A DNA stretch of 64,000 nucleotides from Devosia sp. 67-54. Its GTDB lineage: Bacteria > Pseudomonadota > Alphaproteobacteria > Rhizobiales > Devosiaceae. The stretch covers positions 124,001 to 188,000 of the forward strand of contig NZ_MKVA01000009.1 of assembly GCF_001899075.1 (NCBI RefSeq). The letters are read 5' to 3'. Shown piece after piece: positions 1 through 64,000 of the stretch. Each line of letters opens with the position of its first letter. The first letter of the stretch is position 1. Both the position numbers and the translations under genes were made by a program. Below the pieces are notes generated by a model, which was not told the DNA's origin, ran no database searches, and saw nothing but the letters and a program-made list of their open reading frames with translations.

Positions 1-2
1 GG

Positions 3-590
3 CTCGACTACTGGGAATCGATGCGCAAGGACCAGGGTGCGCCGCCGCCATCGGTGACCGCCGAAAGCGCCGGCTTCCAGAATGCGCCGCTGGTCAAGGG
101 AACTGCCGCCATGCAGGTCGGCTGGAGCCAGCAGATCGTCTTCTACCAGGCCCTAATGCAGGACGAGCTCGATATCCACGCCTGCCCGGTGCCGGCCGGC
201 GCCGCCGACAACGGCCATTTGATCCGCGCGCTCGACTTCTGGGTCGTCCCGGAAGGGTCGCGCAACAAGGAGGCGGCAGCCAAGCTGGTCAACTTCCTGC
301 TCAACGACGAGGGCGCGCTGGCAACGCTCGGCCTGTCGCTCGGCGGCCCCGCCTCCGACAAGGCCGCCAGCGTCCTGGCGAAGACGGCCGACGTGCCGAG
401 CGGCAAGGTGCTCACCTACCTCGCCGACCTGCGCGGCCATGCGCCGTCGGCAACGCCGCGCTGGATCAGCGGCCATGGCGAGCTCGAATCGACGCTCAAC
501 CGCCTCAATGCGTCGGTCGGCTTCGGCCAGGCGACGCCGCAGGCCGCCGCCGACAGCTTCTTCACCGAGGCCAAGCGCATCCTGGGCTGA
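3..590 (+). CDS. Extracellular sugar-binding protein of an ABC importer, C-terminal part (cut by window edge)
   Basis: The frame is already open at the first bases of the window, so this is the last ~195 residues of a longer protein; the ATG at 21 is internal. The text fits the C-terminal lobe of the family-1 solute-binding proteins: a segment offering a substrate-dependent GTAAMQVGW stretch, then FWVVPEGSRNKEAAAKLVNFLLND, the usual 'permanent residue then helix' pattern (split here: FWVVPEGS then KEAAAKLVNFLLND), and a closing helix of the FFTEAKRIL type. It would act in the periplasm, handing a carbohydrate to a CUT1 permease. The rest of its operon must lie left of the window. A strong hairpin terminator follows, so the sulfatase downstream is probably a separate or attenuated unit. 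Confidence 0.85.
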   Translation, partial: LDYWESMRKDQGAPPPSVTAESAGFQNAPLVKGTAAMQVGWSQQIVFYQALMQDELDIHACPVPAGAADNGHLIRALDFWVVPEGSRNKEAAAKLVNFLLNDEGALATLGLSLGGPASDKAASVLAKTADVPSGKVLTYLADLRGHAPSATPRWISGHGELESTLNRLNASVGFGQATPQAAADSFFTEAKRILG

Positions 591-607
591 TCTCCCGTGG
601 GCCCAGG

Positions 608-644
608 CGCCTCCGGCCGCACGTTGGCCGGAGGCGTCCATTTT
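608..644 (+). terminator. Rho-independent terminator after the binding-protein gene
   Basis: Perfect 11-bp stem (CGCCTCCGGCC at 608-618 with GGCCGGAGGCG at 626-636), 7-base loop, and a TTTT run at 641-644. It lies 18 bases after the stop codon at 590. Confidence 0.8.
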
Positions 645-673
645 CTCCAGTGAATTAGGTCAGGGTCGCTTCA

Positions 674-2143
674 GTGTCCGACAAGCCGAACATCGTTCTT
701 ATCATGACGGACCAGCAGCGGGCCGACTTCTTTGCCTCGGAAGGCTTCCCTGTCGACACCATGCCGTTCGTCGACGCCCTCGGCGCCAAAGGCACCCGCT
801 TCGACCGCGCCTACACCCCGATGCCCATCTGCTCGCCGGCGCGCAGCAGCATGCTGACCGGCCGCTTCCCCAAGGCGACGCGCGTCAAGCAGAACTGGGA
901 CATGGACAAATTCATCACCTTCGGCAAGGACCTGCCGGCGGTGCTGCACGAGCAGGGTTACACCGTCAACCTCGCCGGCAAGAATCACTCCTACGCTGGC
1001 CGCGACGCCTTCGATTTCTACGGCGCCCCCTACAGCCACACGAACGGCCCGGCCGATCGCGCCACTGCCAGCCAGAGGCAGTCCGACGACTGGCTGTTCG
1101 AGCTCGACCACCACGTCTCGACCACCGCCACGCCGTTCCCGCTGGAAAACCAGCTCTGCTACCGCATCGTCTCCGACGCCATCACCTGCGTCGACCAGCA
1201 GCGCGACAAGCCGTTCTTCCTCTGGCTGTCGCTGCCCGAGCCGCACAACCCGTACCAGGCGCCGGAGCCGTATTTCTCCATGTTCTCGCCTGACCAGATG
1301 CCCGGTCGCGTCGCCGGCCCCCAGGCGAGCCTGGCGCGCGGCGGCAAATGGCAATGGCTGCGCACGCTCGAGGAAGAAAAGCGCCCCGGCTACGATGACG
1401 ACTGGCGCCGCTACCGTGCCGTCTATGCCGGCATGCTGCGCATGATCGACGACCAGGTGAAGCGTTTCGTCGACCATCTCGACGCCAGCGGCAGGCTCGA
1501 CGACACCATCATCATCTTTCTTGCTGACCATGGCGACTATGCCGGCGACTACGGCCTGCAGCGCAAGGGTGCCGGCCTGCCCGAATGCCTGGTCCGCGTC
1601 CCCTTCATGGTCACCGGCCCCGGCATCAGATCACACCATAACCGCCTCGACTTCGTGTCTCTGGTCGACATCCTCCCGACCGTGTGCGAGATCGCCGGCG
1701 CCGAGATTCCGTTCGGCTGCCAGGGACGAAGCCTCTGGCCCATGCTCACCGGCGCCGACTATCCGGCAGCGGAATTTTCCAGCATCTACGCCGAGCTCGG
1801 CTTCGGCAGCCTGCCCTACGGACCGCACGAGCGGCCGCCGCTGCATTTCGACTATGCCGGGCCGACCTACGACGAGCTGAACTCCGTGACCCAGAGCGGC
1901 AACCTCAAAATGGTGCGCAAGGGCAATTGGAAGCTTATCTTCGACGTGCTGTCAGGAGGCGAGCTCTACGACCTCGATAGCGATCCGGGCGAGCTTGAGA
2001 ACCTCTACCACGATCCGCGGCACGCCGTGATGCGCACCGCCATGCTCGAGGAACTGCTCTACTGGACGATCAGGACCGAGGACCCCCTGCCCCTCGCCAA
2101 ATATCTGCCCAAGGTCGCCCCGCACAATTGGTACCGGAGCTAG
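674..2143 (+). CDS. Sulfatase, probably cytoplasmic (alkaline-phosphatase superfamily)
   Basis: A 489-residue type I sulfatase. The N-terminal metal-binding strand IVLIMTDQQR is followed by the formylglycine signature CSPARSSMLTG, with the convertible Cys at residue 53 and the usual Arg four residues later. FLADHGDYAGDYG near residue 285 supplies the second set of Ca2+ ligands. It would hydrolyse a sulfate ester, needing a formylglycine-generating enzyme encoded elsewhere. There is no signal peptide: the protein opens directly with MSDKPNIV, so it should act in the cytosol on an imported sulfated compound. The start is GTG with AGGG about 9 bases upstream. The gene converges on the 2-hydroxyacid dehydrogenase, with 12 bases between their stops. 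The exact substrate (sugar sulfate, choline sulfate or aryl sulfate) cannot be read from the sequence. Confidence 0.88.
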   Translation: MSDKPNIVLIMTDQQRADFFASEGFPVDTMPFVDALGAKGTRFDRAYTPMPICSPARSSMLTGRFPKATRVKQNWDMDKFITFGKDLPAVLHEQGYTVNLAGKNHSYAGRDAFDFYGAPYSHTNGPADRATASQRQSDDWLFELDHHVSTTATPFPLENQLCYRIVSDAITCVDQQRDKPFFLWLSLPEPHNPYQAPEPYFSMFSPDQMPGRVAGPQASLARGGKWQWLRTLEEEKRPGYDDDWRRYRAVYAGMLRMIDDQVKRFVDHLDASGRLDDTIIIFLADHGDYAGDYGLQRKGAGLPECLVRVPFMVTGPGIRSHHNRLDFVSLVDILPTVCEIAGAEIPFGCQGRSLWPMLTGADYPAAEFSSIYAELGFGSLPYGPHERPPLHFDYAGPTYDELNSVTQSGNLKMVRKGNWKLIFDVLSGGELYDLDSDPGELENLYHDPRHAVMRTAMLEELLYWTIRTEDPLPLAKYLPKVAPHNWYRS

Positions 2144-2155
2144 GCGAAGTCAGTT

Positions 2156-3124
2156 CTACACCCGCGGCCAGGGCGTCTCCGGCACGGGCGTCAGCGGCCG
2201 GCCGCTGCTGAACCAGCTCTTGAGGTTGTCGACCAGCAACTGCCCCATGGCGCCGTGCGTCACCTGCGAGGCCGAACCGGAATGCGGCAGCAGCACGACG
2301 TTGTCGAGCGCCAGAAAGCGCGGATCGATGGCCGGCTCAGTGGCGAACACGTCGAGCCCGGCGCCCTGGAGCGCATGCGTCTCGAGCGCCCGGATGAGCG
2401 CCTCTTCATCGATGGCGGAGCCGCGCCCGATGTTGATCACGAGTCCGCGCCGCCCGAGCGCAGCGAGAATTTCGGCATCGACCAGATGGCGGGTCGCAGC
2501 CCCTCCCGGCACCGCGACGATCAGAGTATCGACGTCCGCCGCCATCTCGAGCAGCGATGCGTAATAGCGATAGGCGACGCCGGCGCGCGCATGGCGCGCA
2601 TGATAGACCACGGGTATCCGCATCGCCTCGAGCCGCCGTGCAATGGCAAGGCCGATCCGCCCGAGCCCGACCATGCCGACCGTGCGGTCGCGCAGCGAGC
2701 CGGGCACCGGCGCAAACTGCCCGAGCCGCGCCCAGGAGCCATCGCGCAGATAGCGCTCGGCCCGTAGCAGCTCGCGCGCCGTCATCACCAGCAGGCCGAT
2801 GGTGTAGTCCGCCACCTCCTCGTTGAGCACGTCGGGCGTGTTGGTCACCACCAGCCCGCGCTCGCGCGCATAGGCGACGTCGACCCCGTCATAGCCGACC
2901 CCGAACACCGAGATGATCTCGAGGTTGGGGAATCTGTCGATCAGCGCCCGGTCGATCGCGATGTGGTTGCCGCGAGCGATGGCCCGCACGCGCGGTGCGA
3001 TTTGCGCGATGAGCGCCTCGCGGTCGGCTGCCTCGGCAAGAAAGTGCGGTGCAAACTCCTTCTCCAGCGTCGCGCGCGTGCCGGCGAAGATCTTTTCAGG
3101 CAGGACGATATCGATCTTGGTCAT
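2156..3124 (-). CDS. D-isomer-specific 2-hydroxyacid dehydrogenase (NAD(P)-dependent)
   Basis: A 322-residue cytosolic oxidoreductase interconverting a 2-oxoacid and a D-2-hydroxyacid. The Rossmann loop GLGRIG is at 153-158. The catalytic set of the family is present: Arg234 in INIGRGS, Glu263 in FATEP and His281 in LLPHSGS. The frame stays open far upstream, inside the preceding gene; ATG at 3124 is chosen because it begins the typical first strand (MTKIDIVLPE) and follows that gene's stop by 14 bases. It is the last gene of the leftward sugar operon, so it may reduce a sugar-derived ketoacid (glyoxylate, hydroxypyruvate or 2-ketogluconate type). The specificity is inferred from position only. 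Confidence 0.9.
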   Translation of the reverse strand: MTKIDIVLPEKIFAGTRATLEKEFAPHFLAEAADREALIAQIAPRVRAIARGNHIAIDRALIDRFPNLEIISVFGVGYDGVDVAYARERGLVVTNTPDVLNEEVADYTIGLLVMTARELLRAERYLRDGSWARLGQFAPVPGSLRDRTVGMVGLGRIGLAIARRLEAMRIPVVYHARHARAGVAYRYYASLLEMAADVDTLIVAVPGGAATRHLVDAEILAALGRRGLVINIGRGSAIDEEALIRALETHALQGAGLDVFATEPAIDPRFLALDNVVLLPHSGSASQVTHGAMGQLLVDNLKSWFSSGRPLTPVPETPWPRV

Positions 3125-3138
3125 GATGCGCCGTTCCG

Positions 3139-4728
3139 TCAGCTCGCCTCGGGCTGCTCGCCCTCGAACACGAAGCCGAAGATCTCGGCGTCGTCGATGA
3201 GGAAGGCCAGCTTGCGGAAATCGATGGGCCCGCGCGCGCCGCCGAAATCGCTGCCGTCGGTCCAGCGCACCGTGTGACGGACCGCATCGCCGGTGAACGG
3301 CACGCAATCCTCGAACGAGCGGCCGGGCAGCACATTGTGTTCGCTGTCGAGCACCGCCACGCGGATGGAGCCGCCCTTGCGGCACCGGGCGTTGATGGCG
3401 AGGGTCAGCCCATCGGTGAGCAGCGGCCGCGTCACCAGCCGGCCAAGGCGCGGCCGTACCGCGTCGATCGACGCCATGCCCTCATAGCGCAGGGTCGCGA
3501 CGCCGAGGCAGTAGCGCATCTGTCCCTGCGGATCGCGCGCCTCGTCATGGTCGAGATGCTGCTTGCCCGCGTACCAGTAGTCGTGGTGGTTCCGTGCACC
3601 GCCATGGTAGAAATACCACTGGTCGCCGATACGGATGGGCGGGCTCACCTGGGTGACCATGTAGCGGTCCCAATGTCCCTCGCCGCGCGGCGCGATGAAC
3701 GGCCGGCCATTGTCGGTGGTGCGGAAATTGATGCCGTCGCGGCTGTAGATCAGCCGCACATACATGCCGTTGTCGGTACCGTGGAACACGCCGAGCGTGC
3801 CGAATTGCATCGTGCCGACGCTGAACTGGCCGCAGCCGTAGTGCGCCTCGTCGAGATTGTCCATGTCGTCGTCGGGCGTCGAGATCGGCACCAGCTCGGT
3901 CCAGTGGATGAAGTCGGCGCTGACGGTGCGGAACACCCGCCGCTTGTTCATCAGATCCGGCCGCTCCGGAAAGTAAGTGCGGAAGCTGCCGCGGCCGCCC
4001 GATGGCGTCTCGATACGCGAGGCCGGTATGCCGGCCACCGTCATCCGCGCATGCCGCGTATACTGCGTGAACAGCTTGGTCAGCGGATCATAGGTGATGG
4101 TCGAGACGTCGTTGAGGTTGGTCTGGCTGCCGAAGCTCGGCCGTTCCGCATAGGGCGTCCATGCGATGCCGTCGGCCGAATGCGCGCATTCGACGATCTG
4201 GCTGAGCGAGGGCAGCGAGCGCGAGAACAGCATGCGGTAGCGCTCGTCCGCGTTCTGCGGGTTTGGAACGATCACCACCGCGCCCGAATGCACGCCGACA
4301 TCCGCCCAGGGGTTGATTGCATCCGGCGTGGCGCCCTCGACATAGCCGGCAAAGATATTGGTGTCCTGCCCGCCGATCGCGATGCGCCCCAGCGGCGGCT
4401 TCTCGAAATGCACGCCGTCGCGGCTCACCGCATACAACATGCGATTGCGCCATGGATGCGGCTGGTACGCCTCCATCGGGCCAAGGTCCTCGTACCAGCA
4501 CTTGATCAGCCCGTCCGTCGGATCGCGCAGCACGTTGTAGTTGCTGTAGGTGAAGTACGGGGTGAGCTCCCACGGCCGGTCGCCCACCAGCACCGGCTCC
4601 TCGCGCAGCGGCTGCGGCTTGTGCCAGCGCCGGGTGACGCTGTCGACCTGCTCGATCAGCCAGTTGTCCACGAACACCTGGGGCTGACTCCCCACCTGCA
4701 AAGACGTGCCGTCGATCATATGGTCCAT
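3139..4728 (-). CDS. Glycosidase-like beta-propeller protein, substrate unknown
   Basis: A 529-residue protein without a signal peptide. Repeated short motifs of the form 'S-x-DG-x-x-F/W' (AVSRDGVHFEK, AHSADGIAWTP, YSRDGINFRT, SADFIHWTEL) are typical of the five-bladed propellers of GH43/GH32/GH68-like proteins, where each blade begins with such a strand. An acidic run (DDDMDNLDEAH) could hold catalytic or metal-binding residues, but I cannot assign a catalytic triad. It lies between a CUT1 sugar transporter and a hydroxyacid dehydrogenase in one operon, which supports a role in cutting an imported oligosaccharide or sugar acid in the cytosol. ATG at 4728 follows a GTGAG-type ribosome site; Met4 is an alternative. 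The family assignment is moderate; that it is a gene is near certain. Confidence 0.7.
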   Translation of the reverse strand: MDHMIDGTSLQVGSQPQVFVDNWLIEQVDSVTRRWHKPQPLREEPVLVGDRPWELTPYFTYSNYNVLRDPTDGLIKCWYEDLGPMEAYQPHPWRNRMLYAVSRDGVHFEKPPLGRIAIGGQDTNIFAGYVEGATPDAINPWADVGVHSGAVVIVPNPQNADERYRMLFSRSLPSLSQIVECAHSADGIAWTPYAERPSFGSQTNLNDVSTITYDPLTKLFTQYTRHARMTVAGIPASRIETPSGGRGSFRTYFPERPDLMNKRRVFRTVSADFIHWTELVPISTPDDDMDNLDEAHYGCGQFSVGTMQFGTLGVFHGTDNGMYVRLIYSRDGINFRTTDNGRPFIAPRGEGHWDRYMVTQVSPPIRIGDQWYFYHGGARNHHDYWYAGKQHLDHDEARDPQGQMRYCLGVATLRYEGMASIDAVRPRLGRLVTRPLLTDGLTLAINARCRKGGSIRVAVLDSEHNVLPGRSFEDCVPFTGDAVRHTVRWTDGSDFGGARGPIDFRKLAFLIDDAEIFGFVFEGEQPEAS

Positions 4729-4780
4729 TTCGTACTCACAAGAGATGCTGGGACTGCGCGTTGCCGCGCTGGCGAAATGA

Positions 4781-4818
4781 CTCGCGGGACGGGGTAGCGC
4801 CCTGCCCCGTCTCGCGAG
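4781..4818 (-). terminator. Intercistronic stem-loop (attenuator or 3'-end protector)
   Basis: CTCGCGgGACGGGG pairs with CCCCGTCtCGCGAG (13 of 14 positions) around a 10-base loop, between the MalG-like permease stop and the propeller gene start. There is only a weak T-run, so partial termination or mRNA stabilisation is more likely than full termination. Confidence 0.5.
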
Positions 4819-4851
4819 CCGGCACTGTCGGGAGCCAGTGCATGGGAAGCT

Positions 4852-5736
4852 TCATTTCTCCGCCCCGCTGGCGAGACCGGAGATCAGGTAGCGCTGGGCG
4901 AAGAGGTAGGCGAGGATCACCGGTGCGGTCGACATCACCGATGCCGCGAAGGCGTAGTGATAGGCCGTCGTGTCCATGCCGAAGAAGCTGTAGAGGCCGA
5001 CGCTCATCACCGCCACCTCGCGCGAATTGGCGATCACCAGCGGCACCAGGAACTCCGACCACGAGCCGATGAACACCAGAAATCCTGCGGCCGACAGACC
5101 CGGCAGGCTGAGCGGCAGCATGATGCTCCAGAACACCCGGAACATCGAGCAGCCATCGATCACCGCCGCTTCGTCGAGGCTGCGCGGCAGCGTGTCGAAA
5201 TAGCCCTTCATGATCCAGATGGTGAACGGCACGTGCGTTGCCGTATAGATCAGCACCAGCGCCGTGCGCGTGTTCAGCAGGCCGAACCAGTTCATCATCA
5301 GATAGTACGGGATGATGTTCACCGTGCTCGGAATGAGCTGCAGGATCAGCAGCGTCACCAGAATTGTGTTCTTGAACGGAAAATTCCAGCGCGAGAACCC
5401 GTACGCCGCCACCGTGCCGATCGCCAAGGTGAACACCAGCGTGAAGCCGGTCACAATCGCCGTATTGAGGAGATAGGTGGGCAGCGCCGTGCGGCGGATC
5501 ACGTCCGCATAGTTGGTGAGCGTGAGCTCGCGCGGAAAGAACGTCGTCGGGTAGGCGAAGATCTCCGACGGATTCTTGAACGATCCCAGGATCACCCACG
5601 ACAGCGGAAACAGCACGATGAGCAGCAGCACCGCATAGAGCACATAGGTGCTGCTCAGCTCGCCCAGCCGCCAGGGCGCGAGGCCGCGGCGGCGGATCGC
5701 CGGAGCTGTGCCGCCGGTATTAGGAAGCAAGCTCAT
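4852..5736 (-). CDS. ABC sugar importer permease, MalG-like (CUT1)
   Basis: A 294-residue inner-membrane protein with about six hydrophobic helices. The cytoplasmic EAA loop that docks the ATPase reads EAAVIDGCSMFRVFWSIMLPLSLPG (quoted in parts: EAAVIDGCSMF, then FWSIMLPL). It overlaps the MalF-like gene upstream by 17 bases, indicating translational coupling. It partners that permease and one or both of the binding proteins upstream. No ATP-binding gene lies in this operon, so a shared MsmK/UgpC-type ATPase encoded elsewhere must energise it. Confidence 0.92.
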   Translation of the reverse strand: MSLLPNTGGTAPAIRRRGLAPWRLGELSSTYVLYAVLLLIVLFPLSWVILGSFKNPSEIFAYPTTFFPRELTLTNYADVIRRTALPTYLLNTAIVTGFTLVFTLAIGTVAAYGFSRWNFPFKNTILVTLLILQLIPSTVNIIPYYLMMNWFGLLNTRTALVLIYTATHVPFTIWIMKGYFDTLPRSLDEAAVIDGCSMFRVFWSIMLPLSLPGLSAAGFLVFIGSWSEFLVPLVIANSREVAVMSVGLYSFFGMDTTAYHYAFAASVMSTAPVILAYLFAQRYLISGLASGAEK

Positions 5737-6613
5737 CGCGGGCCCTCAGCAAGCGCAGATAGACGATGGTTAGCACCAGGTTGAGCAGCAGGATCACCGT
5801 GGCGATGGTGGACGCATAGGAGGCGTCGAGCACCTCGAAGCCCTGCTTGTAGATGCTGAGCGCCAGCACCTCGGTCGAACGGCCCGGCCCGCCGCCGGTC
5901 AGCGCCAGCGGAATGTCGACGTGGTTGAGCGTGCCCGACGTGGCCATGATCACATTGATCAGCAGGATCGGCCGCAGCGACGGGATGGTGATGTAGCGCA
6001 GCATCTGCCAACGGCTGGCACCGTCGATGGCCGCCGCCTCGTAGAGGTCGCGCGGGATGGTCTGCAGGCCGCCCAGCTGCAGGATGATCGACAGCGGCAC
6101 GCCGCGCCACACCACCGCGAGGATCAGCACCACCATCGATTCCACCGGATCGGAGAACCAGCTCCGGCTGGGCAGGCCGAAGACGCTGAGCACCGTGTTC
6201 ATGATGCCCAGCCGGCTGCCTGAGAAGAACTGCTGGAACATCAGCGCGATGATGATGCCGGGAATGACCCAGGGCAGGATGGCGACCGAACGCACGAGGC
6301 CGCGGCCGAAGACCGCGCGGTTGAGCAGCAGCGCCGCCAGCAGGCCGACGCTGAGCTGCAGGACCACCACCGAGCCGACGAAGACGCCGGTGTTGAACAG
6401 CACCTGCGGCAGTGCCGGCCACGTGGCCAGCCGCACGTAGTTGTCGAACCACACGAACTTCGAGGTGGGATAGCCGAAATTGAGGTTGGTGAACGAGACC
6501 AGCACGCCGTAGAGCGCCGGATAGGCCGTGAGACCGAGCACCAGCACCACGGCCGGTGCGATGAAGAAGATGTACTGGTGCTTCTGTAGCGTCGTGGCGA
6601 TCTGTCGGCTCAT
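5720..6613 (-). CDS. ABC sugar importer permease, MalF-like (CUT1)
   Basis: A 297-residue inner-membrane permease. The first helix follows MSRQIATTLQKHQYIFF, and the EAA loop is EAAAIDGASRWQMLRYITIP. It forms a heterodimer channel with the overlapping MalG-like protein. A stem-loop lies just upstream, between this gene and the binding protein, a usual arrangement for making far more binding protein than permease. Confidence 0.92.
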   Translation of the reverse strand: MSRQIATTLQKHQYIFFIAPAVVLVLGLTAYPALYGVLVSFTNLNFGYPTSKFVWFDNYVRLATWPALPQVLFNTGVFVGSVVVLQLSVGLLAALLLNRAVFGRGLVRSVAILPWVIPGIIIALMFQQFFSGSRLGIMNTVLSVFGLPSRSWFSDPVESMVVLILAVVWRGVPLSIILQLGGLQTIPRDLYEAAAIDGASRWQMLRYITIPSLRPILLINVIMATSGTLNHVDIPLALTGGGPGRSTEVLALSIYKQGFEVLDASYASTIATVILLLNLVLTIVYLRLLRARDELAS

Positions 6614-6628
6614 CTTGTCCCCTGTGGC

Positions 6629-6653
6629 GCGGCGTCACCGATGGCGACGCCGC
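6629..6653 (-). other. Intercistronic hairpin between binding-protein and permease genes
   Basis: GCGGCGTC (6629-6636) and GACGCCGC (6646-6653) form a perfect 8-bp stem. No T-run follows. Its position right after a solute-binding-protein gene suggests protection of the upstream mRNA 3' end. Confidence 0.5.
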
Positions 6654-6672
6654 ATGATCCTCTGCTGTCGGT

Positions 6673-7959
6673 TCAGCGCGCCGATTGCCGTGTGTATTCG
6701 GCCATGACGATGTCGCGAGCCTGGTCGACCGCAACTGTGGGGGTCAATGTGCCGTTGAGGATTCCCGCGACCTGCTGCGACAGCGCCGAGGAGATGGTCG
6801 GATAGATCGGCACCGGAGGGCGCGTCTTGACGATCTTGGCGCCGTCGAAGATGCCCTTGAACTGCTGCATCAGCGGATCGCCGGCGTAGAAGGGCTGCGC
6901 CCAGACCGCCTGGTTGACCGGCAGATAGCCCTTGGCCGCATCGATCGCGGTGAGGTTGGCCGGCTGCAGCATGAAGCTGACCAGCTTCCAGGCCGCCTGC
7001 TTGTGGGCATCGTCGTCGGCGAAGATGCCCCAGGTCTGCCCGCCCAGGATCGGCGCGGCCCGCCCGCCGTCGGGCAGCGGTAGCGCGAACACTCCGATAT
7101 TGCCCTTGAGGGTCGGCGCGTCGGAATACATCTGCTGCAGCCCCGACGACGTATTGGCGATCGCCGCCGCTTCGCCGGTGTAGAAGAACGGCCGCAGCGC
7201 CTTCTCGTCCATGGTCGAGACCTCGGTCCCGAGCAGGCCGCGCTGCACCAGATCGCGATAGAGCGCGTAGGTCTTTTCGAGCGCGGTGCGGTTGGCGCCC
7301 TCGAAGAAGATTGGCTTGCCGGTGGCATCGACCAGATCGCCGCCGAACCCCCAGAAGGTCGAGATGAGGTGCAGCGTCGTGACCTCTGTGTCGGCCCCGG
7401 GGATCATGATCGGCTTCATGCCGGCCGCCTTGGCCTTGTCGGCGAAGGCCAGGAACTCGTCCCAGCTGGCGGGCGGCGCATCGATGCCGAGCGACTTGGC
7501 CTGGTCGGTGCGGTAGAACACGCCGCGCCAGGCGTTGGAGAACATCGCGGCGTAGATCTTGCCGTCGAACGTCATGGTGTCGATGGCCGCCGGCAGCACG
7601 TCGGCGCGCTCGGCCGCGGGCCACAGATCGTTCAGCGGCTGCAGATGGCCGGTCTCGGCGAGGCGGGCGACCCAGAAGCTGTCGAGGATGGCGACGTCCG
7701 GCAGATTGCCCACCGACGCCGCGGTCAGCAGGTTCGGCAGGGCTTCGGTGCCGCCCGGCAGAATCTCGTATTTCAGCGTGATGTCGGGGTTCTCGCGCTG
7801 GAACCGCGCATAGAGGTCGGTGAAGGCCTCGGCCACCGGGCCGAGCGAGGCGGAGGGCGACAGATCGGTCTGCGCCCACACCGTGAGGTCCACGGCCGTG
7901 GCTGGGCTGGCCAGCAAGGCGCCTGCCAGCGCTGCCGCGCTTATCCACTTGATCAGCAT
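6673..7959 (-). CDS. Sugar-binding protein 1 of the CUT1 ABC importer
   Basis: A 428-residue exported protein. The signal peptide ends near SPATA (about residue 22), giving a mature start VDLTVWAQ. The family-1 binding-protein text includes GTEALPNLLTA, NLPDVAILDSFW, a cleft segment with W-rich motifs, and a final helix before QSAR. It would bind a carbohydrate in the periplasm. The next gene upstream encodes a clear paralogue: shared motifs include PLNDLW, SWDEFLAFA (TWDEFLAFA in the other), DPLMQQFK and IYPTI (IYPAI). The two genes probably arose by tandem duplication and may bind different but related sugars for the same permease. Confidence 0.92.
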   Translation of the reverse strand: MLIKWISAAALAGALLASPATAVDLTVWAQTDLSPSASLGPVAEAFTDLYARFQRENPDITLKYEILPGGTEALPNLLTAASVGNLPDVAILDSFWVARLAETGHLQPLNDLWPAAERADVLPAAIDTMTFDGKIYAAMFSNAWRGVFYRTDQAKSLGIDAPPASWDEFLAFADKAKAAGMKPIMIPGADTEVTTLHLISTFWGFGGDLVDATGKPIFFEGANRTALEKTYALYRDLVQRGLLGTEVSTMDEKALRPFFYTGEAAAIANTSSGLQQMYSDAPTLKGNIGVFALPLPDGGRAAPILGGQTWGIFADDDAHKQAAWKLVSFMLQPANLTAIDAAKGYLPVNQAVWAQPFYAGDPLMQQFKGIFDGAKIVKTRPPVPIYPTISSALSQQVAGILNGTLTPTVAVDQARDIVMAEYTRQSAR

Positions 7960-8071
7960 TGCAAATCCTTTCCCATGCCGAAGAGAATGTGGCTCGACGT
8001 CGGGCGCAGCGGCGGGCCGCGCCCCAGGAATTTGTGTCAGGCTATCGCTGGTTCGGGCGCCGCTCGGCGCG

Positions 8072-9343
8072 CTACTTGGCGTTCATCCGGTTGTACTCGG
8101 CCATCACCGCGTCGCGTGCGTTGTCGACGGCCTGCGCGGGCGTGATCCTGCCGGCGATGACGTCGGCCATCTGCGCCGACCAGGCGGCGGTGATCGCCGG
8201 ATAGATCGGCACCGACGGACGCGGCCTCATCCCGCTGTCGACGATCGTCTTGAACTGCTGCATCAGCGGATCGTTCTTGTAGAAATCCTGCGTCCACACG
8301 TCATCGATCACCGGCAGATGTCCGGCATTGGCGTTGAGCGGCCCGATGGTCTTGGGCGTGGTCAGGAACTGGATGAACTTCCAGGCCGCCTGCTCGCGCT
8401 CGGGATCGCTGGCGAAGATGCCGTAGGTGAAGCCGGTCAAGACCGGCACGGCCTTGGCGCCGTCGGGCAGCGGATAGTTGAACACCCCGAGATCGCCCTT
8501 GAGCCACGGCGCGTCGGTGTACATCGAGGTGACGCGCGACGACGTGGCGGCGATCGAGGCGGCCTCGTGGGTATAGAGGAACGGCCGGATCTTGTTTTCG
8601 TCGAGCGTCGTGTCGTTCGACATGAAGCCCTTGTCGGCGAGCTCGTGATAGAGGCTGTAGACCTTCTCGAGCGCCTCGCGGTTCTTGCCGTCGGCAAAGA
8701 TCGGCTTGCCCTGGGCATCGACCATCTCGCCGCCGAGCCCCCAGAACATCGACAGCATGTGCAGCGCCGTGACCTCGCCGCTGGCGGCGGGCAGCAGCGT
8801 GCCGAACATGTTGGCGGCCTTGGCCTTGGCGGCGAAGGCGAGGAACTCGTCCCAGGTCTGCGGCGGCTTGTCGTAGCCGAGCTGCTTCATGGTATCGATC
8901 GGATAGAACAGGCCGCGCCACGAGGTGTGGAACGGCACGGCGTAGATCTTGCCGTCGAGCGTGACGGCATCGACCGACGCCTTGAGCCAGTGCGACCGGC
9001 TGTCGGCGCTCCACAGATCGTTGAGCGGCTGCAGCTTGCCGGTCTCCACCAGCCGCGAGATCCAGAAGCCGTCGAGCAGCGCGAGGTCGGGCAGCGTGTT
9101 GCTGCTGGCCGCCGTCAGGAACTGCTGCAGCGCCTCGGTGCCGCCGCGCTCCACCTCGTATTTGATGGTGATGCCGGGGTTCTCTTTCTCGAACTCGGCG
9201 TAGGCCGCCTTGTAGGCGTCGGCCACCGCCGGCAGACCCGCCGACGGCGAGAAATCCGGATGCACCCACACCGTGAGCTCCAGCGCCCAGGCGGGCGTGG
9301 CCAGCATGCCTGCCAGAGCGGCGGACAGCAGCAGCTTGTTCAT
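8072..9343 (-). CDS. Sugar-binding protein 2, paralogue of the adjacent one
   Basis: A 423-residue exported protein with signal peptide MNKLLLSAALAGMLATPAWA and mature start LELTVWVHP. It aligns end to end with the product of 6673-7959 at roughly half identity by eye, without large insertions. It is the first gene of the leftward operon, preceded by a GAGGAGAGGG ribosome site and by a divergent promoter carrying a 24-bp near-palindrome. A 112-base gap separates it from its paralogue; the gap holds only a short GGCGCC-type dyad. Confidence 0.92.
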   Translation of the reverse strand: MNKLLLSAALAGMLATPAWALELTVWVHPDFSPSAGLPAVADAYKAAYAEFEKENPGITIKYEVERGGTEALQQFLTAASSNTLPDLALLDGFWISRLVETGKLQPLNDLWSADSRSHWLKASVDAVTLDGKIYAVPFHTSWRGLFYPIDTMKQLGYDKPPQTWDEFLAFAAKAKAANMFGTLLPAASGEVTALHMLSMFWGLGGEMVDAQGKPIFADGKNREALEKVYSLYHELADKGFMSNDTTLDENKIRPFLYTHEAASIAATSSRVTSMYTDAPWLKGDLGVFNYPLPDGAKAVPVLTGFTYGIFASDPEREQAAWKFIQFLTTPKTIGPLNANAGHLPVIDDVWTQDFYKNDPLMQQFKTIVDSGMRPRPSVPIYPAITAAWSAQMADVIAGRITPAQAVDNARDAVMAEYNRMNAK

Positions 9344-9414
9344 GGTCCCTCTCCTCCTCGGGCCGGCACTCTCCCCTGCCGGCCCTCCTCCTGCGCAATG
9401 CGGTTGCGCTCCGA

Positions 9415-9438
9415 TATAGTAGTATTAATATTACTATA
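9415..9438. promoter_or_regulatory. AT-rich palindrome, probable GntR operator in the divergent promoter
   Basis: Two 12-base halves (TATAGTAGTATT and, reversed, TATAGTAATATT) match at 11 of 12 positions around the centre 9426/9427. It stands out in ~68% GC DNA. It is 72-95 bases before the binding-protein start and 68-91 before the GntR start. FadR-family GntR proteins bind short AT-rich dyads of this kind; that this one is the site is inferred. Confidence 0.7.
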
Positions 9439-9505
9439 GACGCTGAACGCAGATCGTGTCAAGTTGCCCGCGGTGCGATAGGAGATCGCCCACCCCCAAG
9501 GCGGA

Positions 9506-10318
9506 TTGCACCCGCCGGACAGCCGCAACGAGGCCGCATTGGACGCAAAGAAACCGGCTCAGTCGCCCAGCACGATGGCGCGCGCCGTCCGCAGCGCCTT
9601 TGCCAGCCGGCACCACCTGTCGCCGCTCGCCGACGAGATGGGCGGCCGCATCGTGGCCGGCGAGTTCAGCGTCGGCGACGTGCTGTCGGAAAAGATGTTC
9701 GGCGCCACGCGCAACGTCAGTAGAACGTCGTTTCGCGAGGCGGTGAAGGTGCTGGCCGGCAAGGGCATGGTGACGGCGCGGCAGCGCACCGGCACGCTGG
9801 TGGCGCCGCGCACCAGCTGGAACCTGCTCGATCCCGACCTCATGGCATGGCGGCTGGCCTCCGGCGACATCGACCGCTTCATCCAGGATTTCTTCGTGTT
9901 CCGCGAAGGCATCGAGCCGCTGGCCGCCGAATCGGCGGCGCAACGCCGCGACCCCGCGGCGATCGAGGTGATCCAGGAGGCGCTCGACGAAATGCGCGCC
10001 GAGGAAGGCCGCGACCCGTTCGGCCAGTCCTTCGTCGCCGCCGACGTGCATTTCCACAAGGCCATCTTCCAGGCGTCGAACAACGAGTTCCTGATCGCCA
10101 TGGGCAACATGCTGGAAATGCCGCTGACCCTCAGCTTCAGCCTGCACTCGTCGCTGCATGTCGGACCGGCCAACCGGCTGGCGCTGCACGAGGCGGTGCT
10201 GTCGGCGATCCGCGCCGGCAACGCCGCGAGCGCGCGGCTGGCCTCGCTCGACCTGCTCAAGGGCGTCGCCCACCACGTCCACGACATCGTCACCGACCAG
10301 GCGCGGGCCGCGAGCTGA
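9506..10318 (+). CDS. GntR-family transcriptional regulator (FadR subfamily)
   Basis: A 270-residue regulator: a winged helix-turn-helix near residues 30-105 (GEFSVGDVLSEK... VSRTSFREAVKVLAGKGMV... TGTLV) and an FCD ligand domain with the metal-binding Asp/His positions (DVHFHKAIFQASNN and HEAVLSAIRAGN). It is divergent from the sugar operon and probably represses it until a sugar-acid ligand binds. The start is uncertain: TTG at 9506 has AAGGCGG close upstream, whereas ATG at 9575 would give 247 residues and still include the whole DNA-binding domain. It overlaps the HAD gene by one base (TGATG). Confidence 0.88.
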   Translation: MHPPDSRNEAALDAKKPAQSPSTMARAVRSAFASRHHLSPLADEMGGRIVAGEFSVGDVLSEKMFGATRNVSRTSFREAVKVLAGKGMVTARQRTGTLVAPRTSWNLLDPDLMAWRLASGDIDRFIQDFFVFREGIEPLAAESAAQRRDPAAIEVIQEALDEMRAEEGRDPFGQSFVAADVHFHKAIFQASNNEFLIAMGNMLEMPLTLSFSLHSSLHVGPANRLALHEAVLSAIRAGNAASARLASLDLLKGVAHHVHDIVTDQARAAS

Positions 10319-11142
10319 TGGCAGAGGGCCGGCCGCCCCGGATGGGGATCGACTTTTCCAGGGTCGATGGCGTCGTCTGCGACATGGACGGCGTGCTCTG
10401 GCACGGCGAGCAGCCGCTGCCGGGGCTGGTGGATTTCTTCACGACGATCCGGCGCCGCGCGCTGCCGGTCGCGCTCGCCACCAACAACAGCAGCAAGTCG
10501 GGCCGCGAATATGTCGGCAAGCTGCGGCGCCTCGGCGTCGACGGCATCCCGGAGACCGCCGTGATCACCTCGCGGACGGCGATGGTCGACTACCTGCTGC
10601 AGCATTACGCGCCGCCATGCGAGGTGTACGTCATCGGCACGTCCGGCCTGGCCGACGCCATTCGCGCGGCCGGATACCGGGTCGGCGACGCCGCCGGCGT
10701 GGTCGTGGTCGGCATCGACCTCGGCATCAGCTACGACAAGCTGAAACGCGCCACACTGCTGATCCGCGGTGGAGCGGCGTTCCTCGGCACCAATGGCGAC
10801 GCCAGCGTGCCCGCGGCCGAAGGCCTGGTGCCGGGCAACGGCGCCATCCTCGCAGCGCTCGAGGCGGCCACGGGCCACGCTCCGGTGGTCGTCGGCAAGC
10901 CGTCGCGGCCGATGTTCGACTCGGCGCTGCGCGTGCTCGGCACCGCGCCGGCCCGCACGCTGATGGTCGGCGACCGGCTGGACACCGACATCGCCGGCGC
11001 CCGGGCGAGCGGTCTCGCGGCCGCTCTCGTCCTCAGCGGCGCCACCAGCCGCCATGACCTCGCCGGCAGCGCGATCCAGCCCGACGGGGTTTTCGACGGA
11101 CTGCCCGACCTGCAGGCGGCCTGGACGGACGGCACGCGCTAG
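10318..11142 (+). CDS. HAD-superfamily phosphatase, NagD/p-nitrophenylphosphatase type
   Basis: A 274-residue HAD-IIA enzyme. Motif I is CDMDGVLWHG (Asp22 nucleophile, Asp24 acid/base), motif II ATNNSSKSG, motif III the Lys of VGKPSRPMF and motif IV VGDRLDTDIAGA. The C2 cap between motifs II and III is of the usual length. It would dephosphorylate a small sugar phosphate or phosphoglycolate-like compound in the cytosol. Its ATG shares a base with the stop of the GntR gene, so the two are co-translated and the phosphatase probably serves the same sugar pathway. The autotransporter gene converges on it, with 28 bases between the stops. Confidence 0.9.
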   Translation: MAEGRPPRMGIDFSRVDGVVCDMDGVLWHGEQPLPGLVDFFTTIRRRALPVALATNNSSKSGREYVGKLRRLGVDGIPETAVITSRTAMVDYLLQHYAPPCEVYVIGTSGLADAIRAAGYRVGDAAGVVVVGIDLGISYDKLKRATLLIRGGAAFLGTNGDASVPAAEGLVPGNGAILAALEAATGHAPVVVGKPSRPMFDSALRVLGTAPARTLMVGDRLDTDIAGARASGLAAALVLSGATSRHDLAGSAIQPDGVFDGLPDLQAAWTDGTR

Positions 11143-11170
11143 CGCCGTCACACGACGACGACGCTGCCCG

Positions 11171-14100
11171 TCAGAAACGCCCCGACAGCGTCGCCTTGAG
11201 CGCGTGCGACTGCCCGGCGGTCGACATCTGGCCGGAGTAGTAGACGTCGAGATCCACCCCGCGGCCCAGCGTGGTCGAGGCGCCGGCTTCGACGACCACG
11301 GACGTGGCGCCGCCCGACGGCCCCGCCACCGTGAACGGCGCACCGCCGGCGAAGGCCTGCGTCGCCGTCGGCGCGCCGCCGAAACGCTGCTGCACGCCCA
11401 GCATGGCATGCGCATGCACCACCATGTCGTCGCCGAGCACGAAGTCGGTCGCGGCCCGGACGCCGAGCGTGGCGATGACGGCGGTGGCGGCATTCGCGTG
11501 TCCGTCGAGCGCCGCCGGGCCGCCGCTTTCGGCATAGGCGCCGGCGCTGCCGGTGACGACCGCGAGGCGCGCGAACGGCTCGATACTGCCCTTGTCGAGC
11601 GGGAAGGCGTAGGCCAGCTCGCCGAAAAGCTGGCCGGTCACGCCGAGCTGCGACGAGGTGAGCGTCTGCCCCAGCCCCGTCACGGCGGGCGTCCGCGTGA
11701 CCGTGGCCTGGTCGAGGCTGCCCGCGGCGCCGACCTTGACCGTCACCTGGCCCAGCCGGGTGCCGCCATAGACCCCGAGCTGGTAGCTGGCGATGTCGGC
11801 GCTGGAACTGCGATCCGGCGCCGAGAGGTGCGAGAGCGACATCCCGGCGAGCACGCCGGCAAAGCCGTTGTCGCCGATGAGCCCGTCGGCGCCGACCATC
11901 AAGCCGCCGGAGGCGGTGCTGAAGCTCGCGGCGTTGCCGTCGCCGACAACGGTGCCGAGACTGCCATAGGAGCGCGTCCACAGCGTGCGGGCATGCTCGG
12001 CCCGGCTGCCGTCGATCGCCGAGAACGCCGCGTCGATGCGGTCGAACACCGCCTCGCGCGGGGCGCGGCTCGCATCGATCAGGGCACGCGTGAGGCTGGC
12101 GTGGATTTCGCCCGAGAGCTGGTCGAAGGCACCGCGCGCCGCGGCCGCCGACAGCGGCACGATGGCGTTGACCAGCGGATCGCTGCCGCCGAGGCTCTGC
12201 AGCCCTTCGGCGGTGGCGCGCTGGTTCGGCGTCTGCGCCACGCTGGGAAGGTCGGCGATGGCAGTGAGGCGCAGCCAGACCTGCCGCAGGCTTTTGGCCT
12301 GGTCGAGCTCGAACCGCAGGAAGGCCGAATCGCTGCTGAGCCCGGTGAAGCTGCCATTGCGCGTTCCGGCGTCGAGCACCAGGAACTCCTGCCCGACGGT
12401 GTAGGTGCCGGGCCCGGGGATGGTGTGCACGCTGGCGGCCGCCGCGATATCGGCGATGCCGGTGACCTGCAGCAGGTCGGCGCTGCCGCTGGCGTCGAGC
12501 TCGGCCTCGAGCACCGAGCCCGCGGCGAACGAGGCCGACCCGACCGTCAGCGTGCCGATCGAATTGCCCGGGGCGACAATGGCGCCGGCCAATGCGCTGA
12601 AGCTGCCGAGCGTGCCGTGGCCGCCGAGCACGGCGCCGCCGTCGATCGTCGCGGTGAGGCTGGCGAGCGTGCCGTCGACCGCGAGCCGCCCCTGCTGCAC
12701 GTCGATATCGGGGAGCGTCGTGCTCGAGCCGGTCAGCGTCCAGGTGCCGGCCCCGGTCTTCTGCGCCACCTCGAAATTGATCGCCGTGGCGGCATCGAAG
12801 CTGTTGTTGCCGTCGCCCGTGAAGCGCACGGTGTCGCTGCCGCTGCCGCCATTGAGGATGCCGTTGATCACCGAGCCGGTGCCCAGGATCGCGAGGTCGG
12901 CGCCGCCGCCGAGCTTGACGTCGCCATTGACGGTGCCGGTGTTGGTGAAGGTCGAGGGCGAAGCGCCGAGGAAGGTCACCGCCGGCCCGGCGTCGCCGGT
13001 GATGGTGCCGGCATTGGTGAGGCTGGTGGGCGAGGTGTCGGTTTCCTGGAACTGCACGCCGGCGCTGTGGCCGCGGATGAGCCCGCCGGCGGCGACCGAA
13101 ACGCTGTCGCCGCGCCCCGTCGTCATGATGCCGATGGCGTTGTCGCCCGTCGCCGAGATCGAGCCGGCGACGGTGATGATGCTGGTGCCGGTGCCGCCGC
13201 CGAAGCCGGCGACGACGCCGTGCCCCGTATCGCCGGTGGTGGTGATGGAGCCGTTGACGGCGAGCTTCGAGGTGCCGCTCAGCTTGTTGGTCAGCGACAC
13301 GCCCCAGCTGTTGACGCCGACGGTCGACGCCGCCCCGGCCACGGTGACGTCCATGCCGCCGGTGCCGGCCTGGACGGAGACGGCGGTGCCCGTGCCTTCC
13401 GTCCGCACATTGCCCACGCGCACCGTCACCAGCCCCGCCGTCGCGGTGCTGCCGGTGACGTTGCCGTTGACGTTGACGCCGGAGGCGGAGCTGCCCCTGG
13501 TGACGATCGAGCCGCCGGTGGTGTCGACCAGGATCGAGGCGTTGGCGCCGCCGGCAAAGGCATTGACGGCGTTGGAGTAGCTGCCCTCGGTCGTGACGTT
13601 GCCGGTGCGCACCGTCATCGCCGCGGTGCTGCCGCCGCTGCCGAACGTCGCCGTGATGCCGGCGGCCGCGCCGCCCCTGGTGGATACCGTGCCGCCGCGC
13701 GTGTCGATGTCGAGCGTGCCGCCATTGGTCGTCTGCGCGAAGATGCCGCCGGCATTGTCGCCCAGCGTCGCGATGTCGTGCGCGGTGATCGAGACCGGGC
13801 CGCCGCCCCAGCTGACCACGTCGATGCCGGTGGCCGGCCCGCCATTGGTGCCGCTGGGACCCGCGCCCTTGGTCGACACCGTGCCCAGCACCGTCACCGT
13901 CACCGCCCCGTCCGCCCCCACGCCGGAGGTCGCGGCGTGGATGCCCTCGGCGCTTTCGCCCTCGGTCGCGACGTCGCCGGCCTTGATGGTGATCGCGCCA
14001 CCGCCGGTCGGCACGCTCGGCGAGGCGATCCAGCCGCTCTGTGCCCAGATGCCGCGCGCCTTGTCGCCGGTGGTCTTGACCAGCCCCAGCGTGCCCGGCG

Positions 14101-15670
14101 CCGCCCCGGCCGAGGTGTCGATGTCGATGCGGCCATTGGCGCCCGCACCGGACGTGTAGGCGCTGATGGCGTTGGCGGCATTGGACGAGCCGTCCGGCGT
14201 GCCGCTGGTGGAGACCGATTGCGCCGTGATGCTGATGGCGCCGCCATCGGGCGTGCTCACGCCATTGTAGGTGCCGTTGAAGACGTGGATGCCCTCGCTG
14301 TAGATGCCGCCGGTGGTGATCGTGCCGGCGTTGATGGTCACCGGATTGGCGCTGGTGCGGTCGATGCGGATGCCGTCGGCGCCGTTGCCGGAGGTCGAGA
14401 TCGTATGGTCCTGCGCCCCGATGGTGATGGCTCCGGCACCCGAAATGCGGATGGCGTCGGCGCCGCCGCCCAGCGTGGTGATGTCGCCGGCGGTGATGAA
14501 CACGGCGCCCTTGGAGGTGGTCGAGATGCCGTAGGCGCTGGTGCCCTTGGTGGAGACCGCCCCGGTGGTGATCGAGATGTCGGCGGCGTTCGCGGCGGCG
14601 GTGTTCTGCACCGAAATGCCGGTGGCCGCGCCCGTGCCGGTGGTGCTGATCGTGCCGGCGCTGGTATCGACGATGGTCCTGGCCGTGCCGGTCGCCTGGC
14701 TCATCACCGAGATGGCGCTGGTCGCCGACGCCGCCGTCGACACCGACGCGGTCTTGACGGTGACGGCGGCGGCGCCCGAGGCGCTGACCGCGGTGCTGTA
14801 GCTGGTGCCGCCCGACAGCGTCACGGCGCCGCCGGTGCTGTCGATCAGCACCGTGCCGCTGCCCGACGTTGCCGCCAGGATGCCGCCGGCAATGCCGCCG
14901 CTGCCGCTGTTGCTGACCCCGCCGGTGGTGACGCTGACATTGCCGCCGCCCGACGCCGCATAGATGCCGAAGGCGGTGCCGCCGCCCGACAGCGTGACCT
15001 GCCCGGTGTGAACGGCAACGTCGCTGCTGCTCGACAGGCCGTAGACGCCATAGACGCCGTCGCCGGTGCCACGCGCAATCACCGTGCCAGTGGTGAGACT
15101 TACGGAGCCGCCGGTGCTGCGGGCATAGACGCCGCGCACATTGGTGCTCGCCCCCGAGACGTTGCCGACGGTCACGTCGCCGACGATGGCGTCGACCGAA
15201 CCCGGCACGCCCGCGGCGTCGCCGACATTGTAGCCCCAGGTGTTGGAGTTCGCGGTGCTCACCGCGCTGCCGGCGGCGCGGATGACCACCGCGCTCGGCG
15301 CGCCATAGAAGTACACGCCATCGGCGCCCGCCGCCGAGGTACCGATGCTGACGCCGGAGGCGATGTTGACCGTCTGGGTGCCGCTGCCGTTGAGCCCCAG
15401 CCCGCCATTGGGCGCGGTGACCACGACGCCCGATTGCAGCGTCACGGTCTGGTTGCTGGCGCTGTAGGTGATGCCGCCGGCGAACGGGTTGCCGGCGCTG
15501 GTGCAGGTGACGCTGGCGCCGCTGCCGCACTCGTCGGCAGCCATCGCCGGTACGATTGTCCCAGCCGCATAGGCCGGCCACGCCAGCAGCGCAGCCATGA
15601 AGAGGCCCCTGCGCCCGGCCCGACCTCGCCCCCGCGCCTCGGGTCCCCGCCCCGCGCCGCTCGCCCCCAT
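11171..15670 (-). CDS. Giant autotransporter (type Va secretion) with repetitive passenger
   Basis: A 1,499-residue surface protein. The N-terminal signal has an Arg-rich extension (about 22 residues), then a hydrophobic core and a cleavage region AMAADECG near residue 44. The passenger, about residues 50-1220, is a low-complexity beta-helix text rich in Gly, Ala, Thr, Ser and Val, with repeats of the 'ITTGxVSTxGTxAxGI' kind and almost no cysteine after the first residues. The last ~270 residues, from about 1228 (LWTRSYGSLG), look like the 12-strand outer-membrane barrel and end in the required aromatic, ATLSGRF. A likely adhesin or biofilm protein. ATG at 15670 follows AGGGGCG; Met25 is an alternative start with a shorter signal. 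It is divergent from a LuxR-like gene only 107 bases away. Confidence 0.92.
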   Translation of the reverse strand: MGASGAGRGPEARGRGRAGRRGLFMAALLAWPAYAAGTIVPAMAADECGSGASVTCTSAGNPFAGGITYSASNQTVTLQSGVVVTAPNGGLGLNGSGTQTVNIASGVSIGTSAAGADGVYFYGAPSAVVIRAAGSAVSTANSNTWGYNVGDAAGVPGSVDAIVGDVTVGNVSGASTNVRGVYARSTGGSVSLTTGTVIARGTGDGVYGVYGLSSSSDVAVHTGQVTLSGGGTAFGIYAASGGGNVSVTTGGVSNSGSGGIAGGILAATSGSGTVLIDSTGGAVTLSGGTSYSTAVSASGAAAVTVKTASVSTAASATSAISVMSQATGTARTIVDTSAGTISTTGTGAATGISVQNTAAANAADISITTGAVSTKGTSAYGISTTSKGAVFITAGDITTLGGGADAIRISGAGAITIGAQDHTISTSGNGADGIRIDRTSANPVTINAGTITTGGIYSEGIHVFNGTYNGVSTPDGGAISITAQSVSTSGTPDGSSNAANAISAYTSGAGANGRIDIDTSAGAAPGTLGLVKTTGDKARGIWAQSGWIASPSVPTGGGAITIKAGDVATEGESAEGIHAATSGVGADGAVTVTVLGTVSTKGAGPSGTNGGPATGIDVVSWGGGPVSITAHDIATLGDNAGGIFAQTTNGGTLDIDTRGGTVSTRGGAAAGITATFGSGGSTAAMTVRTGNVTTEGSYSNAVNAFAGGANASILVDTTGGSIVTRGSSASGVNVNGNVTGSTATAGLVTVRVGNVRTEGTGTAVSVQAGTGGMDVTVAGAASTVGVNSWGVSLTNKLSGTSKLAVNGSITTTGDTGHGVVAGFGGGTGTSIITVAGSISATGDNAIGIMTTGRGDSVSVAAGGLIRGHSAGVQFQETDTSPTSLTNAGTITGDAGPAVTFLGASPSTFTNTGTVNGDVKLGGGADLAILGTGSVINGILNGGSGSDTVRFTGDGNNSFDAATAINFEVAQKTGAGTWTLTGSSTTLPDIDVQQGRLAVDGTLASLTATIDGGAVLGGHGTLGSFSALAGAIVAPGNSIGTLTVGSASFAAGSVLEAELDASGSADLLQVTGIADIAAAASVHTIPGPGTYTVGQEFLVLDAGTRNGSFTGLSSDSAFLRFELDQAKSLRQVWLRLTAIADLPSVAQTPNQRATAEGLQSLGGSDPLVNAIVPLSAAAARGAFDQLSGEIHASLTRALIDASRAPREAVFDRIDAAFSAIDGSRAEHARTLWTRSYGSLGTVVGDGNAASFSTASGGLMVGADGLIGDNGFAGVLAGMSLSHLSAPDRSSSADIASYQLGVYGGTRLGQVTVKVGAAGSLDQATVTRTPAVTGLGQTLTSSQLGVTGQLFGELAYAFPLDKGSIEPFARLAVVTGSAGAYAESGGPAALDGHANAATAVIATLGVRAATDFVLGDDMVVHAHAMLGVQQRFGGAPTATQAFAGGAPFTVAGPSGGATSVVVEAGASTTLGRGVDLDVYYSGQMSTAGQSHALKATLSGRF

Positions 15671-15777
15671 GGTAACGCCCCTGCAGCTTCAGTCTTCTCG
15701 AAAGCGATAGCTTGCAGGAGCGCCCGGTCTGCCGCACTGTTCAAACGAGTAGGGTTGCGCAAATTCGGGAGACGCCG

Positions 15778-16920
15778 ATGCACCGTCGTCCGTCCGTGCA
15801 GGAACAGCTTGGGCTGATCGAAGCCTTCTACCGCGGCGTGACCGACACCGCCGCCTTCCATGACGCCATGAACCGCTTCGCCGATGCCTTCGGCGCGCGC
15901 GCCAGCGCGCTGCTGTCGTTCGACGCCAGCGTGCCCAAATCCGACGTCAGCGTCGTCACCGGCGACTTCGAGGGCGACGTGCTGGCGCGCTACCAGCGCG
16001 ACTACATGCCCTTCGATCCGGCGCCGCAGGCGTTCTCGCGCCTCCCCATCGGCCGCGCCTCGAGCACCGACCGCATGTTCACCGCCGACGAAAAGCGCCG
16101 CAGCGTCTTCCTCAACGAGCTGTTCGAGCCGGCGGGCTTCGTCGAAACGCTGGGCGGCGTGACGCGCTCGGCCGGCGGGCGCTTCGAGATGTTCGGGCTG
16201 CAGCGCGGCAAGGATCGCGCCGTGTTCGGCAAGGACGACGACCGCGCCGCCGAGAACATCATTCCACACATGGCGCGGGCGCTGCAGGTGCGGCGGCTGC
16301 TGCTGGCACAGGACGTGCTGGTGGCCAATCTCGAGCGCACGCTCGACCGGGCGACGGCCGGCATCGCCATCCTCGACCCCGCCGGCCGCCTGGCGTTCGC
16401 CAACAAGACGGCGCAGGCCATCTGCCAGGCCGCCGACGGCCTGAGCTTCGACCGGTCGGGCCGGCTCGTCGCCGCCGACGCCGTCGCGCGCCGGTCCATC
16501 GATGCGCAGATCGCCGGGGTTGCCGCCGGCGAATCCGGCGGGCTCGTGCCCGTCCCGCGTCCGTCCGGGCGGCGCGCCTATACGGTGCTCGTTGCACCAC
16601 TGACGGCAGAATTGAGCGACCAATTGCTCGACGCCACGCGCAGCGGCGCGATGCTGGTCGTGCACGATCCCGAGCTCGGCCTCGGCGCGCCGGTCGAAGC
16701 GCTGCAGAAGGGCCTCGGCCTGCCGCGCGGCGCCGCCGAGCTCAGCATGGCGCTGGCGGCGGGACACGATCTCAAGAGCTTTGCCGAAGCGCGGGGCGTG
16801 ACCATCCACACCGCCCGCTTCCACCTGCGCATTGCGCTGGAGCGAACCGAGGCCAACTCCCAGGCCGGCCTCGTTCGCCTGGTCGTGCGCTTCCTCTCCG
16901 ACATGGGAGCCGGCTGGTAG
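15778..16920 (+). CDS. PAS/LuxR-like transcriptional regulator 1, divergent from the autotransporter
   Basis: A 380-residue protein of the same family as the products at 35863-36996, 55730-56869 and 63365-64000. The N-terminal sensor (LIEAFYRGVTDTAAFHDAMNRF) matches the LIGAIYDAxxDPxxW opening of the others. A PAS-like middle has GIAILDPAGRLAFANKTAQAI. The C-terminal ~65 residues occupy the LuxR helix-turn-helix position (LPRGAAELSMALAAGHDLKSFAEARGVTIHTARFHL, seen in parts) but are weaker: the usual LT..E start and the second-helix Gly/Ser pattern are eroded. ATG at 15778 has GGGAG 8 bases upstream and gives the same length as the relatives (377-380); an in-frame TTG at 15712 is rejected. It likely controls the autotransporter. 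Confidence 0.82.
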   Translation: MHRRPSVQEQLGLIEAFYRGVTDTAAFHDAMNRFADAFGARASALLSFDASVPKSDVSVVTGDFEGDVLARYQRDYMPFDPAPQAFSRLPIGRASSTDRMFTADEKRRSVFLNELFEPAGFVETLGGVTRSAGGRFEMFGLQRGKDRAVFGKDDDRAAENIIPHMARALQVRRLLLAQDVLVANLERTLDRATAGIAILDPAGRLAFANKTAQAICQAADGLSFDRSGRLVAADAVARRSIDAQIAGVAAGESGGLVPVPRPSGRRAYTVLVAPLTAELSDQLLDATRSGAMLVVHDPELGLGAPVEALQKGLGLPRGAAELSMALAAGHDLKSFAEARGVTIHTARFHLRIALERTEANSQAGLVRLVVRFLSDMGAGW

Positions 16921-16957
16921 GCGTTACGACCGATGCTCCGGCCTTGTGCGCCCCGAG

Positions 16958-17332
16958 CTACGCCGCGGTGGCGGCCTTCAGCTTCGACAGCGGGCGAATC
17001 TTGACGCGCACGCTCGCCGGCTTCGCCGCGCCCGGCACCATCTCGCCGGTCGAGGGGTTGCGGATCATGGTGCCGGCCTTGCGGGCGGGAACCTTGCGGA
17101 GCGAAATCTTGAGGACGCCCGGCAGGGTGAACTCGCCCACGCCACGCGGATGGATCGAGCCCATCATCGCCGTTTCGATGGTCGCGAGCACACCGCGGGC
17201 AACCTCGCGGGTCACCCCGTTCTCGTCCGCGATCAGATTGACCAGCGCCGATTTGGTCAGCGCTTCCTTGACGGGCTTGGTTTTGGCAGCGGGCTGCTTG
17301 GCCGGGGCCTTTTTTGCACGCGTCTGAGCCAA
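16958..17332 (-). CDS. HU/IHF-family DNA-binding protein with a Lys/Ala-rich N-terminal extension
   Basis: A 124-residue nucleoid-type protein. After an AKKAPAKQPAAKTKP extension of ~25 residues comes the HU core (ALTKSALVNLIADENGVTREVARGVLATIETAMMGSI in parts), ending with the DNA-arm signature MIRNPSTGEMV (Arg91 to Glu97) and a second basic patch VRVKIRPLSKLK. The extension resembles a short histone-H1-like tail, unlike the ~90-residue canonical HU. The start is TTG at 17332, with AGGAG 7 bases upstream. It converges with the LuxR-like gene; 37 bases separate them. Confidence 0.9.
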   Translation of the reverse strand: MAQTRAKKAPAKQPAAKTKPVKEALTKSALVNLIADENGVTREVARGVLATIETAMMGSIHPRGVGEFTLPGVLKISLRKVPARKAGTMIRNPSTGEMVPGAAKPASVRVKIRPLSKLKAATAA

Positions 17333-17448
17333 AGGAGTCTCCTCTTGGGTTGGGTAAGGGTCGCTACTGGGGACAGAGGACTAGCAATTGCCGACCCGGC
17401 GTCCAAGAAGAAGCTGAACCAAATCACAGGCTTTGCAGGGCGTGGCCG

Positions 17449-17784
17449 TCAGGACGGCAGGCGGAAGATCTCGTCCATTTCCTGCCAGATCTGGCCGTCG
17501 GCGGCCTCCTGGCAGGCGGCCGTGCGCGCCATCCAGTCCTGCAGCTCCGGGCGGGCCCGCAGCCGCGCCCGCTCCGCCGCCAGATCGTCGCCGGCATAGT
17601 CGAAGCTGGCGACCAGCAGCGTGCCGCGCCGGAAAATCCGGTAGTCGCGGTGCCCGGCAGCCGGCAGCGCCGCAACGATCGCCGGGTCCGGCGACCGGTG
17701 CAGGGCGCAATAGGTCTCGACCATGTCCGGGCGCAGCCGCGCCGTCAGGACGATCCGTCGCGACACAGGGTCAGTCGGTGCCAT
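17449..17784 (-). CDS. L-rhamnose mutarotase-family protein
   Basis: 111 residues, the usual length for this dimeric alpha/beta-barrel family (RhaM-like). Recognisable features are the substrate-His segment YCALHRSPDPAIVAALPAAG, the strand DYRIFRRGTLLVASFDY and the C-terminal WMARTAAC...WQEMDEIFRL. The family interconverts alpha and beta sugar anomers. It is the last gene of the leftward tct/sulfatase operon, 9 bases after tctA, so the compound used by this operon probably becomes a deoxy- or ordinary sugar pyranose at some stage. Confidence 0.85.
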   Translation of the reverse strand: MAPTDPVSRRIVLTARLRPDMVETYCALHRSPDPAIVAALPAAGHRDYRIFRRGTLLVASFDYAGDDLAAERARLRARPELQDWMARTAACQEAADGQIWQEMDEIFRLPS

Positions 17785-17793
17785 GCTTCGTCC

Positions 17794-19266
17794 TCACGAG
17801 GGAATGCGCCGCGAGCGCCAGCCGATCCAGCTCGCGGCGGCCACCGACATCACCAGCAGCACCAGCGGGATCGGCCGCTGCAGCAGGGGCAGCATGCTGC
17901 CATGGGAAATCATCAGGCCGGTGCGGAGCGAGCTTTCGGCCATCGGCCCGAGGATGAAGCCGATGACGAAGGCCGGCAGCGGCAGGCGGCTGAAGATCAT
18001 CACCAGCCCGATCACCGAAAACGCGACCAGCGTCCACAGCTCCGACACCGAATTGGCCGACACGTAGGTGCCGATGATGCAGAACGCGATCACCGCCGCG
18101 GTCAGCAGGTGCCGCGGCACCCGCAGCACATTGGCCAGCGACACCGACGCCACGAGCACGATCGGCAGCGTGACGATGACCGAGAGCAGCGCCGCCCCGA
18201 TGATGCCGAAGAAGATGTCGGGATGCTCGACCACCAGCAGCGGGCCGGGCTGGATGGCCTGGATCATCAGCGCCGCCAGCAGGAAGGCGTCGGCGGTGCT
18301 GCCCGGCAGGCCGAGGCTGATCATCGGCACCAGCGCCGCCGACACCGTGGCGCTGGCGGCGCCCTCCGAGGAGATGACACCCTGCTCGGCCCCGGTGCCG
18401 AACTTTTCCGGATGGCGCGACGACAGCCGCGCCACCGAATAGGAGACGGTGGCGCCGATGGCCGCGCCGATGCCCGGCAGCAGGCCGACGATGGTGCCGA
18501 CCGCGGACGAGCGCAGCAGGTCGACGCCGTAGTGCCGGACGACGCCGATCGAGCGCACGATATCGGGCAGCCGGGCGGTGAAGCTCTGCTTCTGCCCCTG
18601 CCCCTCCGGCAGCAATTCGTCGGCCAGCATGGGCGCGATGGCGAAGATGCCCAGGATCACCGGCACGAGGTTCAGCCCGTTCTGCAGCGCGTCGATGCCG
18701 AAGGTGAGCCGCGGCTGCCCGTCGACCGGATCGAGCCCGACCAGCGCGCAGAGAATGCCGAGCAGGCCGGCGATCAGCGCATTGATGAACGAGCTGCCGC
18801 CCACGGCGCAGATCATGACCAGCCCGAACAGCACCAAAGCGAACATCTCGAACGGCCCGAACTTGACGCCCAGCCGCCCCAGCGGCTCGGCGACGAACGC
18901 CAGCACCAGCCACGACACCATGGCGCCGAAGAATTGCGCGCCGATGGCGATGCCCAGCGCCCGCGCGGCGCGCCCCTTGCGCGCCATGGGATAGGCGTCG
19001 AGCGTGGTCATGATCGAGGACGGCGAGCCGGCGACGCCGATCAGCGTCGAGGCGATCATGCCGCCGCTGACGTCGCCCATATACATGCCGATCAGCAGGA
19101 TCTGCGCGTCGAGCGGCTGCATGTAGAAAGTCAGCGGCAGCGCCAGCGCCATCAGCGTGCCGCCATTGATGCCGGGCAGCGCCCCGGCCAGCACGCCCAG
19201 GATCACGCCCAGCACGCAGAACAGCAGCGTGTGCACCTGCAGCAGAGCAACGAATTCGGTCAGCAT
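17794..19266 (-). CDS. tctA: Tripartite tricarboxylate transporter, large membrane subunit TctA
   Basis: A 490-residue inner-membrane protein with about 12 helices. It carries the family hallmarks near the start, GALPGINGGTLMALALPLTF and STLIGVAGSPSSIMTTLDAYP (in two pieces), plus a second inverted-repeat copy, LLPGIGAAIGATVSYS and SLGLPGSTADAFLLAA, about 260 residues later. With TctB and the binding protein TctC it imports a carboxylate using the ion gradient. The frame is open 32 codons upstream inside tctB; ATG at 19266 is chosen because it begins the first helix (MLTEFVALLQVHTLL). Confidence 0.93.
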   Translation of the reverse strand: MLTEFVALLQVHTLLFCVLGVILGVLAGALPGINGGTLMALALPLTFYMQPLDAQILLIGMYMGDVSGGMIASTLIGVAGSPSSIMTTLDAYPMARKGRAARALGIAIGAQFFGAMVSWLVLAFVAEPLGRLGVKFGPFEMFALVLFGLVMICAVGGSSFINALIAGLLGILCALVGLDPVDGQPRLTFGIDALQNGLNLVPVILGIFAIAPMLADELLPEGQGQKQSFTARLPDIVRSIGVVRHYGVDLLRSSAVGTIVGLLPGIGAAIGATVSYSVARLSSRHPEKFGTGAEQGVISSEGAASATVSAALVPMISLGLPGSTADAFLLAALMIQAIQPGPLLVVEHPDIFFGIIGAALLSVIVTLPIVLVASVSLANVLRVPRHLLTAAVIAFCIIGTYVSANSVSELWTLVAFSVIGLVMIFSRLPLPAFVIGFILGPMAESSLRTGLMISHGSMLPLLQRPIPLVLLVMSVAAASWIGWRSRRIPS

Positions 19267-19297
19267 GGGCAGTTCCACTTGACGGGACGGACGCCGC

Positions 19298-19804
19298 TCA
19301 CAGGCGGATTCCGAAGGTCTGGACGAACAGCAGATAGGCGGTGCCGACGAGGATGGCGGCAAGGAGCGCCGCCCATGCCGTCTCGCGCAGCAGCGCCGGC
19401 GCGCCGCGCACCGGCGCCAGCGCCAGGGCGCTCCCGATCACCGCCACCGTCATGGCGACCAGCGCGTCGATCACCTTGACCTGCATGAGCAGGGTGCAGG
19501 CGGCGAGGATGACCAGCACCAGCCCCACCCGCACGAAGATGCCCCGGCCCGGCGCCGCGGCGTCGGCCGGAGGCTGATCCGGCGGCGCCTTGGCCACGGG
19601 CCGGATTGCGTCGCGAAGCCGCAGCCCGAACTGCACCAGGCACAAAACGAGCAGGACAGCCGCAACCGACAGCGGGAAGATGCGGGCGCCGACCGGATCG
19701 AAGGGCGACGTCGTGATCGACGCGGCCGACATCGCGAGCACGCCGCTGATGACGACCATCAGCACCGAGAACACCAGCGTCCCGTTCAGCTTCCGCACCA
19801 CCAC
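19298..19804 (-). CDS. tctB: Tripartite tricarboxylate transporter, small membrane subunit TctB
   Basis: 168 residues with four predicted helices (about 10-30, 42-62, 85-107 and a long one at 115-160), the usual TctB topology. It sits between tctC and tctA, 27 and 31 bases from its neighbours. Sequence conservation of TctB is low, so the call rests on length, helices and position. Confidence 0.88.
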   Translation of the reverse strand: MVVRKLNGTLVFSVLMVVISGVLAMSAASITTSPFDPVGARIFPLSVAAVLLVLCLVQFGLRLRDAIRPVAKAPPDQPPADAAAPGRGIFVRVGLVLVILAACTLLMQVKVIDALVAMTVAVIGSALALAPVRGAPALLRETAWAALLAAILVGTAYLLFVQTFGIRL

Positions 19805-19831
19805 CTCCCTCGGTTGCGACTGCCGTGGCTG

Positions 19832-20797
19832 CTATTGCAGCTTGGCCACTTCCTCGACCACCTTGTGGATGCCCACCATCTGCGCATCGATCTGCTGGCG
19901 GGCCGTCGCCGCATCGGCATAGCTCGGATTGGGAATGCCGCGCGTGACGATCTCCTTCTGCGCCGCCGGGTCCGCCATGACGTCGGCGATGGCCTTGGCC
20001 AGCTTGTCGACGATCGGCTGCGGCGTGTCCGCCCGCACGAACCACCAGAAGCCGAGCACGAATTCGGCCGAGTAGCCCTGCGCCTTGGTGGTCGGCACTT
20101 CGGGGAAGCTCACGCTCTTGGCGTCGGTGTTGGACAGCGTCGCCAGCCCCTTGATGTCGCCGCTCTTGAACACGCCCGAGAACGGTCCCGGCCCCAGCAC
20201 GCCGAGCTGGGTGAAGCCGCCCAGCAGCGACTGCACCTTCGGCGGGCCGCCGCCCGGCACGTTCACGTAGTTGAACTTCACCCCCATCTCGTCCGCCAGT
20301 TGCAGCAGCACGATGTGGTCGAGCCCGACGATGCCGTCGATGCCGGCGTTCACCTCGCCCGGATGCGCCTTGGCGTAGTCGGCGAGCTCCTTGAGGTTGC
20401 TGAAGGGCGCGCTGGCCGGGGCGGCAAGGAAGTTCTCCTGGCTGCCGGTCTGGGCGATCGGGGCCAGCTTGTCGAGCAGCTCGCGGGGCAGGATGCCGGT
20501 CTCGGCGCTCACCAGCAATTGCGGATGCGCGATCATGATGGTCTGGCCGTTGGCCGGCGCATCGAGCAGCGCGCGCGCCGCCGTCGCCTGGCCGGCGCCG
20601 GGCGTGTTGAGGATCGGGAACGGCGTTCCAAGTTCCTTCTCCAGATGCGTGGCGATGGTCCGCGCCAGCACGTCCATGCCCGAGCCGGGCGCCGACGGCA
20701 CGATGACCTGCACCGGTCCGTTCGGGAAATCCGCGGCTGCGACAGGCGCCGCGGCCACCGCGACCGCCATGACGGCGGCAGTCAATAAGGCCTTCAT
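19832..20797 (-). CDS. tctC: Tripartite tricarboxylate transporter substrate-binding protein (TctC/Bug family)
   Basis: A 321-residue periplasmic protein. Signal peptide MKALLTAAVMAVAVAAAPVA is cleaved near AAA-DFPNG. The mature part has the Bug motifs: PVQVIVPSAPGSGMDVLART at the first ligand loop and the second-loop GIDGIVGLDHIVLLQLAD with the conserved Asp. Ligands of the family are di- and tricarboxylates, aromatic acids or sugar acids. The start overlaps the sulfatase stop (ATGA) and follows a strong GGAGGAGGAG site. Confidence 0.92.
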   Translation of the reverse strand: MKALLTAAVMAVAVAAAPVAAADFPNGPVQVIVPSAPGSGMDVLARTIATHLEKELGTPFPILNTPGAGQATAARALLDAPANGQTIMIAHPQLLVSAETGILPRELLDKLAPIAQTGSQENFLAAPASAPFSNLKELADYAKAHPGEVNAGIDGIVGLDHIVLLQLADEMGVKFNYVNVPGGGPPKVQSLLGGFTQLGVLGPGPFSGVFKSGDIKGLATLSNTDAKSVSFPEVPTTKAQGYSAEFVLGFWWFVRADTPQPIVDKLAKAIADVMADPAAQKEIVTRGIPNPSYADAATARQQIDAQMVGIHKVVEEVAKLQ

Positions 20798-22233
20798 CTC
20801 AACTCCTCCTCCTTTGCGCCCGTTGCCGGGCTTCTTTCGCCAACCCTGTGCCTCGCCCGCAGATGGGCGGCGAGGCGTTCGACGATTTCTGGATGCTCTG
20901 GCGCGAGGTCGACCCGCTCCTGCGGGTCCTCCGCCAGATCGAATAGCTGCAGCTCCCCGCGGCGATCGAGGCGCGCGGCATCGAATGCCGGGGCGGCGCG
21001 CGGAACACCGATCCGCGCCCGGTCGTAGCCGGCGATCAGCTTGTAGCGGCCATCGCTCACGGCGCGCCACGCGCCGAACCCGGCAAAGCGGACCGCGCCG
21101 GCGTCCCCGGGGCCGCCGGCCAGCAGCGCTTGCAGCGGCGTGCCGCCGGCGCCGGCGTCCATTGTGCCGCCGGCCCAGGCGACGAAGGTCGGGCCGAGAT
21201 CGATCAGCGACACCGGATCGGCCCGCTCCTGCACGGCGATTCCGGGGCCGGAAAAGATCAGCGGCACCCCGAGCGAGGGCTGCAGGGGATGGAGCTTGGC
21301 CCACAAGCCGTGGTCGCCCAGCATGTCGCCATGGTCGCTGGCATAGACGATGACGGTGTCCTCGAGCTGGCCGCTGCTCGCGAGCAGCCGGCGGAACACG
21401 CCGATCCAGCCGTCGATGGTCTCGATCATGGCGGCATAGCGCCGCCGGATCTCGCGGTGCTCGCTGGCGCTGAAATCGCCGGCGACATCGGGCATGGGCA
21501 AATCGACGCCGGCCCAGCGCTCGGCCATCGCCTCGGTCACGTCCATCGGCTCGTGCGGCCCGAGGAAATTGACTTGCAGGAACCACGGCGTGCCGGCCTC
21601 GCGCGCCTGCTGCAGCAGGCGGCAGGCGGAGGCGCCGACCCAGTTGTCGGCATAGGCGAAATCGGGCAGCGGCGTCGGCGTGCAGTTGCGATAGTTCGGC
21701 GTCGGCCGGCGCGCATAATCGTCGACGTGCAGGTCGAGCAGGCCGTGCTCGGCGAGGAACCGGCCATAAGGCTCGTCGCGGCCGGCGCGCGCGGCCATCA
21801 CCGCATCGTGCTTGCCGGCGGAATCGGCGCCGCCGGTGAACCCGGCCTCGGCCAGCAGCGAACGTCCGTCGGCCTGCCGGTGCCAGCCGTCGCGCCCCCA
21901 CGAGCCGGCCTCCTTGAACAGATCGAGCTTGCCGCAGCTCAGCACCTGATAGCCGGCGTCGCGCAGCGCCCGGTAGAAGGTCGGTGCATCGGCCGGCATG
22001 TCCTGGGCATTGGTGCGCACCGGAACGTCGTCGTAGTCGCGCGCCATGGCCATGCAGGCCCGCGACGGCGCACACAGCGGCGACGGGCAGATGGCCGAGG
22101 TGAAGCGCGTGCCCTCCCGCGCCAGGCGGTCGAGCTGCGGCGTGCGCAGCGCCTCGATGTCGCTGCCCAGCCAGTCGCCCCGGTGCTGGTCGGACAGAAC
22201 GAACAGGATGTTGGGGCGGCGCGCTGTCGGCAT
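20794..22233 (-). CDS. Sulfatase 2, probably cytoplasmic
   Basis: A 479-residue type I sulfatase. The first strand is NILFVLSDQHRGD, the formylglycine motif LCAPSRACMA has Cys54, and the second metal site is YASDHGDMLGDHGLWAK. No signal peptide precedes NILFVLSD, so, as for the first sulfatase, the substrate must be cytosolic. The gene begins 2 bases after the enolase-superfamily gene's stop and overlaps tctC, so it is firmly in the operon. It probably desulfates a sulfated sugar acid brought in by TctABC. The frame stays open upstream through the neighbouring gene; ATG 22233 is the only start that gives the family N-terminus. Confidence 0.9.
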   Translation of the reverse strand: MPTARRPNILFVLSDQHRGDWLGSDIEALRTPQLDRLAREGTRFTSAICPSPLCAPSRACMAMARDYDDVPVRTNAQDMPADAPTFYRALRDAGYQVLSCGKLDLFKEAGSWGRDGWHRQADGRSLLAEAGFTGGADSAGKHDAVMAARAGRDEPYGRFLAEHGLLDLHVDDYARRPTPNYRNCTPTPLPDFAYADNWVGASACRLLQQAREAGTPWFLQVNFLGPHEPMDVTEAMAERWAGVDLPMPDVAGDFSASEHREIRRRYAAMIETIDGWIGVFRRLLASSGQLEDTVIVYASDHGDMLGDHGLWAKLHPLQPSLGVPLIFSGPGIAVQERADPVSLIDLGPTFVAWAGGTMDAGAGGTPLQALLAGGPGDAGAVRFAGFGAWRAVSDGRYKLIAGYDRARIGVPRAAPAFDAARLDRRGELQLFDLAEDPQERVDLAPEHPEIVERLAAHLRARHRVGERSPATGAKEEELR

Positions 22234-22235
22234 GT

Positions 22236-23387
22236 TCAGCTGCCCGTCAGGACGCAGGAGCCGACCGCAAGCGCGGCGAGGCGGCCGGGGTCGGGAACGA
22301 AGCCGATGCCCGGCGCCTCCGACACGCGCAGCGCGCCGTCGCCGACCGTCAGGTCGATGTCGCCGAGGTCGGTCCGCAGCGGATTGTCGTTGGCGTCGAG
22401 CTCGAGATAGCCGTCGCCGCCCAGCGCCGCCATCACCTGCACCGACGCGGCAAGCCCGAGCCCGGTCCCCATATAGTGCAGGAAGCAGCGGGCGCCGTTG
22501 CGCTGCGCATGCCGGCCCACCGCCATGGCGCCGGTGACCCCGCCCCATTTGATGACGTCGGGCTGCACCACGCGCAGCGCGCGGGCTTCGACCATGTGCG
22601 CGAAGCGCTGCGTCGAGAGGATGTTCTCGCCGGCCGCCAGCGGAATCTGCGAGCTCGCCGCCAGCGTGCTCCAGTCCTCGATCGGCCGGTCGGCGCGCAT
22701 CGGCTCCTCGACGAAGCGCGGCTGCCAGTCGCGCAGCGCCTGCAGCCGGTCGGCCGCGATGTCGGGCGCCCACGCCTGGTTGGCGTCGACATAGAGCTCG
22801 ACCTCGGGCGCGATGCGCCGCACGCGATCGAGCAGGCTGCTGTCGGCATCCCAATCGTAGCCGATCTTGACCTTGACCGCCGTGTGCCCCGCCGCGAGCA
22901 GGTCGGGCAGCGCGCTGTCCAGCCGCTCCGGCGCCGGCGAGCTGGCATAGACCGGGACGCGCGCCAGGGGCCGCTCCGCCAGCAGCCGGGCCAGCGAAAT
23001 GCCCCGCCGCCGCGCCGCGAGATCGGCCAGCGCCAGGTCGATGGCGGCGAGAAGATGCGAGAACGGCCCCTGCTCGCCGGTGTGGATTTCCATGCGCGCC
23101 AGCCGGCCTTCCAGCGACCGGCGGCCCTGGTCCCACGCAGCGACGGGCGAATCGAGCAGCGCCGGGCCGATGACGTCTTCGAGCAAAAGCAGCTTGGCGA
23201 GATTGCCGCGCGGCGGAAAATTGCACCACGCCTCGCCCCAGCCCCAGCCGCCCTCGGCGTCGCAGAGCTTGATCAGCAGGCCGTTGCGGGTGGGCATGGG
23301 GGCGAGCGAGGAACGGGGGCCGTTCACCACGGCGGACGAAAGCGCATAGGCTTCGATCCGTTCCACGGTGATGGCCTGATCCTGCAT
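22236..23387 (-). CDS. Enolase-superfamily enzyme (mandelate racemase/muconate lactonizing type)
   Basis: A 383-residue cytosolic enzyme that abstracts a proton alpha to a carboxylate. The capping domain (1-~130) precedes a TIM barrel with the K-x-K base pair Lys172/Lys174 (AVKVKIG) and metal ligands Asp201 (YVDANQAW), Glu227 (FVEEPM) and Glu254 (AAGEN). A His in FLHYMGTG lies near the second-base position. Sugar-acid dehydratases and racemases fit best next to a carboxylate importer, but the subgroup cannot be fixed by eye. First gene of the operon; GAGGGAGGAACGC precedes ATG 23387. Confidence 0.9.
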   Translation of the reverse strand: MQDQAITVERIEAYALSSAVVNGPRSSLAPMPTRNGLLIKLCDAEGGWGWGEAWCNFPPRGNLAKLLLLEDVIGPALLDSPVAAWDQGRRSLEGRLARMEIHTGEQGPFSHLLAAIDLALADLAARRRGISLARLLAERPLARVPVYASSPAPERLDSALPDLLAAGHTAVKVKIGYDWDADSSLLDRVRRIAPEVELYVDANQAWAPDIAADRLQALRDWQPRFVEEPMRADRPIEDWSTLAASSQIPLAAGENILSTQRFAHMVEARALRVVQPDVIKWGGVTGAMAVGRHAQRNGARCFLHYMGTGLGLAASVQVMAALGGDGYLELDANDNPLRTDLGDIDLTVGDGALRVSEAPGIGFVPDPGRLAALAVGSCVLTGS

Positions 23388-23415
23388 GCGTTCCTCCCTC
23401 GCACGCTGATCACTA

Positions 23416-23429
23416 ACTGATTAATCAGT
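23416..23429. promoter_or_regulatory. Palindromic operator candidate ACTGATTAATCAGT
   Basis: A perfect 14-bp AT-rich palindrome midway between the divergent enolase-superfamily and GntR genes. An outer dyad (ATCACT / AGTGAT) overlaps it. A probable binding site for the adjacent GntR protein. Confidence 0.7.
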
Positions 23430-23511
23430 GATAGACAAGTAATTGTGCAAAGATTGATCGTGACGCGCGCCGTTGCTATCAGGACGCACGGCGCGCAAGG
23501 CGGAGAACGCG

Positions 23512-24147
23512 ATGGATCGGGTCGAGGCCTACCAGAACTTCAAGGACAAGCTGCTCTCCGGACATCTGGCGCCCGGCCAGTTCGTCACGCAGAAGGAGCT
23601 GGCCAAGCTCGCCGGCGTGCCGCTGGGCGCGGCGCGCGAGGCGATCCAGAAGCTCGAGAGCGAAAACCTGCTGAAGGTGCACCCGCAGCGGGGCATCCAG
23701 ATCACCGACCTCACCACGCGCTTCATCCGCGAGGCCTTCGGGCTGCGCCTGCTGTTCGAGCGCGCCGCCATCCGTGAGTTCGCCGAACAGGGCCCGATGC
23801 CGGCGATCGAGGACCTGCTGCGCGCCACCGAGGCGGTGCTCGCCGAGGTGCGGCTCGACCTGTCCGAGGCGAATCTGTCGCGCGCCGTCGAGGTCGACTG
23901 GCGCATGCACGACGTGATCATCGAGGCGATGGGCAACGAATTGATCCGCGAAACCTACCAGATCAACGCCACCCGCATCCGCCTGATCCGCGCCAACAAC
24001 CGCCTGACGCCCGACCGGGTGATCACCGGGCTCGAGGAACACGTCGCCATGCTCGGCCACTGCCGCGACCGCAACCCCGACGCCGCCGGCAAGGCGATGG
24101 AAGCCCACATCGAAATCTCCCGCAACCGCGCGCTGCAGGGCAACTGA
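23512..24147 (+). CDS. GntR-family transcriptional regulator of the tct/sulfatase operon
   Basis: A 211-residue regulator. The winged helix-turn-helix (about 1-70) reads LLSGHLAPGQFVTQKELAKLAG..AAREAIQKLESENLLKV and PQRGIQI. The FCD domain has the ligand/metal positions RAVEVDWRMHDVIIEAMGNE and GLEEHVAMLGHCRDRN. ATG at 23512 with GGAG 8-9 bases upstream is preferred to a TTG at 23473. It is transcribed away from the operon and presumably represses it. Confidence 0.9.
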   Translation: MDRVEAYQNFKDKLLSGHLAPGQFVTQKELAKLAGVPLGAAREAIQKLESENLLKVHPQRGIQITDLTTRFIREAFGLRLLFERAAIREFAEQGPMPAIEDLLRATEAVLAEVRLDLSEANLSRAVEVDWRMHDVIIEAMGNELIRETYQINATRIRLIRANNRLTPDRVITGLEEHVAMLGHCRDRNPDAAGKAMEAHIEISRNRALQGN

Positions 24148-24297
24148 CCGCGCCCGACCGCACCGACTCGCGGCCCCTCCCGCGCGGCACGGTTTGACAT
24201 AGCCGGCAACTCAGCCTCCAATCGGCGTTGGTGACCGTGCGCCGGCGCCGTTGCGACGGGGCCGTGCGGAGGATCGGCAAGGGGACGGGGGGATCAC

Positions 24298-25716
24298 GTG
24301 GCGGAGACTGCCTATGATCGGCGGCTGCTCTGGGGCGCCATCGCCCTGGGCGTGCTGCTCGTTGCATCGCTGCTGTGGAACTGGAACCTCGGCAACACGC
24401 TCGCGCGGCTCGACCAGCGCAGCCAGCAGCTTGGCGACCAGCTTCCCGACCTCGTGCCGCTCGATCGCGCCAAGGCGCTGGAGCAGCGGCAGGCCGAGCT
24501 CGAGGCCCAGATCGCGGCCATCAAGATTCCCGATCTGGCGCCGGTGCAAAAGGACGTCGACGGCCTCGCGGGCCGTCTCGCCAATGTCGAGACCGCGCTG
24601 GGCGCGATCAAGCCGCCGGACCTGACCGAGGTGGACGCCAAGCTCGAGGGCGTGCGCACCGACCTCAAGACCCTGCAGACGCAGCTCGGCGATTTCGCGC
24701 CGGCGCGGGTCGATGCGCTGTCCGGCCAGTTGAACGCCGTGTCGCAGCGGGTGACCGCCCTCGAAACGCCCGCCCGTCCCGACCTCGCCGCCGAGATCGA
24801 CCGCCTCGGCAGCCGGCTGACGGCGGTGGAGACCACCGTGGCGGACGTCACCGCCACCGGGCCCGACAGCCTGCAGGGGCGGCTCGACGCGCTGGCGTCG
24901 CGCCTCGCCGCGCTGCCCGACACGCGGCCGCTGGCGGAGCAGATGGGAACCGTCACCGCGAACATCGAATCGCTGCGCACCGCCGTCGCCGCCGCGCCGA
25001 CCGCCGAGCGCGTCGGCGCCATCGAGACGCACGTGGCGGAGCTGGGCGCCCAGGTGACCGGCGCGGCCACCGCGCTGGCCCAGGCCCGCACCGATGCGGC
25101 GGCCCTGTCGAGCCGCGTGGCGGACGTCACCGCCGCGCTGGCGACCAAGGCCGACAGCGCCGCCGTCGCGACGCTCGCCAGCCAGCTCGACGCCCTCGCC
25201 AAACAGGTTGCCGACTTGCCGACCACCGACACCAAGCCGCTCGAAAGCAACGTCGCCTCGCTGCTGTCGCGGCTCGATGCCCTCGAGCAGCAGGTGCAGG
25301 CGCTGCCGCCGGCGTCGGCGGTCGCGACCCTGCGCAACGACCTCGACGCGCTCGCCACCCGGCCGCCGCCCTCGGTGCGGCCGCCGCAGGTGCTGGAACG
25401 CATCTATTTCGGCTCCAGCGGCACCAGCGTCGCGGCCAGCGAGCAGGAAAAGCTCGACGCGATCGCGCGCAGGCTGGCGGCGGCGCCCGGCCCCCTGGCG
25501 CTCGTCGGCTTCTCCGACAGCAAGGGCCCGGCCGAGCTCAACCGCAGCCTGTCCCTCCGCCGCGCGGCGGCGGTGCGGCTGGCGCTGCTCAAGGCCGGCG
25601 TCGACCCGGCCGCCCTCACCTCGGTGACCGGCCTCGGCGAGGATGCGCCGCCGGTCGCGACCGGCGACAACACCGTGGAGGCGCAGAACCGCGTCGTCCT
25701 CATCTACGGCTATTGA
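24298..25716 (+). CDS. Membrane-anchored coiled-coil protein with OmpA-like peptidoglycan-binding domain
   Basis: 472 residues. One helix at about 10-28 (LLWGAIALGVLLVASLLW) anchors the protein in the inner membrane. Residues ~35-350 are a long helical region with heptad-like repeats (many 'LxALxxQVxxL' units), predicted to span the periplasm. From about 365 the OmpA C-like domain follows (ERIYFGSSGTSVAASEQ, LVGFSDSKGPAELNRSLSLRRAAAV in parts), which binds peptidoglycan; the expected Asp and Arg for diaminopimelate contact are present (GFSDSKG, LSLRRA). It resembles MotB-like or TolA-like linkers between membrane and wall. The start is GTG after a G-rich site. It stands alone, 150 bases from its left neighbour. 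Confidence 0.85.
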   Translation: MAETAYDRRLLWGAIALGVLLVASLLWNWNLGNTLARLDQRSQQLGDQLPDLVPLDRAKALEQRQAELEAQIAAIKIPDLAPVQKDVDGLAGRLANVETALGAIKPPDLTEVDAKLEGVRTDLKTLQTQLGDFAPARVDALSGQLNAVSQRVTALETPARPDLAAEIDRLGSRLTAVETTVADVTATGPDSLQGRLDALASRLAALPDTRPLAEQMGTVTANIESLRTAVAAAPTAERVGAIETHVAELGAQVTGAATALAQARTDAAALSSRVADVTAALATKADSAAVATLASQLDALAKQVADLPTTDTKPLESNVASLLSRLDALEQQVQALPPASAVATLRNDLDALATRPPPSVRPPQVLERIYFGSSGTSVAASEQEKLDAIARRLAAAPGPLALVGFSDSKGPAELNRSLSLRRAAAVRLALLKAGVDPAALTSVTGLGEDAPPVATGDNTVEAQNRVVLIYGY

Positions 25717-25755
25717 CGCGGCGCCGCGCCTGCCCGGCGCCGCCCCGGCAGCGGC

Positions 25756-26625
25756 CTAGGGTTTGCGGCGCGCCACCATGACGTCGCAGGAGACCTGCGA
25801 CATGATCTCCATCGCCGTGCTCCCCAGCAGCGCGTTCATCACGCCCTGGTGCCCATAGGTGCCGGTGACGACCAGGTCGATGTCGCGGTCGACGACGAAC
25901 TTCGCGAGGATGGGCGCCGGCGCGCCGAGCTCGGCGATGATCTCGACCTCGGCCGCCGCCGCCGGCCCCGCCACTTCGGTGAGCAGCGCCCGGCACTCCT
26001 CGATCACTCCCGGCCGCATGGTCCGTTCGAGATCGGCGCGGTCGCCGGCGAGGCCGCGATACGGAATGTCGAAGGCGTTGAACAGCGTCAGCCGGCCTGG
26101 CCCGAACAGCCCGAGCGCAAGCTCCAGCGCCGTGTGCGAGGTATCGGTGAGATCGGTGGCCACCACCACGCGGCGCGGCGCCGTCAGCAAGCGCTTCTTG
26201 ACGACCAGCACCGGCGCCGTCGCCCGCCTTGCCAGCTCCGGCACCAGCGCGCCGAGATCGTCGCGGCCATAGACGTCCTCGCGGGCAATGCCGGTGATGA
26301 TCAGATCGGTGTTCTCGCGCGACGCCGCTTCCAGCACCACGTCGAGCGGCTTGCCGATCCGGACCTCGACGGCCGATTCGACGCCCTCCCAGCCCGGATA
26401 GTCGAACAGCAGCTTCCGCCGCGCGACCTCGACCGCATCCGCGCCGCGCCGCCACGAGGGCTGGTCGCTCATCGAGGCGCGCTCCTGCACCGCGTGCACG
26501 ATCAGCAGCCGCGCATTCCAGCGGCGCGCAAAGCTCACCGCGCGGTCGAATGCCCGATCGGTTCGCGCCGCCAGATCGGTGGCCAGGGTGATGTGTCGCA
26601 GGTTGATGCGTCGAGCGTCTGACAT
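25756..26625 (-). CDS. Universal stress protein with two UspA domains
   Basis: 289 residues made of tandem UspA folds (about 1-145 and 146-289). The second domain has the ATP-binding pattern G-2x-G-9x-G-S (GTYGHQGVMNALLGST), whereas the first lacks a good copy (GIAREDVYGRDDLGALV). Such pairs with one live nucleotide site are common in proteobacteria and respond to starvation or low oxygen. The start at 26625 is preceded by GGAGGAGGG; an upstream in-frame Met at 26676 is less likely. Confidence 0.9.
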   Translation of the reverse strand: MSDARRINLRHITLATDLAARTDRAFDRAVSFARRWNARLLIVHAVQERASMSDQPSWRRGADAVEVARRKLLFDYPGWEGVESAVEVRIGKPLDVVLEAASRENTDLIITGIAREDVYGRDDLGALVPELARRATAPVLVVKKRLLTAPRRVVVATDLTDTSHTALELALGLFGPGRLTLFNAFDIPYRGLAGDRADLERTMRPGVIEECRALLTEVAGPAAAAEVEIIAELGAPAPILAKFVVDRDIDLVVTGTYGHQGVMNALLGSTAMEIMSQVSCDVMVARRKP

Positions 26626-26970
26626 GGCCGTCCCTCCTCCTTCGGGCACCGTCTCTGAAACGTGCCTCCGAGGCAAGGCCGCGCCGCCCGCGCGCCCGCG
26701 ATCGAGACCTTAGGTCGCGCCATGCGCGATTGACTTCGCGAGGCGAACCGGCCTTCACTGCCGGCATGGTTCGACATCGTGTGTCCTACGAGCTGCTGAC
26801 CGGCTGTTAGCCTGGTTCGGTTACCTGCGCGAGCAAGAGCCGGGCCAGGACCCTCGAACTCATCCCCAAGACCAGCGATCGCACCGGCCGCCTCGAGGCG
26901 GCCCGCGATCCGTCGCCTGCGCTGCCACCGGCCGTCCGGAGGCATGCGCCGGCCATGCTCGAGGACACGC
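26626..26970. other. 345-base region without a gene
   Basis: Holds the promoter of the leftward UspA gene and the leader of the small rightward gene. Two short stem-loops are visible: TCGCGC-cat-GCGCGA (about 26715-26729) and TTCGC-gag-GCGAA (about 26735-26747). No conserved reading frame and no FNR/FixK-type box was found. Confidence 0.5.
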
Positions 26971-27183
26971 ATGGACACCACCTTCAAATACGGCTTCACC
27001 TTCGCCATCTCCGGCGGCAACAAGCTCAACCGCTTCAACAGCTGGGTCGCCGCCAATCTGCCCGATCTCGACTATCGCCTGCCGCCGCAGACGCCGGTCG
27101 AGACCGCGGCGATGACCATCCGGCTCAAATCGCTGGAGGACAGGACCAGGCTGCTGCAGGCGCTGCCGGCCGAGCTGCCCTAG
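26971..27183 (+). CDS. Small hypothetical protein
   Basis: 70 residues, MDTTFKYGFTFAISGG..., not recognised. The case for a real gene is the GAGGA site 5 bases before the ATG, G/C at most third positions, a compact order of aromatic and charged residues (NRFNSWVAANLPDLDYRLPPQTPVE in parts), and a helix at the end. No signal peptide or membrane segment. It lies before the Mrp operon, 122 bases from mrpA. Confidence 0.55.
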   Translation: MDTTFKYGFTFAISGGNKLNRFNSWVAANLPDLDYRLPPQTPVETAAMTIRLKSLEDRTRLLQALPAELP

Positions 27184-27305
27184 GCGCGGCGCCGGCGCTC
27201 CTCCGGAGCATGCGAAGACATCGCGGACCAATGACGGACCGCCGCCTGGCGTAACGCCGAAAGCGGTGGTTGCCGGGGCCATCGTTCGTCTGCAAGATGC
27301 GCGCC

Positions 27306-30230
27306 ATGTCGACCAGCGCGCTGCTCCTGCTCTCCGTGCTCCTGCCTTTTGCGGGAAGCCTCGTCGTCGCGCTGCTGCCGGGGCATGCGCGCGGCGCGGC
27401 CGCGGTGATTTCCGGCATCGTGGCCACCGCCCTCACCGCGCTGGCCGTGCTGTTCTACGGCGCGGTGGCGGCGGAACATGTGCTCCGCACCGAAATCCCC
27501 TGGCTGCCCGATCTGGGGCTGAACATCATCATCCGCCTCGACGGCCTCTCCTGGCTGTTCATGGCGATGATCAGCGGCATCGGCGCGCTGGTGGTGCTGT
27601 ATGCCCACTACTACATGTCGCCCAAGGATCCGGTGCCGCGCTTCTTCGCGCTGCTGCTGGCCTTCATGGGGGCGATGCTCGGCATGGTGCTGTCGGGCAA
27701 TCTGATCCAGCTGGTGCTGTTCTGGGAGCTGACCAGCATCTTCTCGTTCCTGCTCATCGGCTACTGGCATCACAATGCCGGCGCCCGCGACGGCGCCCGC
27801 ATGGCGCTGGTGATCACCGGCGCCGGCGGGCTGGCGCTGTTTGCCGGCGTGCTGCTGCTCGGCCACATCGTCGGCAGCTTCGATCTCGACATCGTCCGCG
27901 CCGCGGGCGAGCGGGTACGGGCGCATCCGCTCTACGCGCCGACGCTGCTGCTCATCCTGTTCGCCGCCTTCACCAAGAGCGCGCAGTTCCCGTTCCAGTT
28001 CTGGCTGCCGCGCGCCATGGCGGCGCCGACGCCGGTCTCGGCCTATCTGCACTCGGCCACCATGGTGAAGGCCGGCGTGTTCCTGCTGGCGCTGCTCTGG
28101 CCGGTGCTGTCGGGCACCGCGCTGTGGTTCTGGATCGTCACCTATGTCGGCATGGCGACGCTGCTGCTCGGCGCCTATTCGGCCATCTTCCAGCAGGACA
28201 TCAAGGGCGTGCTCGCCTATTCGACCATCAGCCATCTCGGCCTGATCACGGCGCTGCTCGGCATGAATTCGCCGCTGGCGCTGGTGGCCGCCGTGTTCCA
28301 CATCGCCAACCACGCGACGTTCAAGGCCTCGCTGTTCATGGCCGCCGGCATCATCGACCACGAGACGGGAACGCGCGACCTGCGGCGGCTGGGCGGGCTC
28401 GCCCGCTACATGCCGGCCACCGCCACGCTCGCCATCGTCGCCAGCGCCGCCATGGCCGGCGTGCCGCTGCTCAACGGCTTCCTGTCCAAGGAGATGTTCT
28501 TCGGCGAGACGGCGCTGCGCAACCCGATCCCCTTCGTCGACGTGTCGCTCCCCGCCGTCGCCCTCGTCGCCGGCGCCTTCGCCGTCACCTATTCGCTGCG
28601 CTTCATCTACAAGGTGTTCTTCGGCCCGCCGCCGACCGGCCTCGAACGCGTGCCGCACGAGCCGCCCGCCCTGATGCGCCGGCCGATCGAGATCCTGGTG
28701 CTGGCCTGCCTGCTCGTCGGCATCATTCCGGCGATCACCATCGGCCCGGCGCTCGCCACCGCGGTCGCCTCGGTTCTCGGTCCCGAAGTGCCCCACTACA
28801 GCCTCGCGGTCTGGCACGGCATCAACGCGCCGCTGCTGATGAGCATCACCGCCCTCGTCGGCGGCGTGCTGTTCTACCTGCTGCTGCGCCGCTATCTGGC
28901 GCGCGGCATCGACGGCCCGCCCTTCATCGCCCACATCGTCGGCCCGCGCATCTTCGAGCGGCTGCTGATCCTGCTGTCGGTGAAATGGGCGAAGGCGCTG
29001 CTGCGCCTGCTCGGCACGCGCCGGCTGCAGCCGCAACTGGCGATCCTGGTCGCCGTCGCGATCGCCGCCGCCTGCATTCCGACGCTGGGCGGCGTCGGCC
29101 CCCTGCCGCTGTCGTGGTCCAATGTGGAACCGGGCCCGGCGCTGATCTGGGTGGTCGGCATGATCTGCGCCGCCGGCGCGGCCACCCAGGCGAAATACCA
29201 CCGCCTGGTGGCGCTGATGCTGCTCGGCGGCGCCGGGCTCGCCACCTCGGCCACCTTCGTGTGGTACTCCGCGCCCGACCTGGCGCTGACGCAATTGCTG
29301 GTCGAGGTGGTGACCACCATCCTCATCCTGCTCGGCCTGCGCTGGCTGCCCAAGCGCTTCGAGGACGCCCAGATCGACCCGTTGAGCCGCTTCAGCCCGC
29401 GCCGCCTGCGCGATTTGGCGCTGGCCGCGGCGGGCGGCGCGGGCCTGGCCGTGCTCTCCTACGCGGTCATGACCCGCGACGCCCCCGACAGCATCGCGAA
29501 ATTCTTCCTCGACAACGCCTATGCCGGCGGCGGCGGCCGCAACGTGGTGAACGTCATTCTGGTGGATTTCCGCGGCTTCGACACTTTTGGCGAAATCACC
29601 GTGCTCGGCATCGTGGCGCTGACCACCTTCGCGCTGCTGCGCCGCTTCCGGCCGGCGGCGGACAGCATCGCCCGGCCCGAGCAGCAGCGCATCCAGAGCT
29701 CGGTGGAAACCGAGCGGGCCGACCACGACGAGGGCACCATCCTGTCGGACTTCCTGTTCGTGCCGTCGGTGATCATGCGCTGGCTGTTCCCGGTGATCGT
29801 GACCCTGGCGCTGTTCCTGCTGCTGCGCGGCCACGACCTGCCCGGCGGCGGCTTCATCGCCGGCGTCACCATGGCGATCGGCTTCACCCTGCAATATCTC
29901 GCCGGCGGCACGCGCTGGATCGAGGACCGGCTGCGCATCCGGCCGGTGTACTGGATCGGCGTCGGCCTCGCGCTGGCGCTGCTGACCGGCGCCGGCGCCT
30001 GGGTGTTCGGCGCGCCGTTCCTCACCTCGCATTTCCAGTATCTCGAGCTGCCGCTGCTCGGCCGCACGCCCCTCGCCACCGCCATGCTGTTCGATTTCGG
30101 CGTCTTCATCCTCGTCGTCGGCGCCACCGTGCTCGTGCTCGTCGCCATCGCGCACCAGTCGCTCCGCTCCGCCCTGCCCGACCGGCATGCACCGGCGCCG
30201 CCCCCCGTCACCGCAGCGGATGGCCGCTAG
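27306..30230 (+). CDS. mrpA: Mrp antiporter subunit A fused to subunit B (group-2 type)
   Basis: A ~974-residue inner-membrane protein. The NuoL/ND5-like core is recognisable in LVLFWELTSIFSFLLIGYW, FTKSAQFPFQFWLPRAM and TISHLGLITALLGM, with conserved Lys and Glu residues for proton movement. An MrpA C-terminal extension follows. The last ~150 residues (from about SDFLFVPSVIMRWLFPV, with GHDLPGGGFIAGV) are a complete MnhB/MrpB domain, so A and B are one polypeptide, as in the PhaAB proteins of rhizobia. It is part of a Na+(K+)/H+ antiporter for alkali and salt tolerance. ATG at 27306 begins the first helix; ATG 27297 and an upstream TTG at 27270 are alternatives, none with a strong ribosome site. 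Confidence 0.93.
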   Translation: MSTSALLLLSVLLPFAGSLVVALLPGHARGAAAVISGIVATALTALAVLFYGAVAAEHVLRTEIPWLPDLGLNIIIRLDGLSWLFMAMISGIGALVVLYAHYYMSPKDPVPRFFALLLAFMGAMLGMVLSGNLIQLVLFWELTSIFSFLLIGYWHHNAGARDGARMALVITGAGGLALFAGVLLLGHIVGSFDLDIVRAAGERVRAHPLYAPTLLLILFAAFTKSAQFPFQFWLPRAMAAPTPVSAYLHSATMVKAGVFLLALLWPVLSGTALWFWIVTYVGMATLLLGAYSAIFQQDIKGVLAYSTISHLGLITALLGMNSPLALVAAVFHIANHATFKASLFMAAGIIDHETGTRDLRRLGGLARYMPATATLAIVASAAMAGVPLLNGFLSKEMFFGETALRNPIPFVDVSLPAVALVAGAFAVTYSLRFIYKVFFGPPPTGLERVPHEPPALMRRPIEILVLACLLVGIIPAITIGPALATAVASVLGPEVPHYSLAVWHGINAPLLMSITALVGGVLFYLLLRRYLARGIDGPPFIAHIVGPRIFERLLILLSVKWAKALLRLLGTRRLQPQLAILVAVAIAAACIPTLGGVGPLPLSWSNVEPGPALIWVVGMICAAGAATQAKYHRLVALMLLGGAGLATSATFVWYSAPDLALTQLLVEVVTTILILLGLRWLPKRFEDAQIDPLSRFSPRRLRDLALAAAGGAGLAVLSYAVMTRDAPDSIAKFFLDNAYAGGGGRNVVNVILVDFRGFDTFGEITVLGIVALTTFALLRRFRPAADSIARPEQQRIQSSVETERADHDEGTILSDFLFVPSVIMRWLFPVIVTLALFLLLRGHDLPGGGFIAGVTMAIGFTLQYLAGGTRWIEDRLRIRPVYWIGVGLALALLTGAGAWVFGAPFLTSHFQYLELPLLGRTPLATAMLFDFGVFILVVGATVLVLVAIAHQSLRSALPDRHAPAPPPVTAADGR

Positions 30231-30563
30231 ATGGAACTGATCCTCGCCCTCAGCATCGGTGTTCTCGCCGCCTCGGGCATCTGGCTGCTGCTGCGCCCGC
30301 GCAGCTTCCAGGTCATCATCGGCCTGTCGCTGCTCTCCTACGCCGTCAATCTCTTCATCTTCAGCATGGGCGGGCTCAAGCGCGACGCGGCGCCCATCCT
30401 CGAGCCCGGCGTCGATGTGTCGGCCTACGCCGATCCGGTGCCGCAGGCCCTGGTGCTGACGGCCATCGTCATCGGCTTCGCCATGACCGCGCTGTTTCTC
30501 GTCGTGCTGCTCGCGGCGCGCGGCCTGACCGGCACCGACCATGTCGACGGACGGGAGCGCTGA
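30231..30563 (+). CDS. mrpC: Mrp antiporter subunit C (NuoK-like)
   Basis: 110 residues with three helices and the conserved acidic segment PVPQALVLTAIVIGFAMTA shared with NuoK. The ATG follows the mrpA stop with no gap, so coupling of translation is likely. Confidence 0.93.
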   Translation: MELILALSIGVLAASGIWLLLRPRSFQVIIGLSLLSYAVNLFIFSMGGLKRDAAPILEPGVDVSAYADPVPQALVLTAIVIGFAMTALFLVVLLAARGLTGTDHVDGRER

Positions 30564-30564
30564 A

Positions 30565-32151
30565 ATGCCGTTCGCCGATCATCTGATCATCCTGCCGATC
30601 CTGCTGCCGATGCTGGCCGGCATCGTGCTCGTCCTCGTCGACGAGCGGCACCACGCCGCCAAGCTGGCGATCAGCATCGTCGCCACCCTGGCCCTGGTGG
30701 TGGTGAGCCTGATGCTGCTGGCCCAGGTCGACGGCGCGGCCCAGGCGAGCCTCGGCGTCTACCGGCTGGGCGACTGGCCGGCGCCCTTCGCCATCGTCCT
30801 CGTCGCCGACCGGCTGGCCGCGCTGATGGTGACGCTGGCCGCGGTGCTGGCGCTCGCCGCCGTGACCTATTCGGCGGCGCGCTGGCACAGCGCCGGGCCG
30901 CACTTCCACACCTTGTTCCAATTGCTGCTGATGGGGCTCAACGGCGCCTTCCTCACCGGCGACCTTTTCAACCTCTTCGTGTTCTTCGAAATCCTGCTGG
31001 CGGCCTCCTATGGCCTGGCGCTGCACGGCTCCGGCCCGGCCCGCGTGCGCGCCGGCCTGCACTACGTCGCCTTCAACCTCGCGGCGTCGTCGCTGTTCCT
31101 CGTCGGCGTCAGCCTCATCTACGGCGTCACCGGCACGCTCAACATGGCCGACCTCGCCATGCGCATGGCCGCCATTCCGGCCGGCAGCCGCCCGCTCTTC
31201 GATGCCGGCCTGGCGCTGCTCGGCATCGCCTTCCTGGTCAAGGCCGGCATGTGGCCGCTGAGCTTCTGGCTGCCGGCCACCTATGGGGCGGCCAGCGCGC
31301 CGGTCGCCGCCATCTTCGCCATCATGAGCAAGGTCGGCATCTACGTGCTGCTGCGCCTGTCGGGGCTGCTCGGCACGGCGCTCGACGGCTTCGGCCATGA
31401 CTGGATGTTCTTCGGCGGCATGGCCACCATGCTGTTCGGCACCGTCGGCGTGCTGTCGTCGCAGGAGCTGCCGCGCATGATCGGCTTCGCCGTGCTGCTG
31501 TCGTCCGGCACGACGCTCGCCATGCTCGGCTATGGCGATGCCGGCGTGACCGCGGGCGCCATGTACTACCTCGTCGCCTCGACCCTCGGGCTTTCCTGCC
31601 TGTTCCTGCTGGCGGAGCTGATGGAGCGCGGCCGCCCGATCGAGGCCGACGTCTTCGCCGTGACCCTCGAGGCCTTCGGCGACGACGAGATCGAGAGCGA
31701 CGCCGATGTGGGCATCGCCGTGCCGGCCACCATGGGGCTGCTGACCATCAGCTTTGCCGGCTGCGCCATCCTCCTCGCCGGCATGCCGCCGCTCGCCGGC
31801 TTCGTGGGCAAGTTCGCCATGCTGCGCAGCATGCTCGGCGCCGGGGCCGGCGGCACGGTTCCCGCGACGACCTGGGGGCTGATGGCGCTCGTCATCGTGT
31901 CGGGGCTGGCGATGCTGATCGCGCTGATGCGCACCGGCATCAACCGCTTCTGGGCCCCGACCGACGACCACGTTCCCCGCGTCCGGGTGGTCGAGATGGC
32001 GCCGATCGCCCTGCTGCTCGGGCTCGGCGTCGCGCTCACCCTGCTCGCCGGCCCGGTGATGGCCTCGATCCAGACGATGTCCGACGGCGTCTACCACCCG
32101 TCCGCCTATGTCGATGCGGTGCTCGGCCCCGCCGCGGAGCGGACGCCATGA
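30565..32151 (+). CDS. mrpD: Mrp antiporter subunit D (NuoN/NuoM-like)
   Basis: A 528-residue membrane subunit with about 14 helices. Conserved segments are GDLFNLFVFFEILLAASYGL (conserved Glu in the helix), KAGMWPLSFWLPATYGAASAP in parts (conserved Lys) and MPPLAGFVGKFAML (conserved Lys). ATG 30565 is one base after the mrpC stop with GGGAG upstream; an in-frame ATG at 30541 would overlap mrpC and is less likely. Confidence 0.93.
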   Translation: MPFADHLIILPILLPMLAGIVLVLVDERHHAAKLAISIVATLALVVVSLMLLAQVDGAAQASLGVYRLGDWPAPFAIVLVADRLAALMVTLAAVLALAAVTYSAARWHSAGPHFHTLFQLLLMGLNGAFLTGDLFNLFVFFEILLAASYGLALHGSGPARVRAGLHYVAFNLAASSLFLVGVSLIYGVTGTLNMADLAMRMAAIPAGSRPLFDAGLALLGIAFLVKAGMWPLSFWLPATYGAASAPVAAIFAIMSKVGIYVLLRLSGLLGTALDGFGHDWMFFGGMATMLFGTVGVLSSQELPRMIGFAVLLSSGTTLAMLGYGDAGVTAGAMYYLVASTLGLSCLFLLAELMERGRPIEADVFAVTLEAFGDDEIESDADVGIAVPATMGLLTISFAGCAILLAGMPPLAGFVGKFAMLRSMLGAGAGGTVPATTWGLMALVIVSGLAMLIALMRTGINRFWAPTDDHVPRVRVVEMAPIALLLGLGVALTLLAGPVMASIQTMSDGVYHPSAYVDAVLGPAAERTP

Positions 32152-32630
32152 GACGGGTGCTCGCCCATCCGCTGCTCTGGCTGGCGCTGTTCGCGATGTG
32201 GCTGCTGCTGGCGCGCAGCCTGGCGCCCGGGCAGATGCTGCTGGCCGCCATCGTCGCCAGCATCGGCAGCTGGGCCGCCTCGGCGGTGGAAGCGCCACAG
32301 CCGCGGCTGCGCCGCCCCGGCCTCGTCGTCAAGCTGGTCGGCCGCGTTCTGGCGGACATCGTGGTGTCCAACATCGCCGTGCTCAAGCTGGCGCTGGGCC
32401 GGCGCGAACCGCGCTCGAAATTCGTCGCCATCCCGCTCGAGCTGCGCGATCCGAACGGCCTTGCGGTGCTGGCCTCGATCATCACGGCGACGCCGGGCAG
32501 CGCCTGGATCAACTACAACGCCCGCACCGACACCGTGCTGGTGCACGTGCTCGACACCGAGGATGGAGACGCCTGGGGGCAGGCGCTGAAGCGCACCTAC
32601 GAATCCCTGCTGCTGGAGATCTTCAGATGA
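32148..32630 (+). CDS. mrpE: Mrp antiporter subunit E
   Basis: 160 residues: two N-terminal helices, then a small cytoplasmic domain with ASIITATPGSAWINYN and LVHVLDTEDGDAW, the MrpE pattern. It overlaps mrpD by four bases (ATGA) and mrpF by four bases. Confidence 0.92.
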   Translation: MRRVLAHPLLWLALFAMWLLLARSLAPGQMLLAAIVASIGSWAASAVEAPQPRLRRPGLVVKLVGRVLADIVVSNIAVLKLALGRREPRSKFVAIPLELRDPNGLAVLASIITATPGSAWINYNARTDTVLVHVLDTEDGDAWGQALKRTYESLLLEIFR

Positions 32631-32908
32631 GCACCATCATCCTGACCGTGGCCATCCTCTTCGCCGAGCTGCTGCTCGGGGCGGCGCTCTGCGTCGCCTG
32701 CTGGCGCCTGCTCAAGGGACCGCGGGCGCAGGACCGCGTGCTGGCGCTCGACAGCCTCTATCTCACCGCCATGCTGCTGTTCCTGACCTTCGGCATCAGC
32801 TCCGGCCAGACGCTGTATTTCGAGGCGGCGCTGGTGATCGGGCTGCTCAGCTTCGTCTCCACCGCGGCCCTGGCGAAATTCCTGATGCGCGGCGAGGTCA
32901 TCGAATGA
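32627..32908 (+). CDS. mrpF: Mrp antiporter subunit F
   Basis: 93 residues with three helices, and the family motif RLLKGPRAQDRVLALDSLY after the first. The overlap with mrpE (ATGA) fixes the start. Confidence 0.92.
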   Translation: MSTIILTVAILFAELLLGAALCVACWRLLKGPRAQDRVLALDSLYLTAMLLFLTFGISSGQTLYFEAALVIGLLSFVSTAALAKFLMRGEVIE

Positions 32909-33294
32909 GCTCGTTCGATGCCGTTCCGGTCTGGGCCGCGCTGCTGGTCGGCGCCTGCCTCGTCATCGGCGCCGCCATCACGCTCGCCGGCACCATCGGC
33001 CTCGCGCGCTTCGGCACCTTCTACCAGCGCATTCATGCGCCGACCCTCGGCAGCAGCTTCGGCACCGGCTTCGTGCTCCTTGCCTCGATGCTGTTTTTCT
33101 CCGTGACCGAGACGCGCCCGGTGCTGCACGAGCTGCTGATCCTGGTGTTCGTCATCGTCACGACGCCGGTGACGCTGATGCTGCTGGCGCGCGCCGCCCT
33201 CTACCGCGATCGCGCCGAAGGCAACGACGTGTTCCCCGAGCCGGCCGCCCCACCCGACGGTGCCGGACCCGAGCAGAACGAGCCGCCCCGCTGA
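32905..33294 (+). CDS. mrpG: Mrp antiporter subunit G
   Basis: 129 residues. Three helices with GTIGLARFGTFYQRIHAPT (conserved RxHAPT) between the first two, then a hydrophilic Pro/Ala-rich tail not needed in shorter homologues. It is the last gene of the operon and starts within mrpF (ATGA). Confidence 0.92.
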   Translation: MSSFDAVPVWAALLVGACLVIGAAITLAGTIGLARFGTFYQRIHAPTLGSSFGTGFVLLASMLFFSVTETRPVLHELLILVFVIVTTPVTLMLLARAALYRDRAEGNDVFPEPAAPPDGAGPEQNEPPR

Positions 33295-33338
33295 CGGAGC
33301 GCCGCGGCCAGTCCCGCGCCGGAATGAGCGGCTGTCGC

Positions 33339-33407
33339 TCAGCCATTGGTGATGGCGAACGGCGCGTGCACGTCGTTGTCGATCGCGAAGGGCGGTGGGT
33401 CGGCGGG
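33339..33407 (-). repeat. C-terminal tail repeat, copy 1
   Basis: Codes for the last 22 residues of secreted protein A. It matches 34078-34146 in all but about seven of 69 bases; 21 of the 22 encoded residues agree. Confidence 0.85.
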
Positions 33408-34070
33408 CTTCGGCTTGGGCGGTGGCGGCGGTGGTGCAGGCGGCGCCGGGTGGGCGATGACCCTGCAGATGAGGCCCATGCGACGGATCGGGCCTTCATC
33501 CCCATCGTCCAGGACGACCGTGCCGAAGACGCCGACGGCGATGGCGCCGCCGCCGCAATCGCGCGTGGCGCTGCCGATTGCTGCACCCCGGCTGAAGCCG
33601 GAGAGCGCCGAATTGGCGGTCTCATAGGTCTGCATGTTGCGGCAGAGCAGCCTGAAGGCATGGACGAGGTTCGCCCCCGACCTTTGGATGCTTATTCCGG
33701 CAGCCGCCATGCCGTCGGGGCATATTACTTCCCCCCAGAAGGCAATGCCGGATTTTTCCGCCTTGCCCGCCACGCCGCCATGCCTGGCCGAGGGGGGAGG
33801 ATCGAGACGCGGCGCCTGGATCTTGGAGCCGAGCAGCCGTCCGCCCTTGGACTGAAGGCATTGCGCCGCGATGCCGTCGAGGTCCTTGTCGGAATTCTCG
33901 TCGATGCCCACGAGCACGTAGCCATCCGGGCACTGCAGCTCGAACGGCACGCCGCCGCCGGCGCCGCCATAATCGTCGGTACGCCCGACCTGCGCGAGAG
34001 CGGCGCCCGCCCACAGCGACAGCAGCGCGGCCAGCACCGGCGCGATGATCCCTTTCGTCGACATTTTCAC
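33339..34070 (-). CDS. Secreted six-cysteine protein A with Pro-rich tail (new family, see findings)
   Basis: A 243-residue exported protein, function unknown. The signal peptide ends near AALAQVG (about residue 26). The core holds three similar units, each beginning with Cys followed by a Gly-containing 'L-x-G-I' strand and ending with a hydrophobic strand and a Cys: LQCPDGYVLVGI...IAAQC, VICPDGMAAAGI...FRLLC, RDCGGGAIAVGV...MGLIC. A linker of nine consecutive prolines and KPK leads to the tail ADPPPFAIDNDVHAPF-AITNG. It is the third gene of a leftward operon, 7 bases after protein B, with AGGA as ribosome site. I know no named family for it. Confidence 0.85.
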   Translation of the reverse strand: MKMSTKGIIAPVLAALLSLWAGAALAQVGRTDDYGGAGGGVPFELQCPDGYVLVGIDENSDKDLDGIAAQCLQSKGGRLLGSKIQAPRLDPPPSARHGGVAGKAEKSGIAFWGEVICPDGMAAAGISIQRSGANLVHAFRLLCRNMQTYETANSALSGFSRGAAIGSATRDCGGGAIAVGVFGTVVLDDGDEGPIRRMGLICRVIAHPAPPAPPPPPPKPKPADPPPFAIDNDVHAPFAITNG

Positions 34071-34077
34071 GTCCTGA

Positions 34078-34146
34078 CTAGCCGTTGGTGATGACGAACG
34101 GCGCGTGCACGTCGTTGTCGATGGCGAATGGCGGTGGGTCGGCGGG
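34078..34146 (-). repeat. C-terminal tail repeat, copy 2
   Basis: Near-identical to 33339-33407. Codes for PADPPPFAIDNDVHAPF and the final five residues of secreted protein B. Confidence 0.85.
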
Positions 34147-34737
34147 TGTTGCCGGCTGGGGCGGCTGGGGCGGCGGAGGCGGCGGGCGATAGGTGGCGCA
34201 GATCAGCCCCAGCGCATTGATGCGGGCGTCGCCGCGGATCAGCAGGCCGCGGGCATAGGAGTCCGGCCCGCAATCGGCAGACCCCGGACTGCCGCCGGCG
34301 CCGCCATTGGACTTCGTCGCCTTGCTGTCGCCCAGGCCCGGCGCCGGCAGGTTGCGGCAGGTGAGCCAGAAGCTGTGCACCAGCCCCACCGCCGATTCGG
34401 TGACGTGGATCTGCTGCACCACCATGCGCCTGGGGCAGACGATCGTGCCGTCGGGATTGAACCGCCCATTGTCGTTGTCGAGGCCGCGGGTCGCCAGCCG
34501 ATAGTGCTTGCCCGTCGGCCAGCCGTCGTGGAGCGCCACGCAGGCGCCGGTGACCATGTCCATGTCCTTGCCCGCCTTGTAGTCGATGGCGACGAGCGCA
34601 TCGCCGGGCCGGCATTCGTCGAGATAGCGCGAGCCCCCCGGCCCCCCGATCGGCTTGGTGGTGCCATCGAAGGCGAGGGCCGGGGCGGCCAGCACCAGGG
34701 CGGCGGCGAGCGCCGGGGCGAAGCGGGAGCAGCGCAT
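34078..34737 (-). CDS. Secreted six-cysteine protein B with Pro-rich tail
   Basis: 219 residues. Signal peptide MRCSRFAPALAAALVLAAPALA. The three-unit cysteine core is DECRPGDALVAI...VTGAC, IVCPRRMVVQQI...FWLTC and ADCGPDSYARGL...LGLIC. After a run of prolines it ends in the same tail as protein A (Ala changed to Val near the end). The frame is open upstream through protein C; ATG 34737 is chosen because it starts a good signal peptide 11 bases after the protein C stop. Likely periplasmic or secreted; function unknown. Confidence 0.85.
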   Translation of the reverse strand: MRCSRFAPALAAALVLAAPALAFDGTTKPIGGPGGSRYLDECRPGDALVAIDYKAGKDMDMVTGACVALHDGWPTGKHYRLATRGLDNDNGRFNPDGTIVCPRRMVVQQIHVTESAVGLVHSFWLTCRNLPAPGLGDSKATKSNGGAGGSPGSADCGPDSYARGLLIRGDARINALGLICATYRPPPPPPQPPQPATPADPPPFAIDNDVHAPFVITNG

Positions 34738-34748
34738 GGCCCGGGCGC

Positions 34749-35693
34749 CTATTTGAGGTCGCCGCCCCAGATCAGGCCGGGCTGCGGCCTGATCACCTTG
34801 CACCAGCCCCGGCCCTTGCGCTCGCAGGCGCTGACGATCACCGTGTCGCCCGCGTCGAAATAGGCGATCTCGGTGTCGCCCCTGTCGGCATAGAGGGTCG
34901 AGGGCTCGCGCAGCACGCGGGCCTTGCCCTTGGGGCCGAAGCTGACCCCGTCCGGCCCGATGCCGACGTCGATCTGCTCCTGCAGGTCGCTGTCGCCGGT
35001 GTCGCCCACATCGGCCGTATCGGGCCCGGCATCGGCGGCGTCGCCCGTGTCGGCGGGAGGAGTGTCGGCGGACTGGTCGGGCGACGAACAGATGAGGCCG
35101 AACGCGGTGATGCCGGTGCCCACGGACTTGCCGAACGCGCCGAGCACGCCGACGGCGTAGGACCCCGACCCCACGATACTGATGCAGCTGATTTCGGAGG
35201 ACGACACCGCGACCGCCGCCGGATCCGGGACGGTCGTGCTGGCCTTGATGATTTCGCGCGGATGACCGTCGGCCTTGCAGATGGCGCGGATGTGGTGGAC
35301 GTGGCTTTGGGCATTCAGCGATACCTCCACGCCGATCATGAAGCCGCCATTGGGACAGACGACCGGGCCGCCGCCGATGATGGTCTTGCACACCGGACTG
35401 CCGCTGCAGGCGTGGCCGAACCCGACCGTGGGAGCGCCCGGCTTGGCGCCGCTCGGCTTGCCGTTGACCAGCGCCTGGCAGACCGGAGCGATCCCCGTCA
35501 TGTTGTACAAGGCGTTCCAGCCCCAGCCGATCAGCGCATCACCGCCCGGGCAGGTCCAGCTGAACGGCGTTCCATCGCCCGCACCGACGATGTTGGTCTT
35601 CGTATCGGCCAGCGCCGGCGGCGCCATGCCCAGCGCCAGGGCGAGCGTTGCGGCGGCCAGCAGCCGGCCCAGGATGTTGTCACCATGCCACAT
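34749..35693 (-). CDS. Secreted six-cysteine protein C with SH3b-like C-terminal module
   Basis: 314 residues. Signal peptide through PPALADT. The three-unit core is WTCPGGDALIGW...APVC, VVCPNGGFMIGV...IRAIC and a looser third unit ending FGLIC, with two extra Cys pairs inserted. After an Asp/Gly/Ala/Thr linker the last ~65 residues match an SH3b-like fold shared with proteins D-F: TLYADRGDTEIAYFDAGD...C...GWCKVI-P--GLIWGGDLK. Such domains often bind cell-wall peptides. ATG 35693 follows GGAGG ideally; ATG 35705 would leave no spacing from its site. First gene of the operon. Confidence 0.85.
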   Translation of the reverse strand: MWHGDNILGRLLAAATLALALGMAPPALADTKTNIVGAGDGTPFSWTCPGGDALIGWGWNALYNMTGIAPVCQALVNGKPSGAKPGAPTVGFGHACSGSPVCKTIIGGGPVVCPNGGFMIGVEVSLNAQSHVHHIRAICKADGHPREIIKASTTVPDPAAVAVSSSEISCISIVGSGSYAVGVLGAFGKSVGTGITAFGLICSSPDQSADTPPADTGDAADAGPDTADVGDTGDSDLQEQIDVGIGPDGVSFGPKGKARVLREPSTLYADRGDTEIAYFDAGDTVIVSACERKGRGWCKVIRPQPGLIWGGDLK

Positions 35694-35751
35694 CGAATCC
35701 TCCATTCCTCGCCCCGTGCCGCGACGCTAGACCGGGCCCCGCCGCGCTGTC

Positions 35752-35769
35752 GTCCACCAGGTGGTGGAC
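35752..35769. promoter_or_regulatory. Inverted repeat upstream of the secreted-protein operon
   Basis: GTCCACCA-GG-TGGTGGAC, perfect 8-bp arms. Its centre is 67.5 bases before the ATG at 35693. Similar repeats sit 64-66 bases before two other secreted-protein genes (59990-60005, 60205-60222). Confidence 0.65.
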
Positions 35770-35862
35770 ATCGGCCCGGGCGCATGGGCCGATGGACGGC
35801 ACGGCCGGCGACCGGACGTGCGGCAGGATCGCTGCTGTGATGAGACGTGCCGGCGCCGCGGC

Positions 35863-36996
35863 TCAGAGCGGCAGCTTGATCTCGCTGGCGAGCCGCACGA
35901 GCTGGGTGCGGCTGTGCCGCCCGGTCTTGTTGAACACCCGGAGCAGATGCGTGCGCAGCGTGCTCATGGCGATGCCGAGCTCCTTGGCGATCTGCTGGCT
36001 GCTGCGGCCGGCGACGACCAGCTCGAACACCCGCCCCTCGGCCGGGGTCAGGTCGTACAGGATGGCGACCGCATCGGTCGCGGCGGTCCAGGGCGCGGCG
36101 CTGTCGGCGATGAACACGGCGGCCACGGCGCCCCGCTCGGCGCCCGTCGCCACCGTGCGCCGCTCGAGCGGCAGCACGTGCACCGAAATGGCGCTGCCGT
36201 CCTTCCGCCGCGCCGGAATGGCGATGCCGCGGCGGCCGAGCTCCACCTCCGGCCGGCCGGCCGTCGCCCGCACCGCTTCCTCCAGCCGTCCGGGCACGAG
36301 GTCGTGCGCCAGGTGCAGCCGGCCGTCGACGCTACGGATCGGATCGGCCTCGCGCAGCATGGCGTCGGCGGCGCGGTTGGCGTGGCGGATGCGGAGATCG
36401 GCATCGACGATCAGCGCGCCCGAGCCGATGACGTCGAAGGCGGCGCGGAAGCTCGCCACCTCCTCGCGCGCCGCGCCGATGAGATTGCTGATGGTCGCCG
36501 CGCGCCGCAGATGCGGCGCCAGCAGGCGCATCTCGTCGAGCTCCTCGCCGGTGATCGGCGGCCGGCTGTGGTGTACGCCCATGCCGAGCGACGCGACGGT
36601 CGTCGGATCGTTGACGAGGCCGATGACCAGCTGGTCGACGATGCCTTGCGGCTGCGACCACTCGGCATACCAGCGATTGTCCGGATGCTTGTGGAAGTCG
36701 TAGACCTGCGACTGGATGATCGGCTCTTCCAGCGGCAGCCGGGCGATGGTGGCGAGCCCGCCCCACAGTTCCGGAATGGCGTCGACATAGTCGCCGGCAT
36801 GCTCGACGAACCAGGGCGGCACGTTGCAGGGCACCTGCACCACCGGGCTCATGTCGGGCAGCCGGTTGATGGCAAGAATGGCGATCTGGAACTGATAGCG
36901 CTGGCGCACGCGGTCGATCGCGTCATGCCAGAGACGAGGCTCGATGGTGGCGTCGTAGATGGCGCCGATCAGCTCGTTGAGAGCGGGGTCAATCAC
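35863..36996 (-). CDS. PAS/LuxR-like transcriptional regulator 2
   Basis: 377 residues, start GTG. The N-terminal sensor opens LNELIGAIYDATIEPRLWHDAIDRV. A helical segment LLAPHLRRAATISNLI leads into a PAS-like part (GALIVDADLRIRHANRAADAML). The C-terminal HTH is a clear LuxR/FixJ type: LTPAEGRVFELVVAGRSSQQIAKELGI then STLRTHLLRVFNKTGRHSRTQLVRL. The input is unknown; there is no receiver or autoinducer domain. It lies directly upstream of, and in the same direction as, the secreted A-B-C operon, 169 bases before it. Confidence 0.88.
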   Translation of the reverse strand: MIDPALNELIGAIYDATIEPRLWHDAIDRVRQRYQFQIAILAINRLPDMSPVVQVPCNVPPWFVEHAGDYVDAIPELWGGLATIARLPLEEPIIQSQVYDFHKHPDNRWYAEWSQPQGIVDQLVIGLVNDPTTVASLGMGVHHSRPPITGEELDEMRLLAPHLRRAATISNLIGAAREEVASFRAAFDVIGSGALIVDADLRIRHANRAADAMLREADPIRSVDGRLHLAHDLVPGRLEEAVRATAGRPEVELGRRGIAIPARRKDGSAISVHVLPLERRTVATGAERGAVAAVFIADSAAPWTAATDAVAILYDLTPAEGRVFELVVAGRSSQQIAKELGIAMSTLRTHLLRVFNKTGRHSRTQLVRLASEIKLPL

Positions 36997-37103
36997 CGTC
37001 CGGTCCAGGCTTCCTTCGGATGTAAAGAGAATAAGCGCGATGCACCGCTGTCAACCCCTTGCCGCGAGCCGCGCCAGGGATGAGCGGCGCCGGACCGGCG
37101 CGG

Positions 37104-37448
37104 CTAGAGGATCGAGGTGAAGAGCGACAGCATCGTCCGCACGCCGCTTATGTCCGAGGCGTTCGGGCCGGGCGGGGTGCTGCTCGGCGGCGCGATCGAG
37201 CGCAGCACCAGCACCACGATCAGATACAGGCAGCCGAACGGCGCGAACAGGATGAAGGTGAGCGGCCACAGGTTCGATTCCTGCGTGTAGGCGAAGATGC
37301 ACCAGGCCGCCGCCGGCGCCGCCAGCCACAGCGGCGCAAGGAAGGCGGCCCACCAGCCTTCGCGCCAGGCGACGAACAGGCAGGCGATTTGCAGGATCAG
37401 ATAGGCGGGCGTGGCCAGCATCAGCGCGAGCCCGATGATCACTCCCAT
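37104..37448 (-). CDS. Small membrane protein of unknown function
   Basis: 114 residues with three hydrophobic helices (about 2-24, 29-50 and 57-83) and a short Pro/Ser-rich cytoplasmic or periplasmic tail. ATG 37448 follows GAGGGG. The frame is open further upstream but without a membrane start. I do not recognise the family. Confidence 0.65.
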   Translation of the reverse strand: MGVIIGLALMLATPAYLILQIACLFVAWREGWWAAFLAPLWLAAPAAAWCIFAYTQESNLWPLTFILFAPFGCLYLIVVLVLRSIAPPSSTPPGPNASDISGVRTMLSLFTSIL

Positions 37449-37710
37449 GGCGGTCCCCTCTTTGCGCCTGGCCACCCTACCAGCCGCGCATGACCGATCC
37501 GTCGCCGGCATGCCGCGGAATGTCCCGTCGGCGTTAAGACCGCGGCAACCAGGCGGCGGGCCGGCAAGGGCCGCTTGCGCTAGCCGCCCACCTTCCATGT
37601 GCTGGGACCTCGTCCGGCGCACTGGATCACCGTTCTCACGCCCGGCGGCATGGAGGGAGTCTTCGTAGACATGGCAGCCGGCAACTATGCCATCCCGCAG
37701 CCCGTGGCGG

Positions 37711-38502
37711 CTACGGCTGCTCCGGCTTGCGCACGCAGATGGCGAAGCGGTCCGAGGTCAGCCGCTCGGCGGCCCTGAGCAGCGACATCTTGCGCGCCTG
37801 CGCGAAGTGGATGTCGAACAGCCCGCGATCGATGACAGGGTGCTCGAACCCGGCCGCCAGCAGCAGGTCGACCACGCGCTCGGCCGGCATCTGCCCCGAA
37901 AAATACACCTGCGTGCGGATGCGCTCGAGCCGTTCGATCCACTGCGGATCCATGCGCGGCCTGGCGGCCCTGCCGGTGAGGCGGCCCCAGCGCTCGCGCA
38001 GCTGCGCGACCCAGCTCTTGCGGCCCATATTGCCGTCGACGATCAGCAGCCGTCCCCCGGGCTTCAGCAGCGCGAACCATTCGGCGAAGGCCGCCGGCGG
38101 GTCGACCAGCGTCCACACCAGATGGCGGTTGACGATCACGTCGAAGCTCGCGCGCGGCTCCATGGTGTTCTCCGCGTCGCGCATGATGAAGCGGATGTCG
38201 CTCTTGCGCGTCGCCGATTTCGCCCGCGCGCGGTCCAGCATGGCCTCCGACCAGTCGGCGCCGGTGACCCTGTAGCCGAGGTCGTTCATCAGATGGGAGA
38301 TCACCCCCGTGCCGCAGGCGAGATCGAGCGCGGCACGGCCGCGTCCTTCCCCCAGATGCTTGCGGATCAGCCGATGCCAGCCGCGCCGCTCGGCCTCGGA
38401 AAAAACTTCGTGTCCGACCTGCTGGTCGAAGGTCGCGGCCCGCATCGACCAATACTCGCGGATTTCGTCGCGAATTGAATAGTTTGATGCCGGCGCATCC
38501 AT
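37711..38502 (-). CDS. Class I SAM-dependent methyltransferase (UbiE-like)
   Basis: 263 residues. SAM-binding motif I is ALDLACGTGVISH (about 58-70); acidic Asp of VTGADWSEAMLDRA follows, then RDAENTMEP and motif VVNRHLVWTL-type strand, with LLKPGGRLLIVDG as the post-III strand. The acceptor is unknown. It is divergent from a FecBCD-type importer across 115 bases that hold one large dyad, so both may answer to the same metal regulator; modification of a metallophore or of an imported complex is a guess from position. Confidence 0.85.
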   Translation of the reverse strand: MDAPASNYSIRDEIREYWSMRAATFDQQVGHEVFSEAERRGWHRLIRKHLGEGRGRAALDLACGTGVISHLMNDLGYRVTGADWSEAMLDRARAKSATRKSDIRFIMRDAENTMEPRASFDVIVNRHLVWTLVDPPAAFAEWFALLKPGGRLLIVDGNMGRKSWVAQLRERWGRLTGRAARPRMDPQWIERLERIRTQVYFSGQMPAERVVDLLLAAGFEHPVIDRGLFDIHFAQARKMSLLRAAERLTSDRFAICVRKPEQP

Positions 38503-38549
38503 CTTCGTCCTACCTCGACGTCCCTAACAGACTGGAATCACTCTAAAAG

Positions 38550-38580
38550 ATAAAAGTTGACTCTGGTAGTCCGCTTTTAT
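38550..38580. promoter_or_regulatory. Nested dyad operator between methyltransferase and importer genes
   Basis: ATAAAAG (38550-38556) and CTTTTAT (38574-38580) are a perfect 7-bp inverted repeat. Inside it GACT (38559-38562) and AGTC (38568-38571) form a second one around CTGGT. TTGACT at 38557-38562 may be a -35 element. A repressor overlapping the promoter is the simplest reading; the half-site spacing (17) is like NikR-type operators, but the sequence is not. Confidence 0.6.
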
Positions 38581-38582
38581 AC

Positions 38583-38615
38583 GGCGCCCCTGTAGCAAGC
38601 TTTCCGAAGGGCGCC
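38583..38615 (+). promoter_or_regulatory. 5' leader hairpin that could hide the ribosome site
   Basis: GGCGCCC (38583-38589) can pair perfectly with GGGCGCC (38609-38615), which contains the Shine-Dalgarno GAAGGG of the next gene. The loop is 19 bases. No known riboswitch consensus was recognised. Confidence 0.4.
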
Positions 38616-38617
38616 AA

Positions 38618-39751
38618 ATGAAAATCGCACATCTGGTGGCCGGGGCCATGTTCGCCCTCGCCGCCATCCTCGCCGGACCCGCATCCGCCGAGGGATTCAC
38701 CGTCACCGACGTCGCCGGGCGACAGGTGTCGTTCGACAAGCCGGTCGAACGCGTCATCCTGGGCGAAGGCCGCATGATCTATGCGCTCGCCGCGCTCGAA
38801 ACCGACGATCCGTTCGGCAAGGTCGTCGCCTGGCGCAACGACCTGTGGACCACCGACCTCGACCTGTTCAACGCCTACGTCGCCAAATATCCGAAGGTGA
38901 AGGACCTGCCCTTCCTCGGCAATCTCACCGACGGCACGCTGCAGGCCGAGACCGTGGTCAATCTGCATCCCGACGTGATGCTGCTGCCCATCGGCAACAA
39001 GACCGCCGCCGACGAGGTCGGCCTCGAAAAGATGCTCGACGGCATCGGCGTCAAGATCGTCTACATCGACTTCCGCGAACACATCCTCAAGAACACCGTT
39101 CCGAGCCTGCATATTCTCGGCCAGTTGTTCGGCAAGGAGCAGCGCGCCGACGCCGTCGCCACCTACTGGCAGGCGCAGCTCGACCGCGTGACCGACGTGC
39201 TGAAGGCGGCCAACCCGCCCAAGCCGAACGTCTTCATGTATCGCGCCGCGGGCCTCGCCGAATGCTGCGGCACCTTCGGCACCGACAATTACGGACTGAT
39301 GGTCGATCTCGCCGGCGGCCACAACATCGGCGCCGACTTCCTGCCCGGCTATACCGGCACCATCAACCCCGAGCAGGTGATCGCCTCCAACCCCGACATC
39401 GTCGTCGTCACCGGCTCGAACTGGACGCACTCGGCCAAGGCCGCGGGCTTCGTCACCGTCGGCCCCGGCGCCGCCGCCGTGGCCGAGCAGAGCCGCGCCG
39501 CGCTCGCCAAGCTGATGCAAGAGCCGGCCTTCACCGGCTCCAAGGCAGTGGCCAGCAAGAACGTGCATGCCATCTGGCATCAGTTCTACACCAGCCCCTA
39601 CCAGTTCGTGGCCATCCAGCGGCTCGCCAAGTGGTTCCATCCGGATCTGTTCAAGGATCTCGACCCCGACGCGACCTTCAAGGACTTCTCCGACAAGTTC
39701 CTGCCCCTGCCCTACAGCCCCGGCTACTGGGTCTCGCTCGAGGGGAACTGA
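38618..39751 (+). CDS. Periplasmic binding protein of a metal-complex ABC importer (FecB/BtuF-like)
   Basis: 377 residues. Signal peptide to GPASA (residue 24). Family opening FTVTDVAGRQVSFDKPVERVILGEGR, then NLHPDVMLLPIGN, and NPEQVIASNPDIVVVTGS before the long connecting helix typical of type III binding proteins. Ligands of the family are ferric siderophores, haem, cobalamin or, in some, molybdate; nothing here decides between them. First gene of a tight three-gene operon. Confidence 0.88.
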   Translation: MKIAHLVAGAMFALAAILAGPASAEGFTVTDVAGRQVSFDKPVERVILGEGRMIYALAALETDDPFGKVVAWRNDLWTTDLDLFNAYVAKYPKVKDLPFLGNLTDGTLQAETVVNLHPDVMLLPIGNKTAADEVGLEKMLDGIGVKIVYIDFREHILKNTVPSLHILGQLFGKEQRADAVATYWQAQLDRVTDVLKAANPPKPNVFMYRAAGLAECCGTFGTDNYGLMVDLAGGHNIGADFLPGYTGTINPEQVIASNPDIVVVTGSNWTHSAKAAGFVTVGPGAAAVAEQSRAALAKLMQEPAFTGSKAVASKNVHAIWHQFYTSPYQFVAIQRLAKWFHPDLFKDLDPDATFKDFSDKFLPLPYSPGYWVSLEGN

Positions 39752-39754
39752 GCC

Positions 39755-40834
39755 ATGGCCGCAATCGAGGCTCCTGCCGCGATTGCGGCCGACATTCAGG
39801 AGGGGCGCGGGCGTTACCGCGCCCTCGCCCGCCGCAAGCTGCTGATCCTGGCGCTTCTCGCCGCGGCGCTGGCGCTGAGCTTTGCGGTCGATCTCGCCTG
39901 GGGGCCGGCGCGCTACGGGCTCGACCAGGTGCTCCTGGCGCTGTTCGATCCGTCGACGGTGTCGGCGCAGGTGCGCACCGTGGTGTGGGACATCCGCATG
40001 CCGGTCGCCGTCATGGCGCTGGTGGTCGGCGCCGCGCTGTCGGCCGCCGGCGCGCAGATGCAGACCATCCTGGCCAACCCCCTCGCCAGCCCCTTCACCC
40101 TCGGCATCTCGGCCGCCGCCAGCTTCGGCGCCGCGCTCGCCATCGTCATCGAGATTCCGCTGCTGCCGGTGGCCGCCGCCTTCATGGTGCCGGTCGACGC
40201 CTTCGTCATGGCGCTGGTCGCAACGCTGTTCATCCACTTCGTCTCGCAATTGCGCGGCGCCACGGTGCAGACGGTGGTGCTGCTCGGCATCGCGCTGGTG
40301 TTCACCTTCAACGCCCTGCTCGCCTTCGTGCAGTATCTCGCCTCCGAGACCGCCCTGCAGGCCGTGGTGTTCTGGACCATGGGCAGCCTGACCAAGGCGA
40401 CCTGGCCGAAGATCTGGATCACCCTCGCCGTGGTCGCGCTGGCGCTGCCGCTGTTCGCGCGCAACGCCTGGGCGCTGACCGCCATCCGCCTCGGCGAGGA
40501 CAAGGCGGCGAGCTTCGGCATCAATGTCCGCCGCGTTCGGCTCGAGACCATGCTGATCGTCTCGCTGCTCGCCGCCGTGCCGGTCAGCTTCGTCGGCACC
40601 ATCGGCTTCGTCGGCCTCGTCGGCCCGCACGTCGCGCGCATGATCCTCGGCGAGGACCAGCGCTTCTTCCTGCCCGGCTCGGTGCTGTGCGGGGCGCTGC
40701 TGCTGTCGCTCACCTCGATCGTCAGCAAGTCGATCATCCCCGGCGTGGTGTTCCCCATCGGCATCATCACCGCGCTGGTCGGCGTGCCCTTCTTCTTCTC
40801 GCTCATCCTGTCGAATGTGAAACGCTCATGGTGA
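39755..40834 (+). CDS. FecCD-family permease of the metal-complex importer
   Basis: 359 residues with about ten helices. Hallmarks: RMPVAVMALVVGAALSAAGAQMQ, NPLASPFTLGISAAASFGAA and the ATPase-contact loop GTIGFVGLVGPHVARMILGEDQR in parts. The gene starts 3 bases after the binding-protein stop. Its stop lies within the ATPase start (ATG 40828). Confidence 0.92.
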   Translation: MAAIEAPAAIAADIQEGRGRYRALARRKLLILALLAAALALSFAVDLAWGPARYGLDQVLLALFDPSTVSAQVRTVVWDIRMPVAVMALVVGAALSAAGAQMQTILANPLASPFTLGISAAASFGAALAIVIEIPLLPVAAAFMVPVDAFVMALVATLFIHFVSQLRGATVQTVVLLGIALVFTFNALLAFVQYLASETALQAVVFWTMGSLTKATWPKIWITLAVVALALPLFARNAWALTAIRLGEDKAASFGINVRRVRLETMLIVSLLAAVPVSFVGTIGFVGLVGPHVARMILGEDQRFFLPGSVLCGALLLSLTSIVSKSIIPGVVFPIGIITALVGVPFFFSLILSNVKRSW

Positions 40835-41610
40835 TGCTCCGCCTCGACAATGTCGGTGCCCTCTACGGCCGCCGCCTCGCGGTCTCCGAGGTCACCACGC
40901 CGCAATTGCAGTCGGGCGAGATCGTCGCCGTCATCGGCCCCAACGCCGCCGGCAAGTCGACCCTGTTCCGCCGCATCGCCGGCCTGCTGCACGGCCCCGG
41001 CGAGGTGCATCTCAGCCAGTCCGGCAAGGGCAGCCGGGCCGTCGCCTACATGCCGCAGGACACCGGCGCCAACGCCGTGCTGACGGTGTACGAATCGATC
41101 CTGATGGCGCGCAAGCAGGGCCAGTCCTGGCGCGTCGAGGATGCCGACCTGCGCGTCATCGACGACATCATGGCGGCGCTCGACATCGTCCCCATCGCCT
41201 TCCGCGATCTGGGCGCCCTCAGCGGCGGCCAGCGCCAGCTCGTCGCCATCGCCCAGACCCTGGTGCGCGAGCCCGAGATCGTGCTGATGGACGAGCCGAC
41301 CAGCGCCCTCGACCTGCACCGCCAGGTGGAGGTGCTGGAGCTGATGCGCGCCGAGGCGCAGCGCCGCGGCATGCTGGTGCTGATCGCCATCCACGACCTC
41401 AACCAGGCGCTGCGCTTCGCCGACAAGGTCATCGTCATCGCCGATGGCCGCATGCGCGCCTGCGGCGCCGCCGCCGACGTCATCACCGCCCAGATGCTGC
41501 GCGACATCTACCGCGTCGACGCCCGCATCGAAAAGTGCTCGCGCGACTACAACCACGTCATCGTCGACGGCCGCGCCGAAAACGCCGCCCTTGGCGCACT
41601 GCAGGGCTAG
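40828..41610 (+). CDS. ATP-binding subunit of the metal-complex importer (FecE-like)
   Basis: 260 residues. Walker A GPNAAGKST (37-45), Q-loop MPQDTG, signature LSGGQRQ (131-137), Walker B IVLMDEPTSALD and switch His in IAIHDLNQAL. Two in-frame starts are close together (ATG 40828 and ATG 40834); both overlap the permease stop, giving coupled translation. Confidence 0.92.
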   Translation: MVMLRLDNVGALYGRRLAVSEVTTPQLQSGEIVAVIGPNAAGKSTLFRRIAGLLHGPGEVHLSQSGKGSRAVAYMPQDTGANAVLTVYESILMARKQGQSWRVEDADLRVIDDIMAALDIVPIAFRDLGALSGGQRQLVAIAQTLVREPEIVLMDEPTSALDLHRQVEVLELMRAEAQRRGMLVLIAIHDLNQALRFADKVIVIADGRMRACGAAADVITAQMLRDIYRVDARIEKCSRDYNHVIVDGRAENAALGALQG

Positions 41611-41679
41611 CTGTCAGCATTCGCCGTCATTGTATCTCAGGTTAAGGCGCCGCGGTCCGTTCCGTGCGAGCTTGCGGGC

Positions 41680-42027
41680 ATGCAACAGCTTTCAGCCGCC
41701 TCCACGCCGCACCGGCGCGCCTCCCATATCGGCCACGTCCACAATCGCGCCGCGCGGCTTGCGGTGCGCGACATCCAGCAGCATCTGAGCGAATGGCAGC
41801 ATACCGCGGCGACGCTGCGGGCGGCGCGGTTCCACAGCCGGAACGATCCGTCCCGCGCCAGCGCCCGCGCCGCCGAGATGCTGCCGCTGGTCGTCGCCGA
41901 CCGCATCGAGCTCGAGGCACGCCTGGACGGCCTCGAAACCGCCGTCGCCACCCACTCCCTGACGCGCGACATCCGGCGGGCCCTCGATCGGCTGCATGCG
42001 GACCTGCAGCAATTGATCATCGACTAG
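41680..42027 (+). CDS. Possible small hypothetical protein
   Basis: 115 residues, rich in Arg, Ala and His, mostly helical (LAVRDIQQHLSEWQHTAATLRAARF; RRALDRLHADLQQLIID in parts). No recognised domain and no strong ribosome site. The regular hydrophobic spacing in the second half and third-position G/C favour a gene. The overlapping opposite frame is a less plausible Ser/Arg-rich text. Confidence 0.4.
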   Translation: MQQLSAASTPHRRASHIGHVHNRAARLAVRDIQQHLSEWQHTAATLRAARFHSRNDPSRASARAAEMLPLVVADRIELEARLDGLETAVATHSLTRDIRRALDRLHADLQQLIID

Positions 42028-42244
42028 CGCCGGCTTCTTCGTGCCGCCGCGACCGATCTATCGGCCGGCGGTGGCGTACGGTCGCGTCCGTGCTGCCGCT
42101 GACCACCGGCCTGTCCCTCACCGCCATCACCACCCTGCCGGCACAACATGGCCGCGATCTTGCCGCGAATTAATCCGGCTGCCGCATTTCCCTCGCCTTT
42201 CGCCGCAATCGTGGCGGCCAGCGTCGTAGTTCCAGCAACGGCGG
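42028..42244. other. Intergenic stretch before the DUF1800 gene
   Basis: No credible gene or known RNA was seen. It presumably carries the promoter of the DUF1800/DUF1501 pair. Confidence 0.4.
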
Positions 42245-43690
42245 ATGGCCTCCATGTCTTCGGCGACGACCAGCTTTGTGGCGCTGCAGCGCTTCGGCCT
42301 CGGGGCGCGACCCGGTGATCTCGGCGCCATCGCCGGCGATCCGCGCGGCGCCGTGCTGGCCGAGATTGCGCCCGATGCGGCGCTGATCGCCGACGCCGCG
42401 CTGCCCGACACCGTCGCGGCCCTCACCGAGATTCGGCAGATCCAGGCCGCGCGCAAGGCCGTGAAGCAGACTGCGTCCGCCGACGCCAACGCCTCGCAGA
42501 TGTCCGACGCCAACGCGCCGATGGAGGACATGTCCCCGGCTGGCGGCCGCCCGCCGAAGCGGACGCTGCCGGACGGCATGGGCAAGCCCGGCAATCCGCT
42601 CGCGCCGGAGATTGCGGCGCGGCTCGACGCGGCGCTACGGGCGCAGGTCGGCTTTGCCGAGCGCTGGGCGATGTTCTGGGCCAATCACTTTGCCGTCGAG
42701 GCCGACTCCAACCAATTGGTGCGCTGGACCGCCGGCGCCTATGACCGCGAGGCCATCCGGCCGCACGTGTTCGGCCGCTTCGTCGACCTGCTCTATGCCG
42801 CGACGCAACACCCGGCGATGCTGCGCTATCTCAACAACGCCACCTCGGTCGGCCCCGACTCCAAGGCCGGCCTGCGGCGCGGCAAGGGCCTCAACGAGAA
42901 CCATGCGCGCGAGCTGATGGAGCTGCACACCATCGGCGTCGATGCCGGCTACACGCAGGCGGACGTGACGAGCTTTGCCAAGGTGCTGACCGGCTGGACC
43001 TTCGGACAGAATGAAAACCAGCCCGAGCACTTCGGCCGGTTCGTCTTCAACGCCGGTGCGCATGAGCCGGGGCCGCAGACCGTGCTCGGCCAGGTCTACG
43101 ACCAGAAGGGCGTGAAGCAGGGCGACGCCGTGCTCGACATGCTGGCGGCGCACCCGGCGACGGCGACGCATATCGCGACCCAGCTGGTGCGGGCGTTCGT
43201 CGCCGACGTGCCGCCGCCCGATCTCGTGGCCGCCGTCGCCGGCACCTTCCGCGACAGCGGGGGCGATCTCGCACTGGTGGCGAGGACTTTGGTCGGCGCC
43301 GACGAGAGCTGGCTGACGCCGATGGAAAAGCTCCGGCTGCCGCAGGAATACCTGCTCGCGGCGGCGCGCGGTCTGGGCGTGCGGCCGAAGCCGCCGCAAC
43401 TGCTCAAGGCGCTGGCGACGCTCGGCCAGCCGCTGTTCAATCCGCCTTCGCCCGAGGGCTTCCACGACGACGCCGCGACCTGGCTCGCTCCCGACGCCAT
43501 GACCAACCGCCTCGATATCGCGCAGAATTTCGCGCAGCAGGCCGATGCCGGCGACGATCCGCGGCAGGTGGCCGACGCGATCCTGGGCGATCGGCAATCG
43601 CCGCAGACGCGCGACACGATCGCCCATGCCGAAGGCCGCGTGCAGGGCCTGACGATCCTGCTGATGAGCCCCGAATTCCAAAGGAGATGA
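42245..43690 (+). CDS. DUF1800 family protein
   Basis: 481 residues. Family text: LQRFGLGARPGDL near the start, ERWAMFWANHFAVE, the NENHARELMELHTIGVDAGYTQADV block (in parts) and KVLTGWTF. DUF1800 proteins pair with DUF1501 proteins in many bacteria and are thought to be exported or envelope-linked; the activity is not established. No classical signal peptide is visible in this copy. An in-frame linker with DANASQMSDANAPMEDM is unusual low complexity. Confidence 0.9.
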   Translation: MASMSSATTSFVALQRFGLGARPGDLGAIAGDPRGAVLAEIAPDAALIADAALPDTVAALTEIRQIQAARKAVKQTASADANASQMSDANAPMEDMSPAGGRPPKRTLPDGMGKPGNPLAPEIAARLDAALRAQVGFAERWAMFWANHFAVEADSNQLVRWTAGAYDREAIRPHVFGRFVDLLYAATQHPAMLRYLNNATSVGPDSKAGLRRGKGLNENHARELMELHTIGVDAGYTQADVTSFAKVLTGWTFGQNENQPEHFGRFVFNAGAHEPGPQTVLGQVYDQKGVKQGDAVLDMLAAHPATATHIATQLVRAFVADVPPPDLVAAVAGTFRDSGGDLALVARTLVGADESWLTPMEKLRLPQEYLLAAARGLGVRPKPPQLLKALATLGQPLFNPPSPEGFHDDAATWLAPDAMTNRLDIAQNFAQQADAGDDPRQVADAILGDRQSPQTRDTIAHAEGRVQGLTILLMSPEFQRR

Positions 43691-44922
43691 CCATGGCCAA
43701 CGCCTTTACCGATGCCATGCTCTGTCCGTCGCGCCGCGTGTTCCTCGCCGGCGCCGGCGCCTTCGTCGCCTGGGCCAATCTCCCCAGGGCGGCGTATGCT
43801 GCGCAGGGCCGGGATCCGCGTTTCGTCGCCGTCATCCTGCGCGGCGCGATGGACGGCCTCGCGGTGGTGCCGCCCGTCGGCGACCCGGACTTCCCCGCCC
43901 TGCGCGGCGACCTTGCCATCGGCACCGGCAGCTACGGCAACACGCTGCCGCTCGACGGGTTCTTCGCGCTCAACGATGCGATGCCGCTGCTGCACAAGCG
44001 CTACCAGGCCGGCGACGCCCTGATCGTGCACGCGGTGGCGACCGGCTATCGCGACCGCTCGCATTTCGACGGACAAGACGTGCTCGAATCCGGCGAGACC
44101 GGCCCGCGCATGAGCAAGACCGGCTGGCTCAATCGCGCCGCCGCGGCGATCCCCGCGGGCGATCGGGTGGCGCCGGTGCAGGGGCTTGCCGCGATGCCGA
44201 CGGTGCCGCTGATCCTGCGCGGCGACGCGCCGACCCTCACCTGGACGCCGCCCGAGCTGAAGGTCGCGAAAGCCGATACGGCGACGCGGCTGCTCGATCT
44301 CTATTCCGAGGTCGATCCGGAATTTGCGCGCGTGCTGAGCGCCGGCCTCGACACCGATGCGCTGGCGGGCGCGATGGATCCGGTCAAGGGCGGCGGCGGT
44401 GGCGTGGCCGCGGCGTTCAAATCGCTGGCCTCGGGCGCCGCCAAGCTGCTGGTCGACGATGGCGGGCCGCGGCTCGCGGCGCTGAGCTATGACGGCTGGG
44501 ACACCCATACCGACGAAGGCGCCGGCGACGGCCGTCTCGCCAATCTGCTCGGCGCCCTCGACGGCGCGCTCGAGGCGCTGGCGACGACCATGGCGCCGGT
44601 CTGGAACGACACGGCGATCGTGGTGATGACCGAATTCGGCCGCACCGCCCGGATCAACGGCAACGAAGGCACCGACCACGGCACCGCGACGACCGCGCTG
44701 CTGCTGGGCGGCGCTGTGAAGGGCGGCCGCGTCCTCGCCGACTGGCCCGGCCTCAAGGACAGCCAATTGTTCGAGGATCGCGACCTCTATCCCTCGCTCG
44801 ATCTGCGCGGCGTGCTGAAAGGCGCCTTGCGCGACCACCTCGGCATCGCCGTGGCCGACCTGTCGACCAAAGTGTTCCCCGACTCGATCGGCATCAAGCC
44901 CGTGGACGGACTCATCCGCTGA
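43687..44922 (+). CDS. DUF1501 family protein with Tat signal
   Basis: 411 residues. A twin-arginine signal (SRRVFLAGAGAFVAW) is followed by AYAAQG. DUF1501 belongs to the alkaline-phosphatase/sulfatase-like superfamily fold. SYDGWDTHTDEG and the metal-site-like VVMTEFGRTARINGNEGTDHG (in parts) are present. It overlaps the DUF1800 gene by four bases, so the two are made together; export folded through Tat suggests a bound cofactor or metal. Its 3' end overlaps the end of the opposite nanE-nanK gene by 11 bases. Confidence 0.9.
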   Translation: MTMANAFTDAMLCPSRRVFLAGAGAFVAWANLPRAAYAAQGRDPRFVAVILRGAMDGLAVVPPVGDPDFPALRGDLAIGTGSYGNTLPLDGFFALNDAMPLLHKRYQAGDALIVHAVATGYRDRSHFDGQDVLESGETGPRMSKTGWLNRAAAAIPAGDRVAPVQGLAAMPTVPLILRGDAPTLTWTPPELKVAKADTATRLLDLYSEVDPEFARVLSAGLDTDALAGAMDPVKGGGGGVAAAFKSLASGAAKLLVDDGGPRLAALSYDGWDTHTDEGAGDGRLANLLGALDGALEALATTMAPVWNDTAIVVMTEFGRTARINGNEGTDHGTATTALLLGGAVKGGRVLADWPGLKDSQLFEDRDLYPSLDLRGVLKGALRDHLGIAVADLSTKVFPDSIGIKPVDGLIR

Positions 44923-46474
44923 GGCTGGGACCAGCAGTGGCGTCGTCGGCGCTCTGTTGCGCGGCCAGATCGCCGATGCCCAGGATGCCGGCGTGCGTTC
45001 CGAGCGCTGCCGCCACGAGCGTGGGGCGTGTCGGAGCAGTGCTGGAGGAGAGGTCCTGTTCGATCCGCCGGCGATAGGCGGGCAACAGGCCGATGCCGCC
45101 GCCCAAGACGATCACGTCGGGGTCGACAAGCAGTTGCAGATTGACCAGCATCGCCGCCATCTCGCGCGCCGCCGCGGCGATCAGCTCTGCCGCCCAGGCC
45201 TCGCCGGCGGCGTCGGCGGCAAAGATCGCGCGCGTGTCGTCCGGCCGGCCGATGGCGCGGGCGGCGGCGCTCAGCCCGAACCCCGAGGCGCGTGTCTCGA
45301 AGCGCTGCCCGTCCGGCCCGCGGAGCTGGCCGACGCTGCCCGCGAGCCCGGTGCTGCCGGTGACCAGCGCGCCGCCGCGCACGATGCCGCCGCCGATCCC
45401 CGACGACACGGTGAGAAACAGCGTGTCGCGCCCGCGGCCGGCGCCAAAACGGTATTCGCCCCACGCGGCCGCCTGCGCGTCGTTGCAGGCCAGCACCGCG
45501 GCGGTGCCGAACGTGCGGCGCAGCCTGTCGAGCAGCGGCGTGCTCTCGGGGATCGCCAGCGTCCCCGGATTGAGCGCGCGCCAGGCGCCATCGTGCACGC
45601 GTCCCGTCACCGCCGCTCCCACGGCGTCATAGCGGCCGGCCCAGCCGGCCGCCAGCGCGCCGAGGGCCACGAACCAGGGGGGCGTGCCCACCGGCCCCTC
45701 CGTGCGCGCCAGCCGCTCCTCGAGCACGCTGCCGTTGCGCACCAGCGCCAGCAGCGATTTGGTGCCGCCGATGTCGAGCGCCAGCACCGTGCGCTCGCGC
45801 GCCGCGGCGGCCTTCGCGATCGCCGTGTCGAACCACTGCGTCACATGCTCCTGCCGCGTCACGGCGGAGCCGACGCACACGGCGGTGGCGCCTGCCGTCA
45901 GCGCCGCCGCTGCCAGCGCCGGAGTGTTGTAGCGGCCTTCCGCCACCACCACGCCGCCCAGCGCCGCGCAGTCGGCGACGAGCTGCAGGTCCGGTGCGGC
46001 CGGCACCGGCCCGCCGGTATAGCCCGACAGCGTCGTGCCCACGATATCGAACCCCATCGCCCGGGCCGCCCGCGCTTCCTCCAGCGTGGCGATGTCGGCC
46101 ATCGCGAGGCAGCCGGTGGCGCGGATGGCCGCCAGCAGCTCGCCCACGCTCACTGGCCGCGCCCGCGCCGTGCCGTCCACGGCGATGATCCGGGCGCCCG
46201 CCGCCGCCAGCGCCTGGACATCGTCCAGCCACGGCGTGATGCGTACCGCGCTGTCGGCCAGGTCGCGCTTGACGATGCCGATCACCGGCAGGTCGCAGCG
46301 CTGCATCACCGCGGCGACATTGTCGGCGCCCTCGACGCGCAGCGCCCGGGCGCCGCCGGCCCCGGCCGCGAGCGCCATCGCCGCCACGATCGCCGGCGTG
46401 TCCATCGGCCCGTCATCCACCGGCTGGCAGGACACGATGAGGCCGTCTTTGAGCTGGTCGAGCAATGCAGTCAT
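44912..46474 (-). CDS. nanE-nanK: Fused N-acetylmannosamine-6-phosphate 2-epimerase and N-acetylmannosamine kinase
   Basis: 520 residues. Residues 1-~225 are NanE: IGIVKRDLADSAVRITPWLDDV, MADIATLEEARAARAMGFD, IVGTTLSGYTGG and VVAEGRYNTPALA are all family blocks. From ~229 a ROK kinase starts (LALDIGGTKSLLALV), with the catalytic Asp332 (ACNDAQAAAWGE) and the signature LFLTVSSGIGGGIV. Together they turn ManNAc into GlcNAc-6-P in the cytosol. The kinase half lacks the ROK zinc site: where CxCGxxGCxE is expected, it reads GQLRGPDGQRFETRASG with no Cys. Last gene of the sialic-acid operon; overlaps the ATPase gene by four bases. Confidence 0.92.
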   Translation of the reverse strand: MTALLDQLKDGLIVSCQPVDDGPMDTPAIVAAMALAAGAGGARALRVEGADNVAAVMQRCDLPVIGIVKRDLADSAVRITPWLDDVQALAAAGARIIAVDGTARARPVSVGELLAAIRATGCLAMADIATLEEARAARAMGFDIVGTTLSGYTGGPVPAAPDLQLVADCAALGGVVVAEGRYNTPALAAAALTAGATAVCVGSAVTRQEHVTQWFDTAIAKAAAARERTVLALDIGGTKSLLALVRNGSVLEERLARTEGPVGTPPWFVALGALAAGWAGRYDAVGAAVTGRVHDGAWRALNPGTLAIPESTPLLDRLRRTFGTAAVLACNDAQAAAWGEYRFGAGRGRDTLFLTVSSGIGGGIVRGGALVTGSTGLAGSVGQLRGPDGQRFETRASGFGLSAAARAIGRPDDTRAIFAADAAGEAWAAELIAAAAREMAAMLVNLQLLVDPDVIVLGGGIGLLPAYRRRIEQDLSSSTAPTRPTLVAAALGTHAGILGIGDLAAQQSADDATAGPSLSG

Positions 46475-47442
46475 TGGGCGAGGATGTCGTCGCGGATGCA
46501 GGCCGCCTTGTGCCCCGCGGCGATCTCGCGGAGCGGCGGAACGGTCTCGGCGCAGGCGGCAATGGCGAACGGGCAGCGCGTCCGGAACACGCAGCCCGAC
46601 GGCGGATTGGCCGGGCTCGGAATGTCGCCGGTCAGCACCTGCCGCGCCTGCCGCTGCGCCGGGTCGGGCGACGGAATCGCCGACAGCAGCGCCCGCGTAT
46701 AGGGGTGCCGCGGCCGGGCGAACAGCTCGGCGGTGGGCGCCGTCTCCATGATCCGCCCGAGATAGAGCACGATCACCGTGTCGCAGATATATTCGACCAC
46801 CGCCAGGTCGTGCGAGATGAACAGCATGGTGAGGTTCAGCCGCACCTGCAGGTCGCGCAGCAGGTTGATCACCTGCGCCTGGATCGACACGTCGAGCGCC
46901 GACACCGGCTCGTCCGCCACGATGAATTCCGGCTCCATCACCAGCGCCCGCGCGATGCCGATGCGCTGCCGCTGCCCGCCCGAAAATTCGTGCGCATAGC
47001 GGTCGAACGCGTCGGCCGGCAGTTCCACCAGCTCCAGCGCCCGCTCTGCCCGTATCCGCCGCTCGGCCCTGTTGCCGATGCGCTGGATGTCGAGCCCCTC
47101 GGTCAGGATCTGGCCGATCGTCATGCGCGGCGACAGGCTCGCGAACGGATCCTGGAACACGTATTGCATGCGCCGCCGCTGCACGCGCAACTGCGCCGGC
47201 GACAGTCTGGCGATGTCGGTCTCGCCCATCATCACTTCGCCGGCAGTCGGATCGATCAGCCGCAGGATCGAGCGGCCGATCGTGGTCTTGCCCGACCCGG
47301 ATTCGCCGACGAGACCCACCACCTCGCCGCGCGGAATGTCGAACGAGATGTCCTTGAGCACCGTCACGGTCGGACCGCTGGAAAACGCCGCCGGCTTGAA
47401 CTGCTTGCTCAGCCCGCGCACCGACAGGAAGGGCGTCGTCAT
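46471..47442 (-). CDS. Dpp/Opp-type ABC importer ATPase, F-like
   Basis: 323 residues. Walker A GESGSGKTT (46-54), signature FSGGQRQR, Walker B FIVADEPVSALD, and the C-terminal Cys cluster for an iron-sulfur site (GCVFRTRCPFAIAAC). The product energises the OppB/OppC-like channel with its D-like partner. In this operon the cargo is probably sialic acid, as in the SatABCD-type systems. Confidence 0.92.
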   Translation of the reverse strand: MTTPFLSVRGLSKQFKPAAFSSGPTVTVLKDISFDIPRGEVVGLVGESGSGKTTIGRSILRLIDPTAGEVMMGETDIARLSPAQLRVQRRRMQYVFQDPFASLSPRMTIGQILTEGLDIQRIGNRAERRIRAERALELVELPADAFDRYAHEFSGGQRQRIGIARALVMEPEFIVADEPVSALDVSIQAQVINLLRDLQVRLNLTMLFISHDLAVVEYICDTVIVLYLGRIMETAPTAELFARPRHPYTRALLSAIPSPDPAQRQARQVLTGDIPSPANPPSGCVFRTRCPFAIAACAETVPPLREIAAGHKAACIRDDILAQ

Positions 47443-47445
47443 GGC

Positions 47446-48452
<1,007 letters not shown>

Positions 48453-48453
<1 letters not shown>

Positions 48454-49370
48454 CAGTCGATGAGCCCCGTCGCCTTGAGGATCACGTCGATGCGCGCCGC
48501 CTCGTCGTCGTTGAGGCTGCGCTGCGGCCGCGCCATGACATTGCTGTCGATGATGCCGAGCCGGCGCATCGCCGTCTTGAACGCGCCGACCCCGGCGGAG
48601 CCGGCGCTGGTGCGCCCGAGCGACACCCACACCATCTCGAACAGCCGGCACAGCCGCTCCTGCTCGGCCCGGGCGCCCCCATGGTCGCCCGCCTGCATCA
48701 GGGTCCACAGCCGCACATAGCCGTGCGGGTCGACATTGGCGAGGCCGGGCACCACGCCATGCGCACCCATCGCCAGGCAGGAATCGACCACGATCTCCGA
48801 GCCGGTCATGCCGAAGAAGCCGGCGTCGTTCCGCATGTCCTGCAGCACATAGCGCAGATTGCCGTCGTCGCCGCTCGAATCCTTGAGCCCGGCGATGGTG
48901 CCCTCGCGCGCCAGCGCCACCGTGGTGGCGCGCTCGAGCTTCATGCCGACGCAGACCGGAATGTCGTAGGCGATCACCGGCAGGTCGATCGCCGTGCGCA
49001 CATAGCGGAAATGGTCGATCGTCTCGGCCTGGTTGGTCCGGGTATAGAACGGCGCCGTCACCACCACGGCATCGGCGCCGGCGGCCTCGGCGATGCGCGC
49101 ATGGCCGATGACGCGGTCGGTGGTCGGGTCGATCACCCCTACCAGCACCGGCGCGCGGCCGTTCGCGACCTTGACTGCGTGCTCGACGATGCGCCGCCGC
49201 GTCGGCTCGTCGTGGAACACCACTTCGCTGGTCGAGCCGAGCACGAACAGGCCGTGCACCCCTGCCCCGATCAGATGTTCGAGGGTGCGGGTGAACGATC
49301 CCCAATCGACGCCGAAATCGGCAGTGAGTGGAGTGACGACAGGGGGAACCACACCGGTAAAGAGAGGCAT
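48453..49370 (-). CDS. nanA: DapA-family aldolase, probable N-acetylneuraminate lyase
   Basis: 305 residues, the usual length. Schiff-base Lys163 lies in [10 protein letters not shown] and the catalytic Tyr135 in VIAYDIPV; the carboxylate-binding loop is GSTSEVVF (45-52). The DapA family also contains dihydrodipicolinate synthases and 2-keto-3-deoxy-sugar-acid aldolases; placement between sialic-type transporter genes and with a NanE-NanK gene makes sialic acid cleavage (to ManNAc and pyruvate) the best guess. Confidence 0.88.
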
Positions 49371-49382
49371 TTCAGACCTTTG

Positions 49383-50270
49383 CTAGTTGAGATCGGAGCG
49401 GGGGTCGAACGCGTCGCGCAGACCGTCGCCGATGAAGTTGATGGCAAGCACGGTGAGCACCAGCGCGGCGCCCGGAAACATCCATTGCCAGGGAAAGTGT
49501 TCGAGCACCGCGGCCGAGCGCGCCGAATTGAGCATGTTGCCCCAGCTCGCCTCGGGCGGCGCGATGCCGAGCCCGAGGAACGACAGCCCGGCCTCCAGCA
49601 GCACCGCGTTGGCGATCTGCAGCGTCGCATATACCACGATGATGTCGATCGAGTTCGGCAGCCCGTGCCGGAACAGCAGGTGGCCGACGCCGGCGCCCAT
49701 GCCGCGCGCCGCGACGACGAAGTCGCGCTCGCGCAATTCGAGCAGCCGGGCCCGCACCATGCGCGACAGCACCGGCCACGACAGGAGCGCGATGACGAGG
49801 ATCGTCGGCGCGATGCCGGTGCCGGCGATCGAGGCGAGGACCAGCAGGAAGATCACCGGCGGCAGCGTCATGGCGAGGTCGACCAGCCGCATCGAAATGC
49901 CGTCGACGAAGCGGCCGCCGAACGCCGCGAACGCGCCGACCACGAAGCCGATCACCGTCGAGATCGCCACCGACACCACCGCGACCATCAGCGAGGTGCG
50001 GCCGCCCTGCAGCAGCCGGGCCAGCACGTCGCGCCCGACGCCGTCGCTGCCGAACCAGTGTTTGGCCGATGGGCCCTTGTTGAGCGCGGTGAGATCGATC
50101 GCATTGGGACCGTACGGCCACCACAACGGGTAGGTCACCACCGCCAGCAGCATGGGCACGAAGATCACCAGTCCCACCAGCGCCGCCCGGTTGCTGAAGA
50201 ACCGTCCCAGCGCTCGTCGCATCGGGCCGGCCGGCTTGCCGGCGATCGTCTGCATCGACACCACCGTCAT
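49383..50270 (-). CDS. Dpp/Opp-type ABC importer permease, C-like
   Basis: 295 residues with six helices. An N-terminal OppC-type cytoplasmic segment ([20 protein letters not shown]), periplasmic loop [20 protein letters not shown] and the coupling loop [21 protein letters not shown] in parts. Starts inside the B-like gene's end (ATGA). Confidence 0.92.
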
Positions 50271-51229
50271 GACGCCACCTGGATGCGCGGATCGATCGCC
50301 GCATAGGCGAGGTCGGTCAGCAGATTCACCGCGATGACGCATGCGCCGATGATCAGCGTCGCGCACATGATCACCGGATAGTCGCGGCTGTTGACGGCAT
50401 TGACCAGCAGCAGGCCCATGCCCGGCCAGTTGAACACGCTTTCGAGGAAGATCGCGCCGCCGATGGCAACGCCGATGGTCGAGCCGATCAGCGTGATCAC
50501 CGGCAGCAGCGCGTTGCGCGTCGCGTGCTTGACGATCACCCAGAATTCCTTGACGCCCTTGGCCCGGGCGGTGCGCACATAGTCCTGGTTCAGCACCTCG
50601 AGCAGCGAGGCGCGCATGTAGCGCATGATCAGCGCCAGATAGCCGATCGACAGCAGGCACGCCGGCAGGATCAGATGCGCGAACAAATCGCCGAACGAGA
50701 ACGGCACCCCCGGCGTCAGCATGCCGCCCGAGGGCGCGATGTGCAGCAGCACCGAAAAGAAATACAGGCCGAGCAGCGCGGTGAGGAAGGCCGGGCTCGA
50801 CACGCCGAGCGAGGCGATCACCGACAGCGCGACATCGAGCCCGGAATTGCGGCGCACCGCGCTGACGATGCCGGTGGCGATGCCGACGACGACGGCGATC
50901 ACCAGCGCACACCCCATCAGCAGCGCCGTCGGGCCGATGCGCTCGATCACCAGGGGCAGCACCGCAGCGCCGCCGCGCTGGATGGAATAGCCGAAATCGC
51001 CGGTCAGGGCCGCACGCAGCCACGCCAGGTACTGCACCGGCAGCGGCTGGTCGAGCCCGAGCCGCGTCCGGAGCTCCGCCAGCGCTTCCGGCGAGATCGG
51101 CGCCGACGGGTTGATATAGGCCGACACCGGATCGCCCGGCGTCAGGCGCAGCAGCAGGAACACCAGCACGCTGAGCGCCAGCAGCATCAGCAATCCAACA
51201 CCAGCGCGACGCAGCAGGTAGATGAGCAT
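50267..51229 (-). CDS. Dpp/Opp-type ABC importer permease, B-like
   Basis: 320 residues: first helix [30 protein letters not shown] after it, and the coupling loop [23 protein letters not shown] in parts. With the C-like protein it forms the channel. Confidence 0.92.
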
Positions 51230-51301
51230 GACCGGGTCCGGTTGAAATCGGCGATGGCACGTCGATGCGCGCCATCGCCATGCGGCGCTGGGTTCGGGAG
51301 G

Positions 51302-52888
51302 TTACTTGAGGTCCCAGCGCTCGGGGTGGTCGGCATAGGGGCCGCCGGCCGGGGCCGGCGTCCAGACGAAATCGACCAGCTTGGTCGAGGCGACGCCGTA
51401 GCGGCTGGCGACCCACATGGTCGCCCAGGGCAGCTCGGCGTTCATCACGCGGCAGACCTCCTGCCAGCGGCCGTCGACCTTGCTCGCGTCGGTCTCCCCG
51501 AGCGCCGCATCGAACGCCGCGCTGAGGTCGTCGAACTCGACGCGCATGATGTTGGCACCGGCCGGCGGCAATTGCGACTTGTTGAGGCCGACATTGATGC
51601 CCGCCGGATTCGGCCCGTTCTGCAGGCCCGCATAGACCAGCGGGAACTGCGACCAGTCCGGATCGTCCTGCTTGTAGACGATGCCGTTATAGGTCGGCGT
51701 ATCGACCACGCGCGGCACCACGTTGATGCCGACCTGCGCCAGCATCGCCTGCACCGCGGCCATCACGTTGGCGGCCTGCGGCGTGCCGTAATAGGTCAGC
51801 CAGGTGATCGGCTTGTCGCCGTTGATCTTGTCCCAGCCGGCCTCGGCCAGCAGCGCCTTGGCCTTCTCCGGATCGTAGGCATAGTCGTTGAGTCCCTCCG
51901 GCACCAGGTGCGGCGCGACATAGCCGCAATTCGCCGCCGTCGCCGCCCCGCCATAAAGGCTCTGGATGATGGCGTTGCGGTCGATGGCGTACATCACCGC
52001 CTGCCGCACCCGAACGTCCTTCCACAGATCGACCTTCTGGTTGAAGCCGATATAGTTGACGACGTAGGAGTCGCCCTTGATGACGCGGAAATTGTTATCG
52101 CCATCGAAGGTCTTGGCGTCGTCAGGCTCAACATAGGTGAACTGGATCTCGCCGGCGCGCAGCGCCGACACCGCGGCCGCCGCATTCTCGAAATAGCGGT
52201 TGATCAGCTTGCCCACCTTGGGGCGGCCGCCGCGATAGCTGTCGCTCGCCGCCAGCTCGACATACTGGTCGGTGACGTAGCGGCTGAACTTGAACGGGCC
52301 GGTGCCGATCGGCGTGGTCGACCACCACTGGCTGGTGGCGAGGCTCTCGGGCGCAATGTCGGCGAGCGCATGCGCGGGCAGCATCATCACCTGCGCCAGG
52401 ATGGACAGCAGCGATCCGTCGGCCTTGCTGAGCGTCACCACGGCGGTGTGGTCGTCAGGGGTCTCGACGCTGGCGATCGAGGCAAGGCGTGCCGCGAACA
52501 CGCTGCCCGAGGCCTTGTTGCGGGCGAGATCCAGCGTGAACTTCACGTCGGCCGAAGTGAACGGCTTGCCGTCGTGCCAGCTCTCGCTGACCAGCGCGAA
52601 GGTGTAGGTCTTCTGGTCGTCGCTCACCGTGAAGCTCTTGGCGAGCGCGCCTTCGAGGGCGCTCAGATCGGCGTTGTAGATCACCAGCGGCTCGAAGTAG
52701 GTCTTCAGCCACATGAAGCCGGCAGTCGCCGCCAGCGGGTTGAAATTCTTCGGGAAGCCGCCGGGCCCGACGTCGAAGCCGCCGGTGATGGTCTTGTCCT
52801 GCGCGAAGGCGGGCAGCGGCAGGGCGCTGCTTCCCAGCATCAGCGCCGCGGTGAAGGCCAGCCCCTGCGTAAAGTCTCTGCGTCTCAT
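51302..52888 (-). CDS. Dpp/Opp-type ABC importer binding protein with Tat-like signal
   Basis: 528 residues of the SBP_bac_5 family ([41 protein letters not shown] in parts; [15 protein letters not shown]). The leader [19 protein letters not shown] has a twin-arginine-like start, so folded export is possible. DppA-like binding proteins are known for sialic acids in SatA-type systems, and this operon's enzymes support that. It overlaps the GntR gene by four bases. Confidence 0.9.
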
Positions 52889-53631
52889 GTTTTCGTCCTC
52901 CTTGAACTGGATTTGTCCTCGTCCTGCCGGTTCCGGGCGATCACCTGCTGAATGCCGCTATAGTGCTCGTCGAGCCGGCGGCGCGCCTCGGCGACATCCC
53001 TGCGGACGATGGCCTCGACGATTTCGTGGTGGTCCCGCCAGGTATCGAGCGGGGTCGGATTTTCGAGATTGTGGAAGTTGGAGGCCTTGCTGAAGGCCAT
53101 CCAGAAGATGTCGATCAGCGCGCTCAGCGTGTGGTTGTTCTGGCAGCGGAACAGCAATTGGTGGAACTGCTGGTCCTCGGCGGCGAAGCTTTCGTTGCGC
53201 TCGGCCCGCGCCTTCATCTGCGCGGTGACCTTACGCAGCTCCTCGACATCCTCGCGGCCGATCATGGCGATGGTCTTGTCGATCAGCCCGGTCTCCAGCA
53301 CGCGCCGGATCTCGCGCAGCTCCTCGACGTCGCGCAGCGAGTCCTGCAGCCCGTAGGCCAAGTTGTCGAGCAGCGGCCGGAACGAGAATTCCTTGACGAA
53401 CACGCCGATGCCGCGGCGCGTTTCGAGGATGCCCAGCGACTCGAGCGCCTTGATCGCCTCGCGCACCGAATTGCGGCCGACGCCCAGTCGCGACGCCAGC
53501 TCCGCCTCCGGCGGCAGCGGATCGCCGGCCCTGAGGCGGTTGCCTTCGATGTAGCCCTTGAGCGCTTCCTGCACCGTGACGTGCAGCAGCGGCGGGCGCT
53601 CGAGCGGCCTGATCGTGGGGGTGCGGTCCAT
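52885..53631 (-). CDS. GntR-family regulator (FadR subfamily), first gene of the sialic-acid operon
   Basis: 248 residues. Winged helix-turn-helix at ~15-85 (LRAGDPLPPEAELASRLGVGRNSVREAIKALESLGILETRRGIGVFV in parts); FCD domain with AAEDQQFHQLLFRCQNNHT and DHHEIVEAIVRRD. NanR of enteric bacteria is of the same subfamily, which fits the operon, but the ligand is not shown by sequence. It lies at the head of the operon and is probably autoregulated. Confidence 0.9.
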   Translation of the reverse strand: MDRTPTIRPLERPPLLHVTVQEALKGYIEGNRLRAGDPLPPEAELASRLGVGRNSVREAIKALESLGILETRRGIGVFVKEFSFRPLLDNLAYGLQDSLRDVEELREIRRVLETGLIDKTIAMIGREDVEELRKVTAQMKARAERNESFAAEDQQFHQLLFRCQNNHTLSALIDIFWMAFSKASNFHNLENPTPLDTWRDHHEIVEAIVRRDVAEARRRLDEHYSGIQQVIARNRQDEDKSSSRRTKT

Positions 53632-53716
53632 TTGTCGTCTCCTGGTTCGCGGGCACTGCGGTCAGTGCTGACGCGATACAGAGGCAGGGTCAACGCTTGT
53701 CGTATAGCAACATATG

Positions 53717-53724
53717 GGATATCC
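53717..53724. promoter_or_regulatory. Short palindrome in the nan/oxidoreductase divergent promoter
   Basis: GGATATCC, with CATATG overlapping its left side and TCGTA/TACGA arms (53700-53704 and 53731-53735) around it. Weak compared with the operators of the other GntR loci. The true site may be elsewhere in 53632-53754. Confidence 0.3.
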
Positions 53725-53754
53725 TTCAAGTACGATACAGGATCGAGAATCCGA

Positions 53755-54720
53755 ATGCGTGTTTCTCTTCTCGGCAGCAGCCATTGGCATGCCGCCATGC
53801 ACCTCGACGCGATGCGGTTTGCCGGCGCCGACATCGTCGCTGTGTGGGACGACGACCCGCACCAGGCGGCGGCCTTTGCGCAAGCGGCGGCCGTGCCTGC
53901 GGTTGGCTTCGAGCAGGCCGTCGCGGCCGCCGATCTCGTGGTGCTGATGGGCCATCCGGCCCGGCTTCCCGCCCAGGCACGCGCGGTGATCGAGGCCCGC
54001 AAGCCGCTGATTCTCGAAAAGCCCGCGGTGACGGCGACGCCCGAGCTCGAGCATCTGTGCGCGCTGGCCGCGGCGGTCGGTGCCGTCGTCGGCGTGCCGC
54101 TGCCCAACCGCTTCGGCCCCGCCATGCTGGAGTTTCGACGGCTCCGCGCCGGCGGCCAGAGCGGTCCGGTCGTGCATGCCGGCTTTCGCCTGATCAACGG
54201 ACCACCGCAGCGCTACCGCGACGACGGCGTGCCGTGGCTGCTCGCTCCGGCTATCGGCGGCGGCGGTGCGCTGCGCAATCTGGGCATCCACGGCATCGAC
54301 GCGGCGCTGTCGCTGGCTGAAGGTGAGCTGCGGCTGCTCGCCAGCCACATCGGCAAGCGCATCCACACCGACGAGCGCGTCGAGGACCACGCGCTCGTCA
54401 CCCTCGCCGACGATGGCGGCGCGCTGTTCGTCGTCGAGGCCGGCTATACCTACGCCTCGATGGCGCCCGGCGGCGATTTCGAGTGGCGGCTCGTCACCGA
54501 CCGGGCCGTGCTGCTCGACCAGGGCGACCGCGCCTCCGCCATCGTGCTGGGCGAGGAGCGCCGGACTCTCGCTCCGGAGCCGACCGCCACCCGCTACCGG
54601 CTCTTTGCCGCCGATACGCTGGCCCGCCTGGCGGCCGGCCGCCCGCCGGCGATCACCCTCGACGACTATCTGGCGAGCATGCGACTGATCGATGCCGCCT
54701 ACGCAAAGGCAGGCTCATGA
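53755..54720 (+). CDS. Gfo/Idh/MocA-like oxidoreductase 1
   Basis: 321 residues. N-terminal nucleotide-binding domain, but the usual GxGxxG is replaced by LLGSSHWHAA; the catalytic Lys is in LILEKPAV, and the C-terminal sheet starts near GPVVHAGFRLINGP with GGGGALRNLGIHGIDAALSL. The odd dinucleotide loop suggests altered cofactor binding. The frame is open long before the gene; ATG 53755 is set by the first strand MRVSLLGSS and AGGATCGAGAA upstream. Confidence 0.85.
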   Translation: MRVSLLGSSHWHAAMHLDAMRFAGADIVAVWDDDPHQAAAFAQAAAVPAVGFEQAVAAADLVVLMGHPARLPAQARAVIEARKPLILEKPAVTATPELEHLCALAAAVGAVVGVPLPNRFGPAMLEFRRLRAGGQSGPVVHAGFRLINGPPQRYRDDGVPWLLAPAIGGGGALRNLGIHGIDAALSLAEGELRLLASHIGKRIHTDERVEDHALVTLADDGGALFVVEAGYTYASMAPGGDFEWRLVTDRAVLLDQGDRASAIVLGEERRTLAPEPTATRYRLFAADTLARLAAGRPPAITLDDYLASMRLIDAAYAKAGS

Positions 54721-55706
54721 CAGGAATTGGCATTGTCGGCGCCGGACATTTCGGCGCCGTGCACGCGCGGGCGATCGCTGAGATCGACGGCCTGGAGCTC
54801 GTGGCGGCGTGCCGCGAGGATGCCGACGCGGCAGCCGGCTTCACCCGGCAATTCGGTGGCGTGCCCTATTCGGATTGGCGCGCTTTGCTCGACGACCCGC
54901 GCGTCGACGCCGTCGTCATCGCCACGCCGCATCATCTGCACGAAGAGATTGCCATCGGCGCCGCCCGGGCCGGCAAGCACGTCCTGCTGGAAAAGCCGAT
55001 GGCGCCCACCGTCGCCGCCTGCGCCGCCATCAACGCCGCCGTCGCGACGGCCGGCGTCAAGCTGATGGTCGGCCACGTCATGCATTTCGCCTTGCCCTGC
55101 CTCAAGGCCAAGGAAGTGCTCGACGCCGGCACCATCGGCCGGCCGCTGCTGGGCTCGAGCTGGATGATCAAGCTGTGGATGGAGAGCAACCGCCGGCCGT
55201 GGCATCTGCAGCGCGCCTCGGGCGGCGGCATGCTGATGACCGCCGGCATCCATGCGCTCGACCGGCTCGTCTGGCTCATGGGCCAGCCGGTCACCTCGGT
55301 CGGCGCGCTGGTTGGAACGCTCTTTCACGAGCAGCAGGCCGACGACAGCGCCCTCATCGGCCTGCGTTTCGCCGGCGGCGGCATCGGCCAGGTGCAGAGC
55401 GTCGGCTATCGCGATGGCGCCGTCGGTTTTGCCATGGATCTGGTGTGCGAGCGCGGCACGCTGCGCATCGATTTCGACAGCGGCACCTGGGTCGGACGGA
55501 ATGGCACCTGGACCTTGCTGGAACACTCGATCGAGCCCGACTGGATGCATCACGCCGTGGTGCGCGAATGGCGCGCCGTCCAGGCCGCGATCGACGACAG
55601 CGCCGAAATCGCCGTCGACGGCGCCTACGCCAGCCACATCGTCGAAATCATCGAAGCCGCCCACCGCGCCAACGCCCTGCGCCGCGAAGTCGAGCTGGGC
55701 AAGTGA
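54717..55706 (+). CDS. Gfo/Idh/MocA-family oxidoreductase 2
   Basis: 329 residues. Rossmann loop GIVGAGHFGAVHAR, catalytic Lys in LLEKPMAPT and the HALDRLVWLMG region of the second domain (catalytic His in GIHALDR). NAD(P)-dependent oxidation or reduction of a sugar or inositol-like compound. It overlaps oxidoreductase 1 by four bases and is co-expressed with it, divergent from the sialic-acid operon, so it may act on a related amino sugar acid. Confidence 0.9.
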   Translation: MTGIGIVGAGHFGAVHARAIAEIDGLELVAACREDADAAAGFTRQFGGVPYSDWRALLDDPRVDAVVIATPHHLHEEIAIGAARAGKHVLLEKPMAPTVAACAAINAAVATAGVKLMVGHVMHFALPCLKAKEVLDAGTIGRPLLGSSWMIKLWMESNRRPWHLQRASGGGMLMTAGIHALDRLVWLMGQPVTSVGALVGTLFHEQQADDSALIGLRFAGGGIGQVQSVGYRDGAVGFAMDLVCERGTLRIDFDSGTWVGRNGTWTLLEHSIEPDWMHHAVVREWRAVQAAIDDSAEIAVDGAYASHIVEIIEAAHRANALRREVELGK

Positions 55707-55729
55707 TCGCCGACAGGCCGGCCCGCGCG

Positions 55730-56869
55730 CTACACGGCCGACCGCAATGTGCTCGCGAGCCGCACCAGCCCCGCACGTCGCTGCTGGCCGGTCTTTTCGA
55801 GCAGATGCCGGGTATGCGATTTCAGCGTATTGGGTGAGATCGAGAGCGCGTGGCTGATCTGCTGGTTGTCCCGGCCGTCAAGGATCAGCTCGAATATCCG
55901 CGCCTCCGCCGGGGTGAGGCTGTAGAGCACGGTCGCGGCGTCGAGGACGTGATGGGGATCTTCTCCCCGCTCGGCGATGAACACCGCAGCGACGGTCTCG
56001 CCAGGCACCTCGGATCGCGCCGACCGGTCGGTGAGCGGCATGACATGCACGACGAACGGCTCGCCGTCGGCACGCGTCCCCGGGATGGCGATGCCGCGGC
56101 GGCCGAGCGCGATATCGCCTTCGGCGGAGGCGAGGATCGTGGTGTTGAGAGCGCCATGCACCACTTCGCCATTGATCTGCAGCCGGCCGAACCGCTCGGC
56201 CAGCGGATCGCCGTTCGCCATGACGTCACGCGCCGCCGGATTGGCATGCACGATGTTCGCATCGGCATCGACCAGCACGACGCCGGTGCGCACCGCATCG
56301 ACGACGGCCTCGAACATTTTGCGCTTGTGCCGCTCCTCTTCGAGGATGCCGCCGACCAGCGCCGCCCGCCGCAGGTGCGGAGCCACGACGCGCAGGCCGG
56401 CCAGCACGTCCGGGGTGATCGGGCCGGCGTCCCGATGGCGGCCGAGGCCGATATTGCCGACACGGAAGCGGTCGCGCGTCAGGATGATGGCGACGCTGTC
56501 GATGATCCCGTTGGGCTGGGCCAGGTCGATGTAATATTTGTTGGCGTCCCTGGCCTTTTGATCGACGGCGCCCAGCACGTTGACCGGCTCTTCGAGCGGC
56601 AGGCCCTCGATCCGTTCCCGGCCGCCCAGCAGCTGGATGAGCTCGGCATTGTATTCGGGCTGCGCCATCGCCGCCGCCCACTCATCCGGGATGTTGACCA
56701 GAACGGACAGCGACGCGGTTTTCAGGCGCAGATCGTGCAGCGCCATCATGACGTTGGCGAGCCGGAAATGCTGCCGCACGCGGTCGAGCGCCTCGGGCCA
56801 TTTGTCGGGATCGACGACGGCGTCGTAGATCGCGCCGATCAGCTCGACGATCTGGGGATCGACACCCAT
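55730..56869 (-). CDS. PAS/LuxR-like transcriptional regulator 3
   Basis: 379 residues. Sensor start IVELIGAIYDAVVDPDKWPEALDRV; VVAPHLRRAALVGGIL; PAS-like GVVLVDADANIVHANPAARDVM; C-terminal LuxR HTH LTPAEARIFELILDGRDNQQISHALSI then NTLKSHTRHLLEKTGQQRRAGLV. Closest in layout to regulator 2. It lies in the right-hand secreted-protein region but is separated from those genes by the ICMT-like gene. Confidence 0.88.
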   Translation of the reverse strand: MGVDPQIVELIGAIYDAVVDPDKWPEALDRVRQHFRLANVMMALHDLRLKTASLSVLVNIPDEWAAAMAQPEYNAELIQLLGGRERIEGLPLEEPVNVLGAVDQKARDANKYYIDLAQPNGIIDSVAIILTRDRFRVGNIGLGRHRDAGPITPDVLAGLRVVAPHLRRAALVGGILEEERHKRKMFEAVVDAVRTGVVLVDADANIVHANPAARDVMANGDPLAERFGRLQINGEVVHGALNTTILASAEGDIALGRRGIAIPGTRADGEPFVVHVMPLTDRSARSEVPGETVAAVFIAERGEDPHHVLDAATVLYSLTPAEARIFELILDGRDNQQISHALSISPNTLKSHTRHLLEKTGQQRRAGLVRLASTLRSAV

Positions 56870-57041
56870 CGGCTTAGGCCCTTGCCGCGCTGGGCCGGCC
56901 CGTTGACTCCGTCATGTTCATGCGGCGGGCGCAGCCGCAATCGACACCATGCATATTCCGCCTGCCCTCGAGGACGACGGAATCTACAATAGTCTCGCAC
57001 CCGAAAGGCTGCGATAGACAATGACAAAATTGATTACCGCA

Positions 57042-58328
57042 TCACGCCGCCCGGGCTCTCTGCCTGGAGATGCGCGCGAACAGCCCGTCGCGGGCGACAA
57101 ATTGCGCATAGTCGCGATAGACGGGGTCGCGCCCCAGATGCCGCTCCTCGGTCCTGGCGCGCAGGAAATAGATCAAATTCACGCCGCCCAGCAGCAGGCA
57201 GGACTGCACCGCCTGCTGCCATCCCGCGCCGGCGACAAACGGCACCGAAATCAGCCACCAGCTGAGGTTCTTGCACAGATAGGCCGGATGCTTGGTCCAG
57301 CGGTAGGGGCCGTTGGTGATGATGCCGCGATTGGTGAGGTTGGAAAAGCGCAACCCGAACGCCGCGGTGGCCCACACATAGACGAACAGCAGCAGCAGGA
57401 TCGCGCTGCCCCACGCCACATAGATCGGCGGCCACGCCGCGAAGACCTTGCCCCAGTAGAGATTGTCCTGGTCGTAGGGAAGATATTGGCCGGTAACGCT
57501 GTTGAACGGCGGGTAGCACAGCAGACAGACGACCCAGCCCGCGACGCTCGGCTCGGCCGAGCGGATATGCGTGTCGAGCAGCCGCAGGGTCAGCACATAG
57601 GCGATGCCCGCCAGCAGCACGTCGAAGAAATAGAAGAGATCGAGCAGCCGGCTGAAGACGGTTTCGAAGCCGTCGAGCTCGAAGTAATGCGGGTTCGACC
57701 ACATGTCCGCGAGGTCGCCGACGATGAAGCCGAACATCAGCGGCAGGAAGAAGCCCTTCACCAGCCAGCCGAGGGCGTGCTGGCGAAGCATCGTCCAGTC
57801 GGCGGGCGGCACCCCGGCCAGCAGCGCCGGGAGCTGCGCATAGGCATCATTGGGATCGGCCTGCCGGCGATCGACATAGGCGATGTAGAATGGCGCTATG
57901 ACGATCAGCGCCGGCAGGCAGCCGAGGGCGGCCTGCCTGAACGGTTCGAACGAGGCGGCGGCATAGACCGGAAGCAGGCTGTAGGCCGCGGCCAGCGCCC
58001 CGATGGTGAGCCAGAAGCCGGCAAGCTTCTGGCCGACGCGCAGCAGGTCGAGATCGCGGAGCGCCTCGCTCTGCAGCCCGTAGCGTTGGCCGCCGAGCCG
58101 ATGCGCCAGGGCGTCGACGGCGATCATCGTCCCGGCGACCGCCAGCATCACCACCACGGCTTTCAGCCAGCCGGGTGCGAGCCATGCGTGCAGCAGGGGA
58201 ATGACGATCAGCGCCGCGGCGACCCCGCCCGCACCGACCCAGCCGCTGACCGCCGATCGTGGTCGGCCGGTCGCGACGATCGGCAGATGCACCAGCGCGT
58301 CACGGGACGGTGTTGTGGTCTCGGCCAT
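57042..58328 (-). CDS. Membrane protein with C-terminal ICMT-like (phospholipid/isoprenylcysteine methyltransferase) region
   Basis: 428 residues with about nine helices. The last ~110 residues carry the ICMT/PEMT pattern: ITNGPYRWTKHPAYLCKNLSWWL (SAM-site HPAY) and FLRARTEERHLGRDPVYRDYAQ (the Arg/Glu pair RxxxEE). The first ~300 residues are extra helices not found in plain ICMT proteins, with a P-type cytoplasmic loop (AYAQLPALLAGVPPADW). A lipid or small-molecule methyltransferase is likely; the substrate is unknown. Confidence 0.75.
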   Translation of the reverse strand: MAETTTPSRDALVHLPIVATGRPRSAVSGWVGAGGVAAALIVIPLLHAWLAPGWLKAVVVMLAVAGTMIAVDALAHRLGGQRYGLQSEALRDLDLLRVGQKLAGFWLTIGALAAAYSLLPVYAAASFEPFRQAALGCLPALIVIAPFYIAYVDRRQADPNDAYAQLPALLAGVPPADWTMLRQHALGWLVKGFFLPLMFGFIVGDLADMWSNPHYFELDGFETVFSRLLDLFYFFDVLLAGIAYVLTLRLLDTHIRSAEPSVAGWVVCLLCYPPFNSVTGQYLPYDQDNLYWGKVFAAWPPIYVAWGSAILLLLFVYVWATAAFGLRFSNLTNRGIITNGPYRWTKHPAYLCKNLSWWLISVPFVAGAGWQQAVQSCLLLGGVNLIYFLRARTEERHLGRDPVYRDYAQFVARDGLFARISRQRARAA

Positions 58329-58355
58329 CGCACCTGCGACCTGTCCTGGTTGACG

Positions 58356-59933
58356 TCAGTCCGATCCCGCTCCTGAACTCGACGCCCCACCGCCGCTGCT
58401 GGCGCCCCCCGAGCTCGAGGCTCCCCCGCTGGCGCCAGAGCTCGACTCGCCACTGGCGCCGGACGAGCTCGAGCTGCCGCTGGAACCGCTGCTCCCCGAA
58501 CTGCTGGCCCCGCCGGAGCTCGATGCGCCGCTGCTGCTTGCACCCGAGCTCGATGTGTCGGAGCTGCCGCCATCGTCGCCCGGCGGACACGATTGCGGCG
58601 TGTCGCTGGGTGCATCGCAATTGTCCGATCCAGCGCCGCTGGAACTTGCACCGGAGCTCGACGCACCACCGCTGGAGCTCGACGAACCGCTTGAACCGCT
58701 GCTGCCCGAACTGCCGCTGGCGCCGCCGGAACTCGACGCTCCACCGCTGGCGCCCGAGCTCGACTCGCCGCTGGCGCCGGAGCTGCTGGCCCCGGAGCTG
58801 CTGCTGGCCCCGGAGCTGCTGCTGGCCCCCGAACTGCTGCTGGCGCCCGAGCTCGATGCCCCACCGCTGGCGCCGGAGCTCTGGCTGCCGGACGAGCTCG
58901 AGCTGCCGCTGGAACCGCTGCTCCCCGAACTGCTGGCCCCGCCGGAGCTCGATGCGCCGCTGCTGCTTGCACCCGAGCTCGATGTGTCGGAGCTGCCGCC
59001 ATCGTCGCCCGGCGGACACGATTGCGGCGTGTCGCTGGGTGCATCGCAATTGTCCGATCCAGCGCCGCTGGAACTTGCACCGGAGCTCGACGCACCACCG
59101 CTGGAGCTCGACGAACCGCTTGAACCGCTGCTGCCCGAACTGCCGCTGGCGCCGCCGGAACTCGACGCTCCACCGCTGGCGCCCGAGCTCGACTCGCCGC
59201 TGGCGCCGGAGCTGCTGGCCCCGGAGCTGCTGCTGGCCCCGGAGCTGCTGCTGGCCCCCGAACTGCTGCTGGCGCCCGAGCTCGATGCCCCACCGCTGGC
59301 GCCGGAGCTCTGGCTGCCGGACGAGCCGGAGCTGCCACTTGAACCACTGCTGCCAGAGCTGCCACTGCTGCCCGAACTGCCGCTAACGCCCGAGCTCGAC
59401 GCACCGCTGCTGCTCGCGCCGGAGCTGGACGCACCGCCGTTACTTGCGCCGGCGCCCGAACTTGCCAGGCCGGCGCCGCCGGATCCACTGCCGCTCGGGC
59501 TGCCTGCGCCCGTATCGGCCCCCTTGCCGAAAATATCGAAGCTCGTGCTCGGGGTCGCGGCGGTCGAGGCTGACCCCGGCGCCTTGGCGGCAACGTCGGC
59601 GACCAGGGTCTTGGCCGCGGCCTTCAACCCCCTGTCGTCGATGGCGTTGGTGAGAAACCCCAGGGCCTGCAGCGCATCCTGGTAAACCCGGCGCGAATGG
59701 CGGCCTTTGTCGAGGCTCGCCGCGAGCGTGTTCAGAACGGTGACGATCTGCGCATCGGTGGGATGGGCGAACTGCAGATACATCTGCACCGCCTCGGCGC
59801 AACTCCCGCCTGCGTGCGCCGGGCAATAGGTCAGCAGCGGGTTTTGCGACGCCTGAAGCTGCGTGACCCCGATCGAAGCCGCCGTCGCTACCCCGACGAC
59901 AGCAATTGCGGCCAGTCCCTGCTTCAGATTCAT
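58356..59933 (-). CDS. Exported Ser/Gly/Ala-rich repeat protein
   Basis: 525 residues, function unknown. Signal peptide MNLKQGLAAIAVVGVATAA and a ~110-residue folded-looking domain (YCPAHAGGSCAEAVQMYLQF, two Cys; helical to about 130). Residues ~140-525 are almost only Ser, Gly and Ala in SSGASSSG-type units, interrupted by two identical Cys-containing segments GSDNCDAPSDTPQSCPPGDD. A 429-bp stretch is duplicated in tandem without a mismatch. ATG 59933 follows GGAG. It probably forms an extended flexible stalk on the cell surface. Confidence 0.85.
   Translation of the reverse strand: MNLKQGLAAIAVVGVATAASIGVTQLQASQNPLLTYCPAHAGGSCAEAVQMYLQFAHPTDAQIVTVLNTLAASLDKGRHSRRVYQDALQALGFLTNAIDDRGLKAAAKTLVADVAAKAPGSASTAATPSTSFDIFGKGADTGAGSPSGSGSGGAGLASSGAGASNGGASSSGASSSGASSSGVSGSSGSSGSSGSSGSSGSSGSSGSQSSGASGGASSSGASSSSGASSSSGASSSSGASSSGASGESSSGASGGASSSGGASGSSGSSGSSGSSSSSGGASSSGASSSGAGSDNCDAPSDTPQSCPPGDDGGSSDTSSSGASSSGASSSGGASSSGSSGSSGSSSSSGSQSSGASGGASSSGASSSSGASSSSGASSSSGASSSGASGESSSGASGGASSSGGASGSSGSSGSSGSSSSSGGASSSGASSSGAGSDNCDAPSDTPQSCPPGDDGGSSDTSSSGASSSGASSSGGASSSGSSGSSGSSSSSGASGESSSGASGGASSSGGASSGGGASSSGAGSD
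58458..59325. repeat. Perfect 429-bp tandem duplication inside the Ser-rich gene
   Basis: Every base compared between about 58458-58896 and about 58887-59325 agrees with an offset of 429 (143 codons). Shorter GCTGCTGGCCCCGGAG units repeat inside each copy. Confidence 0.9.
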
Positions 59934-59989
59934 CGATGAGCTCCAGCTTCTTTGCCGGAATTCGTAGCGATGAATACCCGCGGGCCGCA

Positions 59990-60005
59990 TCATCCCTAGG
60001 GGTGA
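59990..60005. promoter_or_regulatory. Inverted repeat upstream of the Ser-rich gene
   Basis: TCATCCCTAGGGGTGA: 14 of 16 positions are symmetrical. Centre 64.5 bases before the ATG at 59933. Belongs with 35752-35769 and 60205-60222. Confidence 0.6.
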
Positions 60006-60045
60006 GACGGCGCCGAAGCCGGGCAGCGCCCGATCCGCGAGGTGC

Positions 60046-60186
60046 CGCGCGCCGTGCCAGCACGTATTTGCGCACGGACAGTCCAAGGCCGGGCTGCTGC
60101 TCGTAGCGTACCAGCGGCAGATGCGCGTCGAACACGTCCTGCGCGTGATCCATGTCGCCCCGCTTGACGCTCTCGCACACCGAGGT
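60046..60186 (-). pseudogene. Remnant of a DapA-family gene (C-terminal end only)
   Basis: One frame reads SVKRGDMDHAQDVFDAHLPL then VRYEQQPGLGLSVRKYVLARR, the well-known C-terminal helices of dihydrodipicolinate-synthase-like proteins. The text upstream (above about 60190) is unrelated, and downstream the similarity continues only in another frame (ARHLADRALPGFGAV). It is not a copy of the lyase at 48453-49370, whose C-terminus differs. It lies between the two divergent promoters of the Ser-rich and secreted-protein genes. Confidence 0.65.
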
Positions 60187-60204
60187 GCGTCGGCGCGATC
60201 GTGA

Positions 60205-60222
60205 GTCACCTAAACAGGTGAC
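60205..60222. promoter_or_regulatory. Inverted repeat upstream of secreted protein D
   Basis: GTCACCT-aaac-AGGTGAC, perfect 7-bp arms. Centre 65.5 bases before the ATG at 60279. Confidence 0.65.
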
Positions 60223-60278
60223 GAAAGAGCTGTGAAACCGGGCTAGCGTTTTTCGGTCCCACGCGAGAGGCCGCAAAC

Positions 60279-61196
60279 ATGCATCGATCGGTTGCGACGT
60301 TCATGATCACCTGCCTGGCCCTGCTTGGGCCATGTGGCGCGGCGTCATCCGTCCTCGCCGCCGAGACCAGGCATCTTGGCAACACCGATGGCAAAGCCTT
60401 TACCGCGGCCTGTCCCGATGGCCTCGGGATCATGGGATTTGCCTACAACTACAGCGACGCCCAGTTGCTGGCCGTCGCGCCGCTGTGCCGCCAGGTCGAG
60501 GCCAACGGCAATGCGACCGGCATCGTCCCCAAATTGGGCAAGCTCAAGGGGGCGGCGGGCGGCAGCGGCGGCGAGCCCATCCTCTGCACCAATGACCAGG
60601 CGGTGAGGGGCCTCCAGGTCTACCTGACCAAGAGTACCTCGATCTTTGCTTTCCGGCCGGTTTGCGACGGACCGGGCGGGCCGGTTACCGCCCGCACTTA
60701 CTCGCTGCCCTACGACAACGCGCACCCGCCCTCGACCTCGCACGCCGGCGTCGACTGCGGCAGCCATTTCTACACCACGGCGCTCGTCGGAACCTACAAG
60801 GACACGGGATCGCAGGCGAACACGGGCATCCTGAGCATCGGCCTCGTCTGCCAGAGGGAAGGCGAAGCGCCGGCCGCCGCGTCAGGCAAGGCCGACGATA
60901 CCGGCGCAGCCGAGATCGGCGACGATCTGACGGTCGAGCATGACGGGCCCGCCGCCGGCGGCATCCAGCTCGAGATCGATCCGGGCGGCGGCGGCAAGGA
61001 CAGGCCCAGCTTCGCCGTGGCGCCGACCACCATCTATCAGACACCGGCCGGCAAGGAGATCGCCTATCTCGACCGGGGACAGAAGGTCACCATCGTCGAA
61101 TGCGCGGATGACGAGAATGGCAAGCCTGGCGGGGAGGATTGGTGCCAGATCAGCAAGCCGAAGAAGGGCTACGTCTGGGGCCCCGACCTGCACTAG
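60279..61196 (+). CDS. Secreted six-cysteine protein D with SH3b-like module
   Basis: 305 residues. Signal peptide to VLAAE. Three-unit core: AACPDGLGIMGF...APLC, ILCTNDQAVRGL...FRPVC, VDCGSHFYTTAL...IGLVC. A Gly/Ala/Asp linker leads to the SH3b-like end: TIYQTPAGKEIAYLDRGQKV, then C...DWCQISKPKKGYVWGPDLH. First of three same-direction paralogues. Confidence 0.85.
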   Translation: MHRSVATFMITCLALLGPCGAASSVLAAETRHLGNTDGKAFTAACPDGLGIMGFAYNYSDAQLLAVAPLCRQVEANGNATGIVPKLGKLKGAAGGSGGEPILCTNDQAVRGLQVYLTKSTSIFAFRPVCDGPGGPVTARTYSLPYDNAHPPSTSHAGVDCGSHFYTTALVGTYKDTGSQANTGILSIGLVCQREGEAPAAASGKADDTGAAEIGDDLTVEHDGPAAGGIQLEIDPGGGGKDRPSFAVAPTTIYQTPAGKEIAYLDRGQKVTIVECADDENGKPGGEDWCQISKPKKGYVWGPDLH

Positions 61197-61274
61197 CAGG
61201 GCCCGACAAAGAGCGCCCGCGGCAAACCGCAGCCGGGGCGTGACCGATCATGGCGGCATGAACGAGGTTTCGCG

Positions 61275-62252
61275 ATGACGCAGAAAAGATGGCTGGTGCG
61301 GCTGCTGACGATCGCCGTTGCCATGTCGGCGGGCGCGCTCGCTCCCGCCGCCGCGCAGACCTTCCGCACCAACGAGGTCGGCGGGCCCGGCGGCGCCGCG
61401 TTCTCCGATTCGTGCGGCGCCGGCGACGTGCTGATTGGAATCAATTTCCGGGCCGGAAAGGCTCTCAACACAATCGGTCCGGTTTGCTCGCCCGCGCAGG
61501 GGGGCAATATCGTCGGCACGCCCTATGGTCTCCATACCTGGGGCACGTCTCCCAAGGCGACAGATGCTTTTTCGCCCTTCGCCTTAGCCGACGCCGCCTG
61601 GTGTCCCACCGGCATGGCTGTGCAAAGCCTCAAGGTCGGCGTCGATGGTCACGACGACGTCCGCGGCTTCAGCATTTCCTGCCGAAACATGGCGACCGGC
61701 GAGATTAAGCTGGACGCAAACAACAGTTACGCCGGTGGCGTCACCGCCCGCATCGGTGTCGCTCCCTGCGGCTCCGGCACGATCGCCACTGGAGTCATCG
61801 GCGGTCACGGCGCCCTGATCGACCGCCTCGGGCTGATCTGCAGCAGGTTCCAGGATCAGAACGGCAAGCTGCTGCCCGTCGTGGGCGCCGGCGGCGTCCT
61901 GCCCAAGGACAAGCCGGTGCGCGCCGTGGGCAAAGCCGTGGGCACCGGTGGCGTCCTGCCCAAGGACAAGCCCGTGCGCGCCGTGGGCAAAGCCGTGGGC
62001 ACCACGGCCCCGGGGCGCACGCCGGGCGAGGTCGACAATGGCGGCGGAGACAATGGCGGCGGCAAGGGTGGCGGCAACGGCCAGGCCGTCGTGGGGGCGG
62101 CCATCTACGACGCGCCCGACGGCACTCGGATCGGCGAGCTCTATGCCGGCACGCCGGTGACCATCACCGAGTGCGGCAAGCAGTTCGATGGCTGGTGCGA
62201 GATCAGTCGTCCGAAAAGCGGCTGGGTCTGGGGCGAGGACCTCGGCCGATAG
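61275..62252 (+). CDS. Secreted six-cysteine protein E with SH3b-like module and internal repeat
   Basis: 325 residues. Signal peptide to PAAAQT. Core: DSCGAGDVLIGI...GPVC, AWCPTGMAVQSL...FSISC, APCGSGTIATGV...LGLIC. The linker holds two exact copies of GGVLPKDKPVRAVGKAVGT, then a Gly/Asn/Asp run. SH3b-like end: AIYDAPDGTRIGELYAGTPV, C...GWCEISRPKSGWVWGEDLG. Confidence 0.85.
   Translation: MTQKRWLVRLLTIAVAMSAGALAPAAAQTFRTNEVGGPGGAAFSDSCGAGDVLIGINFRAGKALNTIGPVCSPAQGGNIVGTPYGLHTWGTSPKATDAFSPFALADAAWCPTGMAVQSLKVGVDGHDDVRGFSISCRNMATGEIKLDANNSYAGGVTARIGVAPCGSGTIATGVIGGHGALIDRLGLICSRFQDQNGKLLPVVGAGGVLPKDKPVRAVGKAVGTGGVLPKDKPVRAVGKAVGTTAPGRTPGEVDNGGGDNGGGKGGGNGQAVVGAAIYDAPDGTRIGELYAGTPVTITECGKQFDGWCEISRPKSGWVWGEDLGR
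61890..62003 (+). repeat. Two tandem 57-bp units in the linker of protein E
   Basis: 61890-61946 and 61947-62003 encode the same 19 residues. The related gene for protein F keeps only a fragment (KAVGKAVKTTG). Confidence 0.88.
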
Positions 62253-62287
62253 CCGAAGGCCGGATCGACCGGCGGGATGCGGAGCGC

Positions 62288-63214
62288 ATGGTGAATTTGC
62301 CAAGGCTGTCAGCAATCGTCGTCACCCTCGCCGGCGTGACGTTCTCTCCCGCGACGCAGGCGCAGTTCATCCGCACGCTGCCGGACACCCTCGCGCCGGG
62401 CGGGACGAGCGGTGGCGGGTTCCGCACCCAATGTCCCGACGGCACCATCCTCGCCGGGGTCAATGCCTCGTTCGGCGCCGACATGAATTCGATCGCCGGG
62501 GTCTGCCGGAAGTTCGAGAACGGGCACTATGTCGGCAATTTGATCCCGCTGGAAACCAGGGGCAGGCCCAACGACAAGCATGGCCAGGCCAGATGTCCCA
62601 CGGTGGTGCAGGGGATGTGGGTCGGCATTTCGGGCGCCGGTTCCAGTCTCGTCCACCACATCGAGCTGATCTGCGGCAACCTCAAGAAACGCACCGTCGA
62701 GCCGTCCCCGATCATCGACACCGCGACGTTCGGGCTGCTCACGCATGGTGGGGAAGCCTTTGCCACGGTCGCTGCCGATTGCGGACCGGGCGCGTTCGCC
62801 ATCGGCCTGCAGGGCACCTCCGGTTCGCTGGTCGATTCGGTCGGCATGATCTGCGGACGGTTCGACGACACGCCGGCATCCAAGCCCGGCGGCATAAAGG
62901 CAGTCGGCAAAGCCGTCAAAACAACCGGAGCGGGGGACACTACCGAGCCGTTGCCGCCTGGCGTCGTCGACAACGATGACGGTGGCAACGACGGCGGCAA
63001 CGGCAAGGGGTTCCGGCAGTTGACGGCTGGCGGCGGCAAGGGTTCGGCCAATACCGACACGACGATCTACGACCAGCCCGAGGGCAGCGACGTCGCCTAT
63101 CTGAGCGCCGGCGACCGCGTCACCATCGTCCAGTGCAACCAAAAGGTCGCCAACTGGTGCGAGATCAGCACGCCGAGGCACGGCTGGGTCTGGGAACCCG
63201 AGCTCGACCATTGA
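62288..63214 (+). CDS. Secreted six-cysteine protein F with SH3b-like module
   Basis: 308 residues. Signal peptide to TQAQF. Core: TQCPDGTILAGV...AGVC, ARCPTVVQGMWV...IELIC, ADCGPGAFAIGL...VGMIC. SH3b-like end: TIYDQPEGSDVAYLSAGDRV, C...NWCEISTPRHGWVWEPELD. An upstream in-frame start at 62171 would overlap protein E and lacks a signal peptide at the right place, so ATG 62288 is used. Confidence 0.85.
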   Translation: MVNLPRLSAIVVTLAGVTFSPATQAQFIRTLPDTLAPGGTSGGGFRTQCPDGTILAGVNASFGADMNSIAGVCRKFENGHYVGNLIPLETRGRPNDKHGQARCPTVVQGMWVGISGAGSSLVHHIELICGNLKKRTVEPSPIIDTATFGLLTHGGEAFATVAADCGPGAFAIGLQGTSGSLVDSVGMICGRFDDTPASKPGGIKAVGKAVKTTGAGDTTEPLPPGVVDNDDGGNDGGNGKGFRQLTAGGGKGSANTDTTIYDQPEGSDVAYLSAGDRVTIVQCNQKVANWCEISTPRHGWVWEPELDH

Positions 63215-63364
63215 GAGCGCGAAGAGACGCCAAGAAGCCTGAAAATTCAGTATCCTGAGTTCGAGACTTGATCGTTTCGACCGGGGTCGCCGGCGCGCAT
63301 GCCGGCACTAAAGCTTGATTCCGACGGTACTCCTGCCAATCATGACGAGCGTCGCAGGCTGGTC
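63215..63364. other. Leader region of regulator 4
   Basis: Contains CTGAA-aa-TTCAG (about 63240-63251) and GCCGGC-gcgcat-GCCGGC (63289-63306), the second centred 67.5 bases before ATG 63365. No gene. Confidence 0.45.
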
Positions 63365-64000
63365 ATGACATGGGTGATTGCCGTGAACCGCACTTTCCAG
63401 ACGGAGCTCGACCTCATCGGGGCGATCTACGATTCCGTTCTCGACCCCGGACTTTGGAGCGATGCGATCGATCGCATCCGCCGCTATGTCGGTCTTCACC
63501 TGGGGGCGATCGGCATCCACTATGTCCCGAGCGCCATCAGTATTCAGGCGACGACCAATATCCCGCCGGAGTACGTGCGCGTCATCGCCGAGACCGCCCA
63601 TGCCATCCCGGATCTGTGGGGAGGGGTGGCCGCGTTCGGCCGTCTGCCAGCGGAAGAGCCCATTCGGATGCTCGATCATTCGTCCGTCGACCGATGGCCC
63701 GGCAATCCCTTCTACGAGGCGTTCTGCCGTCCCCAGGGGCTGGTCGACCAGCTGTGCCTCATTCTGGAATACCAGCCTGATCTCGTGGCGACATTCGCCC
63801 TCGGACTGCACGAGTCGATGCCGCCCATCGACGACCACCAGATCGAGGCCTTCCGCGTGCTCGCGCCGCACATGCGCCGGGCGGTCCTGATCGGCAATTT
63901 GCTCGAGGCCCGCTCGATCGTGGCGACCTCGTTCGAAGCGGCGCTGGATGCACTGGGATCGGCGATCCTTCTCGTCGATGCGAACGGACGCATCGTCTAT
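63365..64000 (+). CDS. PAS/LuxR-like transcriptional regulator 4 (cut by right edge)
   Basis: The first 212 residues are in the window. TELDLIGAIYDSVLDPGLWSDAIDRI, VLAPHMRRAVLIGNLL and ALGSAILLVDANGRIVY match the sensor, helix and PAS-like start of regulators 2 and 3 closely. The LuxR HTH expected about 170 residues later is outside. ATG 63365 is used; GTG codons at 63374 and 63383 are in frame, and the latter would give the same spacing to LIGAIYD as in the paralogues. Confidence 0.82.
   Translation, partial: MTWVIAVNRTFQTELDLIGAIYDSVLDPGLWSDAIDRIRRYVGLHLGAIGIHYVPSAISIQATTNIPPEYVRVIAETAHAIPDLWGGVAAFGRLPAEEPIRMLDHSSVDRWPGNPFYEAFCRPQGLVDQLCLILEYQPDLVATFALGLHESMPPIDDHQIEAFRVLAPHMRRAVLIGNLLEARSIVATSFEAALDALGSAILLVDANGRIVY

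What the first reader, a model, noticed from the sequence alone, without database searches (positions are those of the whole stretch)
33339..63214. A new family of six exported proteins with a threefold cysteine pattern, in two loci
Proteins at 33339, 34078, 34749, 60279, 61275 and 62288 all have a signal peptide and three units of the form C-x(3)-G-x-x-L/V-x-G-I ... hydrophobic strand-C (six core Cys; the third unit starts DCG or PCG in most and ends LGLIC-like). I infer three disulfide-closed beta-blades with pseudo-threefold symmetry, as in beta-prism or beta-trefoil lectins. C-terminal modules vary: SH3b-like in four, a shared Pro-rich tail in two. I know no named family with this layout.
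Basis: partly seen in the sequence, partly recalled or inferred. Interest (0 to 1): 0.8.

Follow-up and report, generated by a model that had tools for sequence, protein, structure and literature searches.

The report
Disulfide-stapled bacterial beta-prism lectin family
Six neighbouring bacterial genes make exported proteins built, by prediction, like plant and animal sugar-binding "beta-prism" lectins but with a pair of cysteines in each of the three faces, a mix that sits between two known lectin families and is not covered by the family models tried here.

Summary
In detail: six paralogues in two three-gene sets (33339-35693 minus, 60279-63214 plus), a seventh elsewhere in the genome, six invariant cysteines in three equivalent units. 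The guess of a pseudo-threefold beta-prism is supported: AlphaFold2 on the P0005 core gives pLDDT 87.9 and pTM 0.86, with the same strand and Cys pattern in each unit, and Foldseek's 50 listed PDB matches are jacalin-related lectins (best E 4.5e-7). Family profiles align to bacterial jacalins (hhalign 93.9%) and to VMO-I domains (74.9%; five or six of six Cys in register, by alignment mode). No Pfam or NCBIfam model reaches its cut-off on the six. So a named family with this layout exists (VMO-I), but this is a separate, patchy family, with relatives in Kaistia, Bradyrhizobium and Cupriavidus fused to CAP or proteinase-fold domains. The jacalin sugar motif GxxxD survives in three of six window proteins, in the units where banana lectin has it. 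Best explanation: exported, disulfide-stapled glycan-binding lectins, probably LuxR-linked in this genus. Fold nearly certain; disulfides and sugar binding inferred; SH3b anchoring uncertain.

The parts
33339..34064 (-). P0001: exported beta-prism-like protein, core about 33459-33989, Pro-rich tail ending DNDVHAPFAITNG; no GxxxD motif
34078..34737 (-). P0002: exported beta-prism-like protein, core about 34171-34671, similar Pro-rich tail; GxxxD in unit 1 (GKDMD)
34749..35693 (-). P0003: exported beta-prism-like protein, core about 35073-35603, C-terminal SH3b-like tail (41 of 59 identical to the seventh paralogue's tail); first lectin gene of set 1
35863..36996 (-). LuxR-type regulator (GerE E 2.7e-12, weak PAS hits), 169 bp upstream of P0003 on the same strand
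60279..61196 (+). P0004: exported beta-prism-like protein with SH3b-like tail; first lectin gene of set 2; no GxxxD
61275..62252 (+). P0005: exported beta-prism-like protein, core 61356-61847 (structure predicted), linker with a 57-bp tandem repeat, SH3b-like tail; GGPGG in unit 1 and GxxxD (GALID) in unit 3
62288..63214 (+). P0006: exported beta-prism-like protein, core 62366-62863, SH3b-like tail; GxxxD (GSLVD) in unit 3
63299..64000 (+). LuxR-type regulator (runs past the window; whole frame L014 1300-2508, 43% identical to the LuxR protein at 35863 over 368 aa), 84 bp after P0006; true start may be downstream. The part inside the window alone has no Pfam hit

Best explanation
The six are exported lectin-like proteins whose core is a single beta-prism I domain: three faces around a pseudo-threefold axis, each carrying one Cys pair placed as in VMO-I, and loops of the jacalin type (GG loop, GxxxD). 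In the oxidising periplasm or outside the cell each Cys pair would form a disulfide that staples one face. At least some of P0002, P0005 and P0006 would bind a hexose (mannose-type most likely) through the GxxxD and GG loops, without metal; the other three have changed loops and probably another sugar or none. Tails (SH3b-like or Pro-rich) would hold the protein at the envelope or in the matrix. Two gene sets beside LuxR-type regulators would express groups of these lectins for adhesion, aggregation or matrix building. Shown by computation: paralogy, threefold units, predicted fold, motif positions, gene layout. Inferred: disulfides, sugar binding, anchoring, regulation, role.
For: AF2 core model pLDDT 87.9, pTM 0.86; long strands E14-19/E24-33/E37-48, E79-82/E87-96/E102-111, E132-137/E143-151/E155-163. 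First Cys (residues 20, 83, 138) comes one residue after the first strand, second Cys (44, 109, 162) is the eighth residue of the third strand, in every unit. Foldseek PDB: 104 chains at E <= 0.001; the 50 listed are jacalin-related lectins by title or, for some, by recall. A model of P0006 (mean pLDDT 53.4; core blocks 45-82; six rows, all of proteins also in the first alignment, so not independent) returns jacalin-related lectins first and the Vibrio biofilm-matrix protein Bap1 at rank 14. PDB sequence search with the 15-row profile: 17 of 17 hits at E <= 10 are jacalin-type lectins, best banana lectin E 2.8e-4, best stretch unit 1 only. hhalign, one pair each: bacterial jacalins 93.9%, E 1.6e-7; bacterial VMO-I domains 74.9%, E 2.6e-5. 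GxxxD at the same register in unit 1 in 9 of 15 rows, unit 2 in 0, unit 3 in 4; of five further rows counted, the same-genus copy has it in unit 3, L018 and L041 in units 1 and 3, L021 in unit 1, the seventh paralogue nowhere. Banana lectin has GDVVD and GKFLD in stretches aligned to unit 1 of the profile; GXXXD and GG loop as mannose site: PMC4059138 passages; two GXXXD sites in Malay banana lectin: PMC7804308 passages. LuxR neighbours at both sets and at the same-genus relative.
Against: No experiment. GxxxD is intact in only 3 of 6 window proteins and absent from the seventh. No curated model is passed by any of the six. With the six-row alignment alone the PDB sequence search gave only weak hits (best E 0.076), 9 of 14 of them jacalin-type lectins and 5 unrelated. 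SH3b hits are sub-threshold and that part of the full-length model is not confident (pLDDT 40-53). The seventh paralogue has no such LuxR gene in its 14-kb locus; among the nine named loci (some short) only Bradyrhizobium has a weak one (27%); in the same-genus relative the LuxR gene is convergent with the lectin gene. So the LuxR link is not general. Listed Foldseek rmsd values are 3.3-7.4 A.
Confidence: 0.62

Rival explanations
1. Beta-prism scaffold without sugar binding: the proteins are envelope or matrix structural proteins that use the prism for protein-protein contacts, and the GxxxD remnants are fossils.
For: Three of six window proteins and the seventh paralogue lack GxxxD, and unit sequences vary widely; very long branches between paralogues in a weakly supported tree.
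Against: GxxxD is kept in 3 of 6 window proteins, and in unit 1 in 8 of the 9 named relatives of the alignment, which is hard to explain without a ligand.
Confidence: 0.23
2. Glycan- or wall-targeting module of antagonistic or wall-remodelling secreted proteins: the core aims an effector domain, and the window proteins are stand-alone forms.
For: Relatives fuse the core to CAP domains (L018, L020-L022, L034, L035) and to a cysteine-proteinase-fold domain (L033, AIM3/BBC1_C E 2.5e-15); weak SH3_3 hits in the window and in Cupriavidus.
Against: No enzymatic domain is hit in the six window proteins. Immunity-like partners were not searched for.
Confidence: 0.12
3. Another threefold fold (beta-trefoil) or an unrelated Cys-rich fold.
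Against: The listed fold matches (50 rows in each) and the 17 sequence hits are beta-prism lectins, apart from Bap1, which also has a beta-prism (recalled).
Confidence: 0.03

Closest known systems
VMO-I / VMO1 (Pfam PF03762, PDB 1vmo)
   Same: Three repeats with a Cys pair per repeat at corresponding positions: of the six Cys, five align with bacterial VMO-I domains without realignment, six in the realigned output as I read it. Beta-prism, three repeats of about 53 residues and four disulfides are described for VMO1 (PMC9363672, passages read).
   Different: No DDTA loop in any of 15 rows (present in VMO-I); first-unit Cys span 25 instead of 32-33 residues; jacalin-like GGxGG and GxxxD loops; no window protein passes the Pfam cut-off (only P0001 is hit, 12.7 of 25 bits).
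Jacalin-related lectins (Pfam PF01419; banana lectin, Heltuba, Mevo lectin)
   Same: Predicted beta-prism I fold, GG loop, GxxxD in units 1 and 3, colinear profile alignment 93.9%; one distant relative, L018, passes the Jacalin cut-off (23.2 against 22 bits, a 26-residue stretch of unit 3).
   Different: A Cys pair in every unit, absent from the cores of the three bacterial jacalins compared; exported with envelope-type tails; no window protein is hit by the Pfam model.
Bap1, secreted biofilm-matrix protein of Vibrio cholerae with a beta-prism (recalled)
   Same: Exported bacterial protein; structural match at rank 14 for the second model (E 7.7e-4); a working analogy for adhesion or matrix (PMC3161981 seen in a search listing with abstract start).
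   Different: Different architecture; a weak match to a weak model.

Membership tests
VMO-I (PF03762) | Passes the curated Pfam score | tested here: not met
   P0001 12.7 of 25 bits, no hit for the other five; among the 15 cores 9 have weak hits, best E 2.6e-4; best full-length relative L021 20.1 bits
VMO-I (PF03762) | Three repeats with a Cys pair each in the same register | tested here: met
   hhalign A6 to A8: five of six Cys pairs without realignment, six with it as read from the printed alignment
VMO-I (PF03762) | Acidic DDTA-N loop in each repeat | tested here: not met
   DDTA in 0 of 15 rows; present in two bacterial VMO-I domains and hen VMO-I. That this loop defines the family is my reading of those sequences
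Jacalin-related lectins (PF01419) | Passes the curated Pfam score | tested here: not met
   none of the six window proteins is hit; one relative, L018, passes
Jacalin-related lectins (PF01419) | Beta-prism I fold | tested here: met
   by prediction only:
Jacalin-related lectins (PF01419) | GG loop plus GxxxD sugar-binding loop | tested here: inconclusive
   GxxxD in P0002 (unit 1), P0005 and P0006 (unit 3); not in P0001, P0003, P0004; GGxGG-like start in P0001, P0002, P0005, P0006 by eye
Jacalin-related lectins (PF01419) | Binds mannose or galactose | not testable with these tools
   needs a binding assay
Bacterial SH3 domain (PF08239), tails of four | Passes the curated Pfam score and folds as SH3b | tested here: inconclusive
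   E 8e-5 to 0.12 in three of four, none over 27 bits, none in P0003; full-length model not confident there

The most novel reading that the evidence does not exclude
The family is a sequence bridge between two beta-prism groups: VMO-I (Cys-paired blades) and jacalin lectins (GG and GxxxD loops). It aligns with both, while the two did not align with each other in the small test made here, so it would argue that animal egg-coat VMO-I and plant/animal jacalins share one ancestor, and that bacteria keep a disulfide-stapled lectin of that ancestral type.
Probability: 0.35. Interest if true: 0.66.

Novelty: new variant of a known kind. Interest (0 to 1): 0.5.

Why it matters
Some jacalin-type lectins are studied as antivirals (PMC7804308); a bacterial version with a Cys pair in every blade would be a natural stabilised scaffold. 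The family also gives a sequence link between VMO-I, whose main physiological function is called uncertain (PMC9363672), and true lectins, and names directly testable sugar-binding residues. For the bacterium, it points to a set of seven diverged surface lectins, six of them in two gene sets beside LuxR-type genes.

Tried and rejected
Beta-trefoil: rejected because the listed fold matches are beta-prism proteins. One known curated domain taking all six: not found in Pfam or NCBIfam, and PHROGs gave no match at E <= 0.1. Phage or plasmid origin: no relative in viral contigs, no plasmid record for the P0005 core, only CAP-domain matches in 3 plasmids for the Cupriavidus fusion protein. The candidate at C5:80028 (E 0.08, one stop) was read and looks unrelated. 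Viral fold library: no match at E <= 0.001. A first scan of genome contigs with P0005 alone found nothing; the second used the profile of distant relatives. The tree has weak support and long branches and is used only for the remark that paralogues are very diverged. Papers looked into for VMO-I or bacterial prisms and not used further: PMC6299612, PMC9989928, PMC10769870 (passages).

The bridge claim rests on a two-row VMO-I and a three-row jacalin alignment, so the low VMO-I to jacalin score (0.5%) is a weak negative; tries to enlarge both from plasmids found nothing. A fourth jacalin locus, L055, was left out. With only the eight close paralogues (A2) the links are weaker: jacalin 23.6%, VMO-I 4.9%. 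VMO-I is not among the 50 listed fold matches of either search.

The rarity figures are lower bounds: in the listed rows at most nine first-look candidates per genome were scored, and the samples overlap.
Full report
What is there. The window holds two tight gene sets. On the minus strand a LuxR-type gene (35863-36996) is followed by three lectin-like genes with gaps of 169, 11 and 13 bp (34749-35693, 34078-34737, 33339-34064). On the plus strand three lectin-like genes (60279-61196, 61275-62252, 62288-63214; gaps 78 and 35 bp) are followed after 84 bp by another LuxR-type frame at 63299 (gaps counted from those coordinates). Signal peptides were judged by eye. The six proteins are paralogues with six invariant core cysteines. 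A seventh lies on another contig, C5:892664-893629, between frames that look like aat and DUF2155 (my reading, not searched).

The three units. In a 15-row alignment of the six cores with nine relatives from named genomes, six Cys columns are invariant. Counting both Cys, the span is 25 residues in 13 of 15 first units and 12 of 15 third units; second units span 27-33. Profiles of the three units align to one another (E 6.6e-9, 9.2e-6, 6.6e-5), and 0 of 60 column-shuffled controls reached each score.

Fold. AlphaFold2 on the P0005 core with the 15-row alignment gives pLDDT 87.9 and pTM 0.86. The three units show the same three long strands; the first Cys follows the first strand by one residue and the second Cys is the eighth residue of the third strand, in each unit. 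Foldseek against the PDB gives 104 chains at E <= 0.001; the 50 listed are jacalin-related lectins, best Heltuba, E 4.5e-7, TM 0.69 by the query and 0.77 by the target. A full-length model of P0006 from six rows (all of proteins also in the first alignment) is poor, mean pLDDT 53.4 and pTM 0.50, core blocks 45-82, but its core shows a similar strand pattern; 15 chains match at E <= 0.001, led by jacalin-related lectins, with Bap1 at rank 14. The SH3b-like tail was not confidently modelled. I had no coordinates, so Cys-Cys distances could not be measured.

Sequence relatives. The 15-row profile finds 17 PDB sequences at E <= 10, and all 17 are jacalin-type lectins, led by banana lectin at E 2.8e-4, mostly through unit 1 (that horcolin, ipomoelin, griffithsin, SALT and the Parkia lectins are jacalin-type is recalled). 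The six-row profile had given 14 hits, best E 0.076, of which 9 are such lectins and 5 are not. Single cores reach Pfam VOMI weakly in 9 of 15 rows and Jacalin in 5 of 15; one relative outside that set, L018, passes a cut-off (Jacalin, 23.2 against 22 bits). To test both links I took bacterial VMO-I domains (two copies in one genome; 1 of 249 genomes over the cut-off) and bacterial jacalins (4 of 249 genomes; three of four used). hhalign gives 74.9% (E 2.6e-5) to VMO-I and 93.9% (E 1.6e-7) to jacalins, colinear over about 130 columns, but 0.5% between VMO-I and jacalin (E-values for one pair each). Five of six Cys fall on VMO-I Cys without realignment, six in the realigned print as I read it. 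The VMO-I rows are genuine: their profile finds hen VMO-I 1vmo at E 6.5e-25. With the eight close paralogues alone the links fall to 23.6% (jacalin) and 4.9% (VMO-I); A2 itself aligns to the distant relatives at 98.9%, E 3.7e-17.

Sugar-binding motif. Relative to the second Cys, G at -10 and D at -6 (GxxxD) occur in unit 1 in 9 of 15 rows, unit 2 in 0 and unit 3 in 4. In the window: P0002 in unit 1, P0005 and P0006 in unit 3; P0001, P0003 and P0004 have none. Five rows outside that alignment were counted too: the same-genus copy (unit 3), L018 and L041 (units 1 and 3), L021 (unit 1), the seventh paralogue (none). In one search two stretches of banana lectin that align to unit 1 of the profile carry GDVVD (first repeat) and GKFLD (last repeat). 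The role of the GG loop and GXXXD in mannose binding is described for ZG16p (PMC4059138, passages read), and two GXXXD sites for Malay banana lectin (PMC7804308, passages read).

Distribution. Matches at E <= 0.001, own genome included: 2 of 19 in the genus, 6 of 397 in the order, 2 of 385 in the class, 3 of 398 in the phylum; an earlier search with the full-length profile gave 3 of 61, one of these through the SH3-like tail only. The order is that of Kaistia: contig lengths in G402 and G275 equal those of Kaistia adipata and K. defluvii records. One scan of named genomes gave nine loci: Kaistia (2), Bradyrhizobium, Cupriavidus (2), one Hyphomicrobiales MAG (2 loci), a Nitrospira MAG and an Enterovirga MAG. 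In Kaistia and Cupriavidus the core precedes a CAP domain, in Cupriavidus followed by a weak SH3_3 hit, and in Bradyrhizobium a cysteine-proteinase-fold domain.

Regulators. P0007 is a LuxR-type protein (GerE E 2.7e-12). Its homologues of 39-48% identity in the genome include three more on the window's contig: the gene directly after set 2, one about 1.5 kb beyond P0006 on the other strand, and one about 3.4 kb before P0004. The same-genus relative in G005 has one (43%) beside its lectin gene, convergent with it. The seventh paralogue's 14-kb locus has none, and of the nine named loci only Bradyrhizobium has a weak one (27%). I take the link as likely within this genus and not general; no statistic was computed.

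Reading. I judge the beta-prism fold about 0.95 likely, sugar binding by at least one of P0002, P0005 and P0006 about 0.65, one disulfide per blade about 0.8, and wall anchoring by the SH3b-like tails about 0.35.

Noticed in passing
58356-59933 (-): Exported-looking Ser/Gly-rich protein of about 525 aa with a 429-bp tandem repeat (2.1 copies, 98% matches), next to set 2 on the opposite strand. No Pfam match and no NCBIfam match near its cut-off.
   Followed up: partly
61880-62003: 57-bp tandem repeat (2.2 copies, 95%) in the linker of P0005, encoding GGVLPKDKPVRAVGKAVGT twice.
   Followed up: partly
55742-56863 (-) and L014 2675-3847 (-): Two more LuxR-type genes of the same family near set 2, so four such genes lie on this contig within about 30 kb.
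   Followed up: partly
33342-33416 and 34081-34149: P0001 and P0002 share a nearly identical C-terminal peptide ending DNDVHAPF(A/V)ITNG, found in no other place of 19 genomes of the genus; function unknown.
   Followed up: yes
L033 3818-4720: Bradyrhizobium agreste appears to carry a second protein with a GGPGG...C start just upstream of the core fusion protein.
   Followed up: no
   Followed up: no
27270-33294: A run of genes that reads like an Mrp-type Na+/H+ antiporter operon just before set 1 (my reading of the translations, not searched).
   Followed up: no
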